Below the pieces are notes generated by a model. It was not told the DNA's origin. It made no database searches and saw only the letters and a program-made list of their open reading frames with translations. Below are positions 1 through 43,825 of a stretch of DNA of 43,825 nt, piece by piece (position 1 is the first letter of the stretch; each line of letters opens with the position of its first letter). This DNA is from Geodermatophilus chilensis (GTDB lineage: Bacteria > Actinomycetota > Actinomycetes > Mycobacteriales > Geodermatophilaceae). Made by a program: the position numbers and the translations under genes. The DNA is taken from positions 1 through 43,825 of the forward strand of contig NZ_NVPT01000019.1 of assembly GCF_002802985.1 (NCBI RefSeq). The letters are read 5' to 3'.

Positions 1-53
1 GGCAGCCGGCCGCCGCGCCTGCTGCTGGGCAGCGGGCGCGGCGGCCGGCTGCC
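1..53. repeat. 19-bp perfect inverted repeat at left edge of window
   Basis: Bases 1-19 are exactly complementary in reverse to bases 35-53, with a 15-base spacer. It begins at the very first base and lies inside the kgd coding sequence, where such a perfect hairpin is not expected. It pairs conceptually with the fold-back at the right edge and may mark a contig break or chimeric end. Confidence 0.75.
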
Positions 54-312
54 CGGTGGCGGGGGCGGGTGCCGGGGCGGACGCCGCGGGCTCGGTGGCC
101 CGAGCGGCCGCTGCCCCCCGGTCGTCGCCCGCGGACACCGGGCTGCCCGGCCGGTAGTCGGCGAAGAACTCATGCCACGCCTGGTCCACGCTGGAGGGAT
201 CGGCGAGGTACTGCTGGTACATCTCCTCGACCAGCCACTCGTTGGTGCCGAATCCCGCCACCGCTGAGGAGTTGGGGGTGGAGGACGGCCGGGATGAGTT
301 CACGCTTGACAC
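1..312 (-). CDS. kgd: 2-oxoglutarate decarboxylase/dehydrogenase E1 (kgd type), N-terminal fragment
   Basis: This is the 5' end of a gene that runs off the left edge. Reading leftward from a GTG at 312, the product continues [20 protein letters not shown] and then [18 protein letters not shown]. This is the conserved N-terminal segment of actinobacterial multifunctional 2-oxoglutarate decarboxylase/dehydrogenase (Kgd/OdhA family), which acts at the 2-oxoglutarate node of the TCA cycle. An Ala/Pro-rich linker follows, as is usual before the acyltransferase domain. A purine-rich AAGAAGG precedes the start; a second in-frame GTG lies at 303. The last roughly 19 bases (1-19) are the reverse complement of 35-53, so the terminal residues may be a fold-back artefact. 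About 104 of an expected 1200 or more residues are present. The family call is fairly secure; the catalytic domains cannot be checked here. Confidence 0.72.
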
Positions 313-400
313 GGGGTCGAGTGCCTTCTTCGTCGTCGGTGCGTCTCTGGACCGGGAACGGAGTCTACGCCCGCACCTGCAGGTGGGCCGGGTGCGAAAC

Positions 401-455
401 GGCCCCGTCCAAGGCACCGCCCCGAGCCGGCGAGGGGGTGGGGAGGACGAGGTCC
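401..455 (-). repeat. Dispersed 3'-end repeat, type A, copy 1
   Basis: The outer arms are GGCCCCGTCC at 401-410 and GGACGAGGTCC at 445-455. Read on the minus strand it starts about 4 bases after the stop of the ankyrin gene at 460. The right arm has one substitution that weakens the stem. It belongs to the family seen at 1330, 4900, 35850, 37345 and 39417 and probably acts as a terminator or 3' stabilising hairpin for the minus-strand gene. Confidence 0.7.
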
Positions 456-459
456 TTGC

Positions 460-1269
460 TCACTCCGTGGCGCCGCGCGCGACGAGCAGGTCGGCCAGGG
501 CGTCGTGCGCGGTCGCCTGACCTGCGTCGTCCCGGCGGCTGCGGGCCGCGGCGACCCGGCTGATGTCGAGGGCGCTGGCACCGTCGGCGGTGGTGGCGTT
601 GACGTCGGCGCCGGCGTCCAGCAGCTCGCGGATCACCTCGGGCGCGTCGCGGTCCCCGCCGGCGGACACGGCGGCGTGCAGCGGGGATCGACCGGTGTCG
701 GGGTCCCGCCGGTTGACGTCGGCGCCGGCGGCCAGCAGCAGGCGGACCAGCTCCAGCCGGGTGCTGCCCGCGGCGGCGTGCAGGGCGCCGCCGTCCGCGT
801 CGGCGCCCCGGTCCAGCAGCGTGCGGGCGCTGCCGGCGGCACCACCGGCCGCGGCGAGGGCCAGCAGGTCCACCCCCGTCACCGGGTCGGTCAGCGCGGC
901 GCCGCCGTCCAGCTCGGTGCGCAGCGCCTCGACGTCGTCGAGGTAGGCGGCGCTGGCGGCGTCCACCGGCGCGCCCAGCGCGCGCAGCAGCGGGACCAGC
1001 TCGGGCGCGGACTCCAGCGCGGTGTGCAGCGGGTCCCGGCCGTGCTCGGTCCGTGCGGAGAGGTCCGCGCCGGCCGCCACCAGCAGCCGGACGACGTCGA
1101 CGCGGCCCTCGGCGACGGCCACGTGCAGCGGCGTCCAGCCACCCTGGCCGTCGCGCTCCACCGTGGCGGTCAGCAGCCGGGGCGTCTCCTGGGCGGCGGC
1201 GCGGACGGCCTCGACGTCGCCGTCGGCGATCAGCCGGGCCAGCCGCGGGGCGGTCATGCGAGTGGTCAT
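460..1269 (-). CDS. Ankyrin repeat domain protein
   Basis: A 269-residue soluble protein with an ATG start. It is made almost entirely of ankyrin repeats. Repeats with the canonical TPLHVAVAEGRVDVVRLLVAAGA pattern (seen as GGWTPLHVAVAEG followed by a helix and LLVAAGADLSARTE) recur around residues 43-75, 76-105, 165-200 and 200-245. Two central repeats (about 105-160) are degenerate and lack the TPLH turn. There is no signal peptide, membrane segment or catalytic domain, so a protein-binding role is the only supportable statement. The gene is flanked by two type A 3' repeats, one after its own stop and one after the upstream permease pseudogene. Its partner is unknown. Confidence 0.85.
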   Translation of the reverse strand: MTTRMTAPRLARLIADGDVEAVRAAAQETPRLLTATVERDGQGGWTPLHVAVAEGRVDVVRLLVAAGADLSARTEHGRDPLHTALESAPELVPLLRALGAPVDAASAAYLDDVEALRTELDGGAALTDPVTGVDLLALAAAGGAAGSARTLLDRGADADGGALHAAAGSTRLELVRLLLAAGADVNRRDPDTGRSPLHAAVSAGGDRDAPEVIRELLDAGADVNATTADGASALDISRVAAARSRRDDAGQATAHDALADLLVARGATE

Positions 1270-1329
1270 GGGTGATCCCCGTTCCGGTCGGGAGGCGTCG
1301 TCGGGGTCTGTCGTGTCGACTCTTGCGGC

Positions 1330-1382
1330 GGCCCCGTCCCGGGTCCCGCCCTGAGCCTGCGAAGGGTGGGCAGGACGGGGCC
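1330..1382 (-). repeat. Dispersed 3'-end repeat, type A, copy 2
   Basis: The arms GGCCCCGTCC (1330-1339) and GGACGGGGCC (1373-1382) are perfectly complementary. On the minus strand it begins about 5 bases after the stop of the ABC permease remnant (1388). The interior carries the family motif GCAGGCTCAGGGCGGGACCC in minus orientation. Confidence 0.75.
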
Positions 1383-1387
1383 CTTCC

Positions 1388-2165
1388 TCAGACGACGTCG
1401 CGGCGGACGGCGAGCAGGGTGCCCAGCAGTGCCGCCACCAGACCGTAGCCGAGCAGCAGCAGACCGCCCTGCCACGGTTCGAGGAGGTCCGGCCCCTGGA
1501 ACGTCGCCGTCAGCGCTTCCAGTGCGCCGCCGGGCAGCCACTTGTAGGCGCCGGCGATCGCGCTGATCTGCCGGACGATCGACTCGACCACGAACAGGTA
1601 CACGAGCCCGCCGACGATCGCGCCCACCTGGTTGCGCACCAGAGCGCCGAGGCCGACGCCGATGACGGTGTGGACGACCAGGGCCAGACCACTGCTGGCG
1701 AGGACCCTCAGGTTGTCGCCGGTCAGTGCCGGCACCGCACCGCGCGCGCCGGCGGCCACGACCGCCACGCCGTAGTTCACCGCCACCACGACCAGCGCGA
1801 AGGGCACCGCGACCAGTGCGTAGGCGGTCAGCTTGGCGACGACGACCCGGCCGCGCCGGGGCGTGGTGAGGAACGTCGGCGTGGCCGTGCTGTTCCTGAT
1901 CCTGGGTCATCCCGATGATGCCCAGGATCAGGAACAGCACGGTGACGTTGGCGCCGATGGCCAGCACGAGTTGCTCGAACTGCTGCGTGCCGACGGGCGG
2001 GAGCCCGCCAGGGGGGCCGCCCTGGGTGCTGCCCGGTGTGCTGCCGGCGAACGAGGTGAAGAGCACCACGAAGCCGGCCACCAGCACACAGGCGCCCAGC
2101 AGCAGGCCGATCCAGACCCGGGTGGTGAACAGCTTGGTCTACTCGGCGCGGACGAGCGCGGTCAT
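1388..2165 (-). pseudogene. ABC-2 type transporter permease, inactivated
   Basis: This is the membrane half of the exporter encoded with the ATPase at 2162-3154. Its original ATG at 2165 overlaps that gene's stop as ATGA. Two independent lesions break it. Codon 9 is TAG (2141-2139), where the family has Trp (MTALVRAE-stop-TKLFTTRVW). The frame is also lost after LFLILGIIGMTQ near 1900. There the expected GEYRHGTATPTFLTTPRRGR motif is replaced by a reverse-complement copy of the preceding 22 bases, and the old frame resumes two bases out of phase as ATPTFLTTPRRGR. Downstream the frame is intact to 1388 and encodes several membrane helices (VVVAVNYGVAVVAAG, VHTVIGVGLGALV, AIVGGLVYLFVVES, LLLLGYGLVAALLGTLLAV). 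With these lesions no functional permease is expected unless both are sequencing artefacts. Confidence 0.85.
1885..1942. repeat. 22-bp perfect inverted repeat with 14-bp spacer inside permease pseudogene
   Basis: Bases 1885-1906 are the exact reverse complement of 1921-1942. The structure lies where the permease reading frame is broken. One arm reads naturally as the membrane helix VTVLFLILG; the other replaces the expected EYRHGT codons. It looks like an imperfect inverted repeat (CCTGGG...CCCAGG) that was extended by template switching. Confidence 0.9.
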
Positions 2166-3154
2166 CGGACGGCTCCCTGGGACGCGGCGTACTGCTCCTG
2201 GCCGGCGGTGAGCCGGAAGTACAGCTCCTCCAGGCCACTGGTCTCCGCGCGCAGCTCGTGCAGCTCCAGGCCGGCCCGGAAGGCCTGCGCGCCCACGGCG
2301 GGCGGCGTCGTCCCGGTCACCGTCACCCGGCCGTCCTCGCCGGGCGCGACCGTGAACCCGGCGGCCCCGAGGACCTCGGTCAGCCGCCCGGCCTCCGGGC
2401 TGCGCACCAGCACCGCCCCGCTGCCCTGCGCGCCGGAGCGCAGCTCGGTCAGCGAGCCCTCGCGGACCAGCCGCCCGGCGCCGACGATCACCACGCGGTC
2501 GGCGGTCTGCTCCATCTCGGCGAGCAGGTGGCTGGAGACCAGCACGGTGCGCCCCTCGTCGTGCGCCAGGTGGCGCAGGAAGCCGCGCAGCCAGTGGATG
2601 CCCTCGGGGTCCAGCCCGTTGGCCGGCTCGTCGAGCACCAGCACCGCCGGGTCGCCGAGCAGTGCGGTCGCCAGCGCCAGCCGCTGGCGCATGCCCAGCG
2701 AGTAGCCGCCCGCGCGGCGCCGGCCGGCGTCGGCCAGGCCGACCTGGGCGAGCACCTCGTCGGCGCGCGTGACCGGCAGGCGCGCGGCCCGGCAGTACAC
2801 CCGCAGGTGGTTGCGCCCGGACCGCGCCGGGTGGAACGCCGTCTCCAGCACCGCGCCGACCGTGCGCACGGGCGAGGGGAGGTCGGCGTAGGCGACGCCG
2901 TCGAAGGTCGCCGTCCCCGCGTCGGGGCGCTCCAGGCCCAGGACCATGCGCAGCGTGGTCGTCTTGCCGGCCCCGTTGGGGCCGAGGAAGCCGGTGACGG
3001 CGCCCGGCTCGACGGTGAAGCCGAGGCCGGAGACGGCGCGGACGGCGCCGAAGCTCTTGCTGAGGCCGCGGACCTCGACCCGCACGGGGTCGCGGCGGCG
3101 GCTGCTGCCGGGGTGGATGGCGCTCTCCTCGTGTCGGCCGGGCGACGGGTCCAT
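2162..3154 (-). CDS. ABC transporter ATP-binding protein (ABC-2 exporter type)
   Basis: A 330-residue ATPase. Walker A is GPNGAGKTTT near residue 58, the signature is YSLGMRQRLALATALLGDP near 150-168, Walker B is VLVLDEPANGLDPEG near 170-184, and the H-loop is SSHLLAEM. A C-terminal extension of about 100 residues is typical of the DrrA/CcmA-like drug or multicomponent exporters. It would drive export through the neighbouring permease, but that permease is a pseudogene, so the ATPase is probably orphaned and may be under relaxed selection. The ATG at 3154 gives an N-terminal tail of about 24 residues not typical of the family; a GTG at 3085 (VRVEVRGLSKSFG) fits family N-termini better. It is divergent from the universal stress gene. 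Confidence 0.88.
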   Translation of the reverse strand: MDPSPGRHEESAIHPGSSRRRDPVRVEVRGLSKSFGAVRAVSGLGFTVEPGAVTGFLGPNGAGKTTTLRMVLGLERPDAGTATFDGVAYADLPSPVRTVGAVLETAFHPARSGRNHLRVYCRAARLPVTRADEVLAQVGLADAGRRRAGGYSLGMRQRLALATALLGDPAVLVLDEPANGLDPEGIHWLRGFLRHLAHDEGRTVLVSSHLLAEMEQTADRVVIVGAGRLVREGSLTELRSGAQGSGAVLVRSPEAGRLTEVLGAAGFTVAPGEDGRVTVTGTTPPAVGAQAFRAGLELHELRAETSGLEELYFRLTAGQEQYAASQGAVR

Positions 3155-3247
3155 CCAAGCGCACCGGGCGGCCGAAACGGCACCCTCCGGTCCGCTTCGC
3201 GCGTGTCACGACGTGACCCCGGGCACACCCCTGACCGGCCCGTTCGG

Positions 3248-3253
3248 TAGGTT
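3248..3253 (+). promoter_or_regulatory. Candidate -10 box of the universal stress / cyclase unit
   Basis: TAGGTT fits the actinobacterial TANNNT -10 pattern and lies about 85 bases before the GTG of the stress protein gene, in the divergent gap with the ABC ATPase. No convincing -35 is seen. Confidence 0.35.
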
Positions 3254-3338
3254 GGCCGGTCGGGCGGGCGAGCCGGCTCCCCGGCACGCCAGAGATGCGC
3301 CGCCCGAGGCGGCCCCGGAACGCCAGCGAGGAGGGTCC

Positions 3339-3797
3339 GTGAGCACCTACCGCACGGTGGTCGTCGGGACCGACGGGTCGGAGTCCTCCCTGCGGGCGGT
3401 GCGCCGCGCCGGGGCCCTCGCCGGGGCGTGCGGCGCCTGGCTGGTGATCGTGTGCGCCTACCTGCCGCCGCGGGCCGACGAGCGCGAGGTGCGGCGCGCC
3501 CAGGACGTGCTGGGCGAGGACGCCTACCAGGTCGTCGGGTCCGCGCCCGCGGAGGACACCGTGCGGCACGCCGCGGAGGAGGCCCTGGCGGCCGGCGCCG
3601 GGGAGGTCGAGCAGATGGCCGTCGTGGGCTCGCCGGTCGAGACCCTGCTCGACGTCGTCGCCCGCGCCCGGGCCGACCTGCTGGTCGTCGGCAACCGTGG
3701 GCTCAACAGCCTCAAGGGCCGGCTGATGGGGTCGGTCCCGGCGGACGTGACCCGCCGCTCGGCGGTCGACGTCCTGGTCGTCCACACCACGGGCTGA
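3339..3797 (+). CDS. Universal stress protein (UspA family)
   Basis: A 152-residue single Usp domain. The start is the GTG at 3339, preceded by GAGGAGGGTCC; it gives VSTYRTVVVGTDGSESSLRA, the standard beta-1 strand and nucleotide-binding Asp. The ATP-binding pattern G-2X-G-9X-G(S/T) is present as VVGNRGLNSLKGRLMGS near residues 115-133, so this is an ATP-binding Usp. It is followed with a 4-base stop/start overlap by a nucleotide cyclase, so the two are probably co-translated. Usp proteins that bind nucleotides next to a cyclase suggest a stress-linked cAMP circuit; that link is inference. Confidence 0.9.
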   Translation: MSTYRTVVVGTDGSESSLRAVRRAGALAGACGAWLVIVCAYLPPRADEREVRRAQDVLGEDAYQVVGSAPAEDTVRHAAEEALAAGAGEVEQMAVVGSPVETLLDVVARARADLLVVGNRGLNSLKGRLMGSVPADVTRRSAVDVLVVHTTG

Positions 3798-4876
3798 CGG
3801 CCCTGCCGTCCATCGGACCCGACGACCCCCCGGACGCACAGGACGCCCGGGAGGTCCTGGAGCGCCTGCTGCTCGGTGGCCCGCGGCGCTACACGCGGCT
3901 GCAGGTCGGCAGCATGGCCGGCATGCCGTCGGAGCGCACCCGGCGGCTGTGGCGGGCGCTCGGCTTCCCCGACGCCGCCGACGACGACCTGGTCTTCACC
4001 GACGCCGACGTCCAAGCGCTGGCCCTGCTCTCGGCGCTGATCGACACCGGCTTCGTCGACGAGGACTCCGAGGCCTCGATCGTCCGGGCGATGGCGCAGT
4101 CGCTGTCCCGCCTGGCCGACTGGCAGACCGACATGCTCGCCGACGTGCTCAGCCGGGGTGAGGAGACGGGGGCCGCACCGATCGACCCGGAGCGGGCGGT
4201 GGAGGGCACCCGCCGGCTGTTGCCGCTGCTGCGGGCGCTGCAGGACTACGTGTGGCGGCGCCACCTGGCCGCCAACGCCGGTCGACTGTCGGACAGCGTC
4301 GGCGGCGGGGACCGCCGGGAGCTCGCCGTGGGCTTCGCCGACCTGGTCGGCTACACCAGCCGCAGCCGGGGCATGGGTGGACGGGAGCTCGGCGAGATGG
4401 TCGAGGACTTCGAGAGCACCGCCAGCGAGGTCATCGCCCGCCACCACGGCCGGGTGGTCAAGACGGTGGGGGACGGCGTGCTCTACACCGCCGTCTCGGC
4501 GATCGACGCCGTGGAGATCGGGCTGGAGCTGCCCGAGGCCTGGCAGGCCGAGGACCGCCCGCCGCTGCGGGTGGGCGCCGCCTACGGCACCGTGCTGACC
4601 CACCTCGGCGACGTCTACTCCCCGGTGGTGAACCTGGCCAGCCGGCTCACCTCGCTCGCCCGGCCCGGCACCCTGCTGGTCGACCGGGACCTCGCCCGGC
4701 AGTTGCGCGGGCTGCCCCGCTATCGGGTGCGGCCGCTGCGCCGCGTGTCGGTGCGCGGCTACGACAACCTGCAGCCCTGGCTCGTGCAGCGCCGTCCGCC
4801 GGGGGAGGCCGACCTGGCGCTGGAGTCCATGCTCGACGAGATGGCCGACGACGTCCTGGAGGCGGACGACGAGTAG
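3794..4876 (+). CDS. Class III adenylate/guanylate cyclase with Rv1264-like regulatory domain
   Basis: The C-terminal half is a class III cyclase catalytic domain. Metal-binding Asp183 lies in FADLVGYT and Asp227 in KTVGDGVLY; the transition-state pair Asn280/Arg284 lies in VVNLASRL (numbering from 3794). The N-terminal half (YTRLQVGSMAGMPSERTRRLWRALGFP onward) resembles the MerR-like, pH-responsive regulatory domain of mycobacterial Rv1264 (Ad_Cy_reg). No membrane segments are seen, so the enzyme is cytosolic. The likely reaction is ATP to cAMP. The start is unusual: homology extends upstream of the first ATG (3914), and the only candidate close to the stress-gene stop is CTG at 3794, forming CTGA. 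An acidic tail ends the protein. Confidence 0.82.
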   Translation: MTALPSIGPDDPPDAQDAREVLERLLLGGPRRYTRLQVGSMAGMPSERTRRLWRALGFPDAADDDLVFTDADVQALALLSALIDTGFVDEDSEASIVRAMAQSLSRLADWQTDMLADVLSRGEETGAAPIDPERAVEGTRRLLPLLRALQDYVWRRHLAANAGRLSDSVGGGDRRELAVGFADLVGYTSRSRGMGGRELGEMVEDFESTASEVIARHHGRVVKTVGDGVLYTAVSAIDAVEIGLELPEAWQAEDRPPLRVGAAYGTVLTHLGDVYSPVVNLASRLTSLARPGTLLVDRDLARQLRGLPRYRVRPLRRVSVRGYDNLQPWLVQRRPPGEADLALESMLDEMADDVLEADDE

Positions 4877-4878
4877 GA

Positions 4879-4999
4879 GGACCCCTGCCCCCCGCGCTCG
4901 GCCCCGTCCAGGGCACCGCCCTGAGCCGGCGAACGGCGGTGAGGACGGGGTCCTTCCACGAGCGGTGGGGAGGAGGGGGTCCTTCCACTGCAGGGGGCC
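4879..4999 (+). repeat. Dispersed 3'-end repeat, type B, with a type A copy nested inside
   Basis: The outer arms GGACCCCTGC (4879-4888) and GCAGGGGGCC (4990-4999) begin 3 bases after the cyclase stop. Between them lies an inverted type A copy (4900-4953). The arrangement suggests insertion of one element into another, or a built-up concentric hairpin. Confidence 0.65.
4900..4953 (-). repeat. Dispersed 3'-end repeat, type A, copy 3 (nested)
   Basis: The arms are GGCCCCGTCC (4900-4909) and GGACGGGGTCC (4943-4953). Its orientation is opposite to the upstream cyclase gene, unlike the other copies, and it lies inside the type B arms at 4879/4990. The rest of 4877-5129 shows no gene. Confidence 0.7.
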
Positions 5000-5129
5000 G
5001 CCCGTCCTCCCCACACGTCGCACGCTCGGAGACGCCCTGGAGGTGGCCGGGAGGTCGGCGACCTCGCCCCGGTGGTGGGACCGATACCCGGTCGCGCCGT
5101 CCCGGCGCGGCTTGGCACCCTGGTGCCCC

Positions 5130-6767
5130 GTGAGTGCCACGCTCGTCGCCCGCGGCCTGGCCGCCGGCCACGGTGCCCGCGTCCTCTTCTCCGACCTCGA
5201 CCTCGTCGTCGCCCCCGGCGACGTCGTGGGGCTGGTCGGGGTCAACGGCGCGGGCAAGTCCACCCTGCTGCGCACGCTGGCCGGTGAGCTGCCCGCCGAG
5301 TCGGGCAGCGTGACCGTCAGCCCGCCGACCGCGACGCTCGGGTACCTGCCGCAGGAGCACGAGCGCCGGCCGGGGGAGACGGTCCGGCAGGCGCTGGCCC
5401 GCCGGACCGGGGTCGCCGCCGCGCAGGCCGCGCTGGACGCCGCCACCGACGCGCTCACGACGGGGGCGGACGGCGCCGACGACGCCTACGCCGAGGCCCT
5501 GGAGCGCTGGCTGGCCCTCGGCGGGGCCGACCTCGACGAGCGCGCGGCGCAGGTCGTCGGCGAGGTGGCCTCCGGGGTGTCCCTCGACGCGACGACGACC
5601 GGGCTGTCCGGAGGGCAGGCCGCGCGGGTCGGGCTGGCCGGCCTGCTGCTCTCGCGCTACGACGTCCTGCTGCTCGACGAGCCGACCAACGACCTCGACC
5701 TGGCCGGGCTGGAGCAGCTGGAGCGCTTCGTCACCGGGGCGCGCAGCGGCATCGTCGTGGTCAGCCACGACCGGGAGTTCCTCGCCCGCACGGTGACCCG
5801 CGTGGTGGAGCTGGATCTGGCCCAGCAGCTGGTGCGGGTGCACGACGGCGGCTACGAGGCCTACCTGGTCGAGCGGGAGGTGGCCCGGCGGCACGCCCGC
5901 GAGGAGTACGAGGAGTACGCCGAGACGAAGGCGGACCTCGAGGCCCGGGCCCGCATGCAGCGCAACTGGCTGGCCAAGGGCGTGCGGGACGCGGTGAAGA
6001 AGCAGAAGGACCCGGACAAGTTCATCAAGGCCCACAACCGGGCGACGGCGGAGAAGCAGGGGGCCAAGGCCAAGCAGACCGAGCGGCGGATCGAGCGGCT
6101 GGAGGTGGTCGAGGAGCCGCGCAAGGAGTGGGAGTTGCGGATGGAGATCGCCGCCGCGCCGCGTGCCGGGGCGGTCGTCGCCACGCTGTCCGGCGCGGTC
6201 GTGCGCCGCGGGGACTTCACCCTCGGGCCGGTCGACCTGCAGGTGGACTGGGGAGACCGGGTGGTCGTCACCGGTCCCAACGGCAGCGGCAAGTCCACGC
6301 TGCTGGCCGCCCTGCTCGGCCGGGTGCCGCTGGACGGGGGCCGCGGCGGGCTGGGCCCGTCGGTGCGGATCGGTGAGATCGACCAGGCCCGCGGGGCCTT
6401 CCTGGGCGCCGAGCCGCTGCTGGAGGCCTTCGCCGCGGAGGTGCCCGACCGGCCGACCGCCGAAGTGCGCACCCTGCTGGCCAAGTTCGGGCTGACCGCC
6501 GAGCACGTACTGCGCCCGGCCGGCACCCTCTCGCCGGGGGAGCGGACCCGGGCCGGGCTGGCGCTGTTGCAGGCCCGCGGGGTCAACGTGCTGGTCCTCG
6601 ACGAGCCGACCAACCACCTCGACCTGCCCGCCATCGAGCAGCTCGAGCAGGCGCTGGCCGGCTACCGCGGCACGCTGCTGCTGGTCACCCACGACCGGCG
6701 GATGCTGGCCGCCGTCGACACCCCCCGCCGGATCACCGTCGAGGACGGCCGGGTCACCGAGCGCTGA
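5130..6767 (+). CDS. ABC-F family ATPase (ribosome-associated, no membrane domain)
   Basis: A 545-residue protein with two ABC ATPase domains and no membrane segments. Domain 1 has Walker A GVNGAGKST (about residue 38), signature LSGGQAARVGL (about 160) and Walker B LLLDEPTNDLDL. Domain 2 has GPNGSGKST (about 383), LSPGERTRAGLALLQ and VLVLDEPTNHLDL. The linker between them (about 260-345) is long, charged and helical (KGVRDAVKKQKDPDKFIKAH onward), like the P-site tRNA interaction motif of ABC-F translation factors. Family members rescue stalled ribosomes or give resistance to ribosome-targeting antibiotics; subfamily cannot be assigned. The GTG at 5130 gives the usual SATLVARGLAAGHG opening. 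The 3' end overlaps the convergent gene by 14 bases. Confidence 0.88.
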   Translation: MSATLVARGLAAGHGARVLFSDLDLVVAPGDVVGLVGVNGAGKSTLLRTLAGELPAESGSVTVSPPTATLGYLPQEHERRPGETVRQALARRTGVAAAQAALDAATDALTTGADGADDAYAEALERWLALGGADLDERAAQVVGEVASGVSLDATTTGLSGGQAARVGLAGLLLSRYDVLLLDEPTNDLDLAGLEQLERFVTGARSGIVVVSHDREFLARTVTRVVELDLAQQLVRVHDGGYEAYLVEREVARRHAREEYEEYAETKADLEARARMQRNWLAKGVRDAVKKQKDPDKFIKAHNRATAEKQGAKAKQTERRIERLEVVEEPRKEWELRMEIAAAPRAGAVVATLSGAVVRRGDFTLGPVDLQVDWGDRVVVTGPNGSGKSTLLAALLGRVPLDGGRGGLGPSVRIGEIDQARGAFLGAEPLLEAFAAEVPDRPTAEVRTLLAKFGLTAEHVLRPAGTLSPGERTRAGLALLQARGVNVLVLDEPTNHLDLPAIEQLEQALAGYRGTLLLVTHDRRMLAAVDTPRRITVEDGRVTER

Positions 6768-7386
6768 GCACCCGTTCCCCGAGGGCGGCGGCGACCGCCG
6801 TCGCGAGCTCCTCCGGCGTCGCGCCGGCCGGGGACAGCGCCGGCAGCAGGTGCACCTCGACGACGGCGCCCGGCGCGGCGGCCAGCCAGCGCATCGCCGC
6901 CACCGTCGAGCGGCCGGCCGGGGGTGGCGTCGCCGTCCCGCGCCAGCGGAGCGCGATCGGGCACACCGCGGCCCCGGCGTCCAGCGCCGCGGCGAGCAGG
7001 GCGGCGTCGGCGCGGCAGGTGCTCACCGGCGTCCCGGCGCGCAGCGCCGCGCCGACCCGTGCCGGGTCGGCCGGCAGGGCCGGCAGCGGGACGCCGGCGA
7101 GCCGGTCGGGAGCGCCGGCGAGGGCGGCCCCGGGGACGACGGTGAGCAGCGCCAGCGGGTCGAGTGCGGTGACGTCGTCGGACACCAGCAGCGGGCCGGT
7201 GCCGGTGCGCGGCCAGGCGGTCGCCGGGGCGCGGACCTCGACCCGCACGCCGAGGCCGGTCAGCACCCGGGCGGCGCCGCAGACGGTGCGGCTGCGGCGG
7301 CGGCCGACCGGCGGGCGGAGCCGGCCGGCGGCGACGGTGGCGCCCACGCGGAACCAGGTGGGGGTGGGTGCGGTCGGTGCGGTCAC
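6754..7386 (-). CDS. Acyltransferase (PlsC)-like protein lacking catalytic motifs
   Basis: A 210-residue protein. Its C-terminal half (AALDAGAAVCPIALRWRG and VVEVHLLPALSPAGATPEEL) matches the layout of actinobacterial 1-acylglycerol-3-phosphate acyltransferases. The catalytic HX4D motif should fall at LLVSDDVTALDPLAL, but the His position is Asp71 (D-VTAL-D76). The later FPEGT motif is replaced by VSTCRADAA. The hydrophobic N-terminal anchor is short. Third-position GC is high and the frame is clean, so it is not a recent pseudogene. It is probably a catalytically inactive paralogue with a binding role, or an early-stage relic. The 3' end overlaps the ABC-F gene tail by 14 bases on the opposite strand. 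Confidence 0.65.
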   Translation of the reverse strand: MTAPTAPTPTWFRVGATVAAGRLRPPVGRRRSRTVCGAARVLTGLGVRVEVRAPATAWPRTGTGPLLVSDDVTALDPLALLTVVPGAALAGAPDRLAGVPLPALPADPARVGAALRAGTPVSTCRADAALLAAALDAGAAVCPIALRWRGTATPPPAGRSTVAAMRWLAAAPGAVVEVHLLPALSPAGATPEELATAVAAALGERVLSAR

Positions 7387-7520
7387 GGTGCCTCCCGGGA
7401 CGCACGGCGGACCCGGGGTGGGCCCGCTCGCACCGTGAGCGTCGCGGGCGCAGGTGTCGGGCCGGTGACGTCCGGGAGACCCCGACGGGACGGTCGCGGG
7501 ACGACCGGTCGCGGGGGGTC

Positions 7521-8063
7521 TCAGGGGGTGTCGAGCGCCTCGGTGAGGCCGACGGCGTCCATGCCGGCCCAGGTCTCTCCGACGTGGTGGGCCAGCACCA
7601 TGAGGTCGCGCAGGGCCCCGTTCCGGTCGCGGATGTGGTCCACCAGCAGCGCCTCCCCGGTGAAGCCCAGACCGGCGAACAGCGCCAGGGCCGGCCCCTG
7701 GTCGGCGACGACCTCGACGACCAGCTTGGTCAGCCCGGCCTCGAGGGCGTGCACCACGGCGTGCCGGGCCAGCTGCCGGCCCAGCCCGGAGCCGCGGCCG
7801 GCGGGGGCGACCACCAGCCGCACCTCGCCGACGTGGTCGGACCAGCCGGGCAGCCGGAGGACGGCGACGTAGCCGAGCACCCGGCCGCCGTCGTCCACCG
7901 CCGCCCAGCGGTCCACGCCCGGCGAGCCGGCCGCCCAGCCGCGCACGACGTCGGGGTCGGTGACGTCCTCGCGGATGAAGGTCCGGCCGCCCTCGGGCAG
8001 GTCGGCGAAGAAGCGCAGCAGGGCCTCGCAGTGCGCCTCCGTCAGCGGGGTCACGGTGGTCAC
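7521..8063 (-). CDS. GNAT family N-acetyltransferase
   Basis: A 180-residue protein with one GNAT fold. The acetyl-CoA-binding motif A is VRLVVAPAGRGSGLGRQLARHAV around residues 80-102 (R-GRGSG-LG pattern), and motif B is seen as ADQGPALALFAGLGFTGEA near 120-140. The substrate cannot be inferred. Its ATG is 4 bases from the stop of the downstream-read phaC pseudogene (8060), overlapping it by ATGA-type coupling, so it was the last cistron of the PHA operon. It is intact while the three genes before it are broken. Confidence 0.82.
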   Translation of the reverse strand: MTTVTPLTEAHCEALLRFFADLPEGGRTFIREDVTDPDVVRGWAAGSPGVDRWAAVDDGGRVLGYVAVLRLPGWSDHVGEVRLVVAPAGRGSGLGRQLARHAVVHALEAGLTKLVVEVVADQGPALALFAGLGFTGEALLVDHIRDRNGALRDLMVLAHHVGETWAGMDAVGLTEALDTP

Positions 8064-9177
8064 CGGGCGACCTCGCCGGTCGCCAGCGGCTCGCTGCGCC
8101 GCCGGAGGAAGTCCAGGATGGTCGGCACGGTGGTCCGGGCCGCCGTCCGGCCGACGACCAGGCCCATGTGCCCCGCGGGCAGCCGCAGGTCGTGCTTGTC
8201 CGGCGAGCCGACCAGGTCGATCAGGGGCGCGCTCGCCTCGGTGGGGACGATGTGGTCGCGATCGGCCCGCACGGCCAGGAAGGGCACCCGGATGTCGGAC
8301 AGGTGCACCCGGTCACCGCCGACCGTCAGCCGGTCGGTGACCATCCCGTTGTCGCGCACGAGCATCCGCACCGTCTGCTCCGCGGCGGCCCCGGGGAAGG
8401 GCACGTGGTCGTCCGACCAGCCGGTCATGGCCTGGTAGCCGGCTACGTACTCGTCGTTCCAGAGGCGCTCCCACAGCGTCACGTAGCGGGTCACCTCGGC
8501 CGTCGGGGTCAGCGTCTTGAAGCCCTGCAGGACGACCCGGGGCGGCACGTTGCCGTCGGCGTCCAGCACGTCGGAGACCTCCAGCCCGCCGACCCGGAAC
8601 AGGTCGGCCAGCGGGCCCATGTGGCGGAAGTCCACCGGGGTGGCCAGCACGGTGAGGCTGCGGATCGGCGCGTCCGGGTGGTGGGCGGCGTAGAGCAGGG
8701 CGAGGTCGCCGCCGAAGCAGTAGCCGAACAGGTTGACCTCGTCGGCCCCGGAGACCTCCAGCACCCGCTGGACGCCGGCCGGGATGTAGTCGTCGACGTA
8801 GTCCTCGAGGGTGTTGGCCGCGTCCCGCTCGTCCGGCTCGCCCCAGTCGAGCAGGTAGACGTCGAAGCCGGCGCCGAGCAGCTGCTCGACGAAGCTGTTG
8901 CCCGGCGCCAGGTCGAGGATGTAGCTGCGGCTGACCAGGCTGAACACGACGAGCAGGGGCGGGGAGTACCACACCCCGCCGTGGGTCTCCGGGTCGTTGC
9001 GGTAGTGCCACAGCTGGGTGCGGCCGCGCTGCCAGACGACGTCCTTGGGCGTCTGCCCGAGTCCGGCCGGGCGACGCCGCTGACCAGCCGGAGACCGTTA
9101 CGGGCGCGCAGGGCGTTGCGTTCGACGTCGCGCCGGACGCGGTCGAGGACCGTCTGCGGGCTGGGCACCGTCGGCAT
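8060..9177 (-). pseudogene. phaC: Polyhydroxyalkanoate synthase (class III-like PhaC), frameshifted
   Basis: PhaC polymerises hydroxyacyl-CoA into PHA granules. The gene starts with ATG at 9177 (MPTVPSPQTVLDRVRRDVERN). It keeps frame to VSGVARPD and then shifts by one base near 9060: the expected GACCTCGGGCAG reads GACTCGGGCAG. The remaining 330 or so codons are in another frame, beginning LGQTPKDVVWQRGRTQLWHY. All catalytic elements survive in that frame: lipase box GYCFGG with the nucleophile Cys (TGC at 8719-8717), Asp in VRADRDHIVP and His in PAGHMGLVVG. Restored length would be about 372 residues, the class III size. A single-base loss could be a sequencing error, but the two upstream genes are also damaged. 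Internal initiation at ATG 8974 would miss about 70 residues. Confidence 0.82.
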
Positions 9178-9492
9178 CGGACTCCTCGGGGGTGGGGCGG
9201 CGCTCGGTGTGCCGTCGCGCGGCCTCGAGCTGCAGGGTGAGCCGGCGGACCTCGCGGTCGAGGGCGCCGACCTGGGCGCGCAGCCGGCTGACGTCGGTCG
9301 CGGCCGGCAGGTTCAGCAGGTGCCACGCGCGGGCGGTCAGGTCGCGGGCGGAGCCGCGCGCCAGGGTGACCGCCCGTCGCGTCAGGCGGCGCCGACGGTG
9401 AAGGCCTCGGTGCGGACGAGCTCCTCGGCCCGCGGGGTCACCCGTCGCTCGACGGCGTCGAAGGCCTGCCGCCACAGCGGCGGCTCGCTCAT
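9098..9492 (-). pseudogene. PhaE/granule-associated subunit-like gene, frameshifted
   Basis: It begins at ATG 9492, overlapping the upstream stop as ATGA, with MSEPPLWRQAFDAVERRVTP and then RAEELVRTEAFTVGAA. It then meets TGA at 9384-9382. One base over, the reading continues naturally as LTRRAVTLARGSARDLTARA, WHLLNLPAATDVSRLRAQVG and a coiled-coil segment ALDREVRRLTLQLEAARR. The combined layout (short N-terminal helix, then NLPAATDV and a coiled coil) and the position just before phaC suggest the small PHA-synthase partner or phasin-like protein of actinobacterial PHA operons. The frame then runs 80 bases into phaC. A one-base deletion near 9386 explains the break. The family call is inference from layout and context. 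Confidence 0.62.
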
Positions 9493-9782
9493 GCGCGCAC
9501 CTCCGCGGGGACCTCGACGGCGCGGCGGAGGATCCTGCCGGTGGACCTCTCGGGCAGGGGCTCGACCAGCCAGCCGTGCCGCGGGTACTCGTAGGCGGCC
9601 CCCCGGTCCTCCACCCGGGCGCGCAGCTCGTCGGGGTCGGCCTGCTGCCCGGGCTCGAGGGCCACGCCGGCGGCGGCCTCGAGGAAGCCGGCGTAGGTCA
9701 GGACGGCGTCGTCCATGCGGAGCGCCGGCCGCTCGCCGTGCTCCGCCGCGGTGTCGAGCAGGTGCTGTGCCAGGTTGGCCAC
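9489..9782 (-). pseudogene. Acyl-CoA ligase remnant with large internal deletion
   Basis: The 97-residue frame joins two ends of a roughly 500-residue AMP-forming acyl-CoA synthetase. The first 41 residues (MANLAQHLLDTAAEHGERPA, then LRMDDAVLTYAGFLEAAAGV) match the N-terminus. The last 56 (ADPDELRARVEDRGAAYEYP and LPERSTGRILRRAVEVP) match the extreme C-terminus with the A10 motif, where the catalytic Lys (GKILRR in the family) is Arg. The AMP-binding core is missing, so no ligase activity is possible. The junction, near 9660, has short CTCGAGG-type repeats that could have mediated deletion. It is the first gene of the decayed PHA operon and would have activated fatty acids. Confidence 0.75.
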
Positions 9783-9831
9783 GAGGCCTCCCCCACCGGT
9801 CCGGGAACGGGTCCGGCCCTACCCGAGCTGT

Positions 9832-9848
9832 CTGTGGTCTACCCCACA
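9832..9848. promoter_or_regulatory. Candidate operator between PHA operon and SDR gene
   Basis: TGTGG (about 9832) and CCACA flank a 6-base spacer in the 149-bp divergent gap between the acyl-CoA ligase remnant and the SDR gene. The position would suit a shared TetR- or PadR-type repressor. No regulator gene is nearby, so this is a weak call. Confidence 0.25.
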
Positions 9849-9931
9849 CCAGCGCGGATCGGGCATCGCGGGTGGCGGCGCGGCCGTCGGGGCGACAGGC
9901 TCAGGGCCCACCGACGACGACGGGAGTGCAC

Positions 9932-10702
9932 GTGACGGACAGGACGGTCCTCGACATGTTCCGGCTGGACGGCCGGGTGGCGATCGTGACGGGGGCCTCC
10001 TCCGGCCTCGGTGCGGTGTTCGCCCGCGCCCTGGCCGAGGCCGGCGCCGACGTCGCGCTCGGCGCCCGCCGCGAGGACCGGCTGGGCGACACGCGGGCGG
10101 CTGTGGAGGCGGCCGGACGGCGGGCGATCACGGTGCGCACCGACGTGGCCCGGCCCGAGGACTGCCAGGGGCTGGTCGACGCCACCGTGGCCGAGTTCGG
10201 CAAGGTCGACGTCCTGGTCAACAACGCCGGCGTCGGCACCGCCGTGCCGGCCACCCGGGAGACCCCGGAGCAGTTCCGCTCGGTCATCGACGTGAACCTC
10301 AACGGCTGCTACTGGATGGCGCAGGCCTGCGCGCGGGTCATGCAGCCGGGCAGCTCGATCATCAACATCTCCAGCATCCTCGGGCTGACCACCGCCGGGC
10401 TGCCCCAGGCCGCCTACGCGGCCAGCAAGGCCGGCCTCATCGGGCTCACCCGCGACCTGGCGCAGCAGTGGACCGGCCGCAAGGGCATCCGGGTCAACGC
10501 GCTGGCCCCCGGCTTCTTCGAGTCGGAGATGACCGACCAGTACCCGGAGGGCTACATCGAGGGCCAGCTGGCCCGCGTGCTGGCCGGCCGCAAGGGCGAC
10601 CCCATGGAGCTGGCGGCTGCGCTGGTCTTCCTGGTCAGCGACGCCGGCGGCTACGTCACCGGGACCACGCTGCCGGTCGAGGGCGGCCTGCTCACCAGCT
10701 GA
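9932..10702 (+). CDS. SDR family oxidoreductase
   Basis: A 256-residue classical short-chain dehydrogenase. It has cofactor motif TGASSGLG near residue 20, NNAG in DVLVNNAGVGTA, active-site Ser in NISSILG, and YAASK with Tyr162 and Lys166. Start: GTG at 9932, giving VTDRTVLDMFRLDGRVAIVT. The C-terminus VTGTTLPVEGGLLTS is typical of 3-oxoacyl-ACP reductase/gluconate dehydrogenase-like SDRs. It is divergent from the decayed PHA operon, so an acetoacetyl-CoA reductase-type role was possible, but specificity cannot be read from the sequence. Confidence 0.88.
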   Translation: MTDRTVLDMFRLDGRVAIVTGASSGLGAVFARALAEAGADVALGARREDRLGDTRAAVEAAGRRAITVRTDVARPEDCQGLVDATVAEFGKVDVLVNNAGVGTAVPATRETPEQFRSVIDVNLNGCYWMAQACARVMQPGSSIINISSILGLTTAGLPQAAYAASKAGLIGLTRDLAQQWTGRKGIRVNALAPGFFESEMTDQYPEGYIEGQLARVLAGRKGDPMELAAALVFLVSDAGGYVTGTTLPVEGGLLTS

Positions 10703-10784
10703 CCGGCATGGTTCCCGGCGGGTGCGTACCGCACTCCCGAGTGCCTGCTCTCCGCTGGGAAGTGACGCTCCATCAGGGCGGTTG

Positions 10785-10816
10785 TGTGGGGGCGGACCGC
10801 GGTCCGCCCCACACGC
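10785..10816. terminator. GC-rich hairpin between SDR and NmrA-like genes
   Basis: GTGTGGGGGCGGACC and GGTCCGCCCCACAC form a nearly perfect stem of about 14 bp with one bulged G and a GC centre. It lacks a U-tract. It could end the SDR transcript or act as an operator for the gene starting at 10838. An additional small palindrome GCACTC-CC-GAGTGC lies about 50 bases upstream. Confidence 0.4.
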
Positions 10817-10837
10817 AGCCCTGGAGGAGCACCCACC

Positions 10838-11701
10838 ATGTCGATCGTCGTCACCGGAGCCACCGGACACCTGGGCCGGCTGGCCGTCGAGGCCCTGCTG
10901 GAGCGTGGCGTCCCCGCCGCCGAGGTCGTCGCCACCGGACGCCGGACCGAGAGCCTGACCGACCTCGCCGACCGCGGCGTCGTCGTCCGTCGCGCGGACT
11001 ACGACGACGAGGCGTCGTTGAAGGAGGCCTTCGCCGGAGCCGACCGGCTGCTGCTGGTCTCCGGCAGCGAGGTGGGGCAGCGGATGCGCCAGCACGGCAA
11101 CGCGGTCGCCGCGGCGCGCGCCGCCGGCGTCGGGTTCCTCGCCTACACGAGCATCGCGCACGCCGACACCTCCACGCTGCTGCTGGCCGAGGAGCACCGG
11201 GCCACCGAGCAGCTGCTCGCCGAGGCCGGGGTGCCGCACGCGCTGCTGCGCAACAGCTGGTACATCGAGAACTACACCGCCCAGCTGCCGGTGTACCTCG
11301 AGCACGGGATCGCCGGTGCGGCCGGGGACGGCGCGGTCAGCGCGGCGACCCGCGCGGACTACGCGGCGGCCGCCGCCGCCGTCGTCGCCACCGACGGGCA
11401 CGCCGGCGCGGTGTACGAGCTGGGCGGCGCGCCGTTCACGATGACGGAGCTGGCCGAGGTGGTCTCCGCCGCCACCGGCCGCACGGTCACCTACACCGAC
11501 CTGCCGGTCGAGCAGTACCAGCAGGTCCTCGTGGCCGCGGGCCTGCCCGCACCGCTCGCGGCCGTGTTCGCCGACGGCGACCGCGGTGTCGCTGCGGGCG
11601 AGCTCCTCGTGGAGGGCGACGACCTGGCCCGGCTGCTCGGCCGGGCGCCGACGTCCCTGGCCGAGGCCGTGGCCGCCGCCGTGCCCGCCCTGCGCGTCTG
11701 A
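10838..11701 (+). CDS. NmrA-like NAD(P)-binding oxidoreductase (QOR2-type)
   Basis: A 287-residue atypical SDR. It opens MSIVVTGATGHLGRLAVEAL, with the TGATGHLG dinucleotide motif, and lacks the YxxxK pair. Segments YTSIAHADTSTLLLAEEHRA and LLRNSWYIENY match the NmrA/QOR2 quinone-oxidoreductase-like group. ATG 10838 follows GGAGGAGC by 8 bases. It is followed 82 bases later by an HxlR regulator; in other actinobacteria such pairs respond to quinones or disulfide stress, so it may be a redox-induced quinone or NAD(P)H-sensing reductase. This role is inference from family and context. Confidence 0.85.
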   Translation: MSIVVTGATGHLGRLAVEALLERGVPAAEVVATGRRTESLTDLADRGVVVRRADYDDEASLKEAFAGADRLLLVSGSEVGQRMRQHGNAVAAARAAGVGFLAYTSIAHADTSTLLLAEEHRATEQLLAEAGVPHALLRNSWYIENYTAQLPVYLEHGIAGAAGDGAVSAATRADYAAAAAAVVATDGHAGAVYELGGAPFTMTELAEVVSAATGRTVTYTDLPVEQYQQVLVAAGLPAPLAAVFADGDRGVAAGELLVEGDDLARLLGRAPTSLAEAVAAAVPALRV

Positions 11702-11783
11702 CGCCGCACCCTGCGGGCAGCGCCGTGCGCCGCTGCCCGCAGGGGAGTGGCCGCCTGTCCGCCGGACCGACGAGGAGGTCGTC

Positions 11784-12164
11784 ATGCCCACGGCGACGCC
11801 GCCACCCGACCCGTACACCGTGGACTGCCCCAGCCGGCAGACGCTCGACCGCATCGGCGACCGGTGGACGATCCTCGTCTTCGGTGCCCTCGCCGACGGC
11901 CCGCGCCGCTTCACCGAGCTCGCGCGCCGCATCGAGGGCGTCAGCCAGAAGATGCTCACCCAGACGCTGCGCGGGCTCGAGCGCGACGGCCTGGTGACCC
12001 GCACCGTGCACGCCTCCGTGCCGCCCCGGGTCGACTACGAACTGACCCCGCTGGGGCGGACGCTCAGCGGTCCGATCGCCGCGCTGGAGCAGTGGGCGCG
12101 CGACCACATGGGTGAGGTCCTCGCCGCCCGCGCGGCCTACGACGCCGAGCGCACCGGCAGCTGA
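11784..12164 (+). CDS. HxlR family winged-helix transcriptional regulator
   Basis: A 126-residue regulator with a single winged helix (RQTLDRIGDRWTILVFGALA, RRFTELARRIEGVSQKMLTQ, TLRGLERDGLVTRTVHASVP, PRVDYELTPLGRTL). It has the N-terminal Cys15 (DCPSR) that serves as the thiol switch in HypR/YodB/QorR-type members. ATG 11784 is preceded by GAGGAGGTCGTC. It lies directly downstream of the NmrA-like reductase and probably controls it. The palindrome GCACTC-CC-GAGTGC near 10731 and the hairpin at 10785 are candidate operators. Sensing of quinones or electrophiles is inference. Confidence 0.87.
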   Translation: MPTATPPPDPYTVDCPSRQTLDRIGDRWTILVFGALADGPRRFTELARRIEGVSQKMLTQTLRGLERDGLVTRTVHASVPPRVDYELTPLGRTLSGPIAALEQWARDHMGEVLAARAAYDAERTGS

Positions 12165-12220
12165 CGGGTCCCGGACCCACGACGGGCCCACCGCGGACGG
12201 CGGGGTCCCGGCCGGGCCGC

Positions 12221-12226
12221 TACCGT
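12221..12226 (+). promoter_or_regulatory. Leaderless -10 box before MBL hydrolase
   Basis: TACCGT fits TANNNT and ends 8 bases before the ATG at 12235, so the transcript would start at or next to the start codon. No Shine-Dalgarno sequence is present, which agrees with a leaderless mRNA. Confidence 0.55.
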
Positions 12227-12234
12227 CCGGCCGC

Positions 12235-12813
12235 ATGACCGACCTCTCCCGGACCGCCCGCCTCGACGTCCTCGTCGAGGGCTACGTCCGCCCACCCCAC
12301 GTGGCCGGCACGGTGAGCCTTATCCGCGACGCGGACCGGGTCGTCGTCGTCGACCCGGGCATGGTCGCCGACCGGGAACTCATCCTCGGGCCGATGCACG
12401 AGCTCGGCGTCCGGCCGGAGGACGTCACGGACGTCGTGCTCAGCCACCACCACCTCGACCACAACGTCAACGTGGCGCTCTTCCCCGTGGTCCCGGTCCA
12501 CGACTTCCAGTCGGTCATCGACGGCGACGTGTTCACCCGCCGGGACGCCGACGGCACCCGGCTCACGCCGGGCATCCGCCTCCTGGCCACTCCCGGGCAC
12601 ACCCCGCAGGACATCACGACCCTCGTGGGTACGGCCGACGACGTCGTCGCCCTCACCCACCTGTGGTGGACCGACGAGGGCCCGGCCGAGGACCCGTACG
12701 CCCCCGACCGCGAGCAGCTGCGCCGGCAGCGCGAGCGGGTGCTGGAGCTGGCGACGGTCATCGTGCCGGGTCACGGGGCGCCTTTCCGCCCGGGGACCTC
12801 GACCCCTCGCTGA
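12235..12813 (+). CDS. MBL-fold metallohydrolase (MBLAC1-like)
   Basis: A 192-residue metallo-beta-lactamase-fold hydrolase. The zinc motif HxHxDH is SHHHLDH (His71, His73, Asp75, His76), followed by the C-terminal metal ligands in TPGHTPQD and VPGHGAPF. Length and the VVVVDPGMVADRELILGPMH opening resemble the MBLAC1 group rather than beta-lactamases. The substrate is unknown. No signal peptide, so cytosolic. It ends 28 bases before a strong bidirectional hairpin that separates it from the convergent tRNA. Confidence 0.85.
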   Translation: MTDLSRTARLDVLVEGYVRPPHVAGTVSLIRDADRVVVVDPGMVADRELILGPMHELGVRPEDVTDVVLSHHHLDHNVNVALFPVVPVHDFQSVIDGDVFTRRDADGTRLTPGIRLLATPGHTPQDITTLVGTADDVVALTHLWWTDEGPAEDPYAPDREQLRRQRERVLELATVIVPGHGAPFRPGTSTPR

Positions 12814-12841
12814 ACGGCGCGACGGCCCGCGCCCGGACGCA

Positions 12842-12875
12842 CGAGAGGCCCCGCCGCGGACGGCGGGGCCTCTCG
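12842..12875. terminator. Bidirectional hairpin between MBL hydrolase and tRNA-Arg
   Basis: A perfect 15-bp stem (12842-12856 with 12861-12875) and a 4-base loop CGGA lie between convergent transcription units. The stem is very GC-rich with no U-tract, as usual for actinobacterial intrinsic terminators. Confidence 0.8.
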
Positions 12876-12886
12876 GTGCTGCTGGG

Positions 12887-12958
12887 TGCCCCCGGCAGGA
12901 TTCGAACCTGCGCACCCGCCTCCGGAGGGCGGTGCTCTATCCCCTGAGCTACGGGGGC
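12887..12958 (-). tRNA. tRNA-Arg (anticodon CCG)
   Basis: A full cloverleaf on the minus strand. Acceptor arms are GCCCCCG and CGGGGGC with discriminator A, and the D-arm is GCTC-AGGGGATA-GAGC. The anticodon arm CCGCC-CTCCGGA-GGCGG gives anticodon CCG, which reads CGG codons. The variable loop has 4 bases and the T-arm is GCAGG-TTCGAAT-CCTGC. CCA is not encoded. Length 72. CGG is heavily used in this genome, so the gene matters for general translation. Confidence 0.95.
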
Positions 12959-13017
12959 TCTGCGGTGGGGCGTCGTAGAACCTACCAGCCCTCCCACGGC
13001 GTCCGGACGGCGGTGCG

Positions 13018-13671
13018 TCAGGGCGCGGGGAGGGGGGTGCCACCGCGGGCGGCGAGCATCCGCTCCATGGTCGTGACTTCCGCCGTCTGGGTCTCGGCGA
13101 TCGTGCCGGCCAGGTTCGCGACGGCCGTGACGTCGGCGTGCTCAGCGGCGTACTGCGCCATCTCGAAGCCGCCCTGGTGGTGCCGGATCATCAGCCGCAG
13201 GAACGCGACGTCGAACTCCGTGCCCGACAGGGACCGCAGCTCCGCCAGCTCCGACTCCGTGGCCATCCCCGGCATCAGGTCGCCGGGCGCGCCGGCCGTG
13301 TCGTGCCCGGCGTGCCCGCCGTCCGAGCCCATCCAGGCCATGGTGTCCCCGCCGGTCGGCGGCAGGCCCCACAGCGCCAGCCAGCCCTGCATCCGCCCGA
13401 CCTGGTTCTGCTGGGTCTCGGCGATGTCGAACGCCAGCTGGCGGACCTCCGGGTCGGTGCTGCGCTCCGGCACCAGGTTCGCCATCTCCACGCCCTGCAG
13501 GTGGTGCCGGGACATGTCGCGGGCGAAGCCGGCCTCGACGGATCCCGAGCCCGGCACCGGCGCGCCGCGGCCGATGCCCAGGGCGACCGCGGCGCCCCCG
13601 CCGATCAGGACCAGCCCGACGGCGATGACCGCCAGCAGGAGGACCCGCAGCGGGCTGCGCGCGGCCGTCAC
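13018..13671 (-). CDS. DUF305 membrane-anchored protein
   Basis: A 217-residue protein. An N-terminal membrane anchor (VLLLAVIAVGLVLIGGGAAV, about residues 10-30) is followed by a periplasm-side ferritin-like helical domain with two repeats of the DUF305 signature: MSRHHLQGVEMANL (about 54) and MIRHHQGGFEMAQY (about 160). A His/Met-rich insert (MAWMGSDGGHAGHDTAG) lies between them. His and Met of this kind bind copper in the related CopM. The GTG start overlaps the stop of the DUF3105 gene as GTGA, so the pair is one operon. A copper or metal role is inference from the motif. Confidence 0.88.
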   Translation of the reverse strand: MTAARSPLRVLLLAVIAVGLVLIGGGAAVALGIGRGAPVPGSGSVEAGFARDMSRHHLQGVEMANLVPERSTDPEVRQLAFDIAETQQNQVGRMQGWLALWGLPPTGGDTMAWMGSDGGHAGHDTAGAPGDLMPGMATESELAELRSLSGTEFDVAFLRLMIRHHQGGFEMAQYAAEHADVTAVANLAGTIAETQTAEVTTMERMLAARGGTPLPAP

Positions 13672-14441
13672 GGAGCGCCGGTCTCGGCCCCGGACGTGGT
13701 CGGGGCGTCGGTCGTCATGGACGACGCGCCGCGGCTGCTGTCACCCACGGTCAGCGGGTCGCTGATGAACTGCGGGTTCTCGCAGCTGGCCCCGGGCTCG
13801 GGGAAGAACTCCTCGTTGTAGGTGAGGAAGTCGGCGAACTGCTCGATCCGCGGGTCGTCGGCCGAGTCGACCTTCAGCTGGTGGTTCCAGGACTGCAGGC
13901 TGACGGGGGAGTCCTGCCCGGGGTTGGGGGAGAGCATCCGGCCGGACTCGCCGGCCACGTCGGTGAGGGTCTGCAGCGCGTCGCCGGTGACCACCTCGGG
14001 GTCGTAGGTGATCCAGACCGCGCCGTGCTCGAGGGCGTGGACGGCGTTCTCCTGCCGGATCTGCACGTCGTAGACGGTGCCGGTGCAGTCGGCCCACTCG
14101 CCGTCGTGCGGCCCGCCCACCGGCGGGGACTGCTCGTAGGTGACCGGGGTGGTCACGTGCTCCTGGCCGGCGGCGTAGTCGAAGGTCTGCGCGCCCTCGA
14201 TCTCGTCGACGGCGTCGACCCGGCCGGCCTCGGCCTCGTTGACCTGCAGGACGGCGTAGGTGAGGACGGCGGCGGCGAACACCAGGACGGCGACCGCGGC
14301 GGCGATCAGCCCCCACGGCCGCTGCGGGGCGACGACGTTGCTCACCGGCGGACGCGTGCGCCCGCCCTTCCCGCCTGCCGCGCCCGCCCGGCTGGCTCCG
14401 CCGCGCGTGCGGCCGGGCTCGGGCTTGCGGTCCTTGGCCAA
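13668..14441 (-). CDS. DUF3105 membrane-anchored protein
   Basis: A 257-residue protein. It has a basic N-terminal tail of about 40 residues, a membrane helix (WGLIAAAVAVLVFAAAVLTY, about 43-66) and an extracytoplasmic DUF3105 domain with the family's YEQSPPVGGPHDGEWADCTG and HALEHGAVWITYDP segments. Its biochemical role is unknown. It is paired with DUF305 in many actinobacteria, and here the two overlap by four bases. The acidic Ser/Thr-rich tail (SSRGASSMTTDAPTTSGAET) is likely disordered. It is divergent from argS. Confidence 0.87.
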   Translation of the reverse strand: MAKDRKPEPGRTRGGASRAGAAGGKGGRTRPPVSNVVAPQRPWGLIAAAVAVLVFAAAVLTYAVLQVNEAEAGRVDAVDEIEGAQTFDYAAGQEHVTTPVTYEQSPPVGGPHDGEWADCTGTVYDVQIRQENAVHALEHGAVWITYDPEVVTGDALQTLTDVAGESGRMLSPNPGQDSPVSLQSWNHQLKVDSADDPRIEQFADFLTYNEEFFPEPGASCENPQFISDPLTVGDSSRGASSMTTDAPTTSGAETGAP

Positions 14442-14629
14442 GGCCTCTCCTCGGTGCTCGGTGTGTGACAGTGGTCTCCGGCCGCGGGCCCGCGTGGGCC
14501 GGCCGGGCAGCGCGGCGACTCCCGCGCGGCTGTCCAGCGGCCGAGTCTAGGTCCGCGAGGTGAACGGACCCTGGGAGCACGGGGTTCCTGGGGTGAGGAA
14601 GCCCGCATGGGACGCAGGAGGCCGGTCAG

Positions 14630-14635
14630 TACGCT
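14630..14635 (+). promoter_or_regulatory. Leaderless -10 box of the argS operon
   Basis: TACGCT followed by six bases and then the GTG start of argS. The position predicts a transcript that begins at the start codon. This would be the main promoter for argS-lysA-hom-thrC-thrB. Confidence 0.6.
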
Positions 14636-14641
14636 CGTGCG

Positions 14642-16303
14642 GTGACACCCGAGCAGCTGCAGGCCGCCGTCCGCACCGCCGTGGGCGCGGTCGTCGAGCG
14701 AGGCGCGCTGTCCGTCGAGGTGCCCGCCGAGGTCGTCGTCGAGCGGCCGAAGAACCCCGAGCACGGCGACTACGCCACCAACGTGGCGCTGCGCCTGGCC
14801 AAGCCGGCCGGGCGGCCACCGCGCGAGGTGGCCGAGGTGCTCGCCGCGGAGCTGCGCGCCCAGCCCGGCATCGCCTCCGTCGACGTCGCGGGCCCCGGCT
14901 TCCTCAACATCACCCTGGCGCAGGGGGCGCTCGGCAGGATCGCCGTCGACGCGGTCACCGCCGGCTCCGCCTACGGGCACACCGACAGCCTGGCCGGGCA
15001 GAAGCTGAACCTGGAGTTCGTGTCGGCGAACCCGACCGGTCCGGTGCACATCGGCGGCACCCGGTGGGCCGCCGTCGGCGACGCCCTCGGCCGGCTGCTC
15101 GAGGCCAGCGGCGCCACGGTGACGCGGGAGTACTACTTCAACGACGCCGGCGCGCAGATCGACCGGTTCGCCCGCAGCCTGATGGCCGCCGCCGCCGGCC
15201 GGCCGGTGCCCGAGGACGGCTACGCCGGCGACTACATCGGCGAGATCGCCGCCCAGGTCGTCGACGCCGAGCCCGGCGTGCTGGAGCTGTCCGAGGAGCA
15301 GCAGCAGGAGCGCTTCCGCGAGCGCGGGGTCGAGCTGATGTTCGCCGAGATCAAGCGGACGCTGGCCGCGTTCGGCGTCGAGTTCGACGTCTACTTCAGC
15401 GAGCGCACGCTGCACGAGACCGGCGCGCTGGAGAAGGCCATTGCGCGGCTGCGCGAGAACGGCCACGTCTACGAGGCCGACGGCGCCACCTGGCTGCGGA
15501 CGACCGACTTCGGTGACGACAAGGACCGGCCCCTGGTCAAGAGCGACGGCGACCCGACCTACTTCGCCGCCGACTGCGCCTACTACCTGGACAAGCGCGA
15601 CCGCGGCTTCGACAAGGTCGTGATCATGCTGGGCGCCGACCACGCCGGCTACGTCGGCCGGTACAAGGCGCTGGTGGCCGCGGTCGGCGACGACCCCGAG
15701 GTCAACCTGGAGATCCTGCTCGGCCAGCTGGTCAACCTGGTCCGCGACGGCCGGCCGGTGCGGATGAGCAAGCGGGCCGGCACCGTCGTCCTGCTCGAGG
15801 ACCTCGTCGAGGCCGTCGGCAAGGACGCCGCCCGCTACGCCCTGGCGCGGGCCTCGGTCGACCAGCAGATCGACCTGGACCTCGACCTGTGGAGCCGGCA
15901 GACCAACGACAACCCGGTCTTCTACGTCCAGTACGCGCACGCCCGGATCTCCTCCGTGCTGCGCAACGCCGCCGACCTCGGGGTGGTGCTGGGCGAGCCG
16001 GGGGACGTCGACGTCGCACAGCTGACCCACGATCGGGAGAACGACCTGCTGCGGGCGCTCGGCGAGTTCCCGCGGGTGCTGACGTCGGCCGCCGAGCTGC
16101 GCGCCCCGCACCGGGTGGCCCGCTACCTCGAGGAGCTGGCCGGCACCTACCACCGCTTCTACGACTCCTGCCGCGTGCTGCCGCGCGGCGACGAGGAGGC
16201 GACCCCGCTGACCACCGCCCGGCTGTGGCTGTGCGCGGCCACCGCCGTGGTGCTGCGCAACGGCCTCGGCGTGCTCGGCGTCGACGCCCCGGAGCGGATG
16301 TGA
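14642..16303 (+). CDS. argS: Arginyl-tRNA synthetase
   Basis: A 553-residue class I aminoacyl-tRNA synthetase that charges tRNA-Arg. The N-terminal Add-1 domain (1-110, with [20 protein letters not shown]) is followed by the HIGH-type motif [12 protein letters not shown] (His136), the KMSK-type motif VRMSKRAGT (375-377) and the C-terminal DALR anticodon-binding domain ending GVDAPERM. The start is a GTG immediately after a leaderless promoter. The stop overlaps the GTG of lysA (GTGA), an arrangement shared with many actinobacteria. Length is normal. Confidence 0.96.
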
Positions 16304-17790
16304 GGGCGCACCCGGCGGGCCCGCTGCACGGGAGCATCTCCCCGCCGCCGTCGGTCGGCCTCCCGCCGGCCGACCTCGGCCTGCTCGACCCGCAGGTGTG
16401 GCCACGCTCGGCGCGACGGGTCGACGGCGAGCTGCACCTGGGCGGCCGGCCGGTCACCGACCTGGCGCGGGCGCACGGCACCCCGCTGTTCGTCCTCGAC
16501 GAGGCCGACTTCCGCGGCCGGGCCGCGGACTTCGCCACCGCCTTCGCGGACGCCGACGTGCACTACGCGTCCAAGGCGTTCCTCTGCGGACAGGTCGCCC
16601 GCTGGATCGCCGACGACGGCCTGCACCTGGACGCCTGCTCGGGCAACGAGCTGGCGCTGGCGCTGGCCGCCGGCTTCCCGGCCGAGCGGATCGCGCTGCA
16701 CGGCAACAACAAGTCGCTCGTCGAGCTGCGGCTGGCCGTCGACTCCGGCATCGGCCACGTCGTCCTGGACTCCTTCGACGAGATCGACCGGTTGGTCCCG
16801 CTGGCCGCCGCCCGGGTCGCCGACGGCGGCACGCCGGTGCCGGTCCTCATCCGGACGACGGTCGGCATCGAGGCGCACACCCACGAGTTCATCGCCACCG
16901 CCCACGAGGACCAGAAGTTCGGGTTCTCGCTGGCCACCGGAGACGCGCTGACCGCCGCGGTCCGGGTCATCCGCGAGCCGGCGCTGCGGCTGACCGGCCT
17001 GCACAGCCACATCGGCTCGCAGATCTTCGACACCGCCGGGTTCGAGGCGGCCGCGCACCGGGTGGTGGGCCTGCTCGGGCAGGTCCAGCAGGCCACCGGC
17101 GAGGTGCTCGGCGAGCTCAACCTCGGTGGCGGCTTCGGCATCGCCTACCTGCCCGAGGACGACCCGGTCGGCCCCGACGACGTCGCCCGGCGGCTGCGCG
17201 CCGTCGTGGCCGCCGAGTGCGACGCGCTCGGGCTGCCGGTGCCGCGGCTGGCCGTGGAGCCCGGCCGGGCCATCGCCGGCCCCGGCACGGTGACGCTGTA
17301 CGAGATCGGCACCATCAAGCCGGTGCGCCTCGGCAGCGGCGGGCACGGCGCCCCGCAGGTGCGCAACTACGTGTCGGTCGACGGTGGGATGAGCGACAAC
17401 ATCCGCACCGCCCTCTACGACGCCTCCTACACCTGCGTGCTGGCCAACCGGACCTCCGATGCCCCGCCGGCGCTGTGCCGGGTCGTCGGCAAGCACTGCG
17501 AGAGCGGCGACGTCCTGGTCCGCGACCTGTGGCTGCCCGCCGACGTGCAGCCCGGCGACCTGCTCGCGGTCGCCGCGACCGGCGCCTACTGCTGGTCGAT
17601 GGCGAGCAACTACAACTACCTGCTCAAGCCGCCGGTGGTGGCCGTGCGGGACGGCGTCGCCACCGAGGTGGTCCGGCGTCAGACACTGTCGGACGTGTTC
17701 GCCCTCGACGCCGTCCTCGCCGACGTCCCCCCACCCGCGACCGCGCCGTCCCAGCCGGCACCCGAGCACCCGGCAGGAGCCCGTTCGTGA
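16300..17790 (+). CDS. lysA: Diaminopimelate decarboxylase
   Basis: A 496-residue PLP enzyme that converts meso-diaminopimelate to lysine plus CO2. PLP Lys92 lies in [10 protein letters not shown], the phosphate-binding Gly loop in [11 protein letters not shown], and substrate residues in [16 protein letters not shown] and GKHCESGD. The start GTG at 16300 overlaps the argS stop. The N-terminus is about 25 residues longer than E. coli LysA, and the C-terminal Pro-rich tail ([20 protein letters not shown]) is probably unstructured. It overlaps hom by GTGA. The operon links lysine and threonine branches of the aspartate pathway. Confidence 0.96.
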
Positions 17791-19079
17791 CTGATCCCCT
17801 GAAGGTCGCGCTGCTGGGCCGCGGCACCGTGGGCAGCGCGGTGCTGCGGCTGCTGGACGAGCAGGCGGGCGACCTCGCCGCCCGCATCGGCCGGCCGGTC
17901 GAGGTCGCCGGCGTCGCGGTCCGCCGTCCCGACCGGCACCCCGACGTCCCGGCGCACCTGCTCACCACCGACGCGCGCGGGCTGGTGACCCGGGACGACG
18001 TCGACCTCGTCGTCGAGGTCATCGGCGGCATCGAGCCGGTGCGCTCGCTGCTGCTGGCCGCCTTCGAGGCCGGCAAGTCGGTGGTGAGCGCGAACAAGGC
18101 GCTGCTGGCCGACGACGGCGTCGAGCTGCACGCGGCCGCGGCCAAGGCCGGCGTCGACCTCTACTACGAGGCCGCCGTCGCCGGGGCGATCCCGCTGCTG
18201 CGCCCGCTGCGCGAGTCGCTGGCCGGCGACCAGCTGCGCCGGGTGGTCGGCATCGTCAACGGCACGACCAACTACATCCTGTCCCGGATGGCCGAGACCG
18301 GGCACGGCTTCACCGAGGCCCTGGCCGAGGCGACCGAGCTGGGCTACGCCGAGGCCGACCCGACCGCCGACGTCGACGGCTTCGACGCCGCCGCCAAGGC
18401 CGCCATCCTCGCCTCGCTGGCCTTCCACACCTCGGTCTCGGCCGCGGACGTGTACCGCGAGGGCATCTCCGCGGTCACCGCGATCGACGTCGCCCGCGCC
18501 GCGGAGATCGGCTGCACCGTCAAGCTGCTGGCCATCTGCGAGCGCGTGGCGGGGGAGGACGGGGACTCCGTCGCCGTCCGCGTGCACCCGGCGATGATCC
18601 CGACGACGCACCCGCTGGCCTCGGTCGGCGGGGCGTTCAACGCCGTCTTCGTCGAGGCCGAGGCCGCCGGGCAGCTGATGTTCTACGGCCAGGGCGCCGG
18701 TGGGGACGCGACCGCCAGCGCCGTCCTCGGCGACCTGGTCGCCGTCGCGCGCAACCGGGTCACCGGGGTCGCCGGTCCCGGCGTCACCACCTACGCGGGG
18801 CTGCCCGCCCGGCCGATCGCCGAGACGCCCACGCGGTACCACGTCAGCCTCGACGTGGCCGACAAGCCGGGTGTGCTCGCGACGGTGGCGCAGGAGTTCG
18901 CCCGCCACGGGGTCAGCATCGCCACCGTGCGCCAGGACGGGCACGGGGACGCCGCGACCCTGGTCATCGTGACGCACAGCGCCCCGGACGCCGCCCTGTC
19001 GGCGACGGTGACCGCGCTCCGGGAGATGCCCGCCGTCCGCGGCGTCACCAGCATCCTGCGTGTGGAAGGACTGTCATGA
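17787..19079 (+). CDS. hom: Homoserine dehydrogenase
   Basis: A 430-residue enzyme that reduces aspartate semialdehyde to homoserine. It has an N-terminal Rossmann motif [15 protein letters not shown] (about 9-23), catalytic core [23 protein letters not shown] and [12 protein letters not shown], a substrate-binding region [20 protein letters not shown], and a C-terminal ACT domain ([20 protein letters not shown], about 350-425). The ACT domain normally gives feedback control by threonine in actinobacterial Hom. GTG 17787 overlaps lysA, and the stop overlaps thrC ATG as ATGA. Confidence 0.96.
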
Positions 19080-20161
19080 CGACGCAGCTGCCCGTCCGGG
19101 GCACCGTCTCCCCGCTGTGGCCCGGGCTCATCGAGGCCTACCGATCGCGGCTGCCGGTCAGCGACACCACCCCCGTGGTCACCCTCCAGGAGGGCGCGAC
19201 CCCGCTGGTGCCGGCGCAGGAGCTCTCCCGCCGCACCGGCTGCGACGTCTACCTCAAGGTCGAGGGCGCCAACCCGACCGGGTCGTTCAAGGACCGCGGG
19301 ATGACCATGGCCATCACCAAGGCCAAGGAGGAGGGCGCGCAGGCGGTCATCTGCGCCTCCACCGGCAACACCAGCGCCAGCGCCGCGGCCTACGCCGCGC
19401 GGGCCGGGTTGGTCTGCGCCGTCCTCGTGCCGCAGGGCAAGATCGCCACCGGCAAGCTCGCCCAGGCGCTGGTGCACGGCGCGAAGCTGCTCCAGGTCCA
19501 GGGCAACTTCGACGACTGCCTGGCGCTGGCCAGCAAGCTGGCGATCGACTACCCGGTGAGCCTGGTCAACAGCGTCAACCAGTACCGGATCGAGGGGCAG
19601 AAGACCGCCTCGTTCGAGATCGTCGACGTCCTCGGCGACGCCCCGGACATCCACTGCCTCCCGGTCGGCAACGCCGGCAACATCACCGCGTACTGGCAGG
19701 GCTACCGCGAGTACGCCGCCGACGGCACGGCCAGCCGCACGCCGCGGATGTGGGGCTTCCAGGCCGCCGGCGCCGCCCCGATCGTCACCGGGCACGTCGT
19801 CGAGCAGCCGCAGACCATCGCCACGGCCATCCGCATCGGCAACCCGGCGTCCTGGACCAAGGCCCTGGCCGCCCGCGACGAGTCCGGCGGGCGCATCGAC
19901 GCCGTCACCGACCGGGCCATCCTCGCCGCCTACCGGCTGCTGGCCCGCACCGAGGCCGTCTTCGTCGAGCCGGCGTCGGCCGCCTCCGTCGCCGGGCTGC
20001 TGCAGGTTGCCGAGGCCGGCGGGCTCGAGCCCGGCCAGCGGGTCGTCTGCACGGTGACCGGCAACGGGCTCAAGGACCCGGATTGGGCCATCTCCGGCGC
20101 CCCCGCGCCGGTGACCGTGCCGGTCGACGCCGCGGCCGCCGCCGCACAGCTGGGGCTGTAG
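19076..20161 (+). CDS. thrC: Threonine synthase
   Basis: A 361-residue PLP enzyme that converts O-phosphohomoserine to threonine. PLP Lys72 is in [12 protein letters not shown]; other conserved parts are [33 protein letters not shown], and [14 protein letters not shown] with [11 protein letters not shown] at the C-terminus. The size fits the short (class II-like) actinobacterial form. It overlaps hom by four bases and is followed without any gap by thrB. Confidence 0.96.
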
Positions 20162-21121
20162 GTGGCGCACCTGGACCCGGACCGGGTGCGTGTCCGGGTC
20201 CCCGCCACCAGCGCCAACCTGGGGCCGGCCTTCGACAGCGCCGGGCTGGCGCTGACCTGCCACGACGTCGTCGGGTTCGACGTCGTCGCCTCCGGCCTGG
20301 AGGTCGAGGTCTCCGGCGCGGGTGCCGGGGAGCTGCCCACGGACGAGTCGCACCTGGTGGTGCGCGCTTTCCGGGCCGCGTGCGACGAGCTCGGCTGGTC
20401 GCCGTCCGGCCTGCGCGTCGTCGCCGAGAACGGCATCCCGCAGGGCCGGGGGATGGGCTCGTCCGCGGCGGCCGTGGTCGCCGGCGTCCTCGGCGCCTGG
20501 GCGCTGTGTCCCGAGGTCGACGCCGTCGACCTCGACGCGGTGCTCCGCCTCACCACCGACCTGGAGGGGCACCCGGACAACGTCGCCCCGTGCCTGCTCG
20601 GCGGCGCGACGCTGTCGTGGATGACCGACGGGGCCGCCCGCGCCGACACCGTCCCCGTCCACGACGACGTGCGGCCCGTGGTGCTCGTCCCCGACGCGAC
20701 GTTGTCCACGCACGTCGCCCGCGGCCTGCTGCCCGACGCCGTCCCGCACGCCGACGCGGCCTTCAACGCCGGGCGGGCCGCGCTGCTGGTGCACGCCCTG
20801 GTCAGCGAGCCGACCCTGCTGTTCGAGGCGACCGAGGACCGGCTGCACCAGCGGCAGCGCGCGGCCGCGATGCCGGACTCCGCACGGCTGCTGGAGCGGC
20901 TGCGCGCTGCCGGGCACGCCGCCGTCGTCTCCGGCGCCGGCCCGAGCCTGCTGGTCCTCACGCGGCGGCACCCCGAGGACCCGGCGGACGACCCGGCCGC
21001 CGCCGTACGCGTGCGCGACGTGTCCGATCTCACTCCGGAGGGGTGGTCGGTGCTACCCCTGGGGGTCGATGTCCACGGGGCGCGTGTCCACCGCCCTGTC
21101 CAGCAGGTATCGTCTCGATAA
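20162..21121 (+). CDS. thrB: Homoserine kinase
   Basis: A 319-residue GHMP kinase that phosphorylates homoserine. The GTG start directly abuts the thrC TAG. Motif 1 is VRVPATSANLGPAFDSAGLA near 11-30, the ATP loop is GRGMGSSAAAVVAG near 96-109, and motif 3 is AVVSGAGPSLLVL near 258-270. The gene order hom-thrC-thrB is classic for actinobacteria. Its last codons contain a small palindrome TATCG-TCT-CGATA (about 21108-21120) that may belong to the rho control region. Confidence 0.95.
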   Translation: MAHLDPDRVRVRVPATSANLGPAFDSAGLALTCHDVVGFDVVASGLEVEVSGAGAGELPTDESHLVVRAFRAACDELGWSPSGLRVVAENGIPQGRGMGSSAAAVVAGVLGAWALCPEVDAVDLDAVLRLTTDLEGHPDNVAPCLLGGATLSWMTDGAARADTVPVHDDVRPVVLVPDATLSTHVARGLLPDAVPHADAAFNAGRAALLVHALVSEPTLLFEATEDRLHQRQRAAAMPDSARLLERLRAAGHAAVVSGAGPSLLVLTRRHPEDPADDPAAAVRVRDVSDLTPEGWSVLPLGVDVHGARVHRPVQQVSSR

Positions 21122-21366
21122 CGAGGAACACACCGGTACGGCACGGTGTTGTCGTGTCCGTGAGCCGCAACTAGGCTCACGGCGTAGCCGCCCAGTCGGG
21201 CGAGCCTCGCGCGGGGCGTTGCAGACGATCTGATGTCCGTCGCCGCAGAACCGCTCCGCACCCACTGGATCCCGCGCTTCTTGCTGTCCGCTCGAACATC
21301 GAGCGGGAGGTGCCGGATCACCTCCTGCGCTGGTAGGCGCAGGTCTCCGCAGGGAAGGACCTGTTC
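21122..21366 (+). promoter_or_regulatory. Hairpin-rich leader upstream of rho
   Basis: This 245-base gap holds no gene but several perfect hairpins: a 9-bp stem CCGTGAGCC/GGCTCACGG (21158-21182), a 7-bp stem GGAGGTG/CACCTCC (21306-21325) and a 6-bp stem CTGCGC/GCGCAG (21325-21342). The right arm of the second, GGATCACCTCCT at 21315-21326, equals the anti-Shine-Dalgarno end of 16S rRNA. The ribosome site for rho is AGGGAAGGAC at about 21351. Autoregulation of rho through its leader is known in enterobacteria; a similar role here is inference. Confidence 0.5.
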
Positions 21367-23463
21367 GTGAGCGAGACCACCGACCTCGTCACCGCGCCGC
21401 AGGGCGCAGGCCCCGACGAGGCACCTGCCGCTTCTGGGACGACGGGCCGCACCCGTCGCCGCGGCAGCGGGCTCTCCGGCATGCTGCTGCCCGAGCTGCA
21501 GCGACTGGCCGCCGAGCTCGGCATCTCCGGCACCGGCCGGATGCGCAAGGGCGACCTGGTCGCCGCCATCTCCGCCCGTCAGGTGGGCGAGGGCTCGACC
21601 CCGCCCGCCAACGGCACCTCCGCCATCCCGGCGGCCCGCGAGGCCGAGGCCCCGCGTCCGGCCGCCGCCACGGCCCAGCCGGTCGAGGCCCCCGTCAGCG
21701 GGGGCGCGAACGGCGGGCCGGTCACCGCGCCGGCCGAGGCCGGCAGCGACGCCGCACCCCGGCGCCGCCGCGGGGCCAGCCGCCCCGCCGGGTCGCCGTC
21801 CGCCGAGGGTGCCGCCCCCGCCGGTGAGGCCGCCACCTCGGCGCCCGAGCCGCGGGTCGAGACCCCGACCGTCGACGGCGCCGCCACCGACACCTCCGCC
21901 CCGGCCCGCGAGGGCACCGAGGGCGGCACCGACGGCGAGCGCGCCGAGGGCGACCGTCCGCAGCGCAACCGCGACCGCAACCGCAACCGCGGCGAGCGGG
22001 ACGCCGGTGAGCGTGGCAACCGGGACAACGGCCGCGACGGCGGCGACCGGGCCGAGCGCGGCAACCGCAACGACCGCGACGCCAACCGGCCCGAGCGGGA
22101 CGGCAACCGTGGTCCCGACCGCACCGAGCGCGGCGGCCGGCCGGAGAACCGCAACGACAACCGGAACGACCGCCCCACCGACCGCGGCAACGACCGCAGC
22201 GACGAGGACGACGACGACTTCGAGGGTGGTCGCGGCCGCCGGGGCCGCCGTTACCGGGATCGCAACCGCCGCGGCAACAACCGCGCAGAGCGGTTCGACC
22301 AGAACGAGCCGACCGTCAGCGAGGACGACGTCCTGCTGCCGGTCGCCGGGATCCTCGACGTGCTCGACAACTACGCGTTCGTCCGCACCTCCGGGTACCT
22401 GACCGGCCCGAACGACGTCTACGTGTCGCTGTCGCAGGTGCGCCGCTACGGCCTGCGTCGCGGCGACGCCATCACCGGCGCCGTCCGCCAGCCCCGCGAG
22501 GGCGAGCGCAAGGACAAGTACAACGCGCTGGTCCGGCTGGACACGGTCAACGGCCTGGAGCCCGAGCAGGCCCGGCAGCGCCCGGAGTTCACCAAGCTGA
22601 CCCCGCTCTACCCGCAGGAGCGCCTGCGGCTGGAGACCGAGCCGCACCAGCTGACCACCCGGGTCATCGACCTGGTCATGCCGATCGGCAAGGGCCAGCG
22701 TGCGCTCATCGTGTCGCCGCCCAAGGCCGGCAAGACGATGGTGCTGCAGTCGATCGCCAACGCGATCACGACCAACAACCCCGAGTGCCACCTCATGGTC
22801 GTCCTCGTCGACGAGCGACCCGAGGAGGTCACCGACATGCAGCGCTCGGTGAAGGGCGAGGTCATCGCCTCGACCTTCGACCGGCCGCCGTCGGACCACA
22901 CCACGGTCGCCGAGCTGTCCATCGAGCGGGCCAAGCGGCTGGTCGAGATGGGCCACGACGTCGTCGTCCTGCTGGACTCGATCACCCGCCTGGGCCGCGC
23001 CTACAACCTGGCGGCCCCCGCCAGCGGGCGCATCCTCTCCGGTGGTGTCGACTCCACGGCGCTCTACCCGCCCAAGCGCTTCCTCGGCGCCGCCCGCAAC
23101 ATCGAGAACGGCGGCTCGCTCACGATCATCGCCTCGGCGCTGGTCGAGACCGGTTCCACGATGGACACGGTCATCTTCGAGGAGTTCAAGGGCACCGGTA
23201 ACGCGGAGATCAAGCTGGACCGCCGCCTGGCGGACAAGCGGGTCTTCCCGGCCGTCGACGTCAACGCGTCGGGTACGCGCAAGGAGGAGATCCTCATGTC
23301 GCCCGACGAGCTGGCCATCGTCATCAAGCTGCGCCGGGTGCTCGCCGCGCTCGAGCCGCAGCAGGCGCTGGAGCTGCTGCTCGACAAGCTGCGCAAGACG
23401 CGCAACAACATCGAGTTCCTCATGCAGATCCAGAAGACGACCCTGGGCCCCGGCAACGACTGA
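21367..23463 (+). CDS. rho: Transcription termination factor Rho
   Basis: A 698-residue hexameric RNA helicase that terminates transcription; E. coli Rho has 419. The N-terminal Rho-N helix domain ([20 protein letters not shown], about 38-70) is followed by a disordered insert of about 220 residues. The insert is Ala/Pro-rich at first, then an Arg/Asn/Asp/Gly-rich stretch (about 195-310, for example [19 protein letters not shown]). The RNA-binding cold-shock-like domain starts at [20 protein letters not shown]. The ATPase has Walker [10 protein letters not shown] (about 451), Walker [16 protein letters not shown] and the arginine-finger region. GTG 21367 follows a good ribosome site. Such inserts are usual in actinobacterial Rho and bind RNA. 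A type B 3' repeat begins 1 base after the stop. Confidence 0.96.
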
Positions 23464-23521
23464 GGACCCTCCTGCCCCCCGACCCTCGCTGGCGCTCGGG
23501 CCGGGACCCTGCAGGAGGGCC
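23464..23521 (+). repeat. Dispersed 3'-end repeat, type B, copy after rho
   Basis: The left arm GGACCCTCCTGC starts right after the rho TGA, and the right arm GCAGGAGGGCC is at 23511-23521. The stem is complementary over 9 bp. Its arm sequence differs from other copies, but pairing is kept. The rest of 23522-23656 shows no gene. Confidence 0.7.
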
Positions 23522-23656
23522 GTTCCAGCCCCTCACCGTCGGCCGGGCTCGCGCGTCAGGGATACTGAGCGACTGAGCCCCGCTGCGCGACCGGAATGAC
23601 CGGCCGGCCGCCGGCGTTCGACCACCTGAACGGCACAGACCACCGGAAGAGGCGAC

Positions 23657-23881
23657 ATGAAGCCCGGCATCCACCCCGACTACCACACCACCACGGTGAC
23701 CTGTGGTTGCGGGAACACCTTCACCACCCGCAGCACGGCGCCCGGCGGTCAGCTGACCGTCGAGACCTGCTCCGCCTGCCACCCCTTCTACACGGGCAAG
23801 CAGCGGATCCTGGACACCGGCGGCCGCGTGGCCCGCTTCGAGAAGCGGTTCGGCAAGCGCAACGCCAACGCCGGCCAGTAG
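23657..23881 (+). CDS. rpmE: 50S ribosomal protein L31 (zinc-binding type)
   Basis: A 74-residue ribosomal protein of the large subunit. Four zinc-binding cysteines are present as CGCG (Cys16, Cys18) and CSAC (about Cys37, Cys40), so it is the C+ form used when zinc is sufficient. It starts [20 protein letters not shown], with GAAGAGGCGAC upstream as ribosome site. The order rho-rpmE-prfA is typical of actinobacteria. Confidence 0.96.
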
Positions 23882-23888
23882 TCCCCCC

Positions 23889-23930
23889 GACGGCGCCCGT
23901 CCCACCTCGTGTGGGGCGGGCGCCGTCGTC
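23889..23930 (+). terminator. Hairpin after rpmE
   Basis: GACGGCGCCCGTCCCAC and GTGGGGCGGGCGCCGTC form a long stem of about 16-17 bp with one mismatch, a CTC-type loop of a few bases and no U-tract. It begins about 8 bases after the rpmE stop and likely ends the rpmE transcript. Confidence 0.75.
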
Positions 23931-23995
23931 GTGTCCAGCCCCGTCCTCCGGCGGTTTCCGCGGAAATCGCCGCCCCCCTCCCGGAGTGACCCCCC

Positions 23996-25072
23996 ATGAG
24001 CAGCGCCGATGCCGCGCCCGACCGGCTGAGCGGGCTGCTGGCCGAGCACGCCGCGCTGGAGACCGAGCTGGCCGACCCCGCCGTCCACGCCGATCCCTCC
24101 CGTGCCCGCCGGCTGGGCCGCCGCTACGCGCAGCTGGCCCCGCTGGTGGAGACCAAGCGCGCCCTGGACGCCGTCCGCGACGACCTCGCCGCCGCGCGGG
24201 AGCTCGCCGGCGAGGACGCCTCCTTCGCCGCCGAGGCCGTGGCGCTCGAGCAGCGGGTGCCCGAGCTCGAGGAGCGGCTGCGCGAGCTGCTGCTGCCCAA
24301 GGACCCCGACGACGACAAGGACGTCATCCTCGAGATCAAGGCGGGGGAGGGCGGCGCGGAGTCGGCGCTGTTCGCCGGCGACCTGCTGCGCATGTACCTG
24401 CGCTACGCCGAGCGGCGCGGCTGGGCCACCGAGGTGCTCGACGCCGTCCCGGCCGAGCTCGGGGGCTACAAGGACGTCTCGATCGCGGTGAAGTCCCGCA
24501 CCGACGAGGGCATCTGGTCGCGGCTGAAGTTCGAGGGCGGTGTGCACCGGGTGCAGCGGGTGCCGGTCACCGAGTCGCAGGGCCGCATCCACACCTCCGC
24601 CGTCGGCGTCCTGGTGCTGCCCGAGGCCGAGGAGGTCGACGTCACCGTCGACCCCAATGACCTGCGCATCGACGTCTTCCGCTCGTCGGGCCCCGGCGGG
24701 CAGAGCGTGAACACGACCGACTCCGCCGTCCGGATCACCCACCTGCCCACCGGCATCGTCGTCAGCTCGCAGAACGAGAAGAGCCAGCTGCAGAACCGCG
24801 AGTCCGCGCTGCGGGTGCTGCGCTCCCGGCTGCTGGCCGCCGCCCGCGAGGAGGCCGCCGCCGCCGCCAGCGACCAGCGCCGCAGCCAGGTCCGCACCGT
24901 CGACCGCAGCGAGCGGGTGCGCACCTACAACTTCCCGGAGAGCCGGATCTCCGACCACCGGGTCGGCTTCAAGGCGCACAACCTCGACCAGGTCCTCGAC
25001 GGCGAGCTCGACCCGGTCATCGACGCCCTCACCCGCGCGCACACCGCCGAGCTGCTGGCGGCCGGGTCCTGA
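23996..25072 (+). CDS. prfA: Peptide chain release factor 1
   Basis: A 358-residue class I release factor for UAA and UAG. The codon-reading PxT motif is [10 protein letters not shown] (Pro190-Val-Thr192), which identifies RF1 rather than RF2. The catalytic GGQ is at 234-236 in [15 protein letters not shown]; its Gln is the substrate of PrmC, encoded next. There is no clear Shine-Dalgarno beyond CCGGAG. The stop at 25070-25072 overlaps the probable CTG start of prmC. Confidence 0.96.
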
Positions 25073-25929
25073 ACGCCCGTCTCCTGCTGACCGGCGCGGC
25101 ACGGCGGCTCGCCGACGCCGGCGTCGAGTCGCCACGGGTGGACGCCGAGCTGCTGCTCGCCCACGTCCTCGGCGTTCCGCGCACCGGCCTGCTCACCCTC
25201 GGCGAGGTGCCGGACGACGCCGTCGCCCGCTTCGAGGCCCTCGCCGGGCAGCGCGCCGACCGGGTGCCGCTGCAGCACCTCACCGGCCGTGCTCCGTTCC
25301 GTCACCTGGAGCTGGCGGTCGGCCCCGGTGTCTTCGTGCCGCGACCGGAGACCGAGCAGCTCGTCGAGTGGGCGCTGGCGCGGCTGGCCGGGGTCGCCGA
25401 GCCGGTCGTCGTCGACCTCGGCAGCGGTTCGGGCGCCATCGCGCTGTCGATCGCCCACGAGCACCCCGGCCCGCGGGTCACCGCCGTCGAGCACGACCCG
25501 GTCGCGATCGAGTGGACGAGGGCAAACGCCGCTGCGCGGGCCGCCGCGGGGGACCGGCCGGTCGAGGTCCTGGCCGGCGACATGACCGACCCCGGCCTGC
25601 TCCGGGAGCTCGACGGCGCGGTGGACCTCGTCGTCTCCAACCCGCCGTACGTCCCCGACGGCGCGACGGTGCCGCGCGAGGTGGCCGACCACGACCCGCC
25701 GCTGGCGCTGTGGGGCGGCCCCGACGGCCTCGACGTCGTCCGCGGGCTGCTGCGCACCGCCGCCCGGCTGCTGCGGCCCGGCGGCGGGCTCGGCATCGAG
25801 CACGCCGACCAGCAGGGGAGTGCGTTGCCGGCGCTGGTGCGCGCCTCCGGCGGCTGGACCGGCGTCGAGGACCACCCCGACCTGGCCGGCCGGCCGCGGT
25901 ACACGACCGCGCACCGAGCCGGGGGATGA
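25069..25929 (+). CDS. prmC: Release factor glutamine methyltransferase
   Basis: This enzyme N5-methylates the GGQ glutamine of RF1/RF2. About 286 residues from CTG 25069: [20 protein letters not shown] then [15 protein letters not shown], the normal PrmC N-terminus. No ATG or GTG exists before GTG 25138, which would delete the first helix, so CTG within CTGA (overlapping the prfA stop) is the best start. SAM motif I is [20 protein letters not shown], and the catalytic NPPY is [11 protein letters not shown] (Asn191). The stop overlaps the next ATG as ATGA. Confidence 0.92.
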
Positions 25930-26585
25930 CAGACTCGCCGCTCGTGGCCGACGTCTACGACTGCTCCGACCCCGACGCCCGCGCCGCCGGGCTGGACGCC
26001 GCCGCGGCGGCGATCGGCCGGGGCGAGCTGGTGCTGATGCCCACCGACACCGTCTACGGCGTCGCCGCCGACGCCTTCACCCCGCCGGCGGTCGCCGCGC
26101 TCCTGGCGGCGAAGAACCGCGGCCGCACGATGCCGGTCCCGGTGCTCATCGGCGAGGCCTCCACCCTCGTCGGGCTGGTCACCGTCGTCCCGCCGGTGGC
26201 GACGACGCTGGCCGAGGCGTTCTGGCCCGGGGGGCTGACCCTCGTCCTCGAGCACGCGGCGTCCCTGGCCTGGGACCTGGGGGACGCCGAGGGCACCGTC
26301 GCGGTCCGGCTGCCGGACGACGAGGTCGCCCGCGACCTGCTGCGGCGCACCGGCCCGCTCGCCGTCTCCAGCGCCAACCGCTCGGGCCGACCGGCCGCGA
26401 CCACCGCCGAGGAGGCCGTCGCCCAGCTCGGCACTCACGCCGCCGTCGTCCTGGACGGCGGACCGCGCGCCGGGAGCGCGGCGAGCACGATCGTCGACTG
26501 CACGGTGCCGGCCCCGCGGGTGCTGCGGGTCGGCGCGATCCAGGTCGACCGGCTGCGCGAGGTCGTCCCCGAGATCGTCGACTGA
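25926..26585 (+). CDS. tsaC: L-threonylcarbamoyladenylate synthase (Sua5/YciO/YrdC)
   Basis: A 219-residue protein making threonylcarbamoyl-AMP from threonine, bicarbonate and ATP for the t6A37 modification of tRNA. It has core motif MPTDTVYGVAADAF, nucleotide-binding KNRGRTMPVPVLIGE, and SSANRSGRPAATTAEEA. It lacks the C-terminal Sua5 domain, so it is the short YrdC-type form. It overlaps prmC by four bases; the trio prfA-prmC-tsaC is a conserved operon. Three tandem 3' repeats follow the stop. Confidence 0.94.
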   Translation: MTDSPLVADVYDCSDPDARAAGLDAAAAAIGRGELVLMPTDTVYGVAADAFTPPAVAALLAAKNRGRTMPVPVLIGEASTLVGLVTVVPPVATTLAEAFWPGGLTLVLEHAASLAWDLGDAEGTVAVRLPDDEVARDLLRRTGPLAVSSANRSGRPAATTAEEAVAQLGTHAAVVLDGGPRAGSAASTIVDCTVPAPRVLRVGAIQVDRLREVVPEIVD

Positions 26586-26589
26586 AAGA

Positions 26590-26635
26590 GGACCCCCTGC
26601 CGCTCGCGAGCTCGCGGCGGGACCCTGCAGGGGGC
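26590..26635 (+). repeat. Dispersed 3'-end repeat, type B, copy after tsaC
   Basis: The arms GGACCCCCTGC (26590-26600) and GCAGGGGGC (26627-26635) pair over 8-9 bp. It begins 4 bases after the tsaC stop. The interior is CGCTCGCGAGCTCGCGGCGG, itself a strong inner stem. Confidence 0.7.
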
Positions 26636-26769
26636 GGCCGCCACCCATGTTGCGCAGGCTCAGGGCGGGACCCTGCAGGGTGGCCGTTCCCGTACGTCAC
26701 CAGGCGCGCGGCGGGACCCTGCAGGGGGCCGCGGTCTCCCACTCCCCGCAGGCTCAGGACGGGGTCGGG
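26636..26769 (+). repeat. Tandem type B repeat copies, partly degenerate
   Basis: Second copy: arms CCACCC (26641-26646) and GGGTGG (26678-26683), with the family core GCAGGCTCAGGGCGGGACCC. A third right-hand end is at 26709-26732 (GGGACCCTGCAGGGGGCCG) and a partial core at 26748-26766. Together with 26590-26635 these fill the 265-bp gap before the wecA promoter. Nothing else is seen there. Confidence 0.6.
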
Positions 26770-26804
26770 CGCCGCCGATCCCGGTGGGCCGGGGGTCGGA
26801 GCGA

Positions 26805-26810
26805 TACCGT
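26805..26810 (+). promoter_or_regulatory. Candidate -10 box of the wecA-atp transcript
   Basis: TACCGT lies about 41 bases before a possible leader peptide ATG (26851) and 86 before wecA. It follows the tandem repeats and is the best promoter candidate for wecA and perhaps the start of the atp cluster. Confidence 0.4.
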
Positions 26811-26850
26811 GGGACCACAGTCCGTCGTCGATCCCGGGAGATCCGCTGCG

Positions 26851-26892
26851 ATGAGCACCCTCTCCTGGGGCACCGTCACCGGCCCCGCCTGA
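26851..26892 (+). CDS. Possible 13-residue leader peptide before wecA
   Basis: ATG to TGA encodes MSTLSWGTVTGPA. A purine-rich GGGAGA lies 7-8 bases upstream and could be a ribosome site. The stop is 3 bases before the wecA ATG, so wecA translation could depend on it. It could equally be the relic of a lost gene: glyA often occurs between tsaC and wecA and begins MS. No codon run suggesting attenuation is seen. Weak call. Confidence 0.3.
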   Translation: MSTLSWGTVTGPA

Positions 26893-26895
26893 GCC

Positions 26896-28146
26896 ATGCG
26901 CGAGTACGTCGTCGTCCTGCTCACCGCCGGGCTGGTCACCTACCTGTCCACCCCGGTGGTGCGGCTGGCGGCGGTCCGGCTGCGCATGATGGCCGCGCCG
27001 CGCGAGCGGGACGTGCACGTCATCCCCACCCCGCGCGGCGGCGGCGTGGCGATGTACCTCGGCGTCGCCGCCGCGGTCCTGGTGGCGACCCGGCTGCCGG
27101 CCCTGCAACGCACCTTCGACGACTCGCAGACCGCCGCGGTCCTCATCGCCGGTGGGCTGATCTGCGCGCTCGGCGTGCTCGACGACAAGTTCGGCCTGGA
27201 CGCGCTCACCAAGCTCACCGGGCAGATCGCCGCCGCCGGCGTGATGGTGCTGCTCGGCGTCCAGCTGCTGTACGTCTTCCTGCCGGTCGCCGACATCGGG
27301 ACCCTCTCGCTGGGACCCGACATCGGCGTCCCGCTGACGCTGCTGCTGACGGTGCTCACCGTCAACGCGCTCAACTTCATCGACGGCCTCGACGGGCTGG
27401 CGGCGGGCGTCTCGGCGATCGCCGCCCTGGCCTTCTTCGCCTACAGCTACAACCTGCGCGTCGAGGGCTACGACGACATCGCCAGCGCCCCCACGCTGAT
27501 CACCGCGGTCCTGGCCGGCGCGTGCCTGGGCTTCCTGCCACACAACTTCAGCCCGGCCCGCATCTTCATGGGCGACTCCGGCTCGATGCTCGTCGGCCTG
27601 ATGCTCTCGGCGGCCGCCGTCTCGGCCACCGGGCAGGCCGACCCGCAGACGTTCGACTCCGCCGCCACCCTGCTGCCGCTGGCGCTGCCGCTGCTGGTGC
27701 CGATCGCGGTGCTCTCCATCCCGTTCATCGACCTCGTGATGGCGGTCGTCCGCCGCAGCCTGCGCGGTCGCTCGCCGTTCTCCCCGGACAAGATGCACCT
27801 GCACCACCGGCTGCTGGCGATCGGGCACTCGCACCGGCGCGCGGTGCTGGTCATGTACTTCTGGGCCGCGCTGCTCTCCTTCGGGGCGGTGGGCCTGTCC
27901 ATCACCGGCGGCCGGGTGGAGCTGCTCGTCGGCATCGCGGTGCTGCTCGCCCTCGGCGTCGTCGTCGTCCTCGGCCCGCGCGCCCGCCGGGCCGCCCGTG
28001 AGGCCCGCGCGGCCGAGCTCGAGGCCCAGCGGCAGCGCAGCCGCGCCGACCACCCCACGGCGCGGGCGCTGCGCACCACCACCCCCTCCGTCCAGGGCCG
28101 GCCGGCCGACCCGGCCGGCAAGCCGTCGCCCCAGGGAGTCCGATGA
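26896..28146 (+). CDS. wecA: Undecaprenyl-phosphate sugar-1-phosphate transferase (MraY/WecA family)
   Basis: A 416-residue polytopic membrane enzyme with about 10-11 helices. It transfers a GlcNAc-type sugar-1-phosphate to decaprenyl/undecaprenyl phosphate, the first step of arabinogalactan-linker or teichoic/polysaccharide synthesis. It has catalytic Asp pair GVLDDKFGLDALTKLTGQ, nucleophile region NALNFIDGLDGLAAG, MGDSGSM, and HLHH in KMHLHHRLL. A charged cytoplasmic tail of about 60 residues follows the last helix. The stop overlaps the next gene as ATGA, and it precedes the atp genes, as in mycobacteria and Streptomyces. The acceptor is inferred from the family. Confidence 0.92.
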   Translation: MREYVVVLLTAGLVTYLSTPVVRLAAVRLRMMAAPRERDVHVIPTPRGGGVAMYLGVAAAVLVATRLPALQRTFDDSQTAAVLIAGGLICALGVLDDKFGLDALTKLTGQIAAAGVMVLLGVQLLYVFLPVADIGTLSLGPDIGVPLTLLLTVLTVNALNFIDGLDGLAAGVSAIAALAFFAYSYNLRVEGYDDIASAPTLITAVLAGACLGFLPHNFSPARIFMGDSGSMLVGLMLSAAAVSATGQADPQTFDSAATLLPLALPLLVPIAVLSIPFIDLVMAVVRRSLRGRSPFSPDKMHLHHRLLAIGHSHRRAVLVMYFWAALLSFGAVGLSITGGRVELLVGIAVLLALGVVVVLGPRARRAAREARAAELEAQRQRSRADHPTARALRTTTPSVQGRPADPAGKPSPQGVR

Positions 28147-28646
28147 CCGTCACCGGGACCGAGCAGCAGCAGGTCCCGTGGGACCTCTCCTTCCTCCGCG
28201 TGGGGACGGCGGTGACCGCGGCGCTCACCGCCGTCGCCGCACCGGTCGCCGGTCTGCTCGCCGGGTCGGACGCCGCCGTGGCCGTGCTGCTCGGCGCCGC
28301 CGTCGTCACGTTCTTCTTCGCCCTCTCCGGCCTGGTCATCGCCTGGGCCGGGTGGCACGGCGACGCCTTCACCCTGCCCGCGGCGCTCGGGTCGTTCTTC
28401 GTGAAGATCCTGGTCCTGGCCGCCGTGCTGCAGTCGCTGCCGGCCGACGGGTGGGTGGACCGGCGCGCGCTGGCGTGGACGGTGGTCGTGGGCGCGCTGG
28501 TCTGGAGCGTCGTCCAGCAGCGCTGGGTCTGGACCCGCCGGCTCTACTACGTCCAGCCTCCCGCGCCGCCCCGTGCGGACCGGCCCGACCGGCCCTCGAC
28601 CGGGGGATCCCCGCTGCCGCCGGGAGGCCCCGCGACACGCGGCTGA
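28143..28646 (+). CDS. Small membrane protein upstream of atp operon (AtpI-like)
   Basis: A 167-residue protein with four predicted membrane helices (VGTAVTAALTAVAAPVAGLL, VAVLLGAAVVTFFFALSGLV, LGSFFVKILVLAAVLQSLPA, LAWTVVVGALVWSVVQQRWV) and a Pro-rich tail with TRRLYYVQPP. Position between wecA and atpZ/atpB, and the four-helix layout, match the AtpI/ATP synthase protein I-like proteins that assist c-ring assembly or ion supply. Sequence identity to AtpI is too weak to be sure. ATGA overlap with wecA. Confidence 0.7.
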   Translation: MTVTGTEQQQVPWDLSFLRVGTAVTAALTAVAAPVAGLLAGSDAAVAVLLGAAVVTFFFALSGLVIAWAGWHGDAFTLPAALGSFFVKILVLAAVLQSLPADGWVDRRALAWTVVVGALVWSVVQQRWVWTRRLYYVQPPAPPRADRPDRPSTGGSPLPPGGPATRG

Positions 28647-28652
28647 TAGTGT
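28647..28652 (+). promoter_or_regulatory. Leaderless -10 box before atpZ-like gene
   Basis: TAGTGT is followed by 8 bases and then ATG 28661. It would start a leaderless transcript that leads into atpB. There is no Shine-Dalgarno sequence, and it follows directly on the stop of the previous gene. Confidence 0.5.
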
Positions 28653-28660
28653 CCCGGCCG

Positions 28661-28990
28661 ATGGCCGAGGACAGCTCCTCCAACGGGGGTTCTCGACCTC
28701 GACCTGCACCGTCCACCGCGCGTCAGCCCAGTGGGGCCGACATCGGGTGGAGCATCACCGGGACCATGCTCTCGGGGATCGTCGTGTGGGGCGGGGTCGG
28801 GCTGGCGCTCGACCGCTGGTGGGGCACGCGCTTCGTCGCCCTGATCGGCGTGCTCCTCGGCCTGACAGTGGCTATCTACCTGGTGGTCGTCAAGTACGGC
28901 GCCCCGCCCCCGACCGAGGGGACCGGGCGCACCGGCTCCACCCGGGGCGGGCGTCGCAGCCCGACCAGGACGCAGAAGGGACAACGGTGA
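28661..28990 (+). CDS. atpZ: AtpZ/AtpI family protein
   Basis: A 109-residue protein with two membrane helices (IGWSITGTMLSGIVVWGGVG and FVALIGVLLGLTVAIYLVVV) around LALDRWWGTRF, the hallmark of the AtpZ/AtpI two-helix family encoded ahead of F-type ATP synthases. It has a disordered N-terminus and a basic C-terminus. The stop overlaps the GTG of atpB (GTGA), so the two are translationally coupled. In other bacteria the family may transport Mg or Ca or aid assembly; its role here is unproven. Confidence 0.8.
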   Translation: MAEDSSSNGGSRPRPAPSTARQPSGADIGWSITGTMLSGIVVWGGVGLALDRWWGTRFVALIGVLLGLTVAIYLVVVKYGAPPPTEGTGRTGSTRGGRRSPTRTQKGQR

Positions 28991-29817
28991 CCTCCAGCGC
29001 CCACGCGCTCGCCGACGTGCTCGCCGCCGAAGGCGGCGGAGGGGAAGGCGGCTTCCAGTCTCCGACCATCGCCGAGTTCTACCCGCCGGCGGTCGCCGAG
29101 TTCTCGCTCCTGGGCGTCGACTTCGAGATCACCCGGATCACGATCATCATGTGGATCGCGACCGCCGCGATCCTGGCGCTGCTGGTGCTGGCCGCCCGCA
29201 AGGCGTCGGTCGTGCCGGGCAAGCTGCAGTACCTCGGCGAGAGCGGCTACTCGCTCGTCCGTGACGGCATGGCCCGCGACGTCATCGGCCCCAAGGGGCT
29301 GCCGTTCGCGCCCTTCCTGGCCTCGCTGTTTTTCTTCATCCTCGCGAACAACTTCATGAGCATCTTCCCGTTCGCGCAGATCTCCCCGAACTCCAGGTTC
29401 GCCATCCCGCTGCTGCTCGCGGTGATCGTCTGGGTGCTCTACAACTACGTCGGCATCCGCGAGCAGGGCGCGAAGCGCTACTTCAAGGACGCCGCCATCC
29501 CGCCGGGCGTGCCGATCGGGGCGCTCATCCTGGTGACGCCGATCGAGCTGCTGCAGGTCTTCGTGATCCGGCCGTTCACCCTCGCCGTCCGGCTCTTCGC
29601 CAACATGTTCGCCGGCCACATGCTGCTCGTCGTGTTCTCGCTCGGCGCCGTCTACCTGCTGGGCGCCGGCGGGATCATGCCGGTCTTCGGTGCGGCCTCC
29701 TTCCTCATGGCGCTGGTCATGACCTTCTTCGAACTGCTGGTCATCGTCCTGCAGGCTTACGTCTTCGTCGTCCTCACGGCGACCTACCTGAACGGCGCCG
29801 TCGAGCCCGCTCACTGA
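28987..29817 (+). CDS. atpB: F0F1 ATP synthase subunit a
   Basis: A 276-residue F0 subunit providing the proton half-channels. The essential Arg202 lies in FTLAVRLFANMFAGH; other landmarks are ILANNFMSIFPF and TPIELLQVFVIRP. About six helices. An N-terminal extension of about 30 residues contains a Gly/Glu-rich run (AAEGGGGEGGFQSP). GTG 28987 overlaps the atpZ stop. It is the first structural gene of an a-c-b-delta-alpha-gamma-beta series. Confidence 0.95.
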   Translation: MTSSAHALADVLAAEGGGGEGGFQSPTIAEFYPPAVAEFSLLGVDFEITRITIIMWIATAAILALLVLAARKASVVPGKLQYLGESGYSLVRDGMARDVIGPKGLPFAPFLASLFFFILANNFMSIFPFAQISPNSRFAIPLLLAVIVWVLYNYVGIREQGAKRYFKDAAIPPGVPIGALILVTPIELLQVFVIRPFTLAVRLFANMFAGHMLLVVFSLGAVYLLGAGGIMPVFGAASFLMALVMTFFELLVIVLQAYVFVVLTATYLNGAVEPAH

Positions 29818-29884
29818 CCGCACCACCCCCAGCCAGCCGCCCGGGGAACCCCCCGGGCGACCGACACAGGAGGAACCACCCCGC

Positions 29885-30124
29885 ATGGACGTCATGGCAG
29901 AGCTCGTCGGCAGCATCGGATCGGTCGGCTACGGCCTCGCCGCCATCGGCCCGGGCATCGGCGTCGGCATCGTCTGGGCCGCCTACATCCAGGCGACCGC
30001 CCGGCAGCCCGAGTCGGCCGGCCTGACCCGTACCTACGCCTTCCTCGGCGCCGCGCTCTCCGAGGCGCTGGCCCTCATCGGCCTGGTCGTCCCCTTCATC
30101 TTCGGGCCGGGCAACGCCGGCTGA
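29885..30124 (+). CDS. atpE: F0F1 ATP synthase subunit c
   Basis: A 79-residue two-helix proteolipid that forms the rotor ring. The proton-carrying carboxylate is Glu60 in AALSEALALIGLVVPFIF; the polar loop is ARQPESAG and helix 1 is AAIGPGIGVGIVWAAYIQA. No Na-binding Gln/Ser signature is evident, so it is a proton type. ACAGGAGG is a strong ribosome site about 13 bases upstream, suiting the high expression c needs. The 67-base gap before it includes CCCGGGGAACCCCCCGGG, a small hairpin. Confidence 0.96.
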   Translation: MDVMAELVGSIGSVGYGLAAIGPGIGVGIVWAAYIQATARQPESAGLTRTYAFLGAALSEALALIGLVVPFIFGPGNAG

Positions 30125-30168
30125 CCTGAGTCCCGTCCAGGCTCCTCTGACGTAGGGACGTGCAGAGC

Positions 30169-30759
30169 ATGAACATCCAGGCTGCGGAGTCGGCCAACCC
30201 GCTGCTCCCCCCGGTGGGGGAGATCATCATCGGGACGATCACCTTCGCGATCGCCTTCTTCGTGCTGGCCAAGTTCGTCTGGCCGCGCTTCGAGCAGGTC
30301 TTCCGGGCCCGCCGCGAGGCGATCGAGGGTGGCATCGAGCGGGCCGAGTCGATGCAGGCCGAGGCCAAGGCAGCGCTGGAGCAGTACCGCGCCCAGCTGG
30401 CCGAGGCCCGTACCGAGGCCGCGCAGATCCGTGACCAGGCCCGCGCCGAGGGCCAGCAGATCCTCGAGGAGCTGCGGGCCCAGGCGCAGGAGGAGTCGAC
30501 GCGGATCATCGCCCGCGGCGAGGAGCAGCTGGCGGCCTCGCGGCAGCAGGTCGTCAACCAGCTGCGTGGCGAGATCGGCGCGCTCGCGGTCGACCTGGCC
30601 GGCCGCGTGGTCGGCGAGTCCCTCGAGGACCAGGCGCGCCGCAGCGGCACCGTCGACCGGTTCCTCGACCAGCTCGACGGCATGGCCGCCGGCGCCTCGC
30701 CGGACGGCCGGGGCGGTGCCACCGGCAGCTCGGTGTACGTGCCGCAGGGCGACCGCTGA
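30169..30759 (+). CDS. atpF: F0F1 ATP synthase subunit b
   Basis: A peripheral stalk subunit of about 196 residues. It has one membrane helix (GEIIIGTITFAIAFFVLAKF, about 15-37) followed by a long charged coiled coil (AEAKAALEQYRAQLAEARTE onward to about 165). The ATG at 30169 is chosen because AGGGA sits 10 bases before it; the alternative GTG at 30160 would add MQS and lies too close to that site. The stop overlaps atpH as TGATG. The usual single b gene is present, with no b-delta fusion, unlike mycobacteria. Confidence 0.93.
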   Translation: MNIQAAESANPLLPPVGEIIIGTITFAIAFFVLAKFVWPRFEQVFRARREAIEGGIERAESMQAEAKAALEQYRAQLAEARTEAAQIRDQARAEGQQILEELRAQAQEESTRIIARGEEQLAASRQQVVNQLRGEIGALAVDLAGRVVGESLEDQARRSGTVDRFLDQLDGMAAGASPDGRGGATGSSVYVPQGDR

Positions 30760-31631
30760 TGGATGCCTCCAGCCGCGCGGCGCTCGCCGTCGTCCGGGAG
30801 CGCCTCGAGGAGCTCACCCGGCCGACCTCCGGCCTGCTGGAGCGGGCGCGCGACCGGCTGACCGGCCAGGAGCGGGCCGCGACCGACGAGGAGCTCGTGG
30901 CCCTCGCCGACGAGCTGTTCGCCGTCGCACGCCTGCTCGACGGGCAGGTGGCGCTCCGGCGGGCGCTGTCTGACCCCTCGGCCTCCCCGGCCGACCGGGC
31001 CGGCGTCGCGCGGCGGCTGCTGTCCGGCCGGGTCTCCGGAGCCACGCTCGACCTGGTCGAGACCGCGGCCCGGCAGCGCTGGTCGCGGCCGCTGGACCTG
31101 GTGGAGGCGACCGAGGCCCTGGCCACGGACGCCGCGCTGGACGCCGCGGAGGCCCGCGGTGAGCTCGACGGCGTCGAGGACGAGCTCTTCCGGTTCGGGC
31201 GTATCGTCGGCGGGGATGCGGAACTGTCCCGGATCCTCAGCGACCGCACCGCGCCGTCCGCCGGCAAGGCCGCGCTGCTGGACCGGCTGCTCACCGGCCG
31301 GGTCAGCCCGATCACCGCGATGCTGCTGCGCAACCACCTCACCGGGCGGGCGATCGGCAACGCCGAGAACGTCGTCGAGCGGCTCTCCGACGCGGCCTCC
31401 GTCCGTCGCGGCCGGTCGGTGGCGCGCGTGACGACCGCCGTGCCGCTGACCGACGCGCAGGAGCGCCGGCTCACCGAGCTGCTGACCCGCCTCTACCACC
31501 GGCCGGTCGGCCTGCAGGTGACCGTCGACCCGAGCGTGCTCGGTGGCCTGGTCATCCGCGTCGGTGACGAGGTCATCGACGGCAGCATCGCCCACCGTCT
31601 CGAGACCGCCGGCCGACGGCTCGTCGGCTGA
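30759..31631 (+). CDS. atpH: F0F1 ATP synthase subunit delta
   Basis: A 290-residue protein linking the top of F1 to the b stalk. The C-terminal domain DAQERRLTELLTRLYHRPVG then DPSVLGGLVIRVGDEVIDGS is diagnostic. At 290 residues it is much longer than E. coli delta (177) but usual for actinobacteria, where the N-terminal part is extended. ATG 30759 overlaps the atpF TGA. A normal part of the operon. Confidence 0.94.
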   Translation: MDASSRAALAVVRERLEELTRPTSGLLERARDRLTGQERAATDEELVALADELFAVARLLDGQVALRRALSDPSASPADRAGVARRLLSGRVSGATLDLVETAARQRWSRPLDLVEATEALATDAALDAAEARGELDGVEDELFRFGRIVGGDAELSRILSDRTAPSAGKAALLDRLLTGRVSPITAMLLRNHLTGRAIGNAENVVERLSDAASVRRGRSVARVTTAVPLTDAQERRLTELLTRLYHRPVGLQVTVDPSVLGGLVIRVGDEVIDGSIAHRLETAGRRLVG

Positions 31632-31679
31632 CCCGGCTCCCACTCAGACACCACCCAGCAGGGAAGAGGACACCACGCC

Positions 31680-33317
<1,638 letters not shown>

Positions 33318-33319
33318 CC

Positions 33320-34300
33320 GTGGCCGCCAACCTCCGCGCGCTGCGGCGCCGCATCCGCTCCACGCGGTCGACGAAGAAGATCTTCTCGGCGCAGGAGCTG
33401 ATCGCGGGCGCCCGCATCGTGCGCGCCCAGGCCCGGGTGCAGGCCTCCAAGCCCTATGCCCGGGAGATCACCCGGGTGCTGTCGGCCCTGGCGTCGTCGG
33501 CGTCGCTGGACCACCCGCTGCTGACCGAGCGGCAGGACGCGCGCCGGGCCGGGGTGCTCGTCATCACCTCCGACCGTGGCTTCGCCGGCTCGTACAACGT
33601 GAACGTGCTGCGCCGCACGGAGGAACTGCTGTCGCTGCTCCGTCAGGAGGGCAAGGAGCCGGTCCTCTACGTGGTGGGCCGCAAGGGGGAGACCTACTAC
33701 TCCTTCCGCAACCGCGCGGTCGCGGAGACCTTCACGGGCTTCTCCGAGCAGCCGAGCTACCCCGACGCCCAGCGCGTGGGGGAGCAGCTCATCGCCGCCT
33801 TCACCGCCGGTGAGGACGACGACGAGGGCGGCGCCGGTGCCGACGGCATCCTCGGCGTGGACGAGCTGCACATCGTCTACACCGAGTTCCGGTCGCTGCT
33901 CGCGCAGATCCCGGTCGCCAAGCGGATGGCCCCGCTGGAGGTCGAGGAGGTCGAGGAGTTCGACTACGAGCGGGAGGACCGGGAGACCGGCGCGGGCGCC
34001 GGAACCGGGGACTCCGGGGTCCCCACCTCCTACGAGTTCGAGCCCTCGCCCGACGCGCTCCTGGACGCGCTGCTGCCGAAGTACGTCACGACGCGGATCT
34101 TCGCGGCGATGCTGGAGTCGGCGGCGTCGGAGTCGGCGTCCCGGCGGCGGGCCATGAAGTCGGCCTCGGACAACGCCGAGGAGCTGGCGAAGAACCTCTC
34201 GCGGCAGGCGAACCAGGCCCGCCAGGCCGAGATCACCCAGGAGATCAGTGAGATCGTCGGCGGTGCGGACGCGCTGGTGTCCGCGGGCGCCGACGACTGA
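33320..34300 (+). CDS. atpG: F0F1 ATP synthase subunit gamma
   Basis: The 326-residue central shaft of F1. N-terminal helix [20 protein letters not shown] and C-terminal helix [20 protein letters not shown] form the rotor coiled coil, and [18 protein letters not shown] is the conserved core. It is longer than E. coli gamma (287): two acidic, Gly-rich insertions are seen at about 165-178 ([12 protein letters not shown]) and 213-240 ([20 protein letters not shown]). Gamma loops of this sort occur in actinobacteria, but the second is large. Confidence 0.95.
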
Positions 34301-35815
<1,515 letters not shown>

Positions 35816-35819
35816 AGGA

Positions 35820-35925
35820 GGACCACCCTTCCCCCCATGCCTCGTCGAAGGACCCCGTCCTCCCCACCCCTCGCAAGCTCAGGGCGGGACCCGGGACGGG
35901 GCCAGCGGGGCCCTGGAGGGTGGCC
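35820..35925 (+). repeat. Nested 3'-end repeat after atpD (outer arms)
   Basis: The left arm GGACCACCCTTCC (from 35820) and right arm GGAGGGTGGCC (35915-35925) pair nearly perfectly and enclose a full type A copy at 35850-35903. It begins 4 bases after the atpD stop. A small GGCCCC/GGGGCC hairpin, probably a further derivative, follows at 35954-35971. Confidence 0.65.
35850..35903 (+). repeat. Dispersed 3'-end repeat, type A, copy 4 (nested)
   Basis: The arms GGACCCCGTCC (35850-35860) and GGACGGGGCC (35894-35903) flank the core CGCAAGCTCAGGGCGGGACC. It lies inside the outer arms 35820/35915. Confidence 0.75.
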
Positions 35926-35987
35926 GTTCCAGGACGTCACCTGGCTCAGCGCGGGCCCCTGCAGCGGGGCCGTTTCAGCACCGCCGA

Positions 35988-36021
35988 GAACGGCCGGGTC
36001 CCCAACGGGACCCGGCCGTTC
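35988..36021 (+). terminator. Strong hairpin downstream of atpD
   Basis: A perfect 15-bp stem (35988-36002 with 36007-36021) with loop CAAC is followed by GTGTTTCC. It probably ends the atpB-D transcript, leaving the small ORF and atpC with their own promoters. Confidence 0.8.
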
Positions 36022-36071
36022 CGTGTTTCCGGCCCGTGCGGCGGGTAGCCCCGCCGCGGTGGCCCGGACGG

Positions 36072-36347
36072 GTGTTCGTGGTGCGGGTCGCCTCAAGGGC
36101 TCCTCGCCCCGTGCCGATCTGGTGCGAGGACGCCCGGACCAGCTGGGCGACGATCGGGAGCGACGACGTGGACGGCAGCACCGGGACCCGGGTGGACGGC
36201 GCTGACTGGAGCTGGCCGCCGTCGGCGGCCGTGCCCTACGTCGGGGGCCGGCAGTTCCACACCGAGGACTGGGCGCCGGCCTCGACCGTGCGCCGTCCCT
36301 GGGTCCGCGTGGGCCGCTGGACCCTGCTGTACCGCCGCTGCGCCTGA
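36072..36347 (+). CDS. Small Trp-rich hypothetical protein between atpD and atpC
   Basis: An unrecognised frame of about 91 residues from GTG 36072, or 78 from GTG 36111 (VPIWCEDARTSWATIGSDDV). It is coding-like: almost every codon from 36111 on ends in G or C, unlike the surrounding repeats. It is rich in Trp (WCED, SWAT, DWSWPP, EDWAP, RPWVRVGRW) and ends GRWTLLYRRCA. There is no signal or membrane segment. It sits after a terminator and before a degenerate 3' repeat that begins right after its stop, as other genes here do, which supports a real gene. Function unknown; no link to ATP synthase can be claimed. Confidence 0.5.
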   Translation: MFVVRVASRAPRPVPIWCEDARTSWATIGSDDVDGSTGTRVDGADWSWPPSAAVPYVGGRQFHTEDWAPASTVRRPWVRVGRWTLLYRRCA

Positions 36348-36352
36348 AGAAC

Positions 36353-36405
36353 GATCCCTCCTCCCCACCCTTCGCGAGCTCGGGACGGTGCCCGGCAGGG
36401 GGCTG
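36353..36405 (+). repeat. Degenerate 3'-end repeat after small ORF
   Basis: GATCCCTCCTCCCCACCC, then TTCGCGAGCTCGGGACGGTG and CCCGGCAGGGGGCTG. It follows the family layout, but the outer arms no longer pair well. It begins about 6 bases after the stop of the small ORF. Confidence 0.5.
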
Positions 36406-36510
36406 GGCGGGGATCGGGCGGGTGCGCCACTAGAGTGGAGGTGACCCGTCGCCGTGTCCACCCCGGACGTGGCGACCCGTACCGCCGGTCGGTGGACCCC
36501 GAGGAGTGTC

Positions 36511-36900
36511 GTGGCGACCCTGCATGTCGAGTTGGTGGCCGTCGAGCGGATGATCTGGTCCGGCGAGGCCAGCATGGTCGTGGCCCGCACGACCGAGGGT
36601 GAGCTCGGCGTCCTGCCCGGCCACGCGCCGCTGCTGGGCCAGCTCGCCGATGGCGGCGTGGTCACCGTCCGCACCGTCGAGGGCGAGGACATGGTCGTGG
36701 CGGCCCACGGCGGCTTCCTGTCGGTCACCGACCGCGGCGTCTCGATCCTCGCCGAGACCGCGGAGATCTCCTCCGAGATCGACGTCGAGCGGGCCCGCGA
36801 GGCCCTGCGCCGGGCGGAGGACGCCGGGGACGACCCCGACGCCCTCGCCGCCGCCAAGCGCGCCCAGTCGCGGCTGCGCGCCGCGGGTCAGGACGCCTGA
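36511..36900 (+). CDS. atpC: F0F1 ATP synthase subunit epsilon
   Basis: A 129-residue F1 subunit that couples and inhibits the rotor. GTG 36511, preceded by GAGGAG, gives [20 protein letters not shown], the normal epsilon N-terminus; an earlier GTG at 36454 would add 19 atypical residues. The beta-sandwich core is [20 protein letters not shown], and the C-terminal helices are [20 protein letters not shown] onward. A TAGAGT box at about 36433 may be its promoter. It is separated from atpD by 695 bases, while most genomes keep atpD-atpC adjacent. Confidence 0.95.
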
Positions 36901-36936
36901 GCCGCCGACGTCCCGCCTGGCCGCCCGGTGCCCCCG

Positions 36937-37341
36937 ATGACGACCGAACTGCTCCTCCTGGTCGCCGTGGGGGTCCTCGTCGGGCTGGTCGTGGCCTTCC
37001 TGCTGCGCCGCCGTTTCCTGCTCTCCGGGCTCGGCGCGGTCACCATGTGGCTGCGCCCGTCCGGCTCGCCGCGCTGGTCGGTGGGTGTGGCCTGGTACGG
37101 CGGCGACTCGCTGCTCTGGTACCGCGCGCTGTCGCTGTCGGTGCGCCCGCAGCAGCGGCTGTGCCGTGCGGAGGTCCAGGTGCAGGGACGGCGCCGCGCG
37201 GGGGCGTCGGACGTCGCCCTGCCCGACGACGTCGTCGTCGTCTCCTGTGCCACCGCGGCCGGCCCCCGCGAGCTGGCCATGGACTCCTCCACGGTGACGG
37301 GTTTCCTCTCCTGGGTGGAGTCCGCGCCGCCGGTGCGGTGA
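36937..37341 (+). CDS. DUF2550 family membrane protein
   Basis: A 134-residue protein. One N-terminal membrane helix (LLLLVAVGVLVGLVVAFLLR, about 5-26) is followed by a compact domain (GAVTMWLRPSGSPRWSVGVA, WYGGDSLLWYRALSLSVRPQ) of the actinobacterial DUF2550 family that regularly sits just after atpC. Start ATG 36937 chosen; GTG 36928 would add three residues. Function unknown. A type A 3' repeat begins right after the stop. Confidence 0.85.
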   Translation: MTTELLLLVAVGVLVGLVVAFLLRRRFLLSGLGAVTMWLRPSGSPRWSVGVAWYGGDSLLWYRALSLSVRPQQRLCRAEVQVQGRRRAGASDVALPDDVVVVSCATAAGPRELAMDSSTVTGFLSWVESAPPVR

Positions 37342-37344
37342 AAG

Positions 37345-37398
37345 AGACCCCGTCCTCCTCACCGCTCGCAAGCTCGCGGCGAGCCTCTGGACGGGGCC
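37345..37398 (+). repeat. Dispersed 3'-end repeat, type A, copy 5
   Basis: The arms AGACCCCGTCC (37345-37355) and GGACGGGGCC (37389-37398) begin about 4 bases after the DUF2550 stop. A degenerate type B end (GGGACCCTGTAGCGGCCG) occupies 37420-37437, next to the stop of the convergent adenosyltransferase gene. So each of the two facing genes has its own element. Confidence 0.75.
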
Positions 37399-37439
37399 AG
37401 CCCGGGACGCGGGCGCGGTGGGACCCTGTAGCGGCCGCC

Positions 37440-38045
37440 TCAGTCCTCGCGGGCCGCGCGCTGGGCGTGGGCGCCGCTGTGCGCGCCGGGCTCCCAGAGC
37501 ACGTCACCGCCGGGGTTGGCCACCCGGGCGAGGATGAACAGCAGGTCCGAGAGCCGGTTGAGGTAGCGCGCGGTCTCGGCGTTGGTGCGCTCGCCGTCGG
37601 CCTCCAGCAGCGCCCACACGCTGCGCTCGGCCCGTCTCGTGACGACGCGGGCCTGGTGCAGCAGCGCGGCCAGCGGCGTGCCCCCGGGCAGGATGAAGCT
37701 GGTCAGCTTGGGCAGCTCGGCGTTGTACGTGTCGCAGGCCGCCTCGAGCCGCTCGGTGTAGGCGGCGGTGACCCGCAGCGGCGGGTACTGCGGGTCCGGG
37801 GTGACCGGCGTGGAGAGGTCGGCGCCGACGTCGAACAGGTCGTTCTGCACGCTGCGCAGCAACTCGGTGAGCTCCGGGCTCGGCGACCCGAGGGCCAGCG
37901 CCACACCGAGCACGCTGTTGGCCTCGTCGACGTCGGCGTACGCCGCCAGGCGCGGGTCGGTCTTCGCCACCCGGCTCATGTCCCCGAGGTGCGTCTGGCC
38001 GGCGTCGCCGGTCTTGGTGTAGATGCGGGTCAGCCGGACGGTCAT
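37440..38045 (-). CDS. Cob(I)yrinic acid a,c-diamide / cob(I)alamin adenosyltransferase, PduO type
   Basis: A 201-residue enzyme that makes adenosylcobalamin from cob(I)alamin and ATP. It has the N-terminal ATP-binding stretch TRIYTKTGDAGQTHLGDM, core AYADVDEANSVLGVALALG, and helices RRAERSVWALLEADGERTNA and YLNRLSDLLFILARVANPGG, typical of the PduO family. It is divergent from murA with a 56-base gap. The B12-dependent mutase at 39898 is 1.9 kb away, so it may supply that enzyme's cofactor; this is inference from proximity. Confidence 0.92.
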   Translation of the reverse strand: MTVRLTRIYTKTGDAGQTHLGDMSRVAKTDPRLAAYADVDEANSVLGVALALGSPSPELTELLRSVQNDLFDVGADLSTPVTPDPQYPPLRVTAAYTERLEAACDTYNAELPKLTSFILPGGTPLAALLHQARVVTRRAERSVWALLEADGERTNAETARYLNRLSDLLFILARVANPGGDVLWEPGAHSGAHAQRAARED

Positions 38046-38089
38046 GCCCGGAGCCTAGGTGGTCCGGCGGCCGGGGCAGGGCGCCACCG

Positions 38090-38095
38090 TAGGGT
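38090..38095 (+). promoter_or_regulatory. Leaderless -10 box of murA
   Basis: TAGGGT, six bases, then GTG 38102. The spacing predicts transcription from the start codon itself. There is no ribosome site. Confidence 0.6.
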
Positions 38096-38101
38096 GGACC
38101 G

Positions 38102-39379
38102 GTGGAGTGCTTCGACGTCACCGGCGGTTCGGCCCTGACCGGGCGGGTGCGGGTGACCGGCGCCAAGAACAGCGCCCTCAAGCTCATGGCGGCCGCGCTG
38201 CTGGCCGCCGGGCGGACCACCATCGACGAGGTCCCCGACATCCTCGACGTGGCGATCATGAGCGAGGTGCTGCGCCGGCTCGGCTGCGAGGTCACCTACG
38301 AGCGGCACCCGCAGGGCGGTGGCGGCCGGCTCGTCGTCGACGTGCCCGACGAGCCCTCCACGGAGACCGACTACGACCTGGTCCGCCGGATGCGCGCCTC
38401 GATCAGCGTGCTCGGCCCGCTCGTCGCCCGGTGCGGCTCGGCCAAGGTGGCGCTGCCGGGCGGCGACGCGATCGGCTCGCGCGGCCTGGACATGCACATC
38501 TCCGGCCTGGAGCGGCTCGGCGCCACCATCAAGAGCGAGCACGGCTTCCTGGTGGCCACCGCGCCGCGGCTGGAGGGCACCAGCATCTGGCTGGACTTCC
38601 CGTCGGTCGGAGCGACCGAGAACCTGGTCATGGCCGCGGTGCTCGCCGAGGGGACGACGGTCATCGACAACGCCGCGCGCGAGCCGGAGATCGCCGACCT
38701 CTGCGCGATGCTCACCGCGATGGGCGCGCAGATCGACGGCGCGGGCACCTCGACCATCATCGTCGACGGGGTGCCGGCGCTGCATCCGGTCACCTGCACG
38801 ACCGTGCCGGACCGGATCGTGGCCGGCACCTGGGCCATCGGCGCGGTGATGACCCGCGGGGACGTCGTCATCGAGCGGGCGGTCGCCGACCACCTCACCG
38901 TGGCGCTGGCCAAGCTCAGCGACGCCGGGGCGCACGTCGAGCCGCTGCCCGACGGGCTGCGGGTGGCGATGGACGGCCGCCCGCGCTGCGTGGACGTCGT
39001 CACGCTGCCCTACCCCGGCTTCCCGACCGACCTCCAGCCGATGGCGGTCGCGCTGGCCGCGGTCTCCACCGGCACGGCGCTGATCACCGAGAACGTGTTC
39101 GAGGGTCGGTTCATGTTCGTCAACGAGCTGGTCCGGCTGGGGGCCTCGGTGCGCACCGACGGCCACCACGCCGTCGTCCGGGGCCGCGAGCGGCTCTCCA
39201 GCGCGCCGGTGCTGGCCACCGACATCCGCGCCGGCGCCGGGCTGGTGCTGGCCGGGCTGGTCTCCGACGGCGTCACCCAGGTGCAGGACGTGCACCACGT
39301 CGACCGCGGCTACCCCGACTTCGTCGAGCAACTGCGCGGCCTGGGCGCGCAGATCGAGCGGGTGCAGCGACCCGACTGA
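38102..39379 (+). CDS. murA: UDP-N-acetylglucosamine 1-carboxyvinyltransferase, Asp active-site form
   Basis: A 425-residue enzyme that adds enolpyruvate to UDP-GlcNAc, the first committed step of peptidoglycan synthesis. It opens [27 protein letters not shown], with the usual KN pair. The fosfomycin-reactive Cys (Cys115 in E. coli) is Asp122 here, in [19 protein letters not shown]. This is the substitution found in mycobacterial MurA that gives natural fosfomycin resistance. Other core motifs are intact ([45 protein letters not shown]). Leaderless GTG start. Length normal. Confidence 0.95.
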
Positions 39380-39416
39380 ACGGCCCTCGTGCAGGGGCTC
39401 GAGCCGAGCGGTCGAA

Positions 39417-39470
39417 GGACCCCGTCCTCCTCACCCCTCGCACGCTCGGGGCGAGCCTCGGGACGGGGCC
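39417..39470 (+). repeat. Dispersed 3'-end repeat, type A, copy 6
   Basis: The arms GGACCCCGTCC (39417-39427) and GGACGGGGCC (39461-39470) lie 37 bases after the murA stop, between murA and the convergent DUF2007 gene whose stop is at 39475. A degenerate type B start (GGCCCTCGTGCAGGGG) directly follows the murA stop. Confidence 0.75.
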
Positions 39471-39474
39471 GGCT

Positions 39475-39789
39475 TCAGCCGGAGGGAAAGGCGGCGGCGA
39501 CCGCCCGCGCCCGGTCGGCGTCCTCGGGGAAGACGAGCACCTCCGCGCGGTGGGGGCCGGTGGAGCGCACGGTCGAGCGGATCCCCGCGTCGGAGAGCAC
39601 CGCGCGCAGCGCCAGCGCCGACTCGCGCCGGGACAGCGTGGCGACGCGGGTCAGCAGCCCGTCGTCCGCCGGGGGACGACGGCGGGGGTCGCTCCGGAAG
39701 GCCCACCGCAGGAAGAGGGTGAGCCCGGCCACGACGGCGAAGGCGATCACCGGTCCCGCCAGGTAGTGCGTGCCGGCCACCGGCGTCAT
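39475..39789 (-). CDS. Small membrane protein with DUF2007-like domain
   Basis: A 104-residue protein. It has one N-terminal membrane helix ([20 protein letters not shown], about 11-30), a short basic Pro linker, then an alpha/beta domain ([50 protein letters not shown]) matching the layout of the DUF2007 'putative signal transducing' fold. Function unknown. It is divergent from meaA, with 108 bases between. Confidence 0.65.
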
Positions 39790-39826
39790 CCCAGTCCTCC
39801 CCTCGGCGCCTGCGAGTGTGCCACCG

Positions 39827-39857
39827 GGGGGACACCCGGAGGGGACACCCGGAGGGG
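39827..39857. repeat. Short tandem repeat in the DUF2007-meaA gap
   Basis: GGGGACACCCGGA occurs twice head to tail, with a third partial start GGGGG. The unit is 13 bases. It lies upstream of the meaA promoter and could be slippage-prone or a binding-site pair. Confidence 0.6.
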
Positions 39858-39861
39858 GCCT

Positions 39862-39879
39862 CGCTACTGACCGGTAGCG
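39862..39879 (+). promoter_or_regulatory. Candidate operator upstream of meaA
   Basis: CGCTAC and GTAGCG flank six bases (TGACCG). It lies just upstream of the TAGACT -10 box, where a repressor could block the polymerase. No regulator gene is adjacent. Confidence 0.35.
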
Positions 39880-39883
39880 CCCT

Positions 39884-39889
39884 TAGACT
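39884..39889 (+). promoter_or_regulatory. Leaderless -10 box of meaA
   Basis: TAGACT, 8 bases, then ATG 39898. No Shine-Dalgarno sequence is present. Confidence 0.55.
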
Positions 39890-39897
39890 CCGCGTCC

Positions 39898-41916
39898 ATG
39901 CCGTTCCCTTCAACGCCGAAGGACCGCGACCGCCCCTGGGTCATGCGCACCTACGCGGGTCACTCGTCGCCGGCCGAGTCCAACGCGCTGTACCGGCGCA
40001 ACCTCGCCAAGGGGCAGACCGGCCTCTCGGTCGCCTTCGACCTGCCCACGCAGACGGGCTACGACCCCGACGACGAGCTCTCCATCGGTGAGGTCGGCAA
40101 GGTCGGTGTGCCGGTCACGCACCTCGGCGACATGCGTGCGCTCTTCGACGGCATCCCGCTCGACGAGATGAACACGTCGATGACGATCAACGCCACCGCG
40201 ATGTGGCTGCTGGCCCTCTACCAGGCGGTGGCCGAGGAACACGGTCACGACGTGTCGAAGCTCGCCGGGACGACGCAGAACGACATCATCAAGGAGTACC
40301 TGTCGCGCGGGACGTACGTCTTCCCGCCCGGGCCCTCGATGCGGCTGATCACCGACATGGTCGCCTACACCGTGTCGGCGATGCCGAAGTGGAACCCGAC
40401 CAACATCTGCAGCTACCACCTGCAGGAGGCCGGGGCGACGCCGGTGCAGGAGATCGCCTACGCGATGAGCACCGCGATCGCCGTCCTGGACTCGGTGCGT
40501 GACTCCGGCCAGGTGCCGCAGGAGCGCTTCGGCGAGGTCGTCGCGCGCATCTCGTTCTTCGTCAACGCGGGCGTCCGCTTCGTCGAGGAGCTGTGCAAGA
40601 TGCGGGCGTTCACCCAGCTCTGGGACGAGCTGACCCGGGAGCGCTACGGCGTCGAGGACCCCAAGCACCGCCGCTTCCGCTACGGCGTGCAGGTCAACTC
40701 GCTGGGACTGACCGAGGCGCAGCCGGAGAACAACGTCCAGCGGATCGTCCTGGAGATGCTCGCGGTCACCCTGTCCAGGGACGCCCGCGCCCGCGCCGTG
40801 CAGCTGCCGGCCTGGAACGAGGCGCTGGGGCTGCCCCGGCCCTGGGACCAGCAGTGGTCGCTGCGGCTGCAGCAGGTGCTGGCCTTCGAGACCGACCTGC
40901 TCGAGTACGAGGACCTGTTCACCGGCTCGGTCGTCGTCGAGAAGAAGGTCGCCGAGCTCGTCGAGGGCGCCCGCGCGGAGATCGCCCGGGTGCAGGAGAT
41001 GGGCGGCGCGGTGGCCGCCGTCGAGTCCGGCTACATGAAGGGCCAGCTGGTGGCCTCGCTGGCCGAGCGGCGCCGGCGCATGGAGAGCGGTGAGGACGTC
41101 GTCGTCGGCGTCAACAAGTTCGACACCACCGAACCCAACCCGCTGACCGCCGATCTCGACACCGCGATCATGACGGTCGACCCCGCGGTCGAGGCGGCCG
41201 CGTGCGAGTCGGTCAAGAAGTGGCGTGCCGCGCGCGACCCGGAGCCGGTCGAGCGGGCGCTCGCGTGGCTGCGCGAGGTCGCCGGCACCGACGAGAACCT
41301 GATGGCCGCCACCCTGGAGTGCGCCCGCGCGGGCGTGACGACGGGGGAGTGGGCCGGCGTGCTGCGCGAGGTGTTCGGCGAGTACCGAGCCCCCACCGGC
41401 GTCGCCGCGGCCGCCGGTGGCGGGGAGGCCGACGCGAGGCTGGCCGACGTCCGGGAGCGGGTGCGCGCCACGGGCGAGGAGTTCGGCGGGCGGCTGCGGT
41501 TCCTGGTCGGCAAGCCCGGCCTCGACGGGCACAGCAACGGCGCCGAGCAGATCGCCGTCCGTGCCCGCGATGCCGGCTTCGAGGTCGTCTACCAGGGCAT
41601 CCGGCTCACGCCCGCGCAGATCGTGAGCGCCGCGGTCGAGGAGGACGTGCACGTCGTCGGCCTGTCGGTGCTCTCCGGCTCGCACCTGCAGGTGGTGCCG
41701 GCCGTGCTCCAGGGGCTGCGGGACGCCGGCCTCGAGGACGTCCCCGTGGTCGTCGGGGGGATCGTCCCCGACAGCGACGCCCGCCGGCTGCGCGAGCTGG
41801 GCGTGGCCCGGGTCTTCACGCCGAAGGACTTCGGGCTGACCGACATCATGGGCCGGATCGTCGACGTGGTCCGCGAGGCCAACGGCCTCGACCAGGAGAT
41901 CCCGGCGAACGCCTGA
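39898..41916 (+). CDS. meaA: Ethylmalonyl-CoA mutase (MeaA type), adenosylcobalamin-dependent
   Basis: A 672-residue protein carrying both the acyl-CoA mutase barrel (1 to about 520) and the B12-binding domain (about 530-660) with base-off motif GKPGLDGHSNG (Asp543-x-His545-x-x-Gly). The opening DRPWVMRTYAGHSSPAESNA LYRRNLAKGQTGLSVAFDLPTQTGYDPDDE and the single-chain form of this size match MeaA/ethylmalonyl-CoA mutase rather than the two-subunit methylmalonyl-CoA mutase. It converts ethylmalonyl-CoA to methylsuccinyl-CoA in the ethylmalonyl-CoA pathway for acetate assimilation or extender-unit supply. Crotonyl-CoA carboxylase/reductase is not in the window. A PduO-type adenosyltransferase lies 1.9 kb upstream. 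Confidence 0.88.
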   Translation: MPFPSTPKDRDRPWVMRTYAGHSSPAESNALYRRNLAKGQTGLSVAFDLPTQTGYDPDDELSIGEVGKVGVPVTHLGDMRALFDGIPLDEMNTSMTINATAMWLLALYQAVAEEHGHDVSKLAGTTQNDIIKEYLSRGTYVFPPGPSMRLITDMVAYTVSAMPKWNPTNICSYHLQEAGATPVQEIAYAMSTAIAVLDSVRDSGQVPQERFGEVVARISFFVNAGVRFVEELCKMRAFTQLWDELTRERYGVEDPKHRRFRYGVQVNSLGLTEAQPENNVQRIVLEMLAVTLSRDARARAVQLPAWNEALGLPRPWDQQWSLRLQQVLAFETDLLEYEDLFTGSVVVEKKVAELVEGARAEIARVQEMGGAVAAVESGYMKGQLVASLAERRRRMESGEDVVVGVNKFDTTEPNPLTADLDTAIMTVDPAVEAAACESVKKWRAARDPEPVERALAWLREVAGTDENLMAATLECARAGVTTGEWAGVLREVFGEYRAPTGVAAAAGGGEADARLADVRERVRATGEEFGGRLRFLVGKPGLDGHSNGAEQIAVRARDAGFEVVYQGIRLTPAQIVSAAVEEDVHVVGLSVLSGSHLQVVPAVLQGLRDAGLEDVPVVVGGIVPDSDARRLRELGVARVFTPKDFGLTDIMGRIVDVVREANGLDQEIPANA

Positions 41917-41937
41917 GACCGGGTCGCATCGACTCGA

Positions 41938-41991
41938 GCGATGTGCACGCACGGCCCGCTCCCCAGGCCGCGTGCCGTGCGTGCACATCGC
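41938..41991. terminator. 17-bp hairpin between meaA and oxidoreductase
   Basis: A perfect 17-bp stem (41938-41954 with 41975-41991) with a 20-base loop. It stands 22 bases after the meaA stop and 45 before the stop of the convergent oxidoreductase gene, so it can serve both. Each arm contains ATGTGCACGCACGG or its complement. It is unrelated to the type A/B repeats. Confidence 0.75.
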
Positions 41992-42035
41992 CGGTGCTGC
42001 GGAGCTCCAGGTCTCGGTGAGCTCTCTCCGACGGT

Positions 42036-43061
42036 TCAGAGTGGAACGACGACGCCCTCGGTGGCGCTGCGGCGGGCGGCGTCCAGCACCGTGGCGGTGA
42101 CGACGGCGTCCCGCGGGTCGACCGGCACCGGTCCCTGCCCGCGGACGGCGGCGGCGAAGGCCGGGTAGAAGGTGTCCCAGCGGCCGCGCTCGGTGGGCAC
42201 CACGACGCCCTCGTCGCCGCGGCGCAGCCGACCCCAGCGCTCCTGCGGCTCGGCGCCCCAGCGCTCGCCCAGCGTCGCCGGGGTCTGCCCGGCCAGCAGC
42301 GCGGCCTCCTGCCCGTCCATCGGCCCGCCGACGACGTAGCCGCCCTCGGTGCCGCTCACCCGGAAGCGGTCCCCGGGCGCGCTCTGGCTCCAGCTGCCCC
42401 ACAGGTGCGAGCGGCCGCCCGCGGCGTGGGTGAGCGCGACGAAGACGTCGTCGTCCAGACCCGACTCCCGCACCCGCCACTCGGCGTAGACGCTCGTCAC
42501 CGGGCCGAGCAGCACCAGTGCCTGGTCGACCAGGTGGCTGCCGAAGTCCAGCAGCGTGCCGCCGCCCGCGGCCGGCGGGCCCGGGTCGGGCTCGAACCGC
42601 TCGAAGCGCGACTCGAAGCGGGTCACCGTGCCCAGCCGGCCGGCGTCCACCAGCGCCCGGACGGTGCGGAAGTCGGAGTCCCAGCGGCGGTTCTGGTACG
42701 GCGCCAGCGGCAGCCGGCGGGCCGCGGCCAGCCGCACCGCCCCCTCCGCGGCCGGCGCGTCCAGCGCGAACGGCTTGTCGCAGACCACGGCGAGGTCCAG
42801 GCCGAGCGCCTGCTCGGTCAGCGGGGTGTGCGTGTCGGCCGGGGTGGAGACCGCCACCGCCTCGGCACCGGCGTTGGCCAGCTCCTCGAGCGAGCCGAAG
42901 GTGCGCAGGCCGGGGTGTTCGGCGGCGACCTGCGCACGCCGCTCGGCCGACGTCGTCACCACGCCCAGGAGGTCGACCTCCGGCGCAGCCGCCAGCAGGG
43001 GTGCGTGGAAGTACCGGCCGCCGAAGCCGTAGCCCACCAGTCCGAAGCGCACGGGGTCCAT
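42036..43061 (-). CDS. Gfo/Idh/MocA family oxidoreductase
   Basis: About 341 residues from ATG 43061 (MDPVRFGLVGYGFGGRYFHA); ATG 43076 would add five residues and has GGAG only 3 bases upstream. It has an N-terminal Rossmann domain with GYGFGG, VSTPADTHTPLTEQAL and the CDKP motif (DKP for the usual EKP), and a C-terminal domain with GGTLLDFGSHLVDQALVLLG, where His and Asp of the family's active site are present. Substrate is probably a sugar or polyol derivative, not definable. It follows the DUF2071 gene closely, so they may be co-transcribed. Confidence 0.86.
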   Translation of the reverse strand: MDPVRFGLVGYGFGGRYFHAPLLAAAPEVDLLGVVTTSAERRAQVAAEHPGLRTFGSLEELANAGAEAVAVSTPADTHTPLTEQALGLDLAVVCDKPFALDAPAAEGAVRLAAARRLPLAPYQNRRWDSDFRTVRALVDAGRLGTVTRFESRFERFEPDPGPPAAGGGTLLDFGSHLVDQALVLLGPVTSVYAEWRVRESGLDDDVFVALTHAAGGRSHLWGSWSQSAPGDRFRVSGTEGGYVVGGPMDGQEAALLAGQTPATLGERWGAEPQERWGRLRRGDEGVVVPTERGRWDTFYPAFAAAVRGQGPVPVDPRDAVVTATVLDAARRSATEGVVVPL

Positions 43062-43085
43062 GCCGCGATCATGCACTCCGGTGCC

Positions 43086-43763
43086 TCAGCGCAGGCGGGG
43101 GCCGAAGCGGACGTCCACGCCAGGGGAGAACAGCACGCTGTCGGGAGCCCCCTCGACCGGCGGCAGCCCGGCCGCGGCCACCAGGTCCTCCTCGCAGGCG
43201 ACCAGCTCGGCGGTGTGCAGCGGCCAGGCCGGGTGCTCGTTCGGCCAGTACGCCGGCCGGCCGGCCGCCGACTGGTGCAGCCCCCACCGGCCGGTGAGGA
43301 ACCCGGCCAGGGAGCCGGGGTCCGCCAGCCGGGCCCCCACCCGGACGACGATCCGTCCGCCGGCCCCGCGCGGGCCCGGCCAGCGCCGGCGGGAGGTGTA
43401 GGTGACCAGGTCGCCGTCGCGCCGCACCCGCATCCGCGCCCAGCAGTAGGGCAGTCCGGCGACCCAGCGGGCGGCGAGCACGGGCAGCAGCCGGTCGGCG
43501 TCCAGCGACCGGAACACCACGCCGCGCCGGCCCCGGTCGTCGACGGAGTAGAGCCGGACGTTGGTCTCGGCGAAGGACCCCGCCCACGGCAGGCCCGGTG
43601 CGCCGAGCAGGCCGATCCGGCGCATCCGGAAGGGGATCAGCCCGACGTACGTGGCGCCGTCGAGCACGTCGGGCCGGGCGCCCGCGGGGAGCAGCGGGGC
43701 GACCAGCGCCGGGTCCACCGCCCAGTGCAGGAAGGTGACATCACGCCAGCCCTGCGTGAACAC
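43086..43763 (-). CDS. DUF2071 family protein, 5' end disrupted by terminal palindrome
   Basis: The visible frame has 225 residues from GTG 43763 (MFTQGWRDVTFLHWAVDPAL VAPLLP). WRDVTFLHWAVDPALVAPLL, YVGLIPFRMRRIG, FAETNVRLYSVDDRGRRGVV and ADRLLPVLAARWVAGLPYCW are typical of DUF2071 (YqjF-like). Homologous N-termini are longer: the frame continues upstream as RPAGRT before the palindrome centre at 43776/43777, beyond which the sequence is a mirror copy of the gene itself. The true start is therefore probably outside the readable part. Function unknown. Confidence 0.82.
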   Translation of the reverse strand: MFTQGWRDVTFLHWAVDPALVAPLLPAGARPDVLDGATYVGLIPFRMRRIGLLGAPGLPWAGSFAETNVRLYSVDDRGRRGVVFRSLDADRLLPVLAARWVAGLPYCWARMRVRRDGDLVTYTSRRRWPGPRGAGGRIVVRVGARLADPGSLAGFLTGRWGLHQSAAGRPAYWPNEHPAWPLHTAELVACEEDLVAAAGLPPVEGAPDSVLFSPGVDVRFGPRLR

Positions 43764-43825
43764 GGTGCGCCCGGCCGGCCGGGCGCACCGTGTTCACGCA
43801 GGGCTGGCGTGATGTCACCTTCCTG
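43728..43825. repeat. Perfect 98-bp palindrome at right edge of window
   Basis: Bases 43728-43776 are the exact reverse complement of 43777-43825: 49-bp arms, no spacer, running to the last base. The centre is the natural small palindrome GGCCGGCC. It lies in the 5' region of a coding gene, so one arm is not native to that position. It is best explained as a fold-back chimera or contig-end artefact; a hairpin DNA end is a less likely alternative. Confidence 0.95.

Follow-up and report, generated by a model that had tools for sequence, protein, structure and literature searches.

A hairpin repeat family behind stop codons in Geodermatophilaceae, probably a REP-like mobile DNA element

The hairpins dispersed over a 43,825-nt stretch of the Geodermatophilus chilensis genome (GCF_002802985.1, contig NZ_NVPT01000019.1, forward strand, positions 1-43,825; hereafter the window) probably belong to a REP-like, short and non-autonomous mobile DNA element that has spread within the family Geodermatophilaceae. 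This reading is based on the presence and absence of copies between species, their nesting, their copy number, and their restricted host range, and it favors the replicating REP/MITE-like element among the options proposed in the initial annotation.

A covariance model (R1) was built from the repeat copies and applied to the window with a threshold of E < 0.01. The repeat was present at the places annotated before (at least ten dispersed copies), and R1 gave 11 copies. On the minus strand, copies at 399-457 (69.3 bits) and 1328-1385 (80.4 bits) lay 2 nt past the stops of the called minus-strand genes 460-1257 and 1388-1807, respectively. On the plus strand, copies were found at the stop of rho (21481-23463, with Rho domains; copy 23463-23522, 54.9 bits), 2 nt past the TGA of a small ORF at 36111-36347 (36350-36406, 49.2 bits), 1 nt past the TGA of a DUF2550 gene at 36937-37341 (37343-37400, 75.1 bits), and 35 nt past the stop of a murA-like gene at 38102-39379 with an EPSP-synthase domain (39415-39472, 82.9 bits). 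The last copy sits within a remnant (39382-39411) of another copy, recognised against genome G025. A plus-strand array begins 2 nt past the TGA of the called gene 25926-26585 (26588-26638, 41.9 bits) and continues with a weak, partial twelfth match (26640-26676, 17.6 bits, E 0.39) and a third copy (26724-26778, 27.6 bits, E 0.0013). Two overlapping pairs were nested copies. Directly past the TAG of a cyclase-domain gene (3914-4876), an outer plus-strand copy (4879-4999, arms located) is split by an inner antisense copy (4898-4955, minus strand, 74.4 bits); past the TGA of atpD (34379-35815, domain-supported), a loop-split outer copy on the plus strand (35820-35925, arms located) holds an inner plus-strand copy in its loop (35848-35905, 84.7 bits). 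An additional low-scoring plus-strand copy was located at 4993-5050 (24.2 bits, E 0.0089). The earlier description of copies lying close past stops in the orientation of the gene needs two qualifications for the 11 copies: 4898-4955 is antisense, and those starting at 35848, 39415, 26724, and 4993, each nested in another copy or following one in an array, are 32-138 nt away from the stop.

The copies are imperfect hairpins with a GG-A-CC foot, an 8-bp outer stem, a 3-bp stem, an A.C mismatch, and a 4-bp inner stem carrying a 10-nt loop, with ACCC unpaired on the 3' side; the predicted folds were strong. The shared core described previously is present and was corrected to the loop TCGCNNGCTC on an inner stem that itself covaries. 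The bulged A, the A.C mismatch, ACCC, and the loop are conserved, whereas the arms vary between copies and stay complementary within a copy, as had been claimed. In three alignments the paired arms co-varied beyond shuffled and slid controls. Among 40 copies, 93.6% of 668 cells were paired versus 86.4% in shuffles and at most 59.9% in slid versions, and two-sided changes occurred in 35 cells versus 7.0 and at most 9, respectively; on each of five covariation measures, 0 of 500 shuffles reached the observed value. Inferring selection on a sense RNA from this covariation was unsupported, since G-U cells were not above C-A cells. The outer stem had 18 G-U and 14 C-A cells (p 0.60), with no bias to either strand, and the inner stems had 19 and 42 (p 0.004), opposite to the direction of RNA selection; alternative registers may be the source of this C-A excess. 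An Rfam scan of the window gave no family above the gathering score except the tRNA, and 35800-36420 gave two sub-threshold matches only (E 0.045 and 0.86).

The analysis was extended to the own genome and relatives. R1 indicated at least 159 copies in the Geodermatophilus genome, with only 150 candidates scored; the extrapolated copy number may be high because the stretches sampled were pre-selected for matches or came from large contigs in the match lists. Searching this genome with a 20-nt core pattern, three mismatches being allowed, gave 167 matches versus 1 for the reversed pattern. The repeat was detected in 34 of 37 Geodermatophilaceae genomes, with three genera giving no match, and in 0 of 24 genomes from other families. 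Across the order, 54 genomes were positive, 51 of them Geodermatophilaceae; the others (G125, G134, and G209) had one or two matches each. In 22 outgroup loci the model matched nothing, even with E allowed up to 1. The repeat family is mostly restricted to soil bacteria of one family, where it occupies hundreds of sites, chiefly right after stop codons or within older copies.

Positions relative to genes were taken from several samples: own-genome set 1 (R1 scan; 42 of 49 rows kept, E < 0.01), own-genome set 2 (stretches picked for holding matches; 69 of 71 kept, one copy cut at the stretch end and one antisense duplicate being dropped), a sample drawn from large contigs in the match lists, and a congener set (54 of 61 non-window rows kept, seven with E > 0.01 dropped). 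Between two called genes, 80 of 90 own-genome copies were sense to the upstream gene and 10 were antisense. The nearest copy lay at -2 to +3 of the gene end in 53 of 76 ends, and a copy at -2 to +5 was observed in 46 of 67 ends versus 9.4 expected. Neither gene-random matches nor a lack of covariation, named beforehand as the contrary outcome, occurred. Of 94 cases behind TGA genes, 53 had the foot GGACC beginning exactly 4 nt past the stop (8/18, 12/20, 17/29, and 16/27 in four sets); the listing of junctions and feet retained 49 of 53 rows, four having no recognisable foot. Overlap with a called gene was seen for none of the 42 set 1 copies and for 5 of the 69 in set 2. Divergent gaps held 1 of 42 set 1 copies, though they make up 13,835 of 48,355 intergenic bases, and 6 of 54 congener copies. 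The copy between cobO and murA (15 loci compared, 10 of them chosen for having a match there) does not follow a stop codon and stands directly past the letters GAGCCTAG, as expected if the target is a sequence and not translation. T-R-R was found within 8 nt upstream of 13 of 44 copies without a called stop, against a background of 6.3%; this target motif is weak, a lead partly explicable by missed genes.

When eight window sites were compared with six congeners, occupancy differed between species. Site S3 is near-clean empty in G008 (TGA-GGGAACCCG), as compared with TGA-copy-GGGACNAACCCG in G024 and G016, and no target-site duplication was seen by eye at this single inspected site. At most sites, divergence of the flanks prevented an empty site from being delimited exactly. 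The copy at site S6 is intact in G003 and loop-interrupted in the window, G024, G025, and G016. A strict search for nesting returned 20 distinct candidates, about three of them doubtful; younger copies are thus lodged in the loops of older copies. A GNNG tetranucleotide often stood 2 nt from the stem before inner copies, in 24 of 32 pattern-matched copies (seven of which were not nested: two chance, five stop-adjacent) and in 12 of the 20 strict candidates; exact GTAG/GTGG preceded 10 and 2 of them, respectively.

A mobiliser was sought in several ways. PF01797, the classical REP transposase domain (Y1/RAYT), was absent from the own genome (0/1) and, in a separate search that recovered the domain in 5 of 14 known genomes, from all Geodermatophilaceae genomes covered (0/57). 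The TnpB zinc ribbon PF07282 was absent from the own genome. IS110 (PF01548) had seven matches there, and no repeat copy was near IS110 in four loci around the best four of these, by which IS110 is not excluded. No transposase-like gene was recognised by eye among ten copy-flanked genes, and two ORF listings yielded no autonomous copy. Whatever mobilises the repeat, it is no recognisable Y1 (PF01797) transposase. The missing mobiliser, the weak target motif, the diverged flanks at most sites, the occupancy of some sites across species or genera, and the 10 antisense copies among 90 count against a mobile element, and neither an excision nor a fresh insertion was seen.

An unlikely, though better-placed, alternative is a functional 3'-UTR RNA hairpin that terminates transcription or stops 3'-5' exonucleases once Rho has acted, kept for its host gene and hence found behind stops. 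The prevalent sense orientation, the near-absence of set 1 copies from divergent gaps, and the strong folds and covariation are in line with it, as is the rho-end site, occupied in 7 of 7 genomes (the window and all six congeners). The atpD end speaks against it. Of 58 loci, 56 were usable, with "without copy" defined as no R1 match at E ≤ 1e-4, and an R1 match near the atpD stop was found in 17; a few loci without a match, such as L133 and L135, apparently have copies that went unscored. A separate hairpin past atpD (GGCCGGG...CCCGGCC; 35992-36017, plus strand, in the window), not itself a repeat copy, was detected in all 39 loci that lack a match and in 16 of the 17 that have one, and was displaced further from the stop where a copy was present. 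The pattern used tolerates one mismatch, and its first match overlaps the element in L110, L114, L127, and L146; in L110 and L127 the separate hairpin can be seen farther along. At atpD, a conserved hairpin follows the copy, which is therefore not the sole 3' hairpin between or behind the stop and it, so that the proposed terminator function was unsupported at the one site compared in many species. No T-tract terminator consensus was found in 35700-36520, which contains three window copies (the separate hairpin was not called either). The wobble counts and the six congener copies in divergent gaps also disagree with an RNA function, which hardly accounts for nested copies. The hairpin may or may not act as a 3' stabiliser.

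Still less probable is an old, immobile repeat inherited vertically, whose arms are kept complementary by gene conversion between copies or by hairpin-templated repair (quasi-palindrome correction), without a selected function. At site S4 and at cobO-murA the same sites carry arms that differ between species and remain complementary, and the outer stem lacks a wobble bias to either strand, both of which speak for this explanation. Occupancy across species or genera at the rho end and cobO-murA would likewise suit an old feature passed down vertically and maintained by selection or gene conversion. However, templated repair should erase the conserved unpaired features, and nested insertions and between-species presence/absence remain unaccounted for. 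Palindromes arising by chance from very high GC content, suggested by 812 inverted-repeat pairs in the window, are refuted by the reversed-pattern, outgroup, and covariation controls and have a negligible probability.

The mobile-element reading places the repeat beside known REPs. GTAG-tagged REPs with RAYT/TnpA-REP transposases are hairpins in hundreds of short copies, mainly in unidirectional or convergent gaps and near 3' ends, and also in arrays (PMC2817692, PMC3733652, PMC6006769). They resemble the Geodermatophilaceae repeat in hairpin, copy number, 3'-end location, and arrays, and perhaps in the GNNG that often stands before inner copies. They differ in that the repeat occurs without PF01797 (57/57 genomes), has exact GTAG/GTGG only in 10/32 or 2/20 inner copies, and shows a conserved-mismatch stem, a 10-nt loop, and a consistent sense orientation. 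REPINs are mobile-DNA hairpins with common compensatory changes (PMC3116915); they are inverted REP doublets tied to RAYT, whereas the present repeat is a single asymmetric hairpin for which RAYT was not found. CGTC-tagged REPs apparently lack a dedicated transposase and occur near gene 3' ends (PMC3733652), as does our repeat; their tag, sequence, and hosts differ, and no CGTC head was evident in the listed junctions. Intrinsic terminators share a GC-rich hairpin past stops but not the missing T tract at 35700-36520 or the variable occupancy, and at atpD the repeat adds to another hairpin. A MITE would be expected to have conserved terminal inverted repeats and a target-site duplication; here the arms vary between copies, and inspection of S3 by eye showed no duplication. 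For REPs, 3'-end position, mobility, and compensatory changes were already reported; new are this repeat family, its host group, the absence of a known mobiliser, the fixed distance from TGA, and the nested copies.

For a mobile element, we propose that an enzyme would recognise the hairpin in single-stranded DNA and insert it beside a short strand-specific target, namely TGA at gene ends or CG/TG in the loop of a resident copy. Copies landing within genes would be lost by selection, leaving stop codons as the main surviving sites, and any influence on RNA 3' ends would be secondary. More tentatively, stop codons could themselves be landing sites, with a non-Y1 enzyme joining a structured single strand at a fixed distance from TGA (foot 4 nt downstream) or in a resident loop. 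The insertion marks (TGA+4 and loop nesting) are precise enough to seek the enzyme and probe its target choice. The best-known REPs are tied to RAYT; here hundreds of copies occur in a lineage in which this domain was not found. Strong covariation behind genes, usually taken as RNA function, can arise from mobile DNA. If landing at stop codons is true, the spread would be nearly harmless to these bacteria, because every gene has a single target that tolerates insertion, and older copies serve as safe harbours.

The initial annotation had described a family of hairpin repeats in this contig, and the copies that it listed were confirmed to be present in the window. The consensus of the repeat was 5' RR-GG-A-CCCCGTCC-T-C-CCC-A-CCCC-TCGCNNGCTC-GGGG-C-GGG-NCCC-G-GGACGGGG-CC 3', in which the loop, a bulged A, an A.C mismatch, and the CCC strand were unpaired yet largely conserved, and covariation was present in the outer, middle, and inner stems. 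In a first alignment of 40 copies (own-genome loci and the window; structure drawn by hand), 93.6% of 668 cells were paired, whereas slid versions reached 59.9% at most. Two-sided changes numbered 35 against 7.0 in shuffles, the covariation score was 0.192 against 0.074, and none of 500 shuffles reached the observed values on any measure. Because the structure had been derived from the same 40 copies, two further sets were counted with the covariance model R1. The own-genome set (49 matches in 435 kb, E up to 1) was 91.9% paired with 85 two-sided cells, and the 58-locus set (85 matches at E up to 1e-4) was 92.6% paired with 209 two-sided cells, both alignments being fitted to the model and hence biased towards its structure. 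Fifty-seven of the 58 loci bear Geodermatophilaceae names; the other, L165 from a Frankiales MAG, had no match. Slid versions of both alignments were less than 54% paired; in the 58-locus set, one of five measures was reached by 5 of 500 shuffles and the other four by none. The proposal that the arms remain complementary within a copy was thus borne out, with covariation above the shuffled and slid controls in three alignments.

Some copies carried a tail, GTTCCAGCACGTCACC. With up to three mismatches, this tail gave 60 matches in the own 435 kb and six congener regions, against 19 for the reversed control; 23 of the 60 lay immediately 3' of GGCC, and the remaining ones, many within genes, look like chance matches. 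Head-to-tail arrays with a unit of about 46 bp, consisting of the tail plus the right half of the repeat, were observed in two fetched loci (L206, 13357-13570; L097, about 6630-6890).

The claimed placement at stop codons also held when distances were checked using gene calls from our own codon-usage script alone: the nearest sense copy lay at -2 to +3 nt for 53 of 76 gene ends. Thirteen of the 23 remaining ends had their nearest copy 20-39 nt away, and most of these copies, judged by eye, are inner members of nested pairs. For gene ends with a known gap, 46/67 had a copy at -2 to +5, where uniform placement predicts 9.4. In the own genome, 86 of 111 copies were intergenic and sense to the upstream gene (80/90 after removal of copies at stretch edges); among 54 congener copies, the antisense ones were six in divergent gaps and two in tandem gaps. 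The spacing from stop to GGACC was 4 nt in 25/49. A looser foot-plus-arm scan gave 4 nt after TGA in 8/18, 12/20, 17/29, and 16/27 of four sets, the first two of which overlap with the 49-copy set, and 2 or 5 nt after TAG in 13/18. As controls, one comparable hairpin was found among 249 outgroup gene ends, and GG[AG]CC occurred 54 times against 3-18 for five motifs of similar composition.

The own genome (5.51 Mb in 374 contigs, the window being one of them; near relatives, Geodermatophilus siccatus and G. poikilotrophus) had at least 159 repeat matches, with 150 candidates scored. Outside the window, 31 R1 matches at E<0.01 were found in 391 kb, which extrapolates to approximately 440 copies per genome, perhaps too high a value given the choice of contigs. 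A perfect 49+49-bp palindrome at the extreme contig end (43728-43825) is probably an assembly artefact. The repeat occurred in 34 of 61 genomes of relatives, namely 34/37 Geodermatophilaceae (9 of 12 genera) and 0/24 from other families; order-wide, 54 of 298 genomes were positive, 51 of them Geodermatophilaceae. No R1 match at E up to 1 was obtained in 22 outgroup loci (L168-L189). Three genomes from other families of the same order (G125, G134, and G209) had one or two matches each (best E 1.8e-13 to 1.6e-11), reflecting either transfer or contamination.

In a comparison of eight sites of the window with their counterparts in six congeners, the rho end (gene assigned by domains) carried a copy in 7/7 genomes, with differing arms, and occupancy of the other sites differed. 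At site S3, G008 had TGA-GGGAACCCG, whereas G024 and G016 had TGA-[copy]-GGGACNAACCCG; at site S6, G003 has an intact copy, and the loop of the copy is interrupted in the window, G024, G025, and G016. Strict criteria applied to all the DNA retrieved gave 20 distinct candidate copy-in-copy cases with complementary outer arms, about three of them doubtful, and GNNG preceded the inner AAGG/GAGG foot in 12 of the 20. At 39379-39475, G024, G016, and G003 carry about 1.1 kb that the window, G025, G008, and G013 lack; BLAST matches suggest that this segment is a gene similar to the one with a cyclase domain at 3914-4876.

The atpD end could be compared in 56 loci. A GGCCGG..CCGGCC hairpin distinct from the repeat was matched 3' of atpD in 39/39 loci without an R1 match near the stop (E up to 1e-4) and in 16/17 with one; a few of the 39 seem to carry unscored copies, and in four loci (L110, L114, L127, and L146) the first hairpin match, with one mismatch allowed, overlaps the element. 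It started at 13-40 nt in 36 of the 39 (61-74 in three) and at 54-116 nt in 14 of the 16, the exceptions being L117 (267 nt) and L118 (14 nt, its copy further downstream). Since the hairpin is further from the stop when a copy is present, the repeat forms an added segment that in most loci separates the stop from the hairpin. No T-tract terminator was called at 35700-36520, neither for the repeat copies nor for this hairpin. A small ORF (36111-36347, 78 aa) that separates atpD from the ATP synthase epsilon gene had no Pfam match; with 51 tblastn rows across the 58 loci, it is apparently conserved within Geodermatophilaceae.

An apparently old site lies where the cobalamin adenosyltransferase and murA-like genes diverge: in 13 of 16 sequences (15 loci, 10 of them chosen for having a match, plus the window), a copy or nested copies directly follow GAGCCTAG or a near variant, the exceptions being the window, L131, and L117. 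We read GAGCCTAG as a putative -10 box of the opposite gene. The arms of these copies differ among sequences with compensation. At 38045-38102 and in orthologues, divergent genes have TAGGCT-/TAGGGT-like boxes few bases from their starts, which in our reading may resemble leaderless promoters; many relatives carry a copy between these genes.

Selection on a sense RNA should favour G-U over C-A cells. With kinship of the sequences ignored, the outer stem had 18 G-U and 14 C-A (p 0.60), and the inner stems 19 and 42 (p 0.004), opposite to the RNA expectation. These counts, an indirect measure, fit a DNA structure better than a sense RNA. Among candidate mobilisers, IS110 is present in the own genome, but no repeat was found in the four loci flanking its top matches. 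The Y1/RAYT transposase domain PF01797 was absent from the own genome and 57 Geodermatophilaceae genomes, and the TnpB zinc-ribbon PF07282 from the own genome. Spread of the repeat by insertion is well supported, with an enzyme and a target rule that we infer.

PMC3733652 places REPs mostly between unidirectional and convergent genes, less than 20 bp from 3' ends, and describes GTAG termini that often provide TAG stops and CGTC REPs seemingly without a dedicated transposase. Compensatory changes are described as frequent in REPIN hairpins in PMC3116915, and, in PMC6006769, the Actinobacteridae sampled had Y1 genes of subclass 1.1 only. The best-known REP class has a RAYT, whereas none was found for the Geodermatophilaceae repeat. 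No description of the latter was found in the open-access literature searched, and we judge it to be a REP-like hairpin family that is new by sequence and host group.
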